A stretch of 64,000 nucleotides of DNA, from NCBI GenBank assembly GCA_037893225.1, contig JAZGUH010000412.1, forward strand, positions 124,001 through 188,000, read 5' to 3'. A program made the translations under genes and the position numbers. Below, piece after piece: positions 1 through 64,000 of this stretch. Positions within the stretch are counted from its first letter, which is position 1. The number at the start of each line of letters is the position of its first letter. The DNA comes from Hippasteria phrygiana (taxonomy: Eukaryota > Echinodermata > Asteroidea > Valvatida > Goniasteridae). The notes beneath the pieces were generated by a model, which was not told the DNA's origin, ran no database searches, and saw only the letters and a list, made by a program, of their open reading frames with translations.

Positions 1-552
1 TATTTACTCATTTCTTGCTCTTTGTTGCTCATTTACTCATTTCTTGCTCTTTTTGTTGCTCATTTACTCATTTCTTGCTCTTTTTGTTGCTCATTTACTC
101 ATTTCCTGCTCTTTTAGTTGCTCATTTACTCATTTCGCTGCTCGTTTTTTTGCAAATTTTTTGCTCTTTTTGTTGCTCATTTGCTCATTTTTTTGCTCTT
201 TTTGTTGCTCATTTGCTCATTTGTTTGCTCTTTTTGTTGCTCATTTGCTCATTTCTTGCTCTTTGTATTGCTCATTTGCTAATTTCTTGCTCATTTGCTA
301 ATTTCTTGCTCTTTTTGTTGCTCATTTACTCATTTCTTGCTCTGTTTGCTGCTCATTTACTCCTTTCGCTGCTCATTTGCTCATTTCTTGCTCTTTTTGT
401 TGCTCATTTACTCTTTACTCATTTCTTGCTCTTTTTGTTGTTCACTTACTTATTTCTTGCTCTTTTTTTGTTGCTCATTTACTCATTTCGCTGCTCATTT
501 CGCTGCTCATTTGCTCATTTTGCTGCTCATTTTGCTGCTCATTTTGCTGCTC
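1..552 (+). repeat. GCTCATTT-type degenerate minisatellite, left arm
   Basis: Low-complexity array built from TTGCTCATTT, ACTCATTTC and TTGCTCTTTTTG blocks in irregular units of roughly 20-35 bp. It runs off the left edge of the window and stops immediately before the ATG at 553. Because it lacks stop codons, all three forward frames stay open as Leu/Phe/Cys/Ser-rich pseudo-ORFs. I treat these as chance translations, although one is in frame with the downstream gene. Its mirror copy lies at 1320-2040. Confidence 0.9.
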
Positions 553-843
553 ATGTTTAGTATATCTTCACCTAAAAGAAGAAAGGACATTTTAAAGAAC
601 GCCGATAAAGAACTCGTGACCTGCCTTTGTGAATGTGCTCTGAACGTTTTAATCGGCCGTGTGCCGCTTACGCAGAGCCAGAAGAAAAAACTGGCACGAC
701 ACAAGAAACATCTAAGGGCTCTTTCCGATAAGAAGGCTTCTCACTTCAAACGCAAACGACTGTTGGTTCAGAAAGGTGGATTTCTGGGACCGCTGTTAAC
801 CCCTATTTTAAGCACGATCGGAGGGATTCTGTTTTTCAAGTAA
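553..843 (+). CDS. Small basic protein, possibly Polinton/adintovirus-associated (copy 1)
   Basis: An intact 96-residue ORF. I chose the ATG at 553 because it directly follows the repeat array and the mirror copy has the same start. The N-terminal third contains KRRKDILKNADKELV and a CLCECALNVL segment. The middle is very basic (QKKKLARHKKHLRALSDKK, then FKRKRLLVQKGG). The C-terminus is hydrophobic and Gly/Pro-rich (GGFLGPLL...TIGGILFFK), which could insert into membrane. From memory, proteins of this layout recur in animal genomes beside Polinton/adinto-like elements and have been compared with a small adenovirus-type core protein. That is a family-level impression, not a search result. No capsid, polymerase B or integrase gene of such an element is visible nearby, so this is an isolated remnant or a satellite-captured gene. 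Function is not established. Confidence 0.5.
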   Translation: MFSISSPKRRKDILKNADKELVTCLCECALNVLIGRVPLTQSQKKKLARHKKHLRALSDKKASHFKRKRLLVQKGGFLGPLLTPILSTIGGILFFK

Positions 844-1028
844 TGCGCTACGCTAGAAAAAACATGATTAGTGCTCCTACTGATCGGGTGACTAGTGCCA
901 CACAAAATGTTCTTCCTCCAATCTTTGCAGTTTGGTCTGAGTGGGGTTACGCTTGAGAAGAACATTTTGTATGGCACTAGTCACCCGATCAGTAGGAGCA
1001 CTAATCATGTTTTTTCTAGCGTAGCGCA

Positions 1029-1319
1029 TTACTTGAAAAACAGAATCCCTCCGATCGTGCTTAAAATAGGGGCTAACAGCGGTCCCAGAAATCCACCTTT
1101 CTGAACCAACAGTCGTTTGCGTTTGAAGTGAGAAGCCTTCTTATCGGAAAGAGCCCTTAGATGTTTCTTGTGTCGTGCCAGTTTTTTCTTCTGGCTCTGC
1201 GTAAGCGGCACACGGCCGATTAAAACGTTCAGAGCACATTCACAAAGGCAGGTCACGAGTTCTTTATCGGCGTTCTTTAAAATGTCCTTTCTTCTTTTAG
1301 GTGAAGATTTACTAAACAT
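1029..1319 (-). CDS. Small basic protein, possibly Polinton/adintovirus-associated (copy 2)
   Basis: Mirror copy of the 553-843 gene on the opposite strand, 96 residues, intact. The stop is TAA at 1029-1031 and the start ATG is at 1317-1319. It differs from copy 1 at two residues that I can see: Lys for Ile near residue 4, and Ala for Thr in the C-terminal hydrophobic stretch. Both copies point toward the palindrome centre, so they are convergent and separated by about 185 bp. Retention of an open frame in both arms suggests either a young palindrome or gene conversion between arms. The role is unknown, with the same family impression as copy 1. Confidence 0.5.
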   Translation of the reverse strand: MFSKSSPKRRKDILKNADKELVTCLCECALNVLIGRVPLTQSQKKKLARHKKHLRALSDKKASHFKRKRLLVQKGGFLGPLLAPILSTIGGILFFK

Positions 1320-2040
1320 GAGCAGCAAAATGAGCAGCAAAATGAGCAGCAAAATGAGCAAATGAGCAGCGAAATGAGCAGCGAAATGAGTAAATGAGCA
1401 GCAAACAGAGCAAGAAATGAGTAAATGAGCAACAAAAAGAGCAAGAAATGAGCAAATGAGCAAGAAATGAGCAAATGAGCAATACAAAGAGCAAGAAATG
1501 AGCAAATGAGCAACAAAAAGAGCAAACAAATGAGCAAATGAGCAACAAAAAGAGCAAGAAATGAGCAAATGAGCAGCGAAAGGAGTAAATGAGCAGCAAA
1601 CAGAGCAAGAAATGAGTAAATGAGCAACAAAAAGAGCAAGAAATGAGCAAATGAGCAAGAAATGAGCAAATGAGCAATACAAAGAGCAAGAAATGAGCAA
1701 ATGAGCAACAAAAAGAGCAAACAAATGAGCAAATGAGCAACAAAAAGAGCAAAAAAATGAGCAAATGAGCAACAAAAAGAGCAAAAAATTTGCAAAAAAA
1801 CGAGCAGCGAAATGAGTAAATGAGCAACTAAAAGAGCAGGAAATGAGTAAATGAGCAATAAAAAGAGCAAGAAATGAGCAACAAAAAGAGCAAGAAATGA
1901 GCAAATTAGCAACAAAAAGAGCAAGAAATGAGTAAATGAGCAACAAAAAGAGCAAGAAAAGAGCAAAAGAGCAGCGAAATGAGTAAATGAGCAGCGAAAT
2001 AAGTAAAATGAGCAATACAAAGAGCAAGAAATGAGCGGAT
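1320..2040 (-). repeat. GCTCATTT-type degenerate minisatellite, right arm
   Basis: Reverse-complement counterpart of 1-552, read here as AATGAGCAA / AACAAAAAGAGC / AGAAATGAG blocks. It is longer than the visible left arm and contains a local duplication: a block of about 190 bp around 1395-1560 recurs around 1580-1745. The ORFs of 171-358 codons across it are products of the stop-free repeat. Confidence 0.9.
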
Positions 2041-2884
2041 GAGTACTTAAATAAGGCTGTATTTGATTTGGTAATAGGATTTGTGCATAAAAGGTTAATA
2101 ACCACCTTGTCATGAGGCTACATAGAAATAATTCAGACTTCCTGAAAACACAAACATTGTTATCGCGTCCAAATCGTAAAACACCGGAAAATATTTTGAA
2201 GACCTACATGGCTTCATTGCGGTCCTAAACTTGTTAGTTCTGTAATTTAACCCCGGTTTGGACAAATATATACATGTCTAAAATTCTAAATAGAACAGTC
2301 ATTTTACAAGTAATGTACAACCGTACTGATCGAATCTATTCACGGTTCTTTCACACGAACACGGAATTTCCGGATAATAGTAATTATCCCGAAATCTAGG
2401 TGTGCTATATATTTCTTGTCTGCAGTATTAACGAGCTGTTTCAACACAATCATTGCAAGCAGTCCCAACACAGACGAAGTACCCGAACACGAGGAACACA
2501 GAGAGGGTACCCTTTTAATTCCTTGACTGGAGCCCATCGATGAACTATGTAATAATTTACAGACCAATTATAGTATGCAGACCTAAATTACAGCAGGGTG
2601 ATTATAGTCCGATCTTGCCCCCCCCCCCCCCCCCCCCCAACGCTTCATAATTGTATATAATGACCTTCCATCATAGTTGCAACCAACCTCTTACATAATC
2701 CATACACAATACATCCTGTAATCCTCTTATCTAGTTTGACCACACTGACCCTGATCCTCAAATTCCCTCCACAATTCCCTCCACAATTCCCTCCACAAAT
2801 CTAACCACACCCCCTCCGGAATCCCTATACAACGTGCACAAAAGGGGGGCGTGGTTTTACCTATTCAGACGGGTTGCACTACTG
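2041..2884. other. Non-coding spacer with poly-C run and short tandem repeat
   Basis: No convincing gene. It contains a run of 21 C at 2618-2638 and three perfect copies of the 12-mer ATTCCCTCCACA at 2762-2797, followed by the degraded 5' side of the Gypsy element. No 5' LTR or primer-binding site could be recognised here. Confidence 0.6.
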
Positions 2885-2887
2885 TGA

Positions 2888-3997
2888 TGTGGGGCAGAGC
2901 AGGTTGCAAATAATTGTAGCCCGATCCCACAGAGTACGGAGAAGGTTTCTCCGGAGATAGCCCACAGTGAGCTGTTAAGCTTTGCATCCCGTCCAGTGGA
3001 CGCGTGCAGTAGCAGCCCAGTGGAACAGATTGAGACCCTTTCAGCAGGGCCATGGCCCCTGAAGAGGGAAAAGAGAGTAGGTGAAAAGGAGGGTAAGACC
3101 CTAGAGCGGTCAAACCGCCGCCCGAATGTCACCCCCGACAGATACACCGGCAAGGTGCTATGGAAAGAATATGCCCAGCACTTTGAGTCGTGTATAGAAT
3201 TGAATCAGTGAGACGAGGAGCAGGCTGCTGCCTACTTAGTTGCGAGTCTGCAAGGAAACGCCCTGAGATTAATAGGGGATGTGCCCACTTGCCAGAAGCG
3301 CTCATATAGTGAGTTGGTGAAGTTGTTGGATAGGAGGTTTGGCTCAGGTTGCCAAAGCGAGAACTACCTCGTTGAGCTGAGGCATCGGCGGCAGAAGCCG
3401 GAAGAGACCCTGCCAGAGCTGGGCCAAGCCATACAAGAGTTGGTGGTCAAGGCGTACCCTGACATACAGGAGGAATCGCGTGACCGGTTGGCAAAGAATC
3501 ACTTTCTAGAAGCAGTGGAAGGTCGGTCTGTGCGAGAAGGCATAAACCGGGCTCGTCCAAAGAATTTGGACGAAGCAATCCAGGCAGCTCTAGAAACGGA
3601 GAACTTTGAGAGTGTCGAGCAGCAGCGGACACTCGATGGTAAACCCGTCAAGATGGCGAGGGCAGTAGACTCCGGGATGGAGCAGAGGTTCAGCAAGCTA
3701 GAGGGCGAGCTGTGTAAATTGACAGAGCTGTTGACACATTTGTCAAAGCAGGTGCAGGGCAAGAATGCCCAATGCACGGAAATGGGAAAGACCTCTCAGA
3801 AGAGGAAGAAACCCCCAGAGAACCAGCAAGGTGACTAGAGCTGCTTTAGGTGCGGCGAAAAAGGTCATTTTGCGAGAGGGTGCAAGAATCCCAAGAAAAG
3901 TTTCCAGAAGCAAGGAAAACGGAAATCAGCCACCCGCAGGGTCCGCGGGCGGGCTGGGAACACCAGAGGACCCAATAGATGGGGGAGTCGTAAAGAC
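2888..3997 (+). pseudogene. gag: Gypsy gag (capsid and zinc knuckle), two in-frame stops
   Basis: Encodes the structural polyprotein that packages element RNA. One frame runs from after the TGA at 2885 to the pol start. There is no ATG in this frame upstream of the conserved part, so the true start is lost or lies elsewhere. The WKEYAQHFESCIELN segment and the following EEQAAAYLVASLQGNALR segment are typical of Gypsy capsid, but a TGA at 3209-3211 splits them. An acidic/basic alpha-helical capsid C-domain follows to about 3830. After a TAG at 3836-3838 the same frame continues directly into a CCHC nucleocapsid knuckle (CFRCGEKGHFARGC, 3842-3883) and a basic tail. The TAG could in principle be a readthrough stop, but the other lesions make simple decay likelier. 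Confidence 0.88.
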
Positions 3998-5936
3998 TTG
4001 CCAGTAATGGAGAGGAGATCAGAGGGTGGCCAGAGGGAAGTTACCATACCGGCTACCTATCCTGGTCCCAGAGTTGGACTGTTTGTGGATTGTGTAGTGA
4101 GAGAAGCCAGGTGTCGATTTTTAATTGACACGGGTTCCACAGACACCCTTATTAGTAGTACAGTCTACTACCAGATCCCCAAAGAGAAGAGACCAACCTT
4201 GGGCTTAGAGGAAGTTCAAGTGAGACAGGTCGATGGGAGTCCCCTCGCAGTATTAGGTACCGCTTGGGTAGATGTGCAGGTGGGTAGGACCACGCACACA
4301 GTGAAGGCAGTCTTCATCAAGATGAAGTGCCAGGGAATTTTGGGAATGGATTTTCTGTTACCCACAGGGGGTTACTTGGATTTCCAGACTCAAGAGTGGA
4401 GAATAAATGGAGAGAGAATAAGATGCACCAGCAGTGCCGGAGATCCCTTTGTGGGAAGGGTGGTGGTAACAGAAGTCACAGTAATTCCCTCCGGGCACGA
4501 GGCTGTGGTTCCGGGCAGGATAGCTCGAAGAAAAGAAGGGCTGGAAGGACCAGCTATAGTAGAACCTCTCGAGGGAGGTGGAGATTTGGCCAAGAAGGGT
4601 CTAGTGCTGGCCAGATCGCTGGTAGAGACAAGGAACGAGACAGTTCCTTTGCGGGTGTTTAACCCGGGGAGAGGCGATAGAGTTGCTAGAAAAGGGGCAA
4701 TCGTGGGAAGAGTAACCGCGGTTGAATCAGAGGCTGTCCAGAGTGAAGTGGACATGCCAGAGAAAGTAAAACAGGGCTTGCCAGAGTATTTGCAAGACAT
4801 GTACAGGAGGAGCAGAGCCAATGTGAACGTGAGGTACCACCATGAAGTAGAGAAGTGCTTGGTCGATTACCAAGATGTCTTCTTGAGTGGGGACCATGAC
4901 ATTGGGAGAACTGATGTGGTTGAGCATCAGATTAAGACTGGTGACGCAAGACCAATCAAGGAAAGGCCAAGACGCCATCCGTACGTCAACCAGCAAGAGA
5001 TCCAAAGACAGGTCAGTGACCTGGAGAGACGAGGGGTCATAGAACCCTCGGATAGTCCGTGGGCGGCAAATATTGTCCTGGTGCCACGCATCGATGAGAC
5101 GTTTGATGCGTTGAGAGGGGCCCAGTGGTTTGCGACGCTAGACCTTGCGTCAGGGTATTGGCAGGTTGCACTAGATGGGGAAGCCAGTCAGAAATCCACA
5201 TTCGTGGTGAGAAATGGGCTGTATAAGTGGAAGTGCATGCCCTTTGGCTTGTGCAACGCTCCGGCGACTTTTGAGAGACTTATGGAGAAGGTCATGGCAG
5301 GTTTACAGTGGGAGACCCTGCTGATATACTTAGATGACATCATTGTCTTCGGTCAGACAGAGATGGAGACAATAGAGCGTCTAAGGGTAGTGCTGGAAAG
5401 ATTGAGGCAAGCAGGGCTCAAGTTAAAGCCTAGCAAGTGCCACTTATTCCAGAAGTCAGTTAGCTACCTAGGGCACATCGTGTCCGCAGAAGGGGTGGCA
5501 ACAGACCCAGAGAAAGTGAGAGCAGTGTCAGAATGGCCAGTGCCGAAATGTGTACGGGACGTGAGAAGCTTTCTCTGCCTCGCGTCCTATTACAGAAAGT
5601 ACATTCGAGTGTTTGCGGAGATAGCCAGTCCTCTGCATGCCTTGACTGAGAAGTCGAGAGAATTTGTATGGAGTGAGGCATGCCAGAGTGCATTTGAAGA
5701 GCTTAAGAGCAAGCTCCAAACCGCTCCAGTCATGGCGTACCCTATTCCCGAGGGAGACTTCATCCTCGATACTGATGCCAGTGGGGAAAGCATCGGTGCG
5801 GTGTTGTCCCAGCTTCAGGATGGGGAAGAGAAAGTTCTTGCTCATGCAAGCAGGAAACTCAGTAGACCCGAAATAAACTACTGCGTCACCAGACGTGAGT
5901 TGTTGGCAGTGGTGGTATACATGATCAGTCAGGACT
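3998..5936 (+). pseudogene. pol: Gypsy pol, N-terminal part: protease, reverse transcriptase, RNase H start
   Basis: In frame with gag. The aspartic protease shows LIDTGSTDT (catalytic DTG at 4127-4135) and the late ILGMDFL motif near 4340. The reverse transcriptase shows SPWAANIVLV, then ATLDLASGYWQV (about 5134), MPFGLCNAPATFERLM, and the catalytic YLDD at 5327-5338. RNase H begins with DTDASGESIGAVLSQ and ends at TRRELLAVV. Two defects are structural. Between the SPWAANIVLV block and RIDETFDALRG (about 5085-5092), roughly thirty residues of the RT fingers are missing in frame. The frame also ends at a TGA (5936-5938) created by a deletion inside RNase H. The product could not be an active enzyme. 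Confidence 0.92.
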
Positions 5937-5943
5937 GATCATG
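5920..5943. repeat. Perfect 11-bp inverted repeat at the RNase H deletion junction
   Basis: Arms CATGATCAGTC (5920-5930) and GACTGATCATG (5933-5943) with a 2-nt spacer. It sits exactly where the RNase H coding frame loses a block and shifts. This fits end-joining with templated (snap-back) synthesis or a hairpin-mediated deletion. Confidence 0.85.
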
Positions 5944-7760
5944 CCGCTCTCCGGTGGCTTCATAATTTTAAGAACCCCGAAGGACAGCTGGCGAGATGGA
6001 TGGAAGTCATTTCAGAATATGACATAGAAATCCAACACAGACCTGGCAAGAAACATTCCAACGCGGATGGACTGTCAAGACGACAGTGTAAGCAGTGTGG
6101 CCGAGAGGAGGCCACCGATAGGGAAGATGCCCTGGGCAGGAAGCTTGAGGAGCACCCCACAGAGGAGATGTTGGTGAGGGGCGTAGTAGCCCAGCCAACA
6201 ATTTCCAAGAATGAGTTGAGAGAGGCTCAACTCGAGGATACAACCATGAGTTGGATCGTGAGAGGAAGAGAAGAGGGCCAGACTCGCCCGGAGTGGAGGA
6301 ATGTGTCACACTCTTCCTCCGAAGTGAAGACCTACTGGTCCTACTGGGACCAGTTGGCAGTCCGAGAGGGGCTGCTGTACAAGAAGTGGGAGTCAGATTA
6401 CGGCAAATCGATAAGATGGTTATTGGTTTTGCCAAAGAGCCTTAGGAAAGAAATCCTAAGAGAGGTACATGGTGGGCAAGTGAGTGGCCACCTAGGAATG
6501 AGTAAGACTCTGGCCAAAGTGAGATACAGATATTTCTGGCCGGGAATGTCCGCAGATGTCAGGTCGTTTCTGCGGAGCTGTGAATTATGTGCCAGGAGAA
6601 AGGCACCAGTTAAGAAGAGAAAGGCTCCCCTTCAGCAATACCGAGTAGGCGTACCAGTAGAAAGAGTAGCCATAGACTTGCTCGGGCCACTGCCCAAGAC
6701 GGACAGTGGGAATCAGTGGGTTTTGGTAGAAGGAGATTACCATACGAAGTGGATGGAGGCATACCCGCTTCAAGATTCCACTGCCAAGACCGTTGCACTT
6801 AAATTGGTGCGGGAATTCATATGCCGGTTTGGCGTGCCACAAGAGTTGCACTCAGACCAGGGCTCCAATTTTGAGTCGCAAGTTTTTGGTGAGGTGTGCC
6901 AAATACTTGGGGTGTCAAAAACCAGAACGACCGCCTATAACCCCAAGTCCGATGGGATGGTCGAAAGGTTTAATAAGACACTAGTGAACATTGTGGCTAT
7001 GCTCATCGATCCAAAGAGGAGGCAAAAGGATTGGGATGAGATGCTCCCATATGCCACCTTCGCGTATCGATGCACACCTCAAGAGACGACAGGGGAATCC
7101 CCCAACATGATGATGTTGGGTAGAGAGGTCAGCATACCTGTAGACTTGGTCACGGGTTGTCCAGATACAGAGAGTGACACTGAGACAGACTTCGCAGGAA
7201 AACTGCGAAAGGACATGCAAAGAGTGCATGCGAGAGCGAGGGAGTGCCTTGGGAAAAGCACCCGTAGGCAGAAAAGGAATTATGACAGAAGGGCGACAGA
7301 GGCAGGTCTAAGAGAGGGGCAACTTGTATGGCTGCATAACCCTGCCAAAAAGAAGCACATGTCCCCCAAGCTCCAGTTGCGTTGGGAGGGACCTTGGCAG
7401 ATAGTTAAGAAGTTGTCAGATGTGACGGTCTGCATCAAATTGAAGCGGGGTGGTAAACTTCGGGTGGTGCATGTAGACAGGCTAAAGCCATATGTCGGCG
7501 AGTTAGAGCCTGAGAGAGTTAGTTCCAAAGAGAGGGCGACAGAAAACCCTCAAGTGGAAGAGAGAGGAATCTCGCAGGAAGAGGCAAAAGATACACCCTT
7601 GCCTCAAGATGAGGTGGAGGAGAATGCCGGTGGGCCGGTCACAGATAGTCAGGAAAACAGTCCTGAGGCCCAGAGTCAGTATGAGTCCGGTAGTCCTGTG
7701 CAGAGCCCAGCCAGGCGCTATCCCAGAAGGATTCATCAGCTGCCCCAGCGTTATCGCTAG
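5937..7760 (+). pseudogene. pol: Gypsy pol, C-terminal part: RNase H end and integrase
   Basis: The reading frame resumes one frame over, at DHAALRWLHNF (5937), after the deletion. The integrase N-terminal HHCC zinc site spans about 6467-6595 (HGGQVSGHLGMSKT ... CELCARRK). The DDE core has Asp in AIDLLGP (about 6672), HSDQGSNFES (about 6850) and Glu in DGMVERFNKTL (about 6960). The tail has a GPY/F-like module (RWEGPWQIVKK near 7380) followed by RVVHVDRLKPYVGE, then a long acidic Pro/Glu/Ser-rich extension to a TAG at 7758-7760. The integrase itself looks complete and keeps its catalytic residues, so it is the best-preserved part of the element. Confidence 0.93.
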
Positions 7761-7800
7761 GACAGTAAAGATAAATTGCAGATAGAGAATTTCAATCTAT

Positions 7801-7836
7801 TTGACCTATTTTTTTTCTTGGCTTTGTGTATACAGG
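7801..7836 (+). promoter_or_regulatory. Candidate 3' splice acceptor ahead of the third ORF
   Basis: TTGAC (possible branch site, A near 7804), then an eight-T tract with further pyrimidines, then TATACAG|G ending at 7835. It lies 28 bp before the ATG at 7864. A candidate donor, GAGG|GTAAGA, lies at 3089-3098 near the start of gag. Together they would allow ORF3 to be made from a spliced RNA, as env is in retroviruses. This is sequence pattern only. Confidence 0.45.
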
Positions 7837-7863
7837 GTACCGACCAAGAGAAGAGAGCCAACA

Positions 7864-8658
7864 ATGAAGACGCTTAAGCCAAGGGTGTTTAAGTGCAGAG
7901 AATGCAAGGCAGAGTTCCATCAAGGTCAGAACCTATAGAGACACATCCGGACGAGCCATGGGCCCGTCAAGTACCTGTACTGCAGAGAGTGCAGATATAG
8001 AGCTACACGGAGAGATACCATAAGGAGGCACTACACCAGTTTCCACAAAGGGAAGGAAGCTGATGTGGATGGCCTGAGAGAAGAGTTAGAAAGGCCACAG
8101 ACGGTGCCAGGTGAGATAAGGGCAGCGGAAACTACATGGGTTTCCTTCGCTGTGGAAGCACCCTCTACCCACCCCTCTGCCTCTTCTGCCGCAACAGCGA
8201 CACCGCAGGAGACCACTGAAGAATCACCCGCGGCCATGGAAGAGGAAGCCCGGTCCCTATCGCCATGCCCCATCTCCCCTTTGACAGCACTACCCAGGGA
8301 CGTAGACCTAGATCCAGTCCAGGCGGGTAATGGGCCACCCAGAACGGGGAAACCCCGAGGGATGATGGTCATGATAGCTTCGTCACCACCATCCACCCCA
8401 ACATCTGGCTCCTCCCCAGCGTCGATGCCACCCCTCGAGATGACGGGAAGTCCACTCCAGGTATTTGATGAGACTCCTCGTCCAGCCAAGATTCGGCGTC
8501 TAGCTACCTTCAGCGTCCTCACCGTGACCGAAGTCTACCCAGATGGGAGACGAATCCGCCAGATGAAGAATCGCGATTCCTACCAGGAGGCCATTGAAGT
8601 GGACCCCGAGGTCACCCAGGGAACAGAATCAACCCTTGATCTTCCTTTCAAAACATAA
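7864..8658 (+). pseudogene. Gypsy third ORF: two C2H2 zinc fingers with Ser/Pro-rich tail
   Basis: An open frame of 264 codons starting at ATG 7864, interrupted once by TAG at 7936-7938. Two consecutive C2H2 fingers have canonical spacing (C-x2-C-x12-H-x4-H). Finger 1 covers about residues 11-32 and contains the stop at residue 25. Finger 2 starts about residue 46 (CRECRYRATRR ... H...H). The rest is acidic, then Ser/Thr/Pro-rich, ending with a conserved-looking RRLATFSVLTVTEVYPDGRR patch and a TAA at 8656. It lies between pol and the 3' LTR, where Gypsy errantiviruses carry env, but it has no signal peptide or membrane segment, so it is not an envelope. A DNA- or RNA-binding accessory protein, perhaps captured from the host, is inferred. 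The single stop suggests it was intact until recently. Confidence 0.72.
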
Positions 8659-9218
8659 GAACAGTGTTTTTGTGTGTGTGTTTTCCCTTTTTGGAGTTTT
8701 CTATTTTGATATAACGTTGCGGCCAAAGATGTTTTATAACATGTGTATTCTTATATTTTTGTCATAAGTTATTTTACTAAGCTTTCTTACAGTTCTATTT
8801 ATATAAAAAGAAGAGTTTTACGGCAGATCTTAGATTGACAAATTTGACACTGTAGTATTTATATATTGTAAAGAAAACAAAGTCGTTTGTGTGCCTCCTA
8901 CATTTTTTTGTAGGAATTTACTGACCTCATTTTCATATTTTTTTATACATTTTGATTATCTTGTTTAATTCCCTTGCGATTACTTCAGATCATTTTAAAT
9001 CCTGTATAAATTTTGATTGTCCTGTATAATTCTCTCGTGATTATTTAAAACCATCTTAGATCCTGATGTCTAGTTATTTCTTATAAGTCTTGTGCATATT
9101 TGATGAGATGACGACATGTTCTGTGAAAATTTAAGTAGAGTTGTAGTAGTCGTTCATTTCGTTTGATTAGGATGTAGCTGATTTGAATTGGGGACAATTC
9201 AAGCTACGCTCGGGCCTG
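8659..9218 (+). other. AT-rich 3' non-coding region of the Gypsy element
   Basis: T-rich DNA with no ORF. It holds two related blocks with TGATTATCTTGTTTAATTC / TGATTGTCCTGTATAATTC wording near 8952 and 9012, a small internal duplication. It ends with GGGGACAATTCAAGCTACGC, a possible remnant of the polypurine-side flank of the 3' LTR. Confidence 0.55.
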
Positions 9219-9458
9219 TGTAACGAAATGGCTTATACAAGTTTAGCTTCTTTAATAATTCAGTTGATGATGACATCATTCCTATTTAGTATATTGATTG
9301 CTGAGCATGCGCAATTAACCTGTTGGTCAGTGCTCAGGCCTCATTATAATAATTTGCGTTAATAACATTTGTAAAGCACATGTAGACAGTAGCGCGCGAC
9401 TGGTGCAAGTTTATGTTTTGTCTAGCGCGCGCCTATGCCTGTGAGCAAGCTGAAGTTG
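9219..9458 (+). repeat. Candidate 3' LTR of the Gypsy element
   Basis: Starts TGTAACGAAATGG, a 5'-TG start in the right position after pol, ORF3 and the untranslated tail. The end is not defined because no second LTR is available for comparison, and the 3' part merges with the inverted arm starting at about 9459. Confidence 0.4.
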
Positions 9459-9612
9459 CATGCAGCGGTGTAGTCTAGATTCCAAGACGTTCTTAGCGGT
9501 GCGACGTATAGCGCGCACGGCCGGCCGACAGCGCCCTCTCGCTACACACACACACGCCAAGGCCAAATCGCTAAGACCGTCTAGGGAATTTCGCAAGTTC
9601 TGCTCGCGAAAT
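9459..9612 (+). repeat. Left inverted arm flanking the RecQ fragment
   Basis: Contains TTCCAAGACGTTCTTAGCGG, GCGCGCACGGCC, CAGCGCCCTCTCGCTACACAC, CGCCAAGGCCAAATCGCTAAG and ATTTCGCAAG, which recur in reverse complement and the same order at 10300-10455 with some mismatches. A separate local palindrome (TCTGCTCGCGA...TCGCGAGCAGA) lies at 9598-9621. Confidence 0.8.
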
Positions 9613-9964
9613 CGCGAGCAGAACTGTGTGGCATTTGCATGCGCGTGTGACGTAGCTGCATTATCGCATGTAAATAGCCAACACTCACTAGTCTAGTTTC
9701 TGTACTCACGTCGGGTTTACGTGTACGTACGTATGAACGTGCAGCGCAGTACCAAGCCATTCGTTGTTTGTTGGAAAACAATTCTGACCGCGTGGACCAA
9801 GCGATCGATTTTACAGCCAAAAAACTGGACTTTGGAAAGTTAAAAAGTCATCAGATCAGTGCCATTCATCAATTTGTACGTGGCCATGATTTGTTTGTAA
9901 ATTTACCAACGGGATTTGGCAAGAGTGTAATTTTTCAAGCTGCTCCATTGGTCTTAGATTTCTT

Positions 9965-10004
9965 GAACGAAGCATGGAGGTGTTTCCTACCTCCATGAAC
10001 GAAG
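9965..10004 (+). mobile_element. 24-bp micro-insertion with perfect 8-bp target duplication
   Basis: GAACGAAG (9965-9972), a 24-bp insert (9973-9996) and GAACGAAG (9997-10004). The insert is a near-palindrome with ATGGAGGT at 9974 and ACCTCCAT at 9989, a 7-nt centre and one extra outer C. Removing insert plus one duplication restores the helicase frame, which supports true insertion. Eight-bp duplications are typical of hAT and P-type cut-and-paste elements. Confidence 0.85.
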
Positions 10005-10074
10005 TAACCGAATGCAAACAGGAGAAAGCGCTGATTATTGTCGTCGTGCCATTGAAAGCTCTGGCCGTTGATCA

Positions 10075-10113
10075 GTTACATCATGGAGGTATTAATACCT
10101 CCATGGTTACATC
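10075..10113 (+). mobile_element. 23-bp micro-insertion with perfect 8-bp target duplication
   Basis: GTTACATC (10075-10082), a 23-bp insert (10083-10105) and GTTACATC (10106-10113). The insert is a perfect palindrome from ATGGAGGTATT to AATACCTCCAT, with one extra outer G. It has the same ends as the 9973 insert, which in reverse complement also ends with the extra G. It again causes a frameshift in the helicase fragment. Confidence 0.87.
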
Positions 10114-10299
10114 GTGCTGAACATCTGGGACTGAAATTGGCAGAGATAACGTCTGATATTCCAGATCACATTGTTTGCCAGTCCAGAATCACTCTGCTCA
10201 GAACGTTAACTGACTAGTAAGTTATTACTTAAACATGAGTTTCCTCCAGTGCGCAAGCGCGATTATTCGTTTGACCCGCCTGTTAAATTATGCATGAGC

Positions 10300-10455
10300 A
10301 GGTCGCGCGCGCTCCCTTGCGAAATGCCAAGACGTTCTTAGCGATTTGGCCTTGGCGTGTGTTTGTGTGTAGCTAGAGGGCGCTGCCGTGCGCGCTGTAC
10401 CTCGCACCGCGCTAAGGACGTCTTGGAACCAAGACTAGCAGCGGTGCAGAAGTCG
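10300..10455 (-). repeat. Right inverted arm flanking the RecQ fragment
   Basis: Reverse-complement match to 9459-9612. Blocks include CTTGCGAAATG, CCAAGACGTTCTTAGCG, TTGGCCTTGGCGTGTG, TAGAGGGCGCTG and GCTAAGGACGTCTTGGAA. Divergence is visibly higher than in the younger repeats of this window. With the left arm it delimits a ~1-kb segment that may be a non-autonomous TIR element carrying the RecQ piece. Confidence 0.8.
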
Positions 10456-10887
10456 CGCTGAAGTTTACGGAGAGTGAAGGTTGGTGTGACAGCGTCAGGT
10501 GATTTGTAAGAGCAGAATCCGGTGCAACCGCAGTGGGTGTAGAATCAGCAGGCACGTTTCCGACGGCTATACCATAGTGATAGTTGTATGTGGAACAGTG
10601 CCATAGTGCTTTTTACATGCCCGTAGGGATCGACTTCTACTTGGTCGATTTCTTGGTGTACTAGAGTCTGTCAATATAGGGACAGAAAATAGAACGTAAC
10701 TCTGAGAGAGATAGGGAGAATTGTGGGCTAGGTTGTCGACTGTACTGTCCGAAGGTCACCTGTCAGAAGCACGGTGAGAGACTGGACAGGGAGAGAGCCG
10801 ACTGTTGCCCCGAAATCCCCTTTACTCGGAGTCAGAGTTAAACAGTAGCAATCCAAGGAGAGTTTGGTAATTTCAGGGAAGTTGCCC
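10456..10887. other. Non-coding spacer
   Basis: No gene, RNA or terminal-repeat signature recognised in this stretch. Confidence 0.5.
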
Positions 10888-11030
10888 AGTGCGGATTGCG
10901 GGTTGCGGATTGCAGATTGCGGATTGCATAGTGCGGATTGCGGAGTGAGGATTGCGGAGTGAGGATTGTGGATTGCGGATTGCATAGTGCGGATTGCGGA
11001 GTGCGGATTGCATAGTGCGGAGTGCGGATT
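10888..11030 (+). repeat. GCGGATTG / GCGGAGTG / GCATAGTG octamer array
   Basis: Tandem 7-9-bp words (GCGGATTGC, GCATAGTGC, GGAGTGAGGATT) with point variation over 143 bp. The Asn/Pro/His/Ser-repeat ORFs on the minus strand are translations of this array. Confidence 0.9.
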
Positions 11031-11137
11031 ATATAGGCGCACTTTATAATAATTGTACCACTATAATCGAAACCCAATTGTGTAAATAAGATGAATCCCA
11101 TTGATTGAAGAGAATAATAATAAATCAGTTCCCATTG

Positions 11138-11529
11138 CCCTTACAAAAATCTCCCATGGCGTTTTCCCATGGCGATTTCCCATGGGATATCGCCATGGGA
11201 TCCCATTGGAAATCGCCATGGGGTTCATCATAGGGTTTTGGACATGGTGTTTCGCCATGGGAAATTTTTTCCCATGTGCCCCATGGTGTTTTCCCCATGT
11301 GCCCCATGGTGTTTTCCCCATGTGCCCAATGGTGTTTTCCCCATGTGCCCCATGGTGTTTTCCCCCACGTGCCCCATGGTGTTTTCCCCACGTGCCCCAT
11401 GGTGTTTTCCCCACGTGCCCCATGGTGTTTTCCCCACGTGCCCCATGGTGTTTTCCCCACGTGCCCCATGGTGTTTTCCCCACGTGCCCCATGGTGTTTT
11501 CCCCACGTGCCCCATGGTGTTTTCCCCAC
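11138..11529 (+). repeat. CCATGG minisatellite with 23-bp core array
   Basis: Starts with CCCTTACAAAAATCTCCC (11138). A degenerate zone of CCATGGCGTTTTCC / CCATGGGATATCG words follows, then from about 11272 an array of 23-bp units (CCCCATGGTGTTTTCCCCA plus YGTG) with about 11 copies. Early units carry CATGTG and later ones CACGTG, so the array has two homogenised blocks. Every unit contains an NcoI-type palindrome CCATGG. The 23-bp period leaves all frames open; none is a gene. Confidence 0.93.
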
Positions 11530-12917
11530 AAACTCAGTGATTCATTACAGGACAAGATTAAAATACTCTGGACAAAACTAAATGTTGTATCCAGAACTGT
11601 GATTGTGAAGAAATTAAACACATTTTAAAATGGCCTGCTTTACACCAGTTTCAAATTTGATCTCAACTTTGCGAGACATGTGCCCTATCATTTAAAAGAA
11701 GATGCACTGTACATGCATTCCTATGGTATTGTTTCTGTTGAACTTTTATGTGAAAATTATCTTGTGTAACTTTTCTGTGGAAATTTTTACTATGTAAATC
11801 ACAAAGCATGTGCAGCCAACTGTGAAAATAAGTTAAAACGTGATAATTTCTTAATTTTCCATTGTCGTAGGCCATGCACTATTATAGATTTTTAATTCAT
11901 ATTTTTAACAAACAATGAAATTCAACTCTTTTTTGAAAGATTATGAAGTACTCTTGTGGATCTGCCCATCAATGAAGCTTGGTAGGTTGTCAGTTCCAAG
12001 CACAGCATCCCCTTGTAGATAATCAGCTTTAGTTCCTTCGTGCTCCTCTTCAAGTGATGAAACACACCACTGTGCAAGGAAAAAGCACAAAATAAAAAAA
12101 ATATGAGACAAATTTGAAATAAGTTGGTTAACACAATTTTATTTATTTTCTAAGTTTCTAGAGAGGGACAGCCTCTAGTCGGCAATGTGCAAAATAATTC
12201 CAATAACCCTAACACTTGTACAGTTCAGATATTTAAACAATCTCAAGCTATTACTTCAAGTAACATTTCGCAGTTTCAAAATTAATAATTTTAGTTTTCA
12301 AGGAGTTTAAAGTAGCCCTGATCAAAAAATCTTGTTTTATTTTGTACATGTATGCAAGTGAACCCTTTTTAAATCTGCCAGAAAAATTGGGCAACATAAA
12401 CGTGGTTAGCATCATGTTGTTTTCAACAAAGGAAAGAGGCCCTTATTATTACGTCTACTTTTTACATCACGGTAGGCAAAATTTTCTGGAATGGATGCTC
12501 CCATACATGTATTTTTTAAGATGTCTTTCACTGACATTAACGATTCAAAACATGCTATAGCCTAGACTAGTTTAACAATAGGACTAAATAGGCTTGGTGT
12601 AGGACTACAGTATTTCCTCTCTTCTCTTCTTTATAATTATGGCATTTATTAATAAGCCAAAAAAATGCTGTTTCTTTGAGAAGCAAAAAAGGAGGCAGCC
12701 TCGAAAGATAGAGTACAGCAAGCAGAAATTCCTCCATGGTTTGATCGGCCGACTTTGTACCCAATTTCCGGACATCCCCATTTTGCCATTTAATTTCAAA
12801 ATTCAAGACAGGCCTACTAAAATCTTTGTTCAAATATTCAACTAAATTAGGCTTAACCTAAAGCTCATCAAGGGATATTCCTTCCTCCATGGTTTAGCCA
12901 ACACTCCAACAAAAGTT
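11530..12917. other. AT-rich non-coding stretch
   Basis: Unique-looking AT-rich DNA. Short ORFs of 60-90 codons are present on both strands, but none shows a recognisable domain or supported start. A 14-mer TTCCTCCATGGTTT occurs twice (about 12726 and 12882). Confidence 0.55.
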
Positions 12918-12943
12918 GGGGGGGGGGGGGGGGGGGGGGGGGG
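12918..12943 (+). repeat. Poly-G tract (26 nt)
   Basis: Uninterrupted run of 26 G. Its true length is unreliable in any assembly. Confidence 0.9.
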
Positions 12944-13974
12944 AGTCGGAGTGTGCATGCCGTGCCACCGTACACCTGGCCGGGTCCCCACGCACGTACA
13001 TGACAGGTATGCTATACCTTATGCCGGCTAATAATAATATACATGCACATACAAGTTACAACGGACATAAAAAATAAACGATGGGGCACTGTGCGTACAT
13101 GCCAAATAAATCGTTCAAATGTCACGAAAATGACCTTAATAAACTCACCATTACATGCAGTAAATGCTCCCATGTCACCCAGGATCTAATGTTCCATCAG
13201 ATGTTGAGATTTCGGCGCAGATACGACAAACAATTGCAGCAAAAAACGGCTGTATCTTGGCTTGAATTGTCCCGTATATCGAACACGTTCAAATCCTGTC
13301 CGCGATCGAGACCGCTTAACATATTGATATTCCTACGCATGGCCGGGGGGGGGGGGGGGGGGGGGGGGGGGGTTGCACATAAAAATGCACAGCTATCTCC
13401 CCATTATCCTGTGATTTTGGTCAAGCCTTGATCATCAAAGTATTATTTTTAATTCAATACATCAATATAGAATTGGTAGCACTTGTACACAAATATTCTG
13501 CTCCAAGTGACGCACTATATATGCCGTTGCGCGCATGTATACATGTACATGTGTAGTGCAATATGCACGTACGTACGTACGTACACATATATGTATGCAG
13601 CTGGCTTGTGACTACATGTGTACATCAATGCAATCGCTTTCATGATGACTTAGACTTGTTTCAAGTCGGGAATTGTCTTGTAAAAACTAACGGGTAATCA
13701 GCAGTTTCATTGTTGTTTTTATTGTGTGCGGGCAATTTCACTTCTTGTACATAAACACTGGTAGAATTTATATACAATACATTTGTTGTAACTTTGGAGA
13801 AAAAAGATTAATTCGATTTTAAACATTTTGTATCGACTTTTATATATTGTTTTGATAACTTAGACTTGTTTCAAGTCTGGAATTGTAGCGTGAAGACTGA
13901 TCGAACGGTTAATTAGGAAAACAGTGTGACAAGTGAAATAAAAAATTTATGAATTCGTATCGGATCCCATATGC
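12944..13974. other. Non-coding stretch with poly-G (28 nt) and (ACGT)n
   Basis: Holds a 28-G run at 13345-13372, an (ACGT)n microsatellite at 13567-13584, and two occurrences of the 14-mer TTAGACTTGTTTCAAGTC near 13649 and 13859 that are each partly palindromic (GACTTG...CAAGTC). The 116-codon ORF across the poly-G has no recognisable domain. Confidence 0.6.
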
Positions 13975-14500
13975 TGCTGCTCAACAATTGAGCATTCGAA
14001 TCACGTAAAATCCAATTACTATACATCCCTTAAGGTTAACATTAATTAAAATTAATTAACCCATTGACTCATCCAATTAAGTTCAGTTAATACATTTCTT
14101 GAAAATGTTACATTTAAACAATTCAAACTTTAAAGTCCTGCATAAAGTTGAATTCTCATGGAATTCCACATGCTGTTGAACAAAAATCCAATGAATCACA
14201 TCGATTTCCCATTGAAATTAATGGAACCCATTTAATGCATCCCTTAAGTCTAGTTGATACATTCCTTAAAAAAACACTTCCCCGTTGAAAACCTAGTCAT
14301 CCCGTTGGATTCTTACCTGATCCCATATACTCCAGTTGAAGAAGGGTGTGACCCATTGAATTCCATAAGGTCCCATTAGGTCCAGTTAATACATCTCTTC
14401 AGGTTATAATGAATTTCCCATTGAAATAAAGGGATCCCGTTCAGTCCCATTGACACCCGTAAGCACCAGTTGGGTCCTATTAAAGTTTTCAATGGGACAC
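13975..14500 (+). repeat. Degenerate CCCATTGAA / CATCCCTTAAG repeat field
   Basis: Recurring words CCCATTGAA, CATCCCTTAAG, AGTTAATACAT and CCAATGAATCACAT reappear at irregular spacing (for example 14022, 14091, 14208, 14238, 14393). It grades into the CCATGGTGTT field that follows, as if both derive from one older satellite. Confidence 0.65.
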
Positions 14501-15078
14501 AATGGGATTCAACTGGAATTTTCTCCTGGTTCCAATAACTCTGCATGGTGTTCCCATGGGCCACCATGGTGTTTGTATAACTGTCCATGGGGTTCGCATG
14601 GTCCACCATGGTGTCTTAGGGGACCACCATGGTGTTTTGTAATACTTCATGGTGTTCAAACAAATACACATGGGGTTCCAATAACTCTGCATGGTGTTGC
14701 CATGGGCCACCATGGGGTTCGTGTAACTGTCCATGGTGTTCGCATGGTCCACCATGGTGTTTCAGGAGACCACCATGGTGTTTCAGGAGACCACCATGGT
14801 GTTTCAGGAGACCACCATGGTGTTTCAGGAGACCACCATGGTGTTTCAGGAGACCACCATGGTGCTTTGTAATACTTCATGGTGTTCCCATGGTGTTCCA
14901 ATAACTCTGTATGGTGTTCCCATGGGGCACCATGGCGTTCCTATTATTGTACATGGTGTTCACATGGGCTACCATGGTATTTTTAGCGACCACCATGAGT
15001 ACATCCAAAATCCCAATGGGATCCCCATGGTGTCCCATGGGGATCCCATGGCGATGCCATGGGACATTTTTGTAAGGG
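14501..15078 (+). repeat. CCATGGTGTT repeat field with 21-bp core array
   Basis: Irregular units of ACCATGGTGTT, GTTCCAATAACTCTGCATGG and CATGGGCCACCATGG. From about 14752 to 14862 there is an array of 21-bp units (CACCATGGTGTTTCAGGAGAC), five to six copies and in phase with codons. The field ends with CCATGGCGATGCCATGGGAC and then ATTTTTGTAAGGG at 15066-15078, the inverted form of the start of the 11138 field. Confidence 0.9.
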
Positions 15079-16618
15079 TGATCTTGCCAACAATCCTTGT
15101 TGCCCTGTAATTGGTTATTACTGCGTACGAGTCAACAGGGTCGACCCACGTACCAATCGACGGCGGTACATTTCCACCAAAACGAATCCATATCCCTGGG
15201 CCTTTAGATTGCTCGTCAATTTCAGAGGGCCGAGGCAGAGTTTAGGTTTAGGTTGGGAGACTGATCGCCACAGATGGAGATAGCTTTCCTGAACTGGTAA
15301 ACCTTTAGACTGGCTCGTTAGAAAATTACGCCACAATACGTATGGTGGGGACTCGTATATTTCCTCACATGCATTTATGTATTACCCTCATTGAAGACAG
15401 AAGGTTTTTTGATCTTACGAAGTCCGGTCGAACTGTTTTTGCTTGAATTTCTTCAGTGTCCATACCTCAGTCACCACAAGGCAGAAGCGTTACACGCTTT
15501 GCATATACCAAATGACGCATAGTTGACTGGCTTTCGTGTAAAACTGGGGCTGTACCCCTCTTCTCACGGGGAACGTCTTTGGGTTTTCACACTCTGGAAT
15601 CCCTTGTGTGGTGCAGCGTTTAGTTAAGTTCCACGAGCTGGAAACCCTAGCTGCAGTGTGACAACTTGCAGATGAGAGCCAGGCTACAGGCCCGTAATCT
15701 GTGGGGAGGGGGGTTCGGGGGGTTCCCCCCGCTTGGTGACAAGTCCCGTTAAAAAATAAAAAATTATAATAATATATAAAAACTTTTAAAAAAACATCGC
15801 CTCCCACAAAATCCACACAACCCCAAAATTGTTCAGAAAAAGAATAACTCTCGCCTTTGAATTGTAAACACAAGTTTTTTTGTTCAATCAAGCAATCCCG
15901 GCGTCCGACACTTAAGCAATTTGTGGTACGTTCACAATGTTTGGGATATGCAAAAAGTTCCACTTGACGAGCCCCCATTCTCGGGCAGGAATGGGCGTGG
16001 CATATTGTGTCTATTTTGAGGTCAATATTGAACAGAAATGGTGAATGTCCAAAAACGTTGGTTCTCTTGATCCAGAGCAGATCACGTTGTGGATACTCAG
16101 TTCATTCTTGGTAGATTTCCGGTTGTGGGGGCAGCGCCTCCAAGTTGAGCGTTCTCGGACCGTCAATTTATGGCTCAAATCATATGGAACTTGAAGCAAC
16201 GCGATTTAAAGGTGACAGTTATGCCAATGTGTTAACAATGAAAATAAGAATATTGGTATTATAGTGGCTCACTCAAAAGGGCGGCAGGGAGGTGTTTAAG
16301 GCAAGATGTGTCGTTTTTTCCTACGGCGACATGTATGGGGCGTATTTTTCTGCGAAGTATACATCAACACAATATGTAAAGGCGTCAGAAGAAGCCTTAA
16401 ACAAGCTACAATCCTGGACAAAACTCGTTGGGACACCCCCCCCCCCCCCCACCCCAATCATTGTTGGTTCGGTGTGGTTAAAAGTCGACGATTGAGGAAA
16501 CTCGTGCGCAGAAAAAATTGTTATTGGCGCCAAATTCCCTAACAACGGACATCAACACTGACCGGGGGAAGGGGGGTGGTGGTCTACTGTTGAGGCGTCC
16601 CAAGAGTTTTGTCTAAGA
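15079..16618. other. Non-coding stretch, low-complexity G/C patches
   Basis: No supported gene. A GGGGGGTTCGGGGGGTTCCCCCC patch sits around 15700-15730 and a poly-C run at about 16435-16450. The 162-codon minus-strand ORF at 15490-15978 shows no recognisable domain and crosses these patches, so I do not call it. Confidence 0.55.
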
Positions 16619-17083
16619 TTGTATGAGATTTTTTGGCAACTTTTTCTATAATGTAAATGTCGGTATTTGTGGGATACTTAACGAATCCCTCCCTTCATTC
16701 TTCTACCAATGAACAATCATTGTCTCCTTCTTGCCCTTCGCACACAACAATCACGATGCTGAGTGGGTTTGTCGTTTTTAATGAAAAGGTGTTTCGCATT
16801 TGAAAAATTACGTCACACTATACTACAATCAGTTGCAACCCGAATACAGGTCATTGTTGCACTTTTAATCCGTCCGTTGTGAGGAGGTAGGGTGGCTGCT
16901 CCCCAGGCCCAAGGAGTTCAATGTGAATATTAAAATAAATTGGGATGTCAGAGTGTTAAAAAAATGCTCTTGGGGAAGGTAATTTATAGAGAAAAGTCAA
17001 CTTTCGCCCAAACAAATATTCACACAATAATGTCTTGTTGATTTTCACTTGCGTGTGTCAAACGGAACTCGCCACATCAGAGC

Positions 17084-17141
17084 GGGGGGGGGGGGGGGGG
17101 GGGGGGAGGTGGAGGGAGGGGGGAGGGAGGGGGGGGGGGGG
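17084..17141 (+). repeat. G-rich tract of the 1.5-kb unit (copy 1)
   Basis: Poly-G interrupted by GGAGGTGGAGGGAGG words. It can form G-quadruplexes. The equivalent tracts are at 18585-18653 (+) and 20941-21009 (C-rich, inverted). Confidence 0.9.
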
Positions 17142-18584
17142 CTGGACGTTTTCGTATCCCCAAATCACAAACTTTTTCCACCGCCTAGGGGCCTTGACTT
17201 TGTCATATGTTTCACACTTTGTTGTCGTATAGATTGGGGATAACCAGTTTCCGTCACTCATAGTCTTATTATGTGGCTGTTTATATATAATATTAATTGT
17301 TTAAAGCCAGAAACAAGGCCGTATAAATAGATGCCGTTTCATTTAATCACGTCTTCAATTCAAGAAGTTCATTTAAAAGCCTCTCAGCTAGGACAGTTCA
17401 TTAGAGTAACGATTTCATTCTTTTTACATGCGATCTGCACCAAAACAGACACAACTGTCAAAACGTGGAGTATTCGCGTACGGTTGCCACCGATTCACCA
17501 TACTATTTTCCATGTCAATCTGGAGACAAAACCTATATTAGCCATGCAGCCCGCTGCCTGGCAGTAAACAAAAGTACAGGAATAATACGCAGAGGCTCCT
17601 AACATTTCTTATTCACTCATTTACATATTGTGGACATGAAGTCCAACGATTATCCATAACAACAAAGTTATACAAGAAGAAAGAGACAGTCTTTTATGTA
17701 ACGCTATGTTGAATCGTTGAGCACATGTCGTTGAGCACATGTATGTCAGTAGAGGGCGCTTTAACTTCACAATTGTTTGGTCATCTGATCTGAAGAAACG
17801 GACACATATCTCACAAGAGAAGCAGTCACAGCCATACATATAAACTTGGGAAATCGATATATCTATGCTTCTTTTGTGACGAAATTAAAATGGTATACTT
17901 GGGACAGGGAACTTGAAACAGTATAATCGACCCCGCATTATTATTAATGTTAGTGTTTCATTAGTGTTTATTCCTACAGAAAGGATAACGGATATATTGC
18001 ATGGGCACAAACAAAACCTGGAGGTGCATGTATATGCCAAACCCATCCCCGAAAATGGAAATACAGAAGTGTGCGAAAATTCTCCCTGACTCAGACATCC
18101 TAGGCCAAAACTCAGACTGTATGAGATTTTTTGGCAACTTTTTCTATAATGTAAATGTCGGTATTTGTGGGATACTTAACGAATCCCTCCCTTCATTCTT
18201 CTACCAATGAACAATCATTGTCTCCTTCTTGCCCTTCGCACACAACAATCACGATGCTGAGTGGGTTTGTCGTTTTTAATGGAAAGGTGTTTCGCATTTG
18301 AAAAATTGCGTCACACTATACTACAATCAGTTGCAACCCGAATACAGGTCATTGTTGCACTTTTAATCCGTCCGTTGTGAGGAGGTAGGGTGGCTGCTCC
18401 CCAGGCCCAAGGAGTTCAATGTGAATATTAAAATAAATTGGGATGTCAGAGTGTTAAACAAATGCTCTTGGGGAAGGTAATTTATAGAGAAAAGTCAACT
18501 TTCGCCAAAAATAATATTCACACAATAATTTTGTCTTGTTGATTTTCACTTGCGTGTGTCAAACGGAACTCGCCACACCAGAGC

Positions 18585-18653
18585 GGGGGGGGGGGGGGGG
18601 GGAGGTGGAGGGAGGGGGGAGGGAGGTGGAGGGAGGGGGGGGGGGGGGGGGGG
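18585..18653 (+). repeat. G-rich tract of the 1.5-kb unit (copy 2)
   Basis: Same position in the unit as 17084-17141, with a different internal arrangement of GGAGG words. This indicates fast slippage relative to the flanking unit. Confidence 0.9.
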
Positions 18654-19963
18654 CTGGACGTTTTCGTATCCCCAAATCACAAACTTTTTCCACCGCCTAG
18701 GGGCCTTGACTTTGTCATATGTTTCACACTTTGTTGTCGTATAGATTGGGGATAACCAGTTTCCGTCACTCATAGTCTTACTATGTGGCTGTTTATATAT
18801 AATATTAATTGTTTAAAGCCAGAAACAAGGCCGTATAAATAGATGCCGTTTCATTTAATCACGTCTTCAATTCAAGAAGTTCATTTTAAAAGCCTCTCAG
18901 CTAGACAGTTCATTAGAGTAACGATTTCATTCTTTTTACATGCGATCTGCACCAAAACAGACACAACTGTCAAAACGTGGAGTATTCGCGTACGGTTGCC
19001 ATCGATTCACCATACTATTTTCCATGTCAATCTGAGACAAAACCTATATTAGCCATGCAGCCCGCTGCCTGGCAGTAAACAAAAGTACAGGAATAATACG
19101 CAGAGGCTCCTAACATTTCTTATTCACTCATTTACATATTGTGGACATGAAGTCCAACGATGATCCATAACAACAAAGTTATACAAGAAGAAAGAGACAG
19201 TCTTTTATGTAACGCTATGGTGAATCGTTGAGCACATGTATTTCAGTAGAGGGCGCTTTAACTTCACAATTGTTTGGTCATCTGATCTGAAGAAACGGAC
19301 ACATATCTCACAAGAGAAGCAGTCACAGCCATACATATAAACTTGGGAAATCGATATATCTATGCTTCTTTTGTGACGAAATTAAAATGGTATATACTTG
19401 GGACAGGGAACTTGAAACAGTATAATCGACCTCGCATTATTATTAATGTTAGTGTTTCATTAGTGTTTATTCCTACAGAAAGGATAACGGATATATTGCA
19501 TGGGCACACAAAAAACCTGGAGGTGCATGTATATGCCAAACCCAACCCCGAAAATGGAAATACAGAAGTGTGCGAAAATTCTCCCTGACTCAGACATCCT
19601 AGGCCAAAACTCAGACTGTATGAGATGTTTTGGCAACTTTTTCTATAATGTAAATGTCGGTATTTGTGGGATACTTAACGAATCCCTCCCTTCATTCTTC
19701 TACCAATGAACAATCATTGTCTCCTTCTTGCCCTTCGCACACAACAATCACGATGCTGAGTGGGTTTGTCGTTTTTAATGAAAAGGTGTTTCGCATTTGA
19801 AAAATTACGTCACACTATACTACAATCAGTTGCAACCCAAATACAGGTCATTGTTGCACTTTTAATCCGTCCCTTGTGAGGAGATAGGGTGGCTGCTCCC
19901 CAGGCCCAAAGAGTTCAATGTGAATATTAAAATAAATTGGGATGTCAGAGTGTTAAAGAAATG

Positions 19964-20974
19964 CCAAAACATCTCATACAGTCTGAGTTCTGGCCTAGGA
20001 TGTCTGAGTCAGGGAGAATTTTCGCACACTTCTGTATTTCCATTTTCGGGGTTGGGTTTGGCATATACATGCACCTCCAGGTTTTTCTTGTGCCCATGCA
20101 ATATATCCGTTATCCTTTCTGTAGGAATAAACACTAATGAAACACTAACATTAATAATAATGCGGGGTCGATTATACTGTTTTAAGTTCCCTGTCCCAAG
20201 TATACCATTTTAATTTCGTCACAAAAGAAGCATAGATATATCGATTTCCCAAGTTTATATGTATGGCTGTGACTGCTTCTCTTGTGAGATATGTGTCCGT
20301 TTCTTCAGATCAGATGACCAAACAATTGTGAAGTTAAAGCGCCCTCTACTGACATACATGTGCTCAACGATTCACCATAGCGTTACATAAAAGACTGTCT
20401 CTTTCTTCTTGTATAACTTTGTTGTTATGGATCATCGTTGGACTTCATGTCCACAATATGTAAATGAGTGAATAAGAAATGTTAGGAGCCTCTGCGTATT
20501 ATTCCTGTACTTTTGTTTACTGCCAGGCAGCGGGCTGCATGGCTAATATAGGTTTTGTCTCAGATTGACATGGAAAATAGTATGGTGAATCGATGGCAAC
20601 CGTAGCGAATACTCCACGTTTTGACAGTTGTGTCTGTTTTGGTGCAGATCGCATGTAAACAAAATGAAATCGTTACTCTAATGAACTGTCTAGCTGAGAG
20701 GCTTTTAAAATGAGCTTCTTGAATTGAAGACGTGATTAAATGAAACGGCATCTATTTATACGGCCTTGTTTCTGGCTTTAAACAATTAATATTATATATA
20801 AACAGCCACATAGTAAGACTATGAGTGACGGAAACTGGTTATCCCCAATCTATACGACAACAAAGTGTGAAACATATGACAAAGTCAAGGCCCCTAGGCG
20901 GTGGAAAAAGTTTGTGATTTGGGGATACGAAAACGTCCAGCCCCCTCCCCCTCCCTCCACCTCCCTCCCTCACC

Positions 20975-21010
<36 letters not shown>

Positions 21011-22409
21011 CTCTGGTGTGGCGAGTTCCGTTTGACACACGCAAGTGAAAATCAACAAGACATTATTGTGTGAATATTTGTTTGGGCGAAAGTTGACTTT
21101 TCTCTATAAATTACCTTCCCCAAGAGCATTTTTTTAACACTCTGACATCCCAATTTATTTTAATATTCACATTGAACTCTTTGGGCCTGGGGAGCAGCCA
21201 CCCTATCTCCTCACAAGGGACGGATTAAAAGTGCAACAATGACCTGTATTCGGGTTGCAACTGATTGTAGTATAGTGTGACGTAATTTTTCAAATGCGAA
21301 ACACCTTTTCATTAAAAACGACAAACCCACTCAGCATCGTGATTGTTGTGTGCGAAGGGCAAGAAGGAGACAATGATTGTTCATTGGTAGAAGAATGAAG
21401 GGAGGGATTCGTTAAGTATCCCACAAATACCGACATTTACATTATAGAAAAAGTTGCCAAAACATCTCATACAGTCTGAGTTTTGGCCTAGGATGTCTGA
21501 GTCAGGGAGAATTTTCGCACACTTCTGTATTTCCATTTTCGGGGTTGGGTTTGGCATATACATGCACCTCCAGGTTTTTTGTGTGCCCATGCAATATATC
21601 CGTTATCATTTCTGTAGGAATAAACACTAATGAAACACTAACATTAATAATAATGCGAGGTCGATTATACTGTTTCAAGTTCCCTGTCCCAAGTATACCA
21701 TTTTAATTTCGTCACAAAAGAAGCATAGATATATCGATTTCCCAAGTTTATATGTATGGCTGTGACTGCTTCTCTTGTGAGATATGTGTCCGTTTCTTCA
21801 GATCAGATGACCAAACAATTGTGAAGTTAAAGCGCCCTCTACTGACATACATGTGTTCAACGATTCACCATAGCGTTACATAAAAAACTTTGTTGTTATG
21901 GATCATCGTTGGACTTCATGTCCACAATATGTAAATGAGTGAATAAGAAATGTTAGGAACCTCTGCGTATTATTCCTGTACTTTTGTTTACTGCCAGGCA
22001 GCGGGCTGCATGGCTAATATAGGTTTTGTCTCAGATTGACATGGAAAATAGTATGGTGAATCGATGGCAACCGTACGCGAATACTCCACGTTTTGACAGT
22101 TGTGTCTGTTTTGGTGCAGATCGCATGTAAAAAAAATGAAATCGTTACTCTAATGAACTGTCTAGCTGAGAGGCTTTTAAAATGAACTTCTTGAATTGAA
22201 GACGTGATTAAATGAAACGGCATCTATTTATACGGCCTTGTTTCTGGCTTTAAACAATTAATATTACATATAAACAGCCACATAGTAAGGCTATGAGTGA
22301 CGGAAACTGGTTATCCCCAATCTATACGACAACAAAGTGTGAAACATATGACAAAGTCAAGGCCCCTAGGCGGTGGAAAAAGTTTGTGATTTGGGGATAC
22401 GAAAACTTC
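19964..22409 (-). repeat. 1.5-kb unit, inverted arm (about 1.6 copies)
   Basis: From 19964 the same unit runs on the opposite strand. The switch occurs at TGTTAAAGAAATGCC, where only a 3-4 base overlap joins unit position ~345 (forward) to unit position ~20 (reverse), so it is not a simple fold-back of one copy. The phase mark recurs inverted at about 21454. The arm ends at 22409 just before a perfect hairpin. One copy has a ~40-bp deletion near 21885. Confidence 0.92.
20941..21009 (-). repeat. G-rich tract of the 1.5-kb unit (inverted copy)
   Basis: C-rich on the plus strand (CCTCCCTCCACCTCCC words followed by a long poly-C), the mirror of the forward tracts. Confidence 0.9.
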
Positions 22410-22410
22410 G

Positions 22411-22475
22411 AAGCTTCGACTTCTTAGAATATGCACCCTATATTATAGGGTGCATATTCTAAGAAGTCGAAGCTT
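22411..22475. repeat. Perfect 31-bp inverted repeat, 3-nt spacer
   Basis: Arms 22411-22441 (AAGCTTCGACTTCTTAG... to CACCCTAT) and 22445-22475 are exact reverse complements around ATT. It abuts the end of the inverted 1.5-kb arm, so it may mark a breakpoint or a miniature hairpin element. No target duplication was found. Confidence 0.93.
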
Positions 22476-22497
22476 GCAAAATGTCGTTAAACATAAT

Positions 22498-23365
22498 ATA
22501 GGTTTTCCCGGCCATTTTGCGAATGTTTTTGATCATTTTTCGTTATTGGTCATTCAAATTCGCATGGTTTTTACACATTCTTTTTCACTTTTTGTGCATT
22601 CAGTTTCATTTTTTAAGCACCTAAGATTTTGTTCCTAAATAGATGTTCGTTTTTGTAAAATGTATAATGGAAAAGTTTGTAGCGTTTATAATGTAACATC
22701 TAAACTGATATGAGGGATGGATGATGTCACGAACTAATAAAATGAAAGGGCCTAAGTAATTTTCTTTTTTACTGTTGATCTTTGTTTGTTTTAAAGTTTG
22801 ACCCCCAAAAATAGGGGCATCTGTATGTTGACATGTTTATAAATCCTTTAACTTTTTAACTTTGTCTGCTGTTCTTTTTCGTTCTGATTCACCCATCGAT
22901 TTCTTCATGTGCAAAACATGGGGGCACTTTGTTTGGCAATGGTTGTACCATCGGGAACAATTCTCTTGGGTAATTTGTTTTCTTAGGCCGATTCCATCAG
23001 ACGATCACACCTCTCCTCAGATATGATTTACCTCGAGATACCTCAGATTTTTATAGGAATACGGACATTCAGGAATGTGGACATGCAGGAAAAGATGCTT
23101 GAAAAAAAAGGTGAAATTGAATGCCCGATGCTGGTCTAGACGAAATTAAATGAACAATTGTATTATTACAATACTTTTAATTTGAATGCATCTTTTACTG
23201 ACAAGAGTGAAGCTAAAAGACGATAGAATGCTCGGATAGTAAATTTAAATAATTCTTTCTGATTGCCAAATGATCTGCGTGGTGATCATTGAATTCCAAT
23301 CTAAATTGAATGACTCAAGCTTTATAATGAACGAAAACTTGGTGAAATTGGCCGGGAAAACCTAT
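22498..23365. mobile_element. 868-bp non-autonomous TIR element (GGTTTTCCCGGCC ends)
   Basis: Begins TATAGGTTTTCCCGGCCA and ends TGGCCGGGAAAACCTAT, inverted termini of about 16-17 bp. If the flanking TA on each side is the target duplication, this fits Tc1/mariner-type insertion. The interior is AT-rich with no ORF. A third terminus of the same family is at 63547. Confidence 0.75.
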
Positions 23366-23854
23366 GATAAGTAGAGAAAAACCCCGAACGACGAGACAGA
23401 AAAAACATTCCTTGATTTTTCTCCTGTACCTATAGTTTATGAATCAAACGGTATCATTCTGGTGTTATGCCTATAGAAAAAAAGTTATGTGATGTTAACC
23501 AAGCCTTCAGGTGCGCCGCGATTCGCCGGGGCGCTATACATTCGCGCTTACCGGCTCCCATGTAGGGCTCTTCGGGGCTCGGATCCCGGTCCATTACGGC
23601 TCCAATCCCGGTCCATCACACCTCCTTCCCGACCCATCCACACAACCAGAAGGTCGAACATGGCGGCACCCTAAGCCTTTACTGCCGAATCAGCCAAACG
23701 TGCCATGAATTAAACGCAGATGCTTGGACTTCACGAGCGGTCCCAGATGCACTGCGCTTGTATCGACCAAGCCATGAACAGTTGGTGTTTGGAGACGGTA
23801 AATGAATATTCTTATAAAAAATGACAACAACATTTCTGGAGAAAAAAGGAAAAA
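23366..23854. other. Non-coding stretch with a GC-rich island
   Basis: 23505-23700 is conspicuously GC-rich (CGCCGCGATTCGCCGGGGCG, then repeated ATCCCGGTCCAT words) in AT-rich surroundings. It could be a diverged TE terminus or GC-rich exon debris. No domain seen in its 60-codon ORFs. Confidence 0.5.
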
Positions 23855-23930
23855 GGCTGGTTATCGAACCCTCGGATTAGGAATCAATGAACGACTTTCT
23901 TAACCACTCGGCCACGATGAGCTGTTACTA
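23855..23930 (-). repeat. tRNA-like SINE head (tRNA pseudogene)
   Basis: On the minus strand it shows a pol III A box (TGGCCGAGTGG) followed by a B box-like GGGTTCGATAACC at near-tRNA spacing. The acceptor and T stems do not pair well, so it is a tRNA-derived SINE piece or tRNA pseudogene rather than a working tRNA. Confidence 0.55.
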
Positions 23931-23941
23931 CCCGAGAGCGC

Positions 23942-24557
23942 TGGGATAGACTATGGATCAAAAGGTCTCTACACTGTAAACACGTTGGGTAAAACATAAT
24001 TGGGCAACTGTTATTTACCCAACATTGGTATTAATTTACCACATTGTTGGTTAATTAAGGTAAAAATTGATCAATTATTGGGAAGAATTTGCCCAAGATT
24101 TTCGGTAACCCGGAGGTCGCAGGTTCGAATCCCGCTCCTGCCAGTTTCTTTGTTCACTTTGAAATTTTTAGTTGAATTGATATTGCATTCCTCCGAGGGA
24201 GTATTGGTAATGGCTGGGTGTGTAATATCCACTTAAACAGTTTGGTTTTTTCTATTTTTGAAATGACTGGCCTGGAAGGCGATTTTGGGAACAGGGGATT
24301 ATATATTCCCAACCTCTATATAATTTTGGTAGACAACGCTAATGAACAGTCCGGTAAGCGATTTGTTTTCCGTAAGTGGGTGTATCAATTTTCATTAATA
24401 ATTCAGTGGTTACATTGATCACTGCACAGCCAGCACTCAGGTTCTCGGTCTCCTTTTCCCCTTAAATTAAAAACATCCCAAAGATATCACAGTAAAGAAA
24501 AACGGGTACAGGTGGATTCGAACTATATAGAGACCTTTTGATCCATAGTCCATCCCA
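23942..24557. repeat. 30-bp inverted pair of SINE-like segments
   Basis: 23942-23971 (GACTATGGATCAAAAGGTCTC core) and 24528-24557 are inverted copies with one mismatch. The right one extends into a B box-like GGTGGATTCGAACTA (minus). A separate plus-strand B box with tRNA-like 3' half, GCAGGTTCGAATCCCGC, is at about 24118-24140. The region is a patchwork of broken tRNA-derived repeats, with no gene. Confidence 0.6.
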
Positions 24558-25145
24558 CTATCCATTAGTCTGTAACAACTCGACAACAGCCGTTCTTTAA
24601 GTAACTAGTTGACTAAACAATAACAATGCTGTGACGTTCTGTTCTATTATAATGGTTATTCATGAAACTGATACACCCACCTACGGAAAAAAAACTCACG
24701 TCCGGTAAAAATACCTTTAGTCACTAGCGCCCAAAACGTACCGGTAATGCATTTGACAGGTTTTAGCAAAATCCAAGAGCTAGCTACGTAGTTCCACTTT
24801 GTGGTGACCTTGATCTTTTTTTGAGTAAGAAAAGGCTGGAAGCCGTGAACAGGACTGTCAGCTTGTATTACTGTGAAATTCAGATGAAATTGGGCCCTAA
24901 AAGTGCTCACGTTTTGCAATTGCCTGTAGCTTTTAGGCATCATTTTTTAAAGCTTGCGATGGGCTACAGAACTACTTTTAGGGAGGAACATACTTGAATG
25001 GAAATTTCTCCCAAAAGTCATCCCACAAAAGTTAATCCCACAAAAAATAAAGAATATATGAAATAAGCTTTAATTTTACGCGTGTCTCAAACACCTTGAG
25101 AGCGGTAAGTTTTTTTCCCCCCTGATTTTTTGAAGTTGGCGTACC
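24558..25145. other. Non-coding stretch
   Basis: AT-rich DNA. The 95-codon minus ORF at 24656-24943 has no recognisable feature. Confidence 0.5.
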
Positions 25146-25640
25146 AGGGTGCACCACACTAAACAGGCCAAAATGGCTGCGCCAAACTGATTAGCATAAA
25201 TTGTAAACCCACAACATTTTTTTATTAATAAGTTTTTGGGGTCATGCAATTAATAGATTGTGTAATTATGAACAGCTATCATAACCTGGGGGTTCTGCGT
25301 TTCAACTTTTGTGAAGACTTGATAAATTTTGGCTTTAAAATTAGTCCTATTTGGCTTGGCAAGTGGAGGGATTCTGTATGAAAAATGACAGCTAATAGCC
25401 GGTTTGGGAAAAAACCCAAATTTTCGGGGGTGGTAGGCCTACTCTCTAGAGACAATTTGCAAAAAATTCTTATCTTCTGACCTGCCAAAAATTGAAAAGA
25501 ATTTGACAGATTAAGATTCAAACGATAATTTTCAGTTGTGTCACAAAAACTGAAAGACTCCTGGATAAGGATTTTTTCACTGTGAAGGTGATGGATTTTA
25601 CGCTAAGGTCAATGGGAGTATATTTAAAGTGGTGCACCCT
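25146..25640 (+). mobile_element. 495-bp MITE-like element (AGGGTGCACCAC ends)
   Basis: Starts AGGGTGCACCACACTAAA and ends TTTAAAGTGGTGCACCCT, inverted termini of 12 perfect bases plus partial extension. The interior has no gene. A related copy lies at 26864. No clear target duplication was seen. Confidence 0.7.
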
Positions 25641-26043
25641 ATATATACACAAAATGGCGGAGCCCGGCAGCCATTTTGGTTAATGTCTGCTACTCTGCTT
25701 TGTTTACAATTATCCGGAGAAAAAAAATAAGTTGTTGGAGACATTTTTCATGAGATAGTGCTGCTATTTTATTGAAAACATCATTCCAGAGGTTTCAAAC
25801 ATTAAGTATACATTTATATTGTTCTTTATAAAAGTTAAAATACATGATTTATCAGATTTAACTCAAAGTTTGAACCGTGGGTGGTTTGATTTTGGAAGCT
25901 AACGTTAAGTTGGGATAATTTGTTTGGTAATATGCATTAGGCATGTAACCAAAACAGTTTCTGCCATAAAAAGGAAGTGTGAGAAAAACCGTCTACAGGA
26001 TGCTCTATTTGTCAGGGGCTGGGCTGTGTGAAGAGGGGGAGGG
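25641..26043. other. Non-coding stretch
   Basis: AT-rich, no feature beyond CCAAAATGGC-type words shared with the flanking MITE-like copies. Confidence 0.5.
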
Positions 26044-26240
26044 GTGGTGGTCAGGGGCGGCGGATCGCGGAACACTTTTGAAAGTGGGGAGGGAGGGGGG
26101 GTGGGTGGGTGGGTGGGGGAGCAGCGCCGGTTCTGTTTTTTACTTATGCGGAGCTGGCAAAAGTGGGGGCCGGGGGGAATTGCCCCAAGTGGAAAAAGTA
26201 GGGGGGGCACCCCTCCCCCCGTTCCGCCGCCAGTAGTGGT
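26044..26240 (+). mobile_element. Possible hAT-type MITE, 181 bp
   Basis: The left end CAGGGGCGGCGGA (26052) and right end CCGCCGCCA (to 26232) are partly inverted. The flanks GTGGTGGT (26044-26051) and GTAGTGGT (26233-26240) match at 7 of 8 bases. CAGGGGCGG is a common hAT terminus. The right terminus seems to have lost bases, so this is tentative. Confidence 0.45.
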
Positions 26241-26863
26241 GATTTTGGCATATAATGATTGTCCAGTTTCTAGACAGCGATTCACGCACAATGATGCGTG
26301 TGAATCGGTTGGCTTACAGTGTCTAGAATGCCCTTTGCAACAAGCCCCCACCCACGCCCCGCCCACCCCATGCCCTTTTCCCCTTTCTAGAGGTGAAATG
26401 ATATTTTGAAGGACAGTAGAATGTATTAAAATGGCCTATGTATTTTCTACTCTCAATAAAGCATAGCACAAAACTTAATATGAATGCATGGTCAGAAATG
26501 TTGAGGGGAAAGCAAAATCCCCCCACCCCCCTTCCTTTTTCACAGCTTCCCCATACTAATTTCCCCCTCTTGTTGTTAAAGAAATGATTTGTAAAAGCTG
26601 TGAGAATTCTTATCATCAAAAGTGAGACATCAAAATAACTCTTTGAGGGAGAATTTGGATAAATGACTTCTGACTTGTCCATAGGGTGTACACAATGTCA
26701 TGCAGTTCTTTTTCTCCAATTGTTTAAAGTAGCATGAAAATGCTCGCGCATGTTGTAGACAAACACAACAGAGATTTTTTTTTTTCAGATATCAGATCAG
26801 TGACTGATTCTCTACATTTCAAGCATAATTTATTAACTATAAAGAGAAATTGACTGCCCTTAT
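26241..26863. other. Non-coding stretch
   Basis: C-rich patches at 26343-26385 and 26519-26533, otherwise AT-rich. ORFs here lack recognisable domains. Confidence 0.5.
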
Positions 26864-27135
26864 AGGGTTCACCACACTAAATAGACCAAAATGGCTGCGC
26901 CAAACTGATTAGCATAATATTGTAAACCCACAACATTTTTTTGAATAATAAATTTTTGGGGTAATGCAGTTGATTGATTGTGTAATTATGATCAGCTATT
27001 ATAACTGGGGGTTCTGTGTTTCAACTTTTGTGAAGACTTGATAAATTTTGGCTTTAAAATTGGTCCTATTTGGCTTGGCAAGTGCAGGGATGACTACATT
27101 TTTGTGTAAGGTCAATGAGAGTTTGAGTTTACCCA
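26864..27135 (+). mobile_element. Second copy of the AGGGTKCACCAC element, 3'-deleted
   Basis: Matches 25146-25375 over more than 200 bp (CCAAAATGGCTGCGCCAAAC, TTGTAAACCCACAACATTTT, GAAGACTTGATAAATTTTGG). It then jumps to the AAGGTCAATG region near the other copy's right end and lacks the right inverted terminus. Confidence 0.75.
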
Positions 27136-27479
27136 CCAGGCTATGTGATATAGCGCCCTCTTTAGTTCATGAAGCGACTGAAAGTCTGTTACCCGTAGTC
27201 CACTTTATGATATCCAACGAGTGAAGTAAATCGTGTACCAGTCTACGTGTCGGGTACATGTGCGCGATGTACAACAATGTCATTAATGCGCTGAATCCAC
27301 GGTTGTAAACTTCTGTTCTATGGTTTATACTCATCAGTCTGACTTTTAGTGATGAACTCCGTTTGCAGGATTTGTGGCCCCATTTTGAGGTGTGCGTTGT
27401 TAAGGAAAAGGTAAAAGTAATTAATTAAGGCCACAGAATGCTTCCTTGGCTTGCTGCATTATTGTGCACTGGGGCTCGG
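27136..27479. other. Non-coding stretch
   Basis: Contains one TAGCGCCCTCTTTAG word at about 27158. Nothing else recognised. Confidence 0.5.
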
Positions 27480-27904
27480 ACAACTCGACCGTTGAGACAA
27501 CTCGACCGTTGAGACAACTCGACCGTTGAGACAACTCGACCGTTGAGACAACTCGACCGTTGAGACAACTCGACCGTTGAGACAACTCGACCGTTGAGAC
27601 AACTCGACCGTTTTTGTGTCGAATGGGGACAAGTTGTCCGTTGAGACAAGTTGTCCGTTGAGACAAGTTGTCCGTTGAGACAAGTTGTCCGTTGAGAGAC
27701 AAGTTGTCCGTTGAGAGACAAGTTGTCCGTTGAGAGACAATTTGTCCGTTGAGAGACAAGTTGTCCGTTGAGAGACAAGTTGTCCGTTGAGAGACAAGTT
27801 GTCCGTTGAGAGACAAGTTGTCCGTTGAGAGACAAGTTGTCCGTTGAGAGACAAGTTGTCCGTTGAGAGACAAGTTGTCCGTTGAGAGACAAGTTGTCCG
27901 TTGA
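27480..27904 (+). repeat. 17/19-bp minisatellite with three subfamilies
   Basis: Eight units of the 17-mer ACAACTCGACCGTTGAG (27480-27612). After a short linker come four units of the 17-mer ACAAGTTGTCCGTTGAG (from 27629), then about a dozen 19-mers with an added GA (AGACAAGTTGTCCGTTGAG) to 27904. The GTTGAG end is constant while the centre switches from CTCGACC to AGTTGTCC. Long ORFs on the minus strand are translations of the array. Confidence 0.95.
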
Positions 27905-28107
27905 TTTTATATTGATTTTGAAAAATTAAATCTAGAAATATGGAATGCGTATGTGTACAGGGGGAGGGGGTAAAAAAAGTCGGCATTTCGTGCGTACGTA
28001 CTTTATGGGCGGCCCCTAAAAATCACGCAGGCTGGGGTGCTACATTTATATGTTTTAGTTTTCCGTCCGATTCTTGGCTTTTATTGTGCACAATTGTACA
28101 TGTACAT
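27905..28107. other. Non-coding spacer
   Basis: No feature recognised. Confidence 0.5.
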
Positions 28108-28116
28108 GGTGGAGCG

Positions 28117-28786
28117 TAGCCCTAGAATGACGCTATGATAATTTTTTATATAGCGTCATAGCGCCCAAGTATGCAAAACAGTCCTATGCTAGAAACCGAA
28201 GATCAAAAATCACACTTTACCTGCATAAATATTCTTGGCATCATTTTATTCAATTAGTTCAACAGCCCATCTCCCTGTTCGGATAGCAATATTCCTCCAA
28301 GAATGTCAAGAACAGGAGATATTTGCGGCGCAAAATCGTCTCCACGCGACGCTGACTTCACAAACACGAGGAGTAATACCCACATTTAGAACGTTCATCA
28401 ACAGAGGGCGCAATTTACAGTCACCGCGCGATCAGTGCGCGCGACAGACACCACGCGACAGACATGGGTTATTTATGTCTGTGGCGTGCACGGCCGAAAT
28501 TGCGCCCTCTGTTGATAAACGTTCTAAATGTGGGTATTACTCCTCGTGTTTGTGAAGTCAGCGTCGCGTGGAGACGATTTTGCGCCGCAAATATCTCCTG
28601 TTCTTGACATTCTTGGAGGAATATTTCTATCCGGACAGGGAGATGGGCTGTTGAACTGTTTGAATAAAATGATGCCAAGAATATTTATGCAGGTAAAGTG
28701 TGATTTTTGATCTTCGGTTTCTAGCATAGGACTGTTTTGCATACTTGGGCGCTAGGACGCTATATCATAGCGTCCTTCTAGGGCTA
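28117..28786. mobile_element. 670-bp foldback element with 9-bp target duplication
   Basis: Ends TAGCCCTAGAAKGACGCTAT and its inverse. The arms of about 300 bp each are close to perfect reverse complements over nearly the whole element, leaving an inner loop around 28416-28492 that itself folds (ACAGACAT / ATGTCTGT). Each end has its own small stem (TGACGCTATGAT...TATATAGCGTCA). The perfect 9-bp duplication GGTGGAGCG lies at 28108-28116 and 28787-28795. Nine-bp duplications and long TIRs are typical of Mutator-like elements. No transposase is encoded. Confidence 0.93.
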
Positions 28787-29113
28787 GGTGGAGCGATGTG
28801 GCCTCATGGCTTACACATAGCGTATTGGACTCAAGATCTTGATGATACTGCAGATTGTGGCTTCGAGACCAGTAGGGATCATGGTGCTTGTGTCCTTGAG
28901 CAAGACACTTTGTCACAAGTTGCTTCTCTCCACGCAGGAGTACATGTAAATGGGTACACTGTACATATGTACATTGTACCTGTGTGGGCAGTGATGGTTG
29001 TTTGATTAGCCCATGTGCGCTTAACTTGTACTTGTAGCCAGGTCTGTATATCCCCAGGGAGCTGAGAAGGTTTCAAGAATGATTGTTGGGCCCGATGAAC
29101 AGGGGTAATAATA
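28787..29113 (+). mobile_element. tRNA-derived SINE, split near its 5' end by the foldback element
   Basis: A tRNA-like head with A box-like TGGCCTCATGG (28799) and B box-like GGCTTCGAGACC (28859), then the body words GTGTCCTTGAGCAAGACACTT and TTGCTTCTCTCCACGCAGG, and a 3' end near GGGGTAATAATAATTTTAAA. This body resembles SINE families known from sea urchins and other marine invertebrates (family knowledge from memory). Its first bases form the foldback target duplication. Confidence 0.7.
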
Positions 29114-29186
29114 ATTTTAAATGCTGTGATTTAGTTGAACTAAAAGGAGCGTTCTAAATGCTGGTTATTATTATTATTTTTATTAT

Positions 29187-29636
29187 TTTCCTCAATTGCC
29201 GGATAGGGCGACACATAATCCTGGAAAAGAGTGGGTTAGGGTGACCTGGTCGAATAGGGCGACTATTTGGTGTCGCCCTATTGTGAAAGTCGCCCCTTTG
29301 GAGTGTTTTTTAGTAAGGCGCGTTGGGAAAGTGCTCTAAAAGGGCGACACTCGTGTCGCCCCAATAAGGTTATTTCGGGAAGAGTCGCCCATTTGCCGCA
29401 TCCAGGAGATTTAGAATTTTCCTCAATTGCCGGTTAGGGCGACACATAATCCTGGAAAAGAGTGGGTTAGGGTGACCTGGTCGAATAGGGCGACACATAA
29501 CCGTCGCCCTATTGTAAAAGTCGCCCCTTTGGAGTGTTTTTTAGTAAGGCGCGTGGGGAAAGTGCTCGACACTCGTGTCGTCCAAATAGGGTTATTTCGG
29601 GAAGAGTCGCCCATTTGCCGCATCCAGGAGATTTCT
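29187..29636 (+). repeat. 230-bp tandem duplication rich in GGGCGAC palindromes
   Basis: Copy 1 is 29187-29416 and copy 2 is 29417-29636, both starting TTTTCCTCAATTGCCGG and ending CATCCAGGAGATTT. Each holds several GGGCGAC / GTCGCCC inverted words. Copy 1 has the palindrome GGGCGACACTCGTGTCGCCC at 29342. Copy 2 lost about 10 bp next to it. No gene. Confidence 0.92.
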
Positions 29637-29639
29637 AAT

Positions 29640-29660
29640 TATTATTATTATTATTATTAT
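29640..29660 (+). repeat. (ATT)n microsatellite, left half of the composite's target
   Basis: ATT repeats end exactly where the first hairpin of the 33.9-kb composite begins. ATT repeats resume at 63534 right after its last CTAG-T. Confidence 0.9.
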
Positions 29661-29713
29661 TAGGTGTTGGGCATCAGCCCAACACCTATTGTTATTCTAT
29701 TGATTATTCTTTT
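29661..29713 (+). mobile_element. Element A: 5' end (hairpin and leader), interrupted
   Basis: The hairpin at 29661-29688 and leader ATTGTTATTCTATTGATTATTC stop at CTTTT (29713), where element B starts. The continuation TCTTCTTATT is found at both 37111 and 59054; the uninterrupted form is visible in element C (33680-33700). Confidence 0.8.
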
Positions 29714-32700
29714 TAGGTGTTTGGGCTCAAGCCCAAACACCTATTGTTTTTGTTAGGATTTTTATTCTTACTTTTTCTTTTTCCAGAGGATTTTTCTCCA
29801 GAGTTGTTTGACTACATGCAAACTCATATCAAGTTCATATTAAACACATGAATACACAACCAACGTAAGATGTTTTTTTTTGTAATGACGTCATGATGAC
29901 GTCATCATGTATCAGATTACAAGCAATTAAACATTTCTATTTTTAATCATTGAAAATCGATATAAAATCAACCGTGAAAGACCTGAACTTGATTTTTACG
30001 GCAATCGATAGGATAATATTAGATCTTCAATTTTGATCGTGCGTGCAAAATCACGTGACCCTTCCTTCCGGTCGAAACCGGAAGTGCCTTATAATTTGAA
30101 AGTGGAAAAAGATTTGAACTTGCTTTCAGCGATGTTAGTCTTTGGCCTGGCTGAACTTTTCAAAAATGTGTGCGGTGACGTCATAAAATATTCGAGCGCC
30201 CTCTAGCGGCAGGTTGAAAATTGTTCAAAATGAACTTTTAGTCGATGTGTGTTGCGAAGTTTGCTGAAATCACTTGATAATTTATATATATGATGACCTT
30301 CATGCAGGGAACACGTGTGCGAGGGCTCAGATTGATGACGTCATCAGACCGGAAGTGACAATGAAAAGACGTTGAAACCTTCAAAAATTGCTGAAAAATC
30401 AACGGCGATAAATGTAATCCAGATTTTTGCTTTAATTGGATTAGTTGATATAGCTCTCAAGCTTTCTGATAATGACGTCGCGATGACGTCATCAAGTATC
30501 AGATTACAAGCAATCAAAGATTTCTTGATTTAATCTTTGAAAATCAATATAAAATCAACCGAGAGAGATCTGATTTTGCTTATTACTGGAATTGATAGAA
30601 TAATCCAAGGTCTTCATTTGTTATATTACGTTCAAAACCACATGACCCTTCCTTCCGGTCCAAACCGGAAGTGCTTCATAATTTGAAATTGAAAAAAGAT
30701 GTGAACTTGCTTTCAATGATGTTAGTCTCTGGCTAGGTTGTACTTCACAACAAAATTACCGGTGACCTGATAAAATGTGAGTGCGCCCTCTAGCGGCAGG
30801 TTTAAAAATGTTTAAAATGAATAATCCGTTGATGTGTAAGGCGAAGTTTACTGAAATCACTTGATAATGTATATATATGATGACCTTCATGCAGGGAACA
30901 CGTGTGCGAGGGCTCAGATTGATGACGTCATCAGACCGGAAGTGACAATGAAAAGACGTTGAAACCTTCAAAAATTGCTGAAAAATCAACGGCGAAAAAT
31001 ATAATCCAGATTTTTGTTTTAATTGGATCAGTTGATATAGCTCTCAAGCTTTCTGATAATAACGTCGCGATGACGTCATCAAGTATCAGATTACAAGCAA
31101 TCAAAGATTTCTTGATTTAATCTTTGAAAATCAATATAAAATCGACCGAGAGAGATCTGATTTTGCTTATTACTGGAATTGATAGAATAATCCAAGGTCT
31201 TCATTTGTTATATTACGTTCAAAACCACATGACCCTTCCTTCCGGTCCAAACCGGAAGTGCCTCATAATTTGAAATTGAAAAAAGATGTGAACTTGCTTT
31301 CAACGATGTTAGTCTCTGGCTAGGTTGTACTTCACAAACAAATTACCGGTGACGTGATAAAATGTGAGTGCGCCCTCTAGCGGCAGGTTTAAAAATGTTT
31401 AAAATGAATAATCCGTTGATGTGTGTGGCGAAGTTTACTGAAATCACTTGAATTGTTTTTCTTCTTGTCTTTCTTTATTCCCCAGAACTGTATAACAACA
31501 TGCAACTTCAAATCAAGTTTAAACTTGGTACATTTTATACACACTCACTCTATTGAAGATGTGCAAAAATCGAATGACGTCATGATGTGCCAATTTACAA
31601 GCAGAAGTATGATATTTCAAGTTTTCATATGTGAACATCAGATAGATCTAATGTACATCGAATCTTTTGGTGTTTTTTCTTTGACCTCTACGTCTGGTAA
31701 CATCGGAAGCTCAAAATCAACGGATGGTACAGGGACACTGTTAGCAATTCACGGATCAGTAACATGAATACAAACATATGCGGACGTACATGTTAGAAAA
31801 AAAGTAGATCTCAAATTTCCTTGTATTTCTTGGCAATCAGCGAACTTAAACATTCCCCACGGCACCATTGGAATGTCACTTCGACCACCCACCAACTCCC
31901 TCATAAAACGTGCTTTAGCGTCGTGCCTCGTGGAAAAAATACTCAAGAGAGGGCGCTAGACCAACCTAACGGTCCCGAACTGTACGCGTGCAGTTGGGGA
32001 CCGTTATGTCGGTCCACTACCTACATCTGGGTATTTTTTTTCTTCTGAGGCTGTTGAGGGTAGCAATGGAATGGGACGTGATGCTGCAAGAAAATTCATT
32101 TGCTGATTGGGTAGCAAGCCGTACATTCCTCATAATTGTTGATCTCCATCCCTGGCTCCGCAAGTGTCGATAATAGCCTATGAATTATTTTTCTTCTTGT
32201 CTTTCCTTATTCCCCAGAACTGTATAACAACATGTAACTTTACATCAAGTTTAAACTTGGTACATTTCATACACACCCTATTGAAGATGTGCAAAAATGT
32301 AATGACGTCATGATATGTCAATTTACAAGCAGAAGTATGATATTTCAGGTTTTCATATGTGAACATCAGATAGATCTAATGTACATCGACATTTTTTGTG
32401 TTTTTTATTTGACCTCTACGTCTGGAATCATCGGAAGCTCAAAGTCAACGGATGGTACAGGGACAGCAATTCACGGATCAGTAACATGAATACAAACATA
32501 TGCGGACGTACATGGCAGAAAAAAAGTAGATCTCAAACTTCCTTGTATTTATTGATAATCAGCGAAATTAAACATTCCCTATGGGTCAAAAAAAGTAGAA
32601 AAGTCGAAACAATTATTTACAAAAACGTAAAATCTGTTTTTTTCTGCTATTCCGCCTAGCAATGTCACTTTGACCACCCGCCAACCCCTCATAAAACGTG

Positions 32701-33630
32701 CGTAAGCGTCGTGCAGTTCGGGACCGTTGGGTCGGTCTAGCGCCCTCCCTTTCGTAATTTGTCCATGAAGCTGTTGTCACGTTATGTTATAAGAAAATTA
32801 ATTTGCTGATTAGTTAGAAAGCCGTACATTTACCATACCGTTGATCCCCGTCATCCGGGGCTCCACAAGTGTCAATAAAACCCTCATCATTATGTTATGT
32901 GTTATTATTCTATGAATTATACCTGTACACTCAAAAAGACACTTTGTCATCATTTTTTATACCTTAGGGAGACAAATGAGATACTTGTACATTTATATAC
33001 ATACACACTCTGTTGAAGATGTTCACAAATGCAATGACGTCATGATGACGTCAGCAGGTGTCAAATTGCAAGCAAAAAATCACAAAATCAAGCACATTTT
33101 TGAAACGTCATATGTCATGAGGTACAAGACAAGGTTTTCATATTTGGCGATTAGATGTTAGTTTCCGGCAAGACTGTGCTTTAAAAAAAATGTTACCAGT
33201 GACGTTATAAAATACTCGAGCGCCTTCTAACATGGCCTCAATCCGTCATCCGACTCACAACAAAATATTCAAAAGCAATCCGTTTTATTGGGTATAGTTC
33301 AGTGCACATTCATTCTGTGCTTCTTTCGATTGTTGAAATCAAAATAAACCACAAAAAATTATGCATCTTTTCTCTAATGTGTTTCAGTGTCGAACAGTCT
33401 GCCAGACGTCACTGTTGGTCACCCCACGACAGCAGGAAACAAGGCCTTCTGCTCAAGAGTACATAATTTGCTTTAAAAATATTACATTGATGTTTTCATG
33501 TTTTATTTTTTTCCTAATCACTTCTTTCAACAAATGTACCTCTAAATACTGTACTTTCCTTATCCGTAAATTAATAAAGCAGACAAAGCCAAACACCTTG
33601 AGTTTGTCACAACAAACTCTAAGCTCTAGT
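29714..33630 (+). mobile_element. Element B (Helentron-like), 3.9 kb
   Basis: The 5' hairpin TAGGTGTTTGGGC...CCTA spans 29714-29743. Satellite units have GCGCCCTCTAG marks at about 30199, 30782 and 31369. Two related ~740-bp blocks follow (from 31446 and 32184), both beginning TTTTTCTTCTTGTCTTTC. The 3' end has GAGTTTGT-CACA-ACAAACTC, a 6-nt spacer, and CTAG at 33626-33629. Internal GTCCCGAACTG / CAGTTGGGGAC inverted words lie near 31970-32005. No coding gene. Confidence 0.75.
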
Positions 33631-36600
33631 TAGGTGTTGGGCATCAGCCCAACACCTATTGTTATTCTATTGATTATTCTTTTTCTTCTTATTCTTTTTT
33701 TTCTTTTTCTATAACTTTCTTCTCCGGAGTTGTTTGACTACATGCAAACTCATATCAACTTCAAACTTAGTACATGTGTGCATGTCCTATTGAAGATGTC
33801 AAAAAATGTAATGACGTCATGATGACGTCATCATGTATCAGATTACAGGCAATTACACATTTCTATTTTTAATCATTGAAAATCGATATAAAATCAACCG
33901 TGAGAGACCCGAACTTGATTTTTGTGGGAATTGATAGTACAATTTAGGATCTTCATTTTTGTTCGTGTGCGTCAAATCACGTGACCCTTCCTTCCGGTCG
34001 AAACCGGTCGAAACCGGAAGTGCTTTATAATTTGAAAGTGGAAACAGATTTGAACTTGCTTTCAACGATGTTAGTCTTTGGCCAGGCTGAACTTTTCAAA
34101 AATGTGTGCGGTGACGTCATGAAATATTCCAGCGCCCTCTAGCGGCAGGTTGAAAAATGTTCAAAATGAACTTTCAGTCGATGTGTGTGGCGAAGTTTGC
34201 GGTAATCACTTTATAATTGATATATATGATGACCTTTATGCAGGCAACACGTGTGCGAGGGCTCAGATTGATGACGTCATCAGACCGGAAGTTGCAATGA
34301 AAAGACCTTTAAACCTTCAAAAATCGCTGAAAAATCAACCGCGACAGATATAATTCAGATTTTTGCTTCAGATGGCACAGTTGACATAGCTCTCGAGCTT
34401 TGTGATAATGACGTCACGATGACGTCATCAAGTATCATATTACAAGCAATCAAAGATTTCTTGATTTAATGTTTGAAAATCAATATAAAATCAACCGAGA
34501 GAGATCTGATTTTGCTTTTTACGGGAATTGATGGAAAAATGCAGGGTCTTCATTTTTGATATTACGTGCAAAATCACATGACCCTTCCTTCCGGTCGAAA
34601 CCGGAAGTGCCTTATAATTTAAAAGTGGAAACAGATTTGAACTTGCTTTTAACGATGTTAGTCTTTGGCCAGGCTGAACTTTTCAAAAATGTGTGCGGTG
34701 ACGTCATGAAATATTCGAGCGCCCTCTAGCGGCAGGTTGAAAAATGTTCAAAATGAACTTTCAGTCGATGTGTATGGCGAAGTTTGCGGTAATCACTTTA
34801 TACTTTATACATATGATGACCTTCATGCAGGCAACAGGTGTGCGAGGGCTCAGATTGATGACGTCATCAGACCGGAAGTTGCAATGAAAAGACCTTTAAA
34901 CCTTAACAAATCGCTGAAAAATCAACCGCGACAGATATAATTCAGATTTTTGCTTCAGATGGCACAGTTGACATAGCTCTCGAGCTTTGTGATAATGACG
35001 TCACGATGACGTCATCAAGTATCAGATTACAAGCAATCAAAGATTTCTAGATTTAATGTTTGAAAATCAATATAAAATCAACCGAGAGAAATCTGATTTT
35101 GCTTTTTACGGCAATTGATGGAATAATCAACGGTCTTCATTTTTGATATTACGTGCAAAATCACATGACCCTTCCTTCCGGTCCAAACCGGAAGTGCCTT
35201 ATAATTTGAAAGTGGAAAAAGATGTGAACTTGCTTTCAACGATGTTAGTCTCTGGCTAGGTTGTACTTCACAAAAAAAATACCAGTACCGTCATAAATTG
35301 TTAGAGCGCCCTCTAGCGGCAGCCTGAAAAATGTTTAAAATGAATAATCCGTTGATGTGTGTTGCGAAGTTTGCTGAAATCACTTTATAATTGATACATA
35401 TGATGACCTTCATGCAGGCAACATGTGTGCAAGGGCTCAGATTGATGACGTCATCAGACCGGAAGTTGTAATAAAAAGGCCTTTAAACATAAAAAAAAAC
35501 GCTGAAAAATCAACCGTAAAAGATATATGCCAGATTTTTGCTGCAGATAGCACAGTTCACATAGCTCTCGAGCTTTCTGGTAATGACGTCACGATGACGT
35601 CATTAAGTGTCAGATTACAAGCAATCAAAGATTTCTAGATTTAATCTTTGAAAATCAATATAAAATCAACAGAGAGGTATCTGAATTTGCTTTTTACGGG
35701 AATTGATAGAATAATCAAGGGTCTTCATTTTTTATATTACGTGGAAAATCACATGACCCTTCCTTCCTTGAAAATAAAGTAAAATTGTAATGTCCTTCTT
35801 CACGAGAAAGATGATTTTTTTCCCTACTTACCAATTATCAAAGAACATTTCTTTTTTGAACGAACAACACTTCAATCTGAAACATCTTCAGTTCTCCACA
35901 GTCAAGAAGCTTTTTGGAGGGCGACAGAATAAAATTGTCCGACTTTTCTATGCGTCCGGTGACCACTACAGAACTTGGAAGGAAAAGCCAGTTAACATTT
36001 TATAAGCGTTACCAGAGTGCGAAAATCAGATTCATGACGTCATCACACCGGCAGTAACAAAACACTTTTTGTACTTTGAACATTGCTGAAAAATTAACCG
36101 TGAGCGCTATAATCCTGATTTTTCCTTCAAATGGCACAGTGAACGTAAAAGGCTTCTTATAATGACGTACCCATGACGTCATCAGGTATCAAATTACAAA
36201 ATCACGGTACCCTTCCTTCCGTTTGAAATCAAATTTGCTCGAAACTTCTTATCTCATGAACTACAGCACAAAATGCTTTCCCATTTGAAGATCACATTGA
36301 TCTTACCTTGGTCTACACTTTTGGTTGGAAGTGTTTTTACTTCTTCAAGATCTTTCGGAAGTTCAAAGTTAAATTCTTATAGCATTAGATAATGGTTACA
36401 GAAACGACAACCTTGTTGCCACGTGCCTTCTTCGAGAGGTCTTAACTTTCTAATAATAGGTGTGGTTCACTGATCTCCATTATACATTATACTACAGATC
36501 AGTGGTGTGCTGGTGTGTACAGATGTAATGACATCATGACGTCATCAAGGTCAAATTACATACAAAAACCACTCGACAATTACAAATTGTTGAAATATCA

Positions 36601-37110
36601 TATTCCATTAACTGCAACTCCCAAGGTTTTCAAAATTAGTGATGAAATACATCTACATGTACGTCTTCTCTCTTACATAATCTAACTGACTTAAAAAAAA
36701 CACAAATACAATGCGTTTGTTTTAACAAACGTAATGTTTTTTTGTTATTTGACCTTTACTTCCAGAATTACCGTAAGTTAAAAGTAAAATTCTTATTACA
36801 TTACATATGTAGCAGATATGAGAGCCTGGTTAGCACCTGCGTTGTTAGAGAGGTCATATTATCTTTCCATTATAGATTATGATAGATTTGGTAATGTGCA
36901 CAGGTGTAATGATGTCAGAAATGACGTCATCAAGGTCAAATGACAAAACTTCAAAAACGAACATTCCTTTGGAAACAACATGTTTCATGAACTGCAGCAC
37001 ATAAGATTTTCACGATTGGTGATGGTATACAGGTGCATCTTTTCTCTTTTAATCGATACAAAAAACGCCCAACACCGTGCGTTTGTTATAACAAACGACA
37101 TATATCTAGT
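33631..37110 (+). mobile_element. Element C (Helentron-like), 3.5 kb
   Basis: Starts directly after B's CTAGT (head-to-tail). The hairpin is 33631-33658. Three satellite units have marks at about 34130, 34718 and 35304, and a unique 3' part runs from about 35790. The 3' hairpin CGTTTGTTATAACAAACG (37080-37097) is followed by 8 nt and CTAG (37106-37109). This is the cleanest complete member and a good reference for the family. 62-71-codon ORFs recur in the copies but have no recognisable domain. Confidence 0.82.
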
Positions 37111-37238
37111 TCTTCTTATTATTCTTTTTCTTCCTTTTGCTAGAACTTTCTTCTCCGGAGTTGTTTGACTACATGCAAACTCATATCAAGTTCAAACTTA
37201 GTACATGTGTGCATGTCCTATTGAAGATGACGAAAAAT

Positions 37239-37827
37239 GTAATGACGTCATGATGACGTCATCATGTATCAGATTACAAGCAATTAAACATTTCTATTTT
37301 TAATCATTGAAAATCGATATAAAATCAACCGTGAGAGACCCGAACTTGATTTTTGTGGGAATTGATAGTATAATTTAGGATCTTCATTTTTGATAATTTG
37401 CGTCAAATCACGTGACCCTTCCTTCCGGTCGAAACCGGAAGTGCCTTATAATTTGAAAGTGGAAAAAGATTTGAACTTGCTTTCAGCGATGTTAGTCCTT
37501 GGCCAGGCTGAACTTTTCAAAATGTGAGCCGTGACGTCATAAAACATTCGAGCGCCCTCTAGCGGCAGGTTGAAAAATGTTCAAAATGAACTTTCAGTCG
37601 ATGTGTGTGGCGAAGTTTGCGGTAATCACTTTATAATTGATATATACGATGACCTTCATGCAGGCAACACGTGTGCGAGGGCTCAGATTGATGACGTCAT
37701 CAGACCGGAAGTTGCAATGAAAAGACCTTTAAACCTTAAAAAATCGCTGAAAAATCAACCGTGACAGATATAATTCAGATTTTTGCTTCAGATGGCACAG
37801 TTGACATAGCTCTCGAGCTTTGTGATA
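37239..37827 (+). repeat. Example ~588-bp satellite unit of the Helentron-like family
   Basis: The unit runs from one TGACGTCANGATGACGTCATCA pair to the next (period 583-590 bp throughout 30-63 kb). Internal order: TGACGTCA pair 11 bp apart; ATATAAAATCAACCG; TCACGTGACC or TCACATGACC; the palindrome CTTCCGGTC...ACCGGAAG; GTGACGTCATAAAA; GAGCGCCCTCTAGCGGCAGG; TGATGACGTCATCAGACCGGAAGT; then ATAGCTCTCGAGCTTT. Parts within the unit resemble each other (TGACGTCATCA followed by ...AAATCAACCGNGANAGAT twice, about 145 bp apart), hinting at an older, shorter monomer. Confidence 0.88.
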
Positions 37828-37850
37828 ATGACGTCACGATGACGTCATCA
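37693..37850 (+). promoter_or_regulatory. Representative CRE-type TGACGTCA cluster with ETS-like site
   Basis: Within 160 bp are TGACGTCATCAGACCGGAAGT (CRE-like palindrome next to a CCGGAAGT ETS core) and the pair TGACGTCACGATGACGTCATCA. The same cluster recurs in nearly every satellite unit. Known animal CREB/ATF proteins bind TGACGTCA. Binding here is inferred from sequence only. Confidence 0.5.
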
Positions 37851-40529
37851 AGTATCATATTACAAGCAATCAAAGATTTCTTGATTTAATGTTTGAAAAT
37901 CAATATAAAATCAACCGAGAGAGATCTGATTTTGCTTTTTACGGGAATTGATGGAAAAATGCAGGGTCTTCATTTTTGATATTACGTGCAAAATCACATG
38001 ACCCTTCCTTCCGGTCGAAACCGGAAGTGCCTTATAATTTTAAAGTGGAAACAGATTTGAACTTGCTTTCAACGATGTTAGTCTTTGGCCAGGCTGAACT
38101 TTTCAAAAATGTGTGCGGTGACGTCATGAAATATTCGAGCGCCCTCTAGCGGCAGATTGAAAAATTTTCAAAATGAACTTTCAGTCGATGTGTATGGCGA
38201 AGTTTGCGGTAATCACTTTATACTTTATACATATGATGACCTTCATGCAGGCAACAGGTGTGCGAGGGCTCAGATTGATGACGTCATCAGACCGGAAGTT
38301 GCAATGAAAAGACCTTTAAACCTTAACAAATCGCTGAAAAATCAACCGCGACAGATATAATTCAGATTTTTGCTTCAGATGGCACAGTTGACATAGCTCT
38401 CGAGCTTTGTGATAATGACGTCACGATGACGTCATCAAGTATCAGATTACAAGCAATCAAAGATTTCTAGATTTAATGTTTGAAAATCAATATAAAATCA
38501 ACCGAGAGAAATCTGATTTTGCTTTTTACGGCAATTGATGGAATAATCAACGGTCTTCATTTTTGATATTACGTGCAAAATCACATGACCCTTCCTTCCG
38601 GTCCAAACCGGAAGTGCCTTATAATTTGAAAGTGGAAAAAGATGTGAACTTGCTTTCAACGATGTTAGTCTCTGGCTAGGTTGTACTTCACAAAAAAAAT
38701 ACCAGTACCGTCATAAATTGTTAGAGCGCCCTCTAGCGGCAGCCTGAAAAATGTTTAAAATGAATAATCCGTTGATGTGTGTTGCGAAGTTTGCTGAAAT
38801 CACTTTATAATTGATATATATGATGACCTTCATGCAGGCAACATGTGTGCAAGGGCTCAGATTGATGACGTCATCAGACCGGAAGTTGTAATAAAAAGGC
38901 CTTTAAACATTAAAAAAAACGCTGAAAATCAACCGTAAAAGATATATGCCAGATTTTTGCTGCAGATAGCACAGTTCACATAGCTCTCGAGCTTTCTGGT
39001 AATGACGTGACGATGACGTCATTAAGTGTCAGATTACAAGCAATCAAAGATTTCTAGATTTAATCTTTGAAAATCAATATAAAATCAACAGAGAGGTATC
39101 TGAATTTGCTTTTTACGGGAATTGATAGAATAATCAAGGGTCTTCATTTTTTATATTACGTGGAAAATCACATGACCCTTCCTTCCTTGAAAATAAAGTA
39201 AAATTGTAATGTCCTTCTTCACGAGAAAGATGATTTTTTTCCCTACTTACCAATTATCAAAGAACATTTCTTTTTTGAACGAACAACACTTCAATCTGAA
39301 ACATCTTCAGTTCTCCACAGTCAAGAAGCTTTTTGGAGGGCGACAGAATAAAATTGTCCGACTTTTCTATGCGTCCGGTGACCACTACAGAACTTGGAAG
39401 GAAAAGCCAGTTAACATTTTATAAGCGTTACCAGAGTGCGAAAATCAGATTCATGACGTCATCACACCGGCAGTAACAAAACACTTTTTGTACTTTGAAC
39501 ATTGCTGAAAAATTAACCGTGAGCGCTATAATCCTGATTTTTCCTTCAAATGGCACAGTGAACGTAAAAGGCTTCTTATAATGACGTACCCATGACGTCA
39601 TCAGGTATCAAATTACAAAATCACGGTACCCTTCCTTCCGTTTGAAATCAAATTTGCTCGAAACTTCTTATCTCATGAACTACAGCACAAAATGCTTTCC
39701 CATTTGAAGATCACATTGATCTTACCTTGGTCTACACTTTTGGTTGGAAGTGTTTTTACTTCTTCAAGATCTTTCGGAAGTTCAAAGTTAAATTCTTATA
39801 GCATTAGATAATGGTTACAGAAACGACAACCTTGTTGCCACGTGCCTTCTTCGAGAGGTCTTAACTTTCTAATAATAGGTGTGGTTCACTGATCTCCATT
39901 ATACATTATACTACAGATCAGTGGTGTGCTGGTGTGTACAGATGTAATGACATCATGACGTCATCAAGGTCAAATTACATACAAAAACCACTCGACAATT
40001 ACAAATTGTTGAAATATCATATTCCATTAACTGCAACTCCCAAGGTTTTCAAAATTAGTGATGAAATACATCTACATGTACGTCTTCTCTCTTACATAAT
40101 CTAACTGACTTAAAAAAAACACAAATACAATGCGTTTGTTTTAACAAACGTAATGTTTTTTTGTTATTTGACCTTTACTTCCAGAATTACCGTAAGTTAA
40201 AAGTAAAATTCTTATTACATTACATATGTAGCAGATATGAGAGCCTGGTTAGCACCTGCGTTGTTAGAGAGGTCATATTATCTTTCCATTATAGATTATG
40301 ATAGATTTGGTAATGTGCACAGGTGTAATGATGTCAGAAATGACGTCATCAAGGTCAAATGACAAAACTTCAAAAACGAACATTCCTTTGGAAACAACAT
40401 GTTTCATGAACTGCAGCACATAAGATTTTCACGATTGGTGATGGTATACAGGTGCATCTTTTCTCTTTTAATCGATACAAAAAACGCCCAACACCGTGCG
40501 TTTGTTATAACAAACGACATATATCTAGT

Positions 40530-43500
40530 TAGGTGTTGGGCTTCAGCCCAAAACCTATTGTTATTGAAAGAATTATTCTTATTTTTATTCTTTTTTTTCT
40601 TTTTGCTAGTACTTTCTTCTCCAGAGTTGTTTGACTACATGCAAACTCATATCAAGTTCATATTTGGTAGATATATGAACATCACATTGAAGATTCCGGA
40701 AAATGCAATGACGTCATGATGACGTCATCAGGTATCAAATTACAAGCAATTAAACATTTCTATTTTTAATCTTTGAAAATCGATATAAAATCAACCGTGA
40801 AAGACCGGAACTTGATTTTTACGGCAATTGATAGGATAATATTAGATCTTCAATTTTGATCAGGCGTGCAAAATCACGTGACCCTTCCTTCCGGTCCAAA
40901 CAGGAAGTGACTTATAATTTGAAAGTGGAAAAAGATTTGAACTTGCTTTCAGCGATGTTAGTCCTTGGCCAGGCTGAACTTTTCAAAAATGTTAGCAGTG
41001 ACGTCATAAAATATTCGAGCGCCCTCTAGCGGCAGGTTGAAAAATGTTCAAAATGAACTTTCAGTCGATGTGTGTGGCGAAGTTTGCGGTAATCACTTTA
41101 TAATTGATATATATGATGACCTTCATGCAGGCAACACGTGTGCGAGGCTCAGATTGATGACGTCATCAGACCGGAAGTTGCAATGAAAAGACCTTGAAAC
41201 CTTTAAAAATCGCTGAAAAATCAACCGCGACAGATATATTTCAGATTTTTGCTTCAGATGGCACAGTTGACATAGCTCTCGAGCTTTGTGATAATGACGT
41301 CACGATGACGTCATCAAGTATCATATTACAAGCAATCAAAGATTTCTTGATTTAATGTTTGAAAATCAATATAAAATCAACCGAGAGAGATCTGATTTTG
41401 CTTTTTACGGGAATTGATGGAATAATGCAGGGTCTTCATTTTTGATATTACGTGCAAAATCACATGACCCTTCCTTCCGGTCCAAACCGGAAGTGCCTTA
41501 TAATTTAAAAGTGGAAACAGATTTGAACTTGCTTTCAACGATGTTAGTCTTTGGCCAGGCTGAACTTTTCAAAAATGTGTGCGGTGACGTCATAAAATAT
41601 TCGAGCGCCCTCTAGCGGCAGGTTGAAAAATGTTTAAAATTGACTTTCAGTCGATGTGTATGGCAAAGTTTGCGGTAATCACTTTATAATTGATATATAT
41701 GATGACATTCATGCAGGCAACACGTGTGCAAGGGCTCAGATTGATGACGTCATCAGACCGGAAGTTGCATTGAAAAGACCTTTAAACCTTAAAAAATCGC
41801 TGAAAAATCAACCGTGACAGATATATTTCAGATTTTTGCTTCAGATGGCACAGTTGACATAGCTCTCGAGCTTTGTGATAATGACGTCACGATGACGTCA
41901 TCAAGTATCATATTACCAGCAATCAAAGATTTCTTGATTTAATGTTTGAAAATCAATATAAAATCAACCGAGAGAGATCTGATTTTGCTTTTTACGGGAA
42001 TTGATGGAATAATCTAGGGTCTTCATTTTTGATATTACGTGCAACATCACATGACCCTTCCTTCCGGTCCAAACCGGAAGTGCCTTATAATTTAAAAGTG
42101 GAAACAGATTTGAACTTGCTTTCAACGATGTTAGTCTCTGGCTAGGTTGTACTTCACAAACAAAATACCGGTGACGTCATAAAATGTTAGAGCGCCCTCT
42201 AGCGGCAGGTTGAAACATGTTTAAAATGAATAATCGGCTGATGTGTGGGCGAAGTTTGGTGAAATCACTTTATAATTGATATATATGATGACCTTTACGC
42301 AGGCAACACGTGTGCTAGGGCTTAGATTTATGACATCATCAGACCGGAAGTGACAATGAAAAAACTTTAAAACCTTCAAAAATTGCTGAAAAATCAACGG
42401 CGACAGATATAATCCAGATTTTTGCTTCAGATGGCACAGTTGACATAGCTCTCGAGCTTTCTGGTAATGACCTCACGATGACGTCATCAAGTATCAGATT
42501 ACAAGCAATGAAATATTTCTGGATTTAATCTTTGAAAATCAATATAAAATCAACCGAGAGAGATCTGATTTTGCTTTTAACGGGAATTGATGGAATAATC
42601 CAGGGTCTTCATTTTTGATATTACGTGCAAAATCACATGACCCTTCCTTCCGGTCCAAACCGGAAGTGCCTTATAATTTGAAAGTGGAAATAGATTTGAA
42701 CTTGTTTTCAACGATGTTAGTCTCTGGCTAGGTTGTACTTCACAAAAAAATACCGGTGACGTCATAAAATGTTAGAGCGCCCTCTAGCGGCAGGTTGAAA
42801 CATGTTTAAAATGAATAATCGGCTGATGTGTGTGGCGAAGTTTGGTGAAATCACTTTATATTTAATATATATGATGATCTGTACGCAGGCAACACGTGTG
42901 CGAGGGCTCAGATTGATGACGTCATCAGACCGGAAGTTGTAATGAAAAGACCTTTAAACATTCAGAAATCGCTGAAAAATCAACCGTGAGAGATATAATC
43001 CAGATTTTTGCTTCAGATGCACAGTTCACATAGCTCTCGAGGTTTCTGGTAATGACCTCACGATGACGTCATCAAGTATCAGATTACAAGCAATCAAATA
43101 TTTCTAGATTTAATCTTTGGAAATCAATATAAAATCAACCGAGAGAGACCTGATTTTGCTTTTTACGGGAATTGATGGAATAATCCAGGTCTTCATTTTT
43201 CATATTACGTACAAAATCACATGACCCTTCCTTCCTTTCCAAACTGGAAGTGCCTTAGAATTTGAAAGTGGAAAAATGTTTGAACTTGCTTTCGACGATG
43301 TTAGTCTTTTAGCAGGCTGATCTTTTCAAAAATGTTAGCGGTGACGTCATAAAATGTTCCAGCACCCTCTAGCTGCATATTGAAAAATGTTCAAAATATA
43401 CTTTCAGTCGATGTGTGTGGCGAAGTTTGCGGTAATCACTTTATAATTGATATCATAATTATATCAATTATAAAGTGACCTTCACGCAGGCAACACATGT

Positions 43501-44185
43501 GCAAGGGCTCATATTGATGATGTCATCAGACCGGAAATTGCGCTGAAAAGACCTTTAAACCTTAACAAAAATTATGAAAAATCAACCGTGAGAGATATAC
43601 TCCAGATTTTCACTTCAAATGGCAGGGTAAACATAGGTCTCCAGCTTTATTGTAATGACGTCATTATGACATCGTCATATATCAAATAACAAGCAATTCA
43701 AAATGAATATTTTTAATCTTTGAAAATCAATATAAAATCAACTGTGAAAGACCTAACATTTCTGTTTGCGGCAATGGATAAAGTAATAACAGGTCTTCAT
43801 TTTTTATATTGAGTGCAAAATCACGTGACCCTTCCTTCCTGTCAAAACCGGAAGTGCCTTATAATTCAAAATTGGTAAAAGATATGAACTTCCTTTCCAC
43901 GATGTTAGTCTTTGGCAGGTATGTGCTTTTCAAAAAGCGACCAGTGACGTCGCAAACTGCAGATTAACTGCCTTCGTAATGTGCACAGATGTAATAGTGT
44001 CATGGTGACGTCATCAAGGTCAAATTACAAAAACCTAAAAAATCTACATTTTTGAGAACGTCATGCTTCATGAACTGCAGCACACAAACTTTTCACAATT
44101 AGTGATTACATACATGTGGATCTATTCTCTTATGTAATCAAACTGAACAAGTCCAACACCGTGTGTTTGTTCCACAAACTCTAGT
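40530..44185 (+). mobile_element. Element D (Helentron-like), 3.7 kb
   Basis: Starts right after A' (CTAGT|TAGGTG). The hairpin 40530-40557 has one mismatch arm (AAAACC). Five satellite units have marks at about 41018, 41604, 42192, 42775 and 43364. The 3' end is GTGTTTGTTCCACAAACTCTAG (44163-44184). An AT-rich palindrome (ATAATTGATAT...ATATCAATTAT) lies at about 43443-43471. Confidence 0.82.
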
Positions 44186-44234
44186 TAGGTGTTGGGCTAT
44201 ACAGCCCAACACCTATTGTTATTGAAAGAATTAT

Positions 44235-47200
44235 TAGGTGTTGGGCTTCAGCCCAAAACCTATTGTTTTTCTATTGATTATTCTTATTATTCTATTTCTT
44301 CTTTTTGCTACCTCTTTCTTCTCCGGAGTTGTTTGGCTACATGCAAACTCATATCAAGTTCATATCTGGTACATATATGTACATCACATTGAAGATTCCG
44401 GAAAATGCAATGACGTCATGATGACGTCATCAGGTATCAGATTACAAGCAATTAAACATTTCTATTTTTAATCTTTGAAAATCGATATAAAATCAACCGT
44501 GAAAGACCGGAACTTGATTTTTACGGCAATTGATAGGATAATATTAGATCTTCAATTTTGATCGGGCGTGCAAAATCACGTGACCCTTCCTTCCGGTCCA
44601 AACAGGAAGTGACTTATAATTTGAAAGTGGAAAAAGATTTGAACTTGCTTTCAGCGATGTTAGTCCTTGGCCAGGCTGAACTTTTCAAAAATGTTAGCAG
44701 TGACGTCATAAAATATTCGAGCGCCCTCTAGCGGCAGGTTGAAAAATGTTCAAAATGAACTTTCAGTCGATGTGTGTGGCGAAGTTTGCGGTAATCACTT
44801 TATAATTGATATATATGATGACCTTCATGCAGGCAACACGTGTGCGAGGGCTCAGATTGATGACGTCATCAGACCGGAAGTTGCAATGAAAAGACCTTTA
44901 AACCTTTAAAAATCGCTGAAAAATCAACCGTGACAGATATATTTCAGATTTTTGCTTCAGATGGCACAGTTGACATAGCTCTCGAGGTTTGTGATAATGA
45001 CGTCACGATGACGTCATCAAGTATCATATTACAAGCAATCAAAGATTTCTTGATTTAATGTTTGAAAATCAATATAAAATCAACCGAGAGAGATCTGATT
45101 TTGCTTTTTACGGGAATTGATGGAATAATGCAGGGTCTTCATTTTTGATATTACGTGCAAAATCACATGACCCTTCCTTCCGGTCCAAACCGGAAGTGCC
45201 TTATAATTTAAAAGTGGAAACAGATTTGAACTTGCTTTCAACGGTGTTAGTCTTTGGCCAGGCTGAACTTTTCAAAAATGTGTGCGGTGACGTCATAAAA
45301 TATTCGAGCGCCCTCTAGCGGCAGGTTGAAAAATGTTTAAAATTAACTTTCAGTCGATGTGTGTGGCAAAGTTTGCGGTAATCACTTTATAATTGATATA
45401 TATGATGACCTTCATGCAGGCAACACGTGTGCAAGGGCTCAGATTGATGACGTCATCAGACCGAAAGTTGCAATGAAAAGACCTTTAAACATTAAAAAAT
45501 CGCTGAAAAATCAACCGCGACAGATATAATTCAGATTTTTGCTTCAGATGGCACAATTGACACAGCTCTCGAGCTTTGTGATAATGACGTCACGATGACG
45601 TCATCAAGTATCAGATTACAAGCAATCAAAGATTTCTTGATTTAATGTTTGAAAATCAATATAAAATCAACCGAGAGAGATCTGATTTTGCTTTTTACGG
45701 GAATTGATGGAATAATGCAGGGTCTTCATTTTTGATATTACGTGCAAAATCACATGACCCTTCGTTCCGGTCCAAACCGGAAGTGCCTTATAATTTAAAA
45801 GTGGAAACAGATTTGAACTTGCTTTCAACGATGTTAGTCTCTGGCTAGGTTGTACTTCACACAAAAAATACCGGTGACGTCATAAAATGTTAGAGCGCCA
45901 TCTAGCGGCAGGTTGAAACATGTTTAAAATTAATAATCGGCTGATGTGTGTGGCGAAGTTTGGTGAAATCACTTTATAATTGATATATATGATGACCTTT
46001 ACGCAGGCAACACGTGTGCTAGGGCTTAGATTGATGACATCATCAGACCGGAAGTGACAATGAAAAAACTTTAAAACATTCAAAAATTGCTAAAAAATCA
46101 ACGGCGACAGATATAATCCAGATTTTTGCTTCAGATAGCAAAGTTAACATAGCTCTCGAGCTTTCTGGTAATGACGTCACGATGACGTCATCAAGTATCA
46201 GATTACAAGCAATCAAAGATTTCTAGATTTAATCTTTGAAAATCAATATAAAATCAACGGAGAGAGATCTGATTTTGCTTTTTACGGGAATTGATGGAAT
46301 AAACCAGGGTCTTCATTTTTGATATTACGTGCAAAATCACATGACCCTTCCTTCCGGTCCAAACCGGAAGTGCCTTATAATTTGAAAGTGGAAACAGATT
46401 TGAACTTGCTTTCAACGATGTTAGTCTTTGGCCAGGCTGAAGTTTTCAAAAATGTGTGCGGTGACGTCATAAAATATTCGAGCGCCCTCTAGCGGCAGGT
46501 TAAAAAATGTTTAAAATTAACTTTCAGTCGATGTGTGTGGCAAAAATTGCGGTAATCACTTTATAATTGATATTTGATGATGATCTTCATGCAGGCAACA
46601 CGTGTGCAAGGGCTCAGATTGATGACGTCATCAGACCGGAAGTTCCAATGAAAAGACCTTTAAACCTTAAAAAATCGCTGAAAAATCAACCGTGACAGAT
46701 ATATTTCAGATTTTTGCTTCAGATAGCACAGTTGACATAGCTCTCGAGCTTTGTAATAATGACGTCACGATGACGTCATCAGGTATCAGATTACAAGCAA
46801 TCAAAGATTTCTTGATTTAATGTTTGAAAATCAATATAAAATCAACCGAGAGAGATCTGATTTTGCTTTTTACGGGAATTGATAGAATAATCCAGGGTCT
46901 TCATTTTTGATATTACGTGCAAAATCACATGACCCTTTCTTCCGGTCAAAACCGGAAGTGCCTTATAATTTATAAGTGGAAACAGATTTGAACTTGCTTT
47001 CAACGATGTTAGTCTTTGGCCAGGCTGAACTTTTCAAAAATGTGTGCGGTGACGTCATAAAATCTTCGAGCGCCCTCTAGCGGCAGGTTGAAAAATGTTT
47101 AAAATTACCTTTCAGTCGATGTGTGTGGCAAAGTTTGCGGTAATCACTTTATAATTGATATATATGATGACCTTCATGCAGGCAACACGTGTGCAAGGGC

Positions 47201-50200
47201 TCAGATTGATGACGTCATCAGACCGAAAGTTGCAATGAAAAGACCTTTAAACCTTAAAAAATCGCTGAAAAATCAACCGCGACAGATATAATTCAGATTT
47301 TTGCTTCAGATGGGACAGTTGACATAGCTCTCGAGCTTTGTGATAATGACGTCACGATGACTTCATCAAGTGTCAGATTACTATAAATCAAAGATTTCTT
47401 GATTTAATGTTTGAAAATCAATATCAAATCAACCGAGAGAGATCTGATTTTGCTTTTTACGGGAATTGACAGAATAATCCAGGGTCTTCATTTGATATAT
47501 TACGTGCAAATTCACATGACCCTTCCTTCCGGTCCAAACCGGAAGTGCCTTATAATTTGAAAGTGAAAGAACTTTCAGTCGATGTGAGTGGCGAAGTTTG
47601 AGGTAATCACTTTATAATTGCTATATATGATGACCTTCATCCAGGCAACACGTATGCGAGGGCGCAGATTGATGACGTCATCAGACCGGAAGTTGCAATG
47701 AAAAGACCTTTAAACATTAAAAAATTGCTGAAAAATCAACCGCGACAGATATAATTCAGATTTTTGCTTCAGATCCCACAGTTAGCATAGCTCTCGAGCT
47801 TTCTGATATTGACGCCAAGATGACGTCAATCAAAAATGTATAGATTTAATCTTTGAAAATCAATATAGAATGAACCGACAGAGATCTGATTATTCTATAA
47901 ACAGGAATTGATAGAATATTCCTGGGTCTTCATTTTTTATATTACGTGCAAAATCACATGACCCTTCCTTCCGGTCCAAACCGGAAGTGCCTTATAATTC
48001 GAAATTGGTAAAAGATATGAACTTGCTTTCCACGATGTTAGTCTTTGGCAGGTATGTGCTTTTCACAAAAGTGACCAGTGACGTCGCAAACTGCAGATTA
48101 ACTGCGTTGGTAATGTGCACAGATGTAATAGTGTCATGATGACGTCATCAAGGTCAAATTACAAAAACCAAAAAAAACTAGAGTTTGTGGTACAAACACA
48201 CGGTGTTGGACTTGTTCAGTTTGATTACATAAGAGAATAGATCCACATTTATGTAATCACTAATTGTGAAAACTTTGTGTGCTGCAGTTCATGAAGCATG
48301 ACGTTCTCAAAAATGCTGATTTTTTAGGTTTTTGTAATTTGACCTTGATGACGTCATCATGACACTATTACATCTGTGCACATTACCAACGCAGTTAATC
48401 TGCAGTTTGCGACGTCACTGGTCACTTTTGTGAAAAGCACATACCTGCCAAAGACTAACATCGTGGAAAGCAAGTTCATATCTTTTACCAATTTCAAATT
48501 ATAAGGCACTTCCGGTTTGGACCGGAAGGAAGGGTCATGTGATTTTGCACGTAATATAAAAAATGAAGACCCAGGAATATTCTATCAATTCCTGTTGATA
48601 GAATAATCAGATCTCTGTCGGTTCATTCTATATTGATTTTCAAAGATTAAATCTATACATTTTTGATTGGTTTTAATCTGATACTTCATGACGTCATCTT
48701 GATGTCAATATCAGAAAGCTCGAGAGCTATGCTAACTGTGGGATCTCAAGCAAAAAACTGAATTATATCTGTCGCGGTTGATTTTTCAGCAATTTTTTAA
48801 TGTTTAAAGGTCTTTTCATTGCAACTTCCGGTCTGATGACGTCATCAATCTGCGCCCTTGCATACGTGTTGCCTGGATGAAGGTCATCATATATAGCAAT
48901 TATAAAGTGATTACCTCAAACTTCGCCACTCACATCGACTGAAAGTTCTTTCACTTTCAAATTATAAGGCACTTCCGGTTTGGACCGGAAGGAAGGGTCA
49001 TGTGAATTTGCACGTAATATATCAAATGAAGACCCTGGATTATTCTATCAATTCCCGTGAAAAGCAAAATCAGATCTCTCTCGGTTAATTTGATATTGAT
49101 TTTCAAACATTAAATCAAGAAATCTTTGATTTATAGTAATCTGACACTTGATGACGTCATCGTGACGTCATTATCACAAAGCTCGAGAGCTATGTCAACT
49201 GTCCCATCTGAAGCAAAAATCTGAATTATATCTGTCGCGGTTGATTTTTCAGCGATTTTTTAAGGTTTAAAGGTCTTTTCATTGCAACTTTCGGTCTGAT
49301 GACGTCATCAATCTGAGCCCTTGCACACGTGTTGCCTGCATGAAGGTCATCATATATATCAATTATAAAGTGATTACCGCAAACTTCGCCACACACATCG
49401 ACTGAAAGTATATTTTGAACATTTTTCAATATGCAGCTAGAGGGTGCTGGAACATTTTATGACGTCACCGCTAACATTTTTGAAAAGATCAGCCTGCTAA
49501 AAGACTAACATCGTCGAAAGCAAGTTCAAACATTTTTCCACTTTCAAATTCTAAGGCACTTCCGGTTTGGAAAGGAAGGAAGGGTCATGTGATTTTGTAC
49601 GTAATATGAAAAATGAAGACCTGGATTATTCCATCAATTCCCGTAAAAAGCAAAATCAGGTCTCTCTCGGTTGATTTTATATTGATTTCCAAAGATTAAA
49701 TCTAGAAATATTTGATTGCTTGTAATCTGATACTTGATGACGTCATCGTGACGTCATTACCAGAAACCTCGAGAGCTATGTGAACTGTGCATCTGAAGCA
49801 AAAATCTGGATTATATCTCTCACGGTTGATTTTTCAGCGATTTCTGAATGTTTAAAGGTCTTTTCATTACAACTTCCGGTCTGATGACGTCATCAATCTG
49901 AGCCCTCGCACACGTGTTGCCTGCGTACAGATCATCATATATATTAAATATAAAGTGATTTCACCAAACTTCGCCACACACATCAGCCGATTATTCATTT
50001 TAAACATGTTTCAACCTGCCGCTAGAGGGCGCTCTAACATTTTATGACGTCACCGGTATTTTTTTTGTGAAGTACAACCTAGCCAGAGACTAACATCGTT
50101 GAAAGCAAGTTCAAATCTATTTCCACTTTCAAATTATAAGGCACTTCCGGTTTGGACCGGAAGGAAGGGTCATGTGATTTTGCACGTAATATCAAAAATG

Positions 50201-53000
50201 AAGACCCTGGATTATTCCATCAATTCCCGTAAAAAGCAAAATCAGATCTCTCTCGGTTGATTTTATATTGATTTTCAAAGATTAAATCCAGAAATATTTC
50301 ATTGCTTGTAATCTGATACTTGATGACGTCATCGTGAGGTCATTACCAGAAAGCTCGAGAGCTATGTCAACTGTGCCATCTGAAGCAAAAATCTGGATTA
50401 TATCTGTCGCCGTTGATTTTTCAGCAATTTTTGAAGGTTTTAAAGTTTTTTCATTGTCACTTCCGGTCTGATGATGTCATAAATCTAAGCCCTAGCACAC
50501 GTGTTGCCTGCGTAAAGTTCATCATATATATCAATTATAAAGTGATTTCACCAAACTTCGCCCACACATCAGCCGATTATTCATTTTAAACATGTTTCAA
50601 CCTGCCGCTAGAGGGCGCTCTAACATTTTATGACGTCACCGGTATTTTGTTTGTGAAGTACAACCTAGCCAGAGACTAACATCGTTAAAAGCAAGTTCAC
50701 ATCTTTTTTCACTTTCAAATTATAAGGCACTTCCGGTTTGGACCGGAAGGAAGGGTCATGTGATTTTGTATGTAATATAGAAATTGAAGACCCTGGATTA
50801 TTCTGTCAATTCCCGTAAAAAGCAAAATCAGATCTCTCTCGGTTGATTTTATATTGATTTTCAAAGATTAAATCTAGAAATCTTTGATTGCTTGTAATCT
50901 GATACTTGATGACGTCATCGTGACGTCATTACCAGAAAGCTCGAGAGCTATGTTAACTTTGCTATCTGAAGCAAAAATCTGGATTATATCTGTCGCCGTT
51001 GATTTTTTAGCAATTTTTGAAGGTTTTAAAGTTTTTTCATTGTCACTTCCGGTCTGATGACGTCATCAATCTAAGCCCTAGCACACGTGTTGCCTGCGTA
51101 AAGGTCATCATATATATCAATTATAAAGTGATTTCACCAAACTTCGCCACACACATTAGCCGATTATTCATTTTAAACATGTTTTAACCTGCCGCTAGAG
51201 GGCGCTCTAACATTTTATGACGTCACCGGTATTTTTGTTGTGAAGTACAACCTAGCAAGAGACTAACATCGTTGAAAGCAAGTTCAAATCTGTTTCCACT
51301 TTTAAATTATAAGGCACTTCCGGTTTGGACCGGAAGGAAGGGTCATGTGATTTTGCACGTAATATCAAAAATGAAGACCCTGGATTATTCCACCAATTCC
51401 CGTAAAAAGCAAAATCAGATCTCTCTCGGTTGATTTTATATTGATTTTCAAACATTAAATCAAGAAATCTTTGATTGCTTATAATCTGATACTTGATGAC
51501 GTCATCGTGACGTCATTATCACAAAGCTCGAGAGCTATGTCAACTGTGCCATCTGAAGCAAAAATCTGAATTATATCTGTCGCGGTTGATTTTTCAGCGA
51601 TTTTTTAAGGTTTAAAGGTCTTTTCATTGCAACTTTCGGTCTGATGACGTCATCAATCTGAGCCCTTGCACACGTGTTGCCTGCATGAAGGTCATCATAT
51701 ATATCAATTATAAAGTGATTACCGCAAACTTTGCCACACACATCGACTGAAAGTTAATTTTAAACATTTTTCAACCTGCCGCTAGAGGGCGCTCGAAGAT
51801 TTTATGACGTCACCGCACACATTTTTGAAAAGTTCAGCCTGGCCAAAGACTAACATCGTTGAAAACAAGTTCAAATCTGTTTCCACTTTCAAATTATAAG
51901 GCACTTCCGGTTTGGACCGGAAGGAAGGGTCATGTGATTTTGCACGTAATATCAAAAATGAAGACCCTGGACTATTCCATCAATTCCCGTAAAAAGCAAA
52001 ATCAGATCTCTCTCGGTTGATTTTATATTGATTTTCAAACATTAAATCAAGAAATCTTTGATTGCTTGTAATATGATACTTGATGACGTCATCGTGACGT
52101 CATTATCACAAAGCTCGAGAGCTATGTCAACTGTGCCATCTGAAGCAAAAATCTGAAATATATCTGTCGCGGTTGATTTTTCAGCGATTTTTGAAGGTTT
52201 CAAGGTCTTTTCATTGCAACTTCCGGTCTCATGACGTCATCAATCTGAGCCCTCGCACACGTGTTGCCTGCATGAAGGTCATCATATATATCAATTATAA
52301 AGTGATTACCGCAAACTTCGCCACACACATCGACTAAAAGTTCATTTTGAACATTTTTCAACCTGCCGCTAGAGGGCGCTCGAGTATTTTATGACGTCAC
52401 AGCTAACATTTTTGAAAAGTTCAGCCTGGCCAAGGACTAACATCGCTGAAAGCAAGTTCAAATCTTTTTCCACTTTCAAATTATAAGGCACTTCCGGTTT
52501 CGACCGGAAGGAAGGGTCACGTGATTTTGCACGCACGATCAAAATTGAAGATCTAATATTATCCTATCAATTGCCGTAAAAATCAAGTTCCGGTCTTTCA
52601 CGGTTGATTTTATATCGATTTTCAAACATTAAAAATAGAAATGTTTAATTGCTTGTAATCTGATACCTGATGACGTCATCATGACGTCATCACATTTTCC
52701 GGAATCTTCAATGTGATGTACATATATGTACCAAATATGAACTTGATATGAGTTTGCATGTAGCCAAACAACTCCGGAGAAGAAAGTTATGTGAAGAAGA
52801 AAAAAAAGAATAATCAATAGAATAACAATAGGTTTTGGGCTGAAGCCCAACACCTAATAAACATTTTTGAGAACGTCATGCTTCATGAACCGCAGCACAC
52901 AAAGTTTTCACAATTAGTGATTACATAAATGTGGATCTATTCTCTTATGTAATCAAACTGAACAAGTCCAACACCGTGTGTTTGTACCACAAACTCTAGT
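44235..53000 (+). mobile_element. Element F (Helentron-like) nested in E, itself split by G
   Basis: The hairpin is 44235-44262. Units have marks at about 44720, 45308, 45892, 46483 and 47078. It is split at 48176/48177, with its 3' tail at 52856-53000 ending GTTTGTACCACAAACTCTAGT. Its own length is about 4.1 kb. Insertion at ATTAT|TCTT gives T on both sides, as in other Helentron-like insertions. Confidence 0.8.
48177..52855 (-). mobile_element. Element G (Helentron-like), inverted, inside F
   Basis: Complete in reverse orientation. It has 3' ACTAGAGTTTGTGGTACAAAC at 48177 and the 5' hairpin TAGGTTTTGGGC...CACCTA inverse at 52828-52855. Unit marks are at about 49437, 50020, 50605, 51190, 51778 and 52367. 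With F it forms an inverted pair with arms of more than 4 kb. The outer flanks are A-rich on the plus strand, that is T|T on the element strand. Confidence 0.82.
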
Positions 53001-56000
53001 TCTTATTTTTATTCTTTTTTTTCTTTTTGCTAGTACTTTCTTCTCCAGAGTTGTTTGGCTACATGCAAACTCATATCAAGTTCATATTTGGTACATATAT
53101 GTACATCACATTGAAGATTCCGGAAAATGTGATGACGTCATGATGACGTCATCAGGTATCAAATTACAAGCAATTAACCATTTCTATTTTTAATGTTTGA
53201 AAATCGATATAAAATCAACCGTGAAAGACCGGAACTTGATTTTTACGGCAATTGATAGGATAATATTAGATCTTCAATTTTGATCCGGCGTGCAAAATCA
53301 CGTGACCCTTCCTTCCGGTCGAAACCGGAAGTGCCTTATAATTTGAAAGTGGAAAAAGATTTGAACTTGCTTTCAGCGATGTTAGTCCTTGGCCAGGCTG
53401 AACTTTTCAAAATGTGAGCCGTGACGTCATAAAACATTCGAGCGCCCTCTAGCGGCAGGTTGAAAAATGTTCAAAATGAACTTTCAGTCGATGTGTGTGG
53501 CGAAGTTTGCGGTAATCACTTTATAATTGATATATATGATGACCTTCATGCAGCCAACACGTGTGCGAGGGCTCAGATTGATGACGTCATCAGACCGGAA
53601 GTTGCAATGAAAAGACCTTTAAACCTTAAAAAGTCGCTGAAAAATCAACCGTGACAGATATATTTCAGATTTTTGCTTCAGATGGCACAGTTGACATAGT
53701 TCTCGAGCTTTATGATAATGACGTCACGATGACGTCATCAAGTATCATATTACAAGCAATCAAAGATTTCTTGATTTGATGTTTGAAAATCAATATAAAA
53801 TCAACCGAGAGAGCTCTGATTTTGCTTTTTACGGGAATTGATGGAATAATGCAGGGTCTTCATTTTTGATATTACGTGCAAAATCACATGACCCTTCCTT
53901 CCGGTCCAAACCGGAAGTGCCTTATAATTTAAAAGTGGAAACAGATTTGAACTTGCTTTCAACGATGTTAGTCTTTGGCCAGGCTGAACTTTTCAAAAAT
54001 GTGTGCGGTGACGTCATAAAATATTCGAGCGCCCTCTAGCGGCAGGTTGAAAAATGTTTAAAATTGACTTTCAGTCGATGTGTCTGCCAAAGTTTGCGGT
54101 AATCACTTTATAATTGATATATATGATGACCTTCATGCAGGCAACACGTGTGGAAGGGCTCAGATTGATGACGTCATCAGACCGGAAGTTGCAATGAAAA
54201 GACCTTTAAACCTTAAAAAATCGCTGAAAAATCAACCGTGACAGATATATTTCAGATTTTTGCTTCAGATGGCACAGTTGACATAGCTCTCGAGCTTTGT
54301 GATAATGACGTCACGATGACGTCATCAAGTATCAGATTACAAGCAATCAAAGATTTCTTGATTTAATGTTTGAAAATCAATATAAAATCAACCGAGAGAG
54401 ATCTGATTTTGCTTTTTACGGGAATTGATGAAATAATCCAGGGTCTTCATTTTTGATATTACGTGCAAAATCACATGACCCTTCCTTCCGGTCCAAACCG
54501 GAAGTGCCTTATAATGTAAAAGTGGAAATAGATTTGAACTTGCTTTCAACGATGTTAGTCTCTGGCTAGGTTATACTTCACAAAAAAAATACCGGTGACG
54601 TCATAAAACATTCGAGCGCCCTCTAGCGGCAGGTTGAAAAATGTTCAAAATGAACTTTCAGTCGATGTGTGTGGCGAAGTTTGCGGTAATCACTTTATAA
54701 TTGATATATATGATGACCTTCATGCAGGCAAGACGTGTGCGAGGGCTCAGATTGATGACGTCATCAGACCGGAAGTTGCAATGAAAAGACCTTTAAACCT
54801 TAAAAAATCGCTGAAAAATCAACCGCGACAGATATAATTCAGATTTTTGCTTCAGATAGCACAGTTGACATAGCTCTCGCGCGTTCTGATAATGACGTCA
54901 CGATGACGTCATCAAGTATCAAAGATTTCTAGATTTAATCTTTGAAAATCAATATCAAATCAACCGAGAGAGATCTGATTTTCATTTTACGGGAAGTGAT
55001 AAGATAATCCAGGGTCTTCATTTTTTATATTACGTGCAAAATCAAACCGGAAGTTCCTTTTTATTTGAAAGTGAAAGAACTTTCAGTCGATGTGTTTGGC
55101 GAAGTTTGCGGTAATCACTTTATAATTGATATATATGATGACCTTCGTGCGGGCAACACGTGTGCAAGGGCTCAGATTGATGACGTCATCAGACCGGAAG
55201 TGACAATGAAAAAAAAAGAATTTCCTTAAACAATTGCTGAAAAATCTAGCGTGAGAGATATAATCTTGATTTTTTTCAAATGGCACAGTAAACATAGGTC
55301 TCCAGCTTTCTTGTAATGACGTCATGATGACGTCATTGGGTATCAGATTACAAGCAATAAAACATTAATTTTTTTAATCTTTAAAACTCGGTATAAAATC
55401 AACCGTTAGAGACCTTATCTTACTTTTTACGGGAATTGATAGAGTAATACTAGGTCTTCATTTTTTTATATTGAGTGCAAAATCACGTGACCCTTCCTTC
55501 CGGTCCAAACAGGAAGTGCCTTATAATTTGAAATTGGTAAAAGATGTGAACTTGCGTATAGTCTCCGGCAAGACTGCTTTTCAAAAAATGTTACCAGTGA
55601 CGTCATAAAATACTCCAGCGCCCTCTAACATGAGCTCAATCCGTCATCCGACTCAAAACAAAATAATCAAAAACCAATCCGTTTTATTGGGTATAGTTCA
55701 GTGCACATTCATTCTGTGCTTCTTTCGATTGTTCAAATCAAAATAAACCACATATGCATCTTTTCTCTAATGTATTTCAGTGTCAAACATTCTACCAGAC
55801 GTCACCCCACGACAGCAGGAAGCAAGGCCTTCTGCTCAAGAGTACATAATTTGCTTTAGAAATATTACATTGGTGTTTTCATGTTTTATGTTTTTCCTAA
55901 TCATTTCTTTCAACAAATGTACCTCTTAATACTGTACTTTCCTTATCCGTAAATTAAAAAAACAGACAAAGCCCAACACCGTGTGTTTGTATTCAAACTC

Positions 56001-56004
56001 TAGT

Positions 56005-59000
56005 TAGGTGTTGGGCTTCAGCCCAAAACCTATTGTTATTGTTAGAATTATTCTTATTATTCTTCCTCTTTTTCTTCTTCACATAACTTTCTTCTCCGGA
56101 GTTGTTTGGCTACATGCAAACTCATATCAAGTTCATATTTGGTACATATATGTACATCACATTGAAGATTCCGGAAAATGTGATGACGTCATGATGACGT
56201 CATCAGGTATCAGATTACAAGCAATTAACCATTTCTATTTTTAATCTTTGAAAATCGATATAAAATCAACCGTGAAAGACCGGAACTTGATTTTTACGGC
56301 AATTGATAGGATAATATTAGATCTTCAATTTTGATCGTGCGTGCAAAATCACGTGACCCTTCCTTCCGGTCGAAACCGGAAGTGCCTTATAATTTGAAAG
56401 TGGAAAAAGATTTGAACTTGCTTTCAGCGATGTTAGTCCTTGGCCAGACTGAACTTTTCAAAATGTGAGCCGTGACGTCATAAAACATTCGAGCGCCCTC
56501 TAGCGGCAGGTTGAAAAATGTTCAAAATGAACTTTCAGTCGATGTGTGTGGCGAAGTTTGCGGTAATCACTTTATAATTGATATATATGATGACCTTCAT
56601 GCAGCCAACACGTGTGCGAGGGCTCAGATTGATGACGTCATCAGACCGGAAGTTGCAATGAAAAGACCTTTAAACCTTAAAAAGTCGCTGAAAAATCAAC
56701 CGTGACAGATATATTTCAGATTTTTGCTTCAGATAGCACAGTTGACATAGTTCTCGAGCTTTGTGATAATGACGTCACGATGACGTCATCAAGTATCATA
56801 TTACAAGCAATCAAAGATTTCTTGATTTGATGTTTGAAAATCAATATAAAATCAACCGAGAGAGCTCTGATTTTGCTTTTTACGGGAATTGATGGAATAA
56901 TGCAGGGTCTTCATTTTTGATATTACGTGCAAAATCACATGACCCTTCCTTCCGGTCCAAACCGGAAGTGCCTTATAATTTAAAAGTGGAAACAGATTTG
57001 AACTTGCTTTCAACGATGTTAGTCTTTGGCCAGGCTGAACTTTTCAAAAATGTGTGCGGTGACGTCATAAAATATTCGAGCGCCCTCTAGCGGCAGGTTG
57101 AAAAATGTTTAAAATTGACTTTCAGTCGATGTGTCTGCCAAAGTTTGCGGTAATCACTTTATAATTGATATATATGATGACCTTCATGCAGGCAACACGT
57201 GTGCAAGGGCTCAGATTGATGACGTCATCAGACCGGAAGTTGCAATGAAAAGACCTTTAAACCTTAAAAAATCGCTGAAAAATCAACCGTGACAGATATA
57301 TTTCAGATTTTTGCTTCAGATGGCACAGTTGACATAGCTCTCGAGCTTTGTGATAATGACGTCACGATGACGTCATCAAGTATCAGATTACAAGCAATCA
57401 AAGATTTCTTGATTTAATGTTTGAAAATCAATATAAAATCAACCGAGAGAGATCTGATTTTGCTTTTTACGGGAATTGATGAAATAATCCAGGGTCTTCA
57501 TTTTTGATATTACGTGCAAAATCACATGACCCTTCCTTCCGGTCCAAACCGGAAGTGCCTTATAATGTAAAAGTGGAAATAGATTTGAACTTGCTTTCAA
57601 CGATGTTAGTCTCTGGCTAGGTTATACTTCACAAAAAAAATACCGGTGACGTCATAAAACATTCGAGCGCCCTCTAGCGGCAGGTTGAAAAATGTTCAAA
57701 ATGAACTTTCAGTCGATGTGTGTGGCGAAGTTTGCGGTAATCACTTTATAATTGATATGTATGATGACCTTCATGCAGGCAAGACGTGTGCGAGGGCTCA
57801 GATTGATGACGTCATCAGACCGGAAGTTGCAATGAAAAGACCTTTAAACCTTAAAAAATCGCTGAAAAATCAACCGCGACAGATATAATTCAGATTTTTG
57901 CTTCAGATAGCACAGTTGACATAGCTCTCGCGCGTTCTGATAATGACGTCACGATGACGTCATCAAGTATCAAAGATTTCTAGATTTAATCTTTGAAAAT
58001 CAATATCAAATCAACCGAGAGAGATCTGATTTTCATTTTACGGGAAGTGATAAGATAATCCAGGGTCTTCATTTTTTATATTACGTGCAAAATCAAACCG
58101 GAAGTTCCTTTTTATTTGAAAGTGAAAGAACTTTCAGTCGATGTGTTTGGCGAAGTTTGCTGTAATCACTTTATAATTGATATATATGATGACCTTCGTG
58201 CGGGCAACACGTGTGCAAGGGCTCAGATTGATGACGTCATCAGACCGGAAGTGACAATGAAAAAAAGAATTTCCTTAAACAATTGCTGAAAAATCTAGCG
58301 TGAGAGATATAATCTTGATTTTTTTCAAATGGCACAGTAAACATAGGTCTCCAGCTTTCTTGTAATGACGTCATGATGACGTCATTGGGTATCAGATTAC
58401 AAGCAATAAAACATTAATTTTTTTAATCTTTAAAACTCGGTATAAAATCAACCGTTAGAGACCTTATCTTACTTTTTACGGGAATTGATAGAGTAATACT
58501 AGGTCTTCATTTTTTTATATTGAGTGCAAAATCACGTGACCCTTCCTTCCGGTCCAAACAGGAAGTGCCTTATAATTTGAAATTGGGAAAAGATGTGAAC
58601 TTGCGTATAGTCTCCGGCAAGACTGCTTTTCAAAAAATGTTACCAGTGACGTCATAAAATACTCCAGCGCCCTCTAACATGAGCTCAATCCGTCATCCGA
58701 CTCAAAACAAAATAATCAAAAACCAATCCGTTTTATTGGGTATAGTTCAGTGCACATTCATTCTGTGCTTCTTTCGATTGTTCAAATCAAAATAAACCAC
58801 ATATGCATCTTTTCTCTAATGTATTTCAGTGTCAAACATTCTACCAGACGTCACCCCACGACAGCAGGAAGCAAGGCCTTCTGCTCAAGAGTACATAATT
58901 TGCTTTAGAAATATTACATTGGTGTTTTCATGTTTTATGTTTTTCCTAATCATTTCTTTCAACAAATGTACCTCTTAATACTGTACTTTCCTTATCCGTA

Positions 59001-59053
59001 AATTAAAAAAACAGACAAAGCCCAACACCGTGTGTTTGTATTCAAACTCTAGT
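56005..59053 (+). mobile_element. Element H (Helentron-like), 3.05 kb, near-identical to E
   Basis: Head-to-tail after E. The hairpin is 56005-56032, unit marks are at about 56497, 57084, 57668 and 58668, and CTAG is at 59049-59052. It differs from E by few substitutions and small indels, so the duplication is recent. Confidence 0.83.
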
Positions 59054-62000
59054 TCTTCTTATTATTCTTTTTCTTCCTTTTGCTAGAACTTTCTTCTCCG
59101 GAGTTGTTTGACTACATGCAAACTCATATCGTTAATATCATTAATAGTCTTGTGGATTCTGTCTGGAATATTTAGGCCCCACGGAATATCTAAATTGCCT
59201 AAACGTTAAGACGTTTCAAAATCAATTAAGACATTCTTCGGAAAAAATAACATTGTCAATCAGTAAAGCAATAATCAGAACATATTTACTGTCCACGCAT
59301 GAATATGGCTTCGAAAAAAAGTCGCATTGTGTTGAAAATGTAATCTTGGTTTGCTTTCACTGTGTACTTTCGTGATTTTTCTACGCGTGATGAATAAACT
59401 TCGTTTTATATATACATTTTAAAAAATTAAATGTATGGAACAGAGAAAGGGTCGTAACGTAGATAAGCCTACTCCGATGGCAGAAATCGTGCAGTAAACC
59501 TGACGAAAATACTTTCAAAACGAGGGAATATAAAATGACTTGTTTTGTGAACCACGTTCATTTTACGTCAATAGCTAAAGCCGGAGATCGTATCAGGGCT
59601 TATTTACTATTCAGAGCGACTGCTCAGCACAATTAAAAAGGCAAAACAACCTCTCTGTAGATTCAAAGAGAAGTTTTGTTTAATTCCTAAAAAAGAATCC
59701 GGTCCTTTTGTTCAGTTTTATTGCCTCCCGTGAAGAACGGTAAGGAACCCGTCTGCACGCGTGGGAACGGGGAAAATAATTTTGCGTCCTCCCTAAAACA
59801 TCTTGGACAGTTTTCCGGAACACGTAGGCTTGTCTAATTATATTTAGCCGACGCAAGACACGTGACGAGCCAGAAACCCAAATCCATTCGACTATTATTT
59901 TATCGTCGTAGTTGAATTTCCGCCACAGTATTTTGTGGCGCGCCGCGTACAAATGTCAGATTTTTTCAACTCTCGGTTTCCCTTTTTCAGACTCCTCTCC
60001 CATAGGGTTTGTGCACGTTTTTCTTCCACCAGGGCACTTGGGCACTTTGGTGAATCCGATCGACTTGAGACTTGGCACTTGGCACACAGGGGTCACGTGA
60101 CGTCATCTTAAAGGTGCATATCTTAAAGGTGCATTTTTGAAGGGCCCATATCTAGAGAAATGTACATCCGATTAATTTCAAAGTTGCTTAATTGGTCAAA
60201 CTTAGTACATGTGTGCATGTCCTATTGAAGATGACGAAAAATGTAATGACGTCATGATGACGTCATCATGTATCAGATTACAAGCAATTAAACATTTCTA
60301 TTTTTAATCATTGAAAATCGATATAAAATCAACCGTGAGAGACCCGAACTTGATTTTTGTGGGAATTGATAGTATAATTTAGGATCTTCATTTTTGATAA
60401 TTTGCGTCAAATCACGTGACCCTTCCTTCCGGTCGAAACCGGAAGTGCCTTATAATTTGAAAGTGGAAAAAGATTTGAACTTGCTTTCAGCGATGTTAGT
60501 CCTTGGCCAGGCTGAACTTTTCAAAATGTGAGCCGTGACGTCATAAAACATTCGAGCGCCCTCTAGCGGCAGGTTGAAAAATGTTCAAAATGAACTTTCA
60601 GTCGATGTGTGTGGCGAAGTTTGCGGTAATCACTTTATAATTGATATATACGATGACCTTCATGCAGGCAACACGTGTGCGAGGGCTCAGATTGATGACG
60701 TCATCAGACCGGAAGTTGCAATGAAAAGACCTTTAAACCTTAAAAAATAGATGAAAAATCAACCGTGACAGATATAATTCAGATTTTTGCTTCAGATGGC
60801 ACAGTTGACATAGCTCTCGAGCTTTGTGATAATGACGTCACGATGACGTCATCAAGTATCATATTACAAGCAATCAAAGATTTCTTGATTTAATGTTTGA
60901 AAATCAATATAAAATCAACCGAGAGAGATCTGATTTTGCTTTTTACGGGAATTGATGGAAAAATGCAGGGTCTTCATTTTTGATATTACGTGCAAAATCA
61001 CATGACCCTTCCTTCCGGTCGAAACCGGAAGTGCCTTATAATTTTAAAGTGGAAACAGATTTGAACTTGCTTTCAACGATGTTAGTCTTTGGCCAGGCTG
61101 AACTTTTCAAAAATGTGTGCGGTGACGTCATGAAATATTCGAGCGCCCTCTAGCGGCAGATTGAAAAATTTTCAAAATGAACTTTCAGTCGATGTGTATG
61201 GCGAAGTTTGCGGTAATCACTTTATACTTTATACATATGATGACCTTCATGCAGGCAACAGGTGTGCGAGGGCTCAGATTGATGACGTCATCAGACCGGA
61301 AGTTGCAATGAAAAGACCTTTAAACCTTAACAAATCGCTGAAAAATCAACCGCGACAGATATAATTCAGATTTTTGCTTCAGATGGCACAGTTGACATAG
61401 CTCTCGAGCTTTGTGATAATGACGTCACGATGACGTCATCAAGTATCAGATTACAAGCAATCAAAGATTTCTAGATTTAATGTTTGAAAATCAATATAAA
61501 ATCAACCGAGAGAAATCTGATTTTGCTTTTTACGGCAATTGATGGAATAATCAACGGTCTTCATTTTTGATATTACGTGCAAAATCACATGACCCTTCCT
61601 TCCGGTCCAAACCGGAAGTGCCTTATAATTTGAAAGTGGAAAAAGATGTGAACTTGCTTTCAACGATGTTAGTCTCTGGCTAGGTTGTACTTCACAAAAA
61701 AAATACCAGTACCGTCATAAATTGTTAGAGCGCCCTCTAGCGGCAGCCTGAAAAATGTTTAAAATGAATAATCCGTTGATGTGTGTTGCGAAGTTTGCTG
61801 AAATCACTTTATAATTGATATATATGATGACCTTCATGCAGGCAACATGTGTGCAAGGGCTCAGATTGATGACGTCATCAGACCGGAAGTTGTAATAAAA
61901 AGGCCTTTAAACATTAAAAAAAACGCTGAAAATCAACCGTAAAAGATATATGCCAGATTTTTGCTGCAGATAGAACAGTTCACATAGCTCTCGAGCTTTC

Positions 62001-63533
62001 TGGTAATGACGTGACGATGACGTCATTAAGTGTCAGATTACAAGCAATCAAAGATTTCTAGATTTAATCTTTGAAAATCAATATAAAATCAACAGAGAGG
62101 TATCTGAATTTGCTTTTTACGGGAATTGATAGAATAATCAAGGGTCTTCATTTTTTATATTACGTGGAAAATCACATGACCCTTCCTTCCTTGAAAATAA
62201 AGTAAAATTGTAATGTCCTTCTTCACGAGAAAGATGATTTTTTTCCCTACTTACCAATTATCAAAGAACATTTCTTTTTTGAACGAACAACACTTCAATC
62301 TGAAACATCTTCAGTTCTCCACAGTCAAGAAGCTTTTTGGAGGGCGACAGAATAAAATTGTCCGACTTTTCTATGCGTCCGGTGACCACTACAGAACTTG
62401 GAAGGAAAAGCCAGTTAACATTTTATAAGCGTTACCAGAGTGCGAAAATCAGATTCATGACGTCATCACACCGGCAGTAACAAAACACTTTTTGTACTTT
62501 GAACATTGCTGAAAAATTAACCGTGAGCGCTATAATCCAGATTTTTCCTTCAAATGACACAGTGAACGTAAAAGGCTTCTTATAATGACGTACCCATGAC
62601 GTCATCAGGTATCAAATTACAAAATCACGGTACCCTTCCTTCCGTTTGAAATCAAATTTGCTCGAAACTTCTTATCTCATGAACTACAGCACAAAATGCT
62701 TTCCCATTTGAAGATCACATTGATCTTACCTTGGTCTACACTTTTGGTTGGAAGTGTTTTTACTTCTTCAAGATCTTTCGGAAGTTCAAAGTTAAATTCT
62801 TATAGCATTAGATAATGGTTACAGAAACGACAACCTTGTTGCCACGTGCCTTCTTCGAGAGGTCTTAACTTTCTAATAATAGGTGTGGTTCACTGATCTC
62901 CATTATACATTATACTAGAGATCAGTGGTGTGCTGGTGTGTACAGATGTAATGACATCATGACGTCATCAAGGTCAAATTACATACAAAAACCACTCGAC
63001 AATTACAAATTGTTGAAATATCATATTCCATTAACTGCAACTCCCAAGGTTTTCAAAATTAGTGATGAAATACATCTACATGTACGTCTTCTCTCTTACA
63101 TAATCTAACTGACTTAAAAAACACACAAATACAATGCGTTTGTTTTAACAAACGTAATGTTTTTTTGTTATTTGACCTTTACTTCCAGAATTACCGTAAG
63201 TTAAAAGTAAAATTCTTATTACTTTACATATGTAGCAGATATGAGAGCCTGGTTAGCACCTGCGTTGTTATAGAGGTCATATTATCTTTCCATTATAGAT
63301 TATGATAGATTTGGTAATGTGCACAGGTGTAATGATGTCAGAAATGACGTCATCAAGGTCAAATGACAAAACTTCAAAAACGAACATTCCTTTGGAAACA
63401 ACATGTTTCATGAACTGCAGCACATAAGATTTTCACGATTGGTGATGGTATACAGGTGCATCTTTTCTCTTTTAATCGATACAAAAAACGCCCAACACCG
63501 TGCGTTTGTTATAACAAACGACATATATCTAGT
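59054..63533 (+). mobile_element. Terminal 5'-less element, with a ~1.07-kb internal replacement
   Basis: Starts TCTTCTTATTATTC like 37111. At 59131 it departs from the family after ACTCATATC and rejoins at about 60199 (CAAACTTAGTACATG). Units have marks at about 60553, 61139 and 61730. The 3' hairpin is 63503-63520 and CTAG is 63529-63532, followed by (ATT)n. It is most simply the right end of the outermost element A. Confidence 0.78.
59131..60198. other. ~1.07-kb unrelated segment inside the last Helentron-like copy
   Basis: It replaces five or so bases of the family sequence. It has no recognisable terminal repeats or target duplication. It includes a direct repeat (CTTAAAGGTGCAT at 60109 and 60123) and a TCACGTGACGTCATC word at 60092. 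The 90-codon minus-strand ORF at 59680-59952 has no recognisable domain. Confidence 0.6.
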
Positions 63534-63546
63534 TATTATTATTATA
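63534..63546 (+). repeat. (ATT)n microsatellite, right half of the composite's target
   Basis: TATTATTATTATA directly after the terminal CTAG-T, matching the ATT tract left of 29661. Confidence 0.85.
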
Positions 63547-64000
63547 GGTTTCCCGGCCGAATTCGGCAAAACAGCAGTCAAATTCATTAACGTGCATTCA
63601 TGTCAGAGCGATTTTTCTCAGTTTGTTGCTACCATGCTTCATTTTCAAACTTTGAGCCTTCAATTTCGTTTGCAGACATTTAATTGTGTACTTTCAGGCA
63701 TTCAATTTAATAATAGCTTCATTCAATTAGACCTTGCATACCCGTCATTAGTGCTGGGCGATACGACGATAAAATCGCGATGATGCAATATTCGCCGCCC
63801 AAAAATCGAAATCGGCTACATGTTTTTTAAAATCGAAAAATCAAGATATCGCCGATATCGTTTTTAAAATTGCCGATTTTTTTCGGAACCCCTTTTTTCC
63901 CTTAAATAATCGGTGATACTTTCTTTTTACCAGCAAATTCACTAAAATTAATTTCCTTGTAAGCGAAGTTCAAATCGAAGTGACATCATCCTTTTGAACT
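63547..64000 (+). mobile_element. Terminus of the GGTTTCCCGGCC TIR family; possible hAT-like end
   Basis: TATAGGTTTCCCGGCC matches the termini of the 22498-23365 element, but the interior differs and the right end is outside the window. At 63750 AGTGCTGGGCGATA begins an AT-rich segment with ATCG/CGAT words. From memory this resembles the start of hAT-type MITEs in aquatic animals. No gene. Confidence 0.5.

Follow-up and report, generated by a model that had tools for sequence, protein, structure and literature searches.

Within the window, a 64,000-nucleotide stretch of a contig from Hippasteria phrygiana, positions 29661-63533 are occupied by nested non-coding elements of the Helentron type (HINE-like), which carry satellite monomers of 587 bp. 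On the + strand, this block contains seven left ends (TAGGTGTTGGGC hairpins, with a GGTGTTTGGGC variant at 29714), which begin at 29661, 29714, 33631, 40530, 44186, 44235, and 56005, and eight right ends (..CTAGT), which finish at 33630, 37110, 40529, 44185, 53000, 56004, 59053, and 63533, together with one complete inverted copy. The eight 3' ends that an earlier note had read from the sequence were all present, at exact coordinates. The features are as follows.

29630..29660: left flank; its last part is the (ATT)n target, whose ATT register resumes at 63534 once the block is removed
29661..29713, +: left 53 bp of X1, the outermost element; hairpin and T-rich leader, matching the Y leader up to CTTCTTATT
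29714..33630, +: element A, with the left-end variant GGTGTTTGGGC, two monomer anchors, and a right end finishing in ..TCTAAGCTCTAGT
33631..37110, +: element Y, complete, its left end directly after CTAGT; 98.6% identity to X2
37111..40529, +: body X2 without its first 53 bp; same leader start as the X1 body
40530..44185, +: element D, complete, with five monomer anchors; 99.4% identity to the outer body of locus L048
44186..44234, +: left 49 bp of element E; joined to 53001, it gives the D leader from CCTATTG onward
44235..53000, +: element F, nested in E and interrupted by G; 4086 bp when free of G
48177..52856, -: element G, inverted, inside F, with seven monomer anchors; its ends lie at 52856 (left) and 48177 (right)
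53001..56004, +: body and right end of element E; 99.2% identity to H, with a different leader
56005..59053, +: element H, complete
59054..63533, +: body and right end of X1; CTAGT, then (ATT)n, at the right end
59131..60195: about 1.06 kb of non-family DNA inside the X1 body; X2 is uninterrupted at the matching place, near 37188
63534..63545: right flank, (ATT)n

The outermost pair of ends, 29661 and 63533, is best read as a single element, X1, enclosing the whole block. The 28-bp junction of the X1 left part with the sequence that follows it (the same at 37111 and 59054) was found uninterrupted elsewhere, and the X1 body is 99.73% identical to X2 over 3338 bp. Joining 29660 to 63534, which removes the whole block, restores an unbroken (ATT)n tract, as expected from the single original target that the earlier note had proposed. 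Its bracket-like nesting was likewise borne out, but the parse itself needed correction: X1 encloses everything, X2 (37111-40529) has no left end of its own, and X1 holds about 1.06 kb of unrelated DNA.

Elements of this family measure about 2.5-5 kb, start with TAGG (or AGG), insert between T and T, and carry CTAG at the 3' end; they do not show the canonical Helitron combination of 5'-TC, 3'-CTRR, and A|T insertion. Their 5' inverted repeats form TA|GGTGTTGGGC..GCCCAACACC hairpins, giving the palindromic repeat 2-4 nt from the 5' end that is typical of HINEs, and three left hairpins folded far better than shuffled sequences (z = -7.6, -3.9, and -6.7). The 3' subterminal repeat in the window is GCCCAACACC or GTCCAACACC (GCCAAACACC in A) and ends 24-34 bp before the 3' terminus. 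A 3' palindrome was clear for the X type (2/200 shuffles folded equally well) and weak for the two other types folded (37/200 and 32/200). No replicase is encoded in the block, as had been claimed, the longest stop-to-stop frame being 118 aa; non-coding DNA, often with central tandem repeats (here the 587-bp monomers), is a further HINE trait. Taken together, the 5' hairpin, the subterminal inverted repeats, the T|T insertion, and the lack of coding capacity support the HINE-like architecture first suggested for this locus. Across the 944-Mb genome, strict end patterns matched at least 327 left and at least 260 right ends, both lower bounds since the patterns overlook variants such as GGTGTTTGGGC and other palindromes. 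The reversed controls gave 0 matches each, which excludes a chance origin of the ends.

Empty sites were provided by nested copies and rejoined junctions rather than by unoccupied host alleles. Without G, element F is equal in length (4086 bp) to uninterrupted copies on two other contigs, C83 and C117, from which it differs by 4 and 5 mismatches, and an exact empty site for G was present in loci L038 and L046. We examined 44 right ends in 20 loci and the window, a number that excludes two false calls of the loose right-end rule (L048 5276 and window 53034). For 11 of them, the rejoined 14+14-bp leader junction occurs uninterrupted elsewhere, although two of these (both in L041) are weak in that they fall in ATT repeat; a further 21 lacked both a rejoined junction and a directly adjoining left end, and host DNA or other modules follow some of them. 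G in F, these 11 junctions, and the outer join agree with the HINE pattern of TT insertion into an unmodified target with recoverable empty sites. Insertion between T and T without target duplication is indistinguishable from a TT duplication. Inconsistent ends or staggered duplications had been named in advance as evidence against this reading; the fetched loci have consistent ends, and no staggered duplication was seen in them. The 20 loci were chosen from left-end matches, which favours ladders, and the last 15 of the 45 left-end matches lay outside them (one, on C197, was fetched separately, and three are in the window itself). Left and right ends at head-to-tail joints were paired by hand.

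New copies enter old ones at a narrow position. Among 42 nested insertion points (contig C61 left out, near-duplicates on contig C88 included), 38 follow TTAT (TTAT|T), 35-68 bp inside another left end, and the offset is 47 bp in 14 of the 42. This upholds the suggestion that the family targets itself, and the leader looks like a landing pad for new copies. On C88, at least 70 same-strand right ends occur within 0.52 Mb, with copies nested in copies of equal length. There, a left end at 1677226 is followed by a left end (+49) and two right ends (+3630, then +3582), 49 + 3582 giving an inner copy of 3631 bp; the same nested arrangement recurs at 1699082, and three right ends are spaced at 3582 bp between 1729563 and 1736727. 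C61 carries 31 left ends within 1.7 kb, in higher-order repeats of the same units. Composites with several left ends and a single right end are also present in this genome: L047 has left ends at 1616 and 1663 and one right end at 5296, where family homology stops, so that several 5' ends share one 3' end, as known from FoHeli. The one body of L047 aligns colinearly from end to end with L037, a solitary element, at 95%, and nothing in it suggests a chimera. Two right ends paired with one left end (L049, and Y plus X2 in the window) may reflect bypass of the inner right end or, equally well, slippage between left repeats that are identical.

The head-to-tail joints had been said to fit rolling-circle transposition, but their reading as its direct trace is not supported. 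A circular intermediate copied several times round could have been inserted as a ready-made array, of a kind that excerpts of PMC5876387 report for Helitrons in plants and bats. Direct CTAGT|TAGG joints, as such an array would contain, number four in the window (33630, 40529, 44185, and 56004) and 12 among the 44 right ends of the loci and window. Over the best aligned stretch, however, the elements that meet there are 87.0% (A-Y), 93.1% (X2-D), 95.1% (D-E), and 99.2% (E-H) identical, and only the E-H joint, taken alone, would fit a concatemer. Since the partners at three of the four joints are 5-13% apart, most joints are better read as repeated insertion at the T|T of a border that was already there. 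Interrupted leaders with resumed bodies (29713/59054 and 44234/53001) require insertion and would not come from a concatemer. In L043, and by arithmetic also on C88, exactly the left 49 bp are missing from the second unit. We rejected the concatemer reading for the three divergent joints and consider it improbable overall.

In another reading, insertions were few, and homologous recombination and slippage did the rest: satellite bodies underwent unequal exchange, and the 47-60-bp repeats of the left ends slipped, which would have given rise to the ladders, the arrays, and an X2 with no left end. The run of left ends on C61, with its higher-order repeats, speaks for it, as do, outside C61, the nine of 42 adjacent left-end pairs that are identical over the shorter unit. 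The first 53 bp of X1 and Y are identical, so loss of one copy would explain X2, and the E and H bodies are 99.2% alike with different leaders. The remaining 33 pairs have outer and inner left ends of different sequence, which tells against this reading, and many ladder steps rejoin to leaders that are uninterrupted elsewhere; the non-chimeric body of L047 argues in the same direction. We consider exchange and slippage a doubtful source of these structures and, more likely, a contributor; the absence of a left end from X2 and the discordance of the E and H leaders indicate that recombination or slippage has acted too. Repeats more than 99% identical within one contig (X1-X2 at 99.73%) might raise the suspicion of collapsed or mis-joined assembly, but the listed contigs span 0.26-7.9 Mb, the junctions fall exactly at T|T, and the same architecture occurs on many contigs, making an artefact very improbable. 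Cut-and-paste elements with terminal inverted repeats, to which the GGTGTTGGGC/GCCCAACACC inverted repeats near the ends might point, have next to no likelihood: the repeats are placed asymmetrically, lying 2 bp in from the left end and about 24-34 bp in from the right, and no target duplication beyond the ambiguous TT was seen. We rejected them on these two grounds.

As a whole, the locus is, very probably, best explained by HINE-like elements mobilised in trans and inserting recursively at T|T in their own leaders and borders. The jumping element is probably of the rolling-circle type, and this non-autonomous family would be served by a Helentron replicase. Helentron replicase genes are abundant in the genome, and one Rep match lies inside a 3108-aa frame whose last part has Pif1-type helicase and endonuclease domains. 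The autonomous relative that the earlier note proposed to look for was not found among the 27 of 150 Rep copies covered: none of the 27 had a same-strand family right end within 25 kb downstream, among the 100 of 260 right ends listed. In L051, inspection by eye of the 3.4 kb that follow the replicase frame showed no family right end either.

Insertion occurs between T and T in an AT|T or ATTAT|T sequence without target duplication. The ATT-rich leader of each copy (GATTAT|T, TATTAT|T), about 47 bp inside its left end, resembles that target, so that new copies land in the leaders of older copies or at CTAGT|T borders. In the window, X1 entered an (ATT)n tract, inner copies then stacked in tandem at leader position 53, and one of them (E) took F, which took the inverted G; the order of events among the head-to-tail copies is a plausible reconstruction. 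Elsewhere, the same recursion yields short left ends in series and, after them, a series of 3.6-kb bodies, and transposition from the outer left end to the first right end may produce the multi-left composites.

Conversion of transposons to satellite arrays has usually had to be deduced from loci that are old and decayed. In this genome, the 4 and 5 mismatches in 4086 bp that separate copies on different contigs mark some of them as young, the point of insertion is fixed almost to the base, and a large part of the nesting is readable. We tentatively suggest that an element carrying its own target might, by recursive insertion, build both a left-end minisatellite run (31 being the longest seen) and 3.6-kb macrosatellite bodies, the ladder recording successive insertions and half-megabase satellite domains arising de novo. 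Such satellite birth, and the outer-left-to-first-right proposal made for Fusarium, become testable in one genome.

According to portions of Thomas et al. 2014 (PMC4067079), HINE / DINE-1 elements have a palindromic subterminal inverted repeat 2-4 nt from the 5' end, a 3' palindrome, and an unmodified TT target in T-rich DNA, and are non-coding, some with tandem repeats. The present elements share the 5' palindromic repeat, the unmodified TT target, the absence of coding capacity, and tandem repeats; unlike those described there, they nest strongly at a narrow leader position, were not linked to a partner among the Rep copies covered, and carry the 3' repeat nearer the end (24-34 bp vs. 38-60 bp in mites). 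Cg_HINE, satellite-carrying Helentrons of the Pacific oyster, are described in part of PMC7492417 with a 5' subTIR and IR, a repeat-like leader, central satellite monomers, a 3' subTIR and palindrome, and a TT target that is not duplicated. Satellite monomers, leader, subTIRs, and TT target without duplication all recur here, but our monomers are 587 bp long, and the word "nested" has 0 matches in the main text of that paper. Sections of the Helraiser/Helibat papers (PMC4778049, PMC5876387) supply the mechanism invoked for the present elements, namely termination at a 3' hairpin, read-through past the 3' end, and circles joined head to tail; those transposons differ in having canonical 5'-TC...CTAG-3' ends and an AT target. 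FoHeli, a Helitron2 of Fusarium oxysporum, inserts between TNAT and T, as the present elements do, and, in the passages of PMC5148889 that bear on it, also shows self-insertion and several 5' ends (the first 31-85 nt repeated) with one 3' end, for which its authors propose a start at the outer left end and a stop at the first right end. The earlier note's suggestion that such a family may be undescribed is thus partly right: satellite HINEs are known in oyster (in the portion of PMC7492417 cited) and self-insertion with multiple 5' ends in Fusarium (likewise PMC5148889). Those passages on FoHeli describe a single nested example along with short duplications at the 5' end, whereas the present genome offers a ladder of 31 left ends, nested copies of equal length, and a domain of about 0.52 Mb, all in a satellite-carrying HINE.

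On the plus strand, the block at window positions 29661-63533 carries seven left ends and eight right ends of a non-coding Helentron-type family, plus one inverted complete copy, in agreement with the nested copies observed in the earlier note. Its GC content is 0.35-0.39 in most 2-kb steps and 0.43-0.44 just upstream. The left end of the family is a hairpin, TAGGTGTTGGGC(loop)GCCCAACACC, whose second arm is often GCCCAAAACC instead, followed by a T-rich leader with ATT; the majority of right ends read (G)YCCAACACCGTGYGTTTGT..AAAC..CTAGT. All three left hairpins that were folded greatly exceeded shuffled sequence in stability (z -7.6, -3.9, and -6.7), and the right palindrome stood out from shuffles clearly in one type (z -2.6) and weakly in the two other types folded. 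Element bodies contain two to seven monomer anchors, usually spaced 587 bp apart. The largest stop-to-stop frame in the block is 118 aa, which bears out the earlier claim that it encodes no replicase. The copies were parsed as follows.

29661-29713 and 59054-63533, plus strand: X1, the outermost element, hosting inner copies at leader base 53
29714-33630, plus strand: A, first of the head-to-tail load in the X1 leader
33631-37110, plus strand: Y, head-to-tail after A
37111-40529, plus strand: X2, a body without its first 53 bp, head-to-tail after Y
40530-44185, plus strand: D, head-to-tail after X2
44186-44234 and 53001-56004, plus strand: E, interrupted by F at leader base 49
44235-53000, plus strand: F, nested in E and carrying G
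48177-52856, inverted: G, nested in F
56005-59053, plus strand: H, last of the load before the X1 body resumes

Rejoining the outer flanks of the block yields uninterrupted (ATT)n. E rejoined across F reproduces the D leader from CCTATTG on, and X1 rejoined across its load reproduces the Y leader up to CTTCTTATT. Without G, F is 4086 bp, and uninterrupted copies at L038 (contig C83) and L046 (contig C117) are equally long, with 4 and 5 mismatches; this is an exact empty site for G, which strengthens the insertion reading. Copies this close to F on two further contigs also point to recent activity of the family. X2 and the resumed X1 body open with one and the same stretch of leader, and the first 53 bp are identical between X1 and Y. 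Y may have inserted into X2, which then lost a left copy through slippage, or else the right end of Y may have been bypassed, so that X2 came along with Y; X1 and X2 could be interchangeable in the parse. Within X1, ~1.06 kb of DNA unrelated to the family (59131-60195) stands in place of ~4-6 bp of element. Elsewhere in the window, which covers bases 124001-188000 of contig C412, lies a retroelement (3998-7760) whose frames encode reverse transcriptase and integrase. At the window start, two oppositely oriented arrays (2-554 and 1318-2043) are made of related short repeats (CTCATTT / AAATGAG).

We examined insertion in the window and 20 fetched 10-kb loci drawn from 45 strict left-end matches, a sample that favours ladders, i.e., runs of left ends. 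After two false ones were dropped, 44 right ends remained. A left end followed directly in 12; in 11 others, a 28-bp string made by fusing the leader that precedes an inner left end to whatever comes after the right end has an unbroken match elsewhere (L032, L038, L039, L041 twice, L042, L043, L048, L050, and the window twice; the L041 pair is weak, lying inside an ATT repeat). The remaining 21 gave no 28-bp rejoined match, and for some of them the next sequence is host DNA, a truncated module, or another element. The rejoined junctions thus indicate that TAGG..CTAGT inserts between two T residues and duplicates nothing; an AGG..CTAG element that duplicates TT would be equivalent and indistinguishable. 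Among 42 nested insertion points (contig C61 left out; some contig C88 cases near-duplicates of one another), TTAT/T occurred at 38 and ATTAT/T at 34, 35-68 bp from the outer left end and most often at 47 (14/42); outer and inner left ends differed in 33. AT precedes each of the 13 ladder starts not located in family DNA (L031-L034, L036-L039, L046-L049, and the window). Given these motifs, the leader looks like the insertion target, and self-insertion occurs often in this left-end-selected, ladder-favouring sample.

The earlier note held that the head-to-tail joints fit rolling-circle transposition. A concatemer of one circle should have identical neighbours, and at the direct CTAGT/TAGG joint between E and H they are 99.2% identical over the best aligned stretch, but the other three direct joints give only 87.0% (A-Y), 93.1% (X2-D), and 95.1% (D-E) by the same measure. 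The two borders with resumed bodies give 98.6% (Y-X2) and 92.6% (H-X1). Only E-H fits a concatemer, and the joints mostly record repeated targeted insertion. The E and H bodies, 99.2% identical, have different leaders; leaders and bodies are shuffled among family copies.

Several loci, each viewed over 10 kb only, have unequal or multiple ends.

L048: two left and two right ends, a clean nest
L047: two left ends and one right end, no family sequence beyond the right end
L038: three left and two right ends
L046: four left and two right ends, the second body a truncated module
L044: six left ends and one right end, then an apparent other hairpin element
L049: one left and two right ends, within (ATT)n

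According to PMC5148889, the two-left, one-right form of Fusarium oxysporum Helitron2 (FoHeli) elements is explained by a start at the outer left end and a stop at the first right end. L047, whose single body is colinear at full length with the solitary element L037 (95%), would fit this model, and deletion between satellite bodies is a possible alternative origin. A sequence, TTGGCTGTTTC..AAACAG, abuts or interrupts family elements (L044 6428, L046 7973, L033 ~2035) and resembles a left-end hairpin, apparently of another family. A module starting GTATTCTTATTTTTG follows the right ends of different elements (L035 4650 and 6505, L039 9537, L046 6118); the copies at L035 (4651-6505) and L046 share 99.6% identity across 1855 bp.

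Strict patterns matched 327 left and 260 right ends across the 944-Mb assembly (1285 contigs), and reversed controls matched none. Among the matches listed (the first 100 of each kind of end), 70 of the right ends lie at 1.660-2.175 Mb of C88 (~0.52 Mb), all on the plus strand. There, left ends at 1677226 and 49 bp further on are followed by right ends at +3630 and a further 3582 bp; this is a 3631-bp element within an equal-length element at base 49, and the pattern recurs at 1699082. Three right ends lie 3582 bp apart at 1729563-1736727, and at L043, also on C88, outer body and inner copy are 98.9% identical over 3582 bp. The region (1.66-2.18 Mb) also holds three matches to the Rep (replicase) domain in long frames, on the strand opposite to the right ends. 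On C61, 31 left ends occupy about 1.7 kb (~147.5-149.3 kb; L036 2047-3770), with higher-order repetition of the same left-end units, so that ladders also grow by slippage or unequal exchange; the array seems to be a minisatellite born from transposon left ends.

Of 164 candidates from a genome-wide Rep-domain search, 150 were scored, and over 80 of these (counted by eye) lie in frames >3000 aa, which suggests that this genome has many Helentrons with recent activity. In one such frame, at L051, the last part has two domains, of Pif1-type helicase and of endonuclease/exonuclease, in the same reading frame as the Rep match, which is the Helentron arrangement. No family right end was seen by eye in the 3.4 kb downstream of this frame, and none lay on the same strand within 25 kb downstream of the 27 Rep copies (of 150) covered by right ends among the matches listed. 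Genes with the Rep, helicase, and endonuclease domains that the earlier note proposed to seek exist in this genome, but none of the 27 covered Rep copies stands beside a family right end. We therefore infer only that some Helentron mobilises the family in trans. The Helentron/HINE assignment works except for the link to an autonomous partner.

The literature searched, which took in a minority of subscription papers, yielded no account of recursive nesting as deep as this, nor of left-end arrays paired with body arrays. For Fusarium Helitron2 elements, self-insertion and several 5' ends per element have already been described (PMC5148889). The family shares its anatomy with HINEs (PMC4067079) and its satellite load with oyster elements (PMC7492417).
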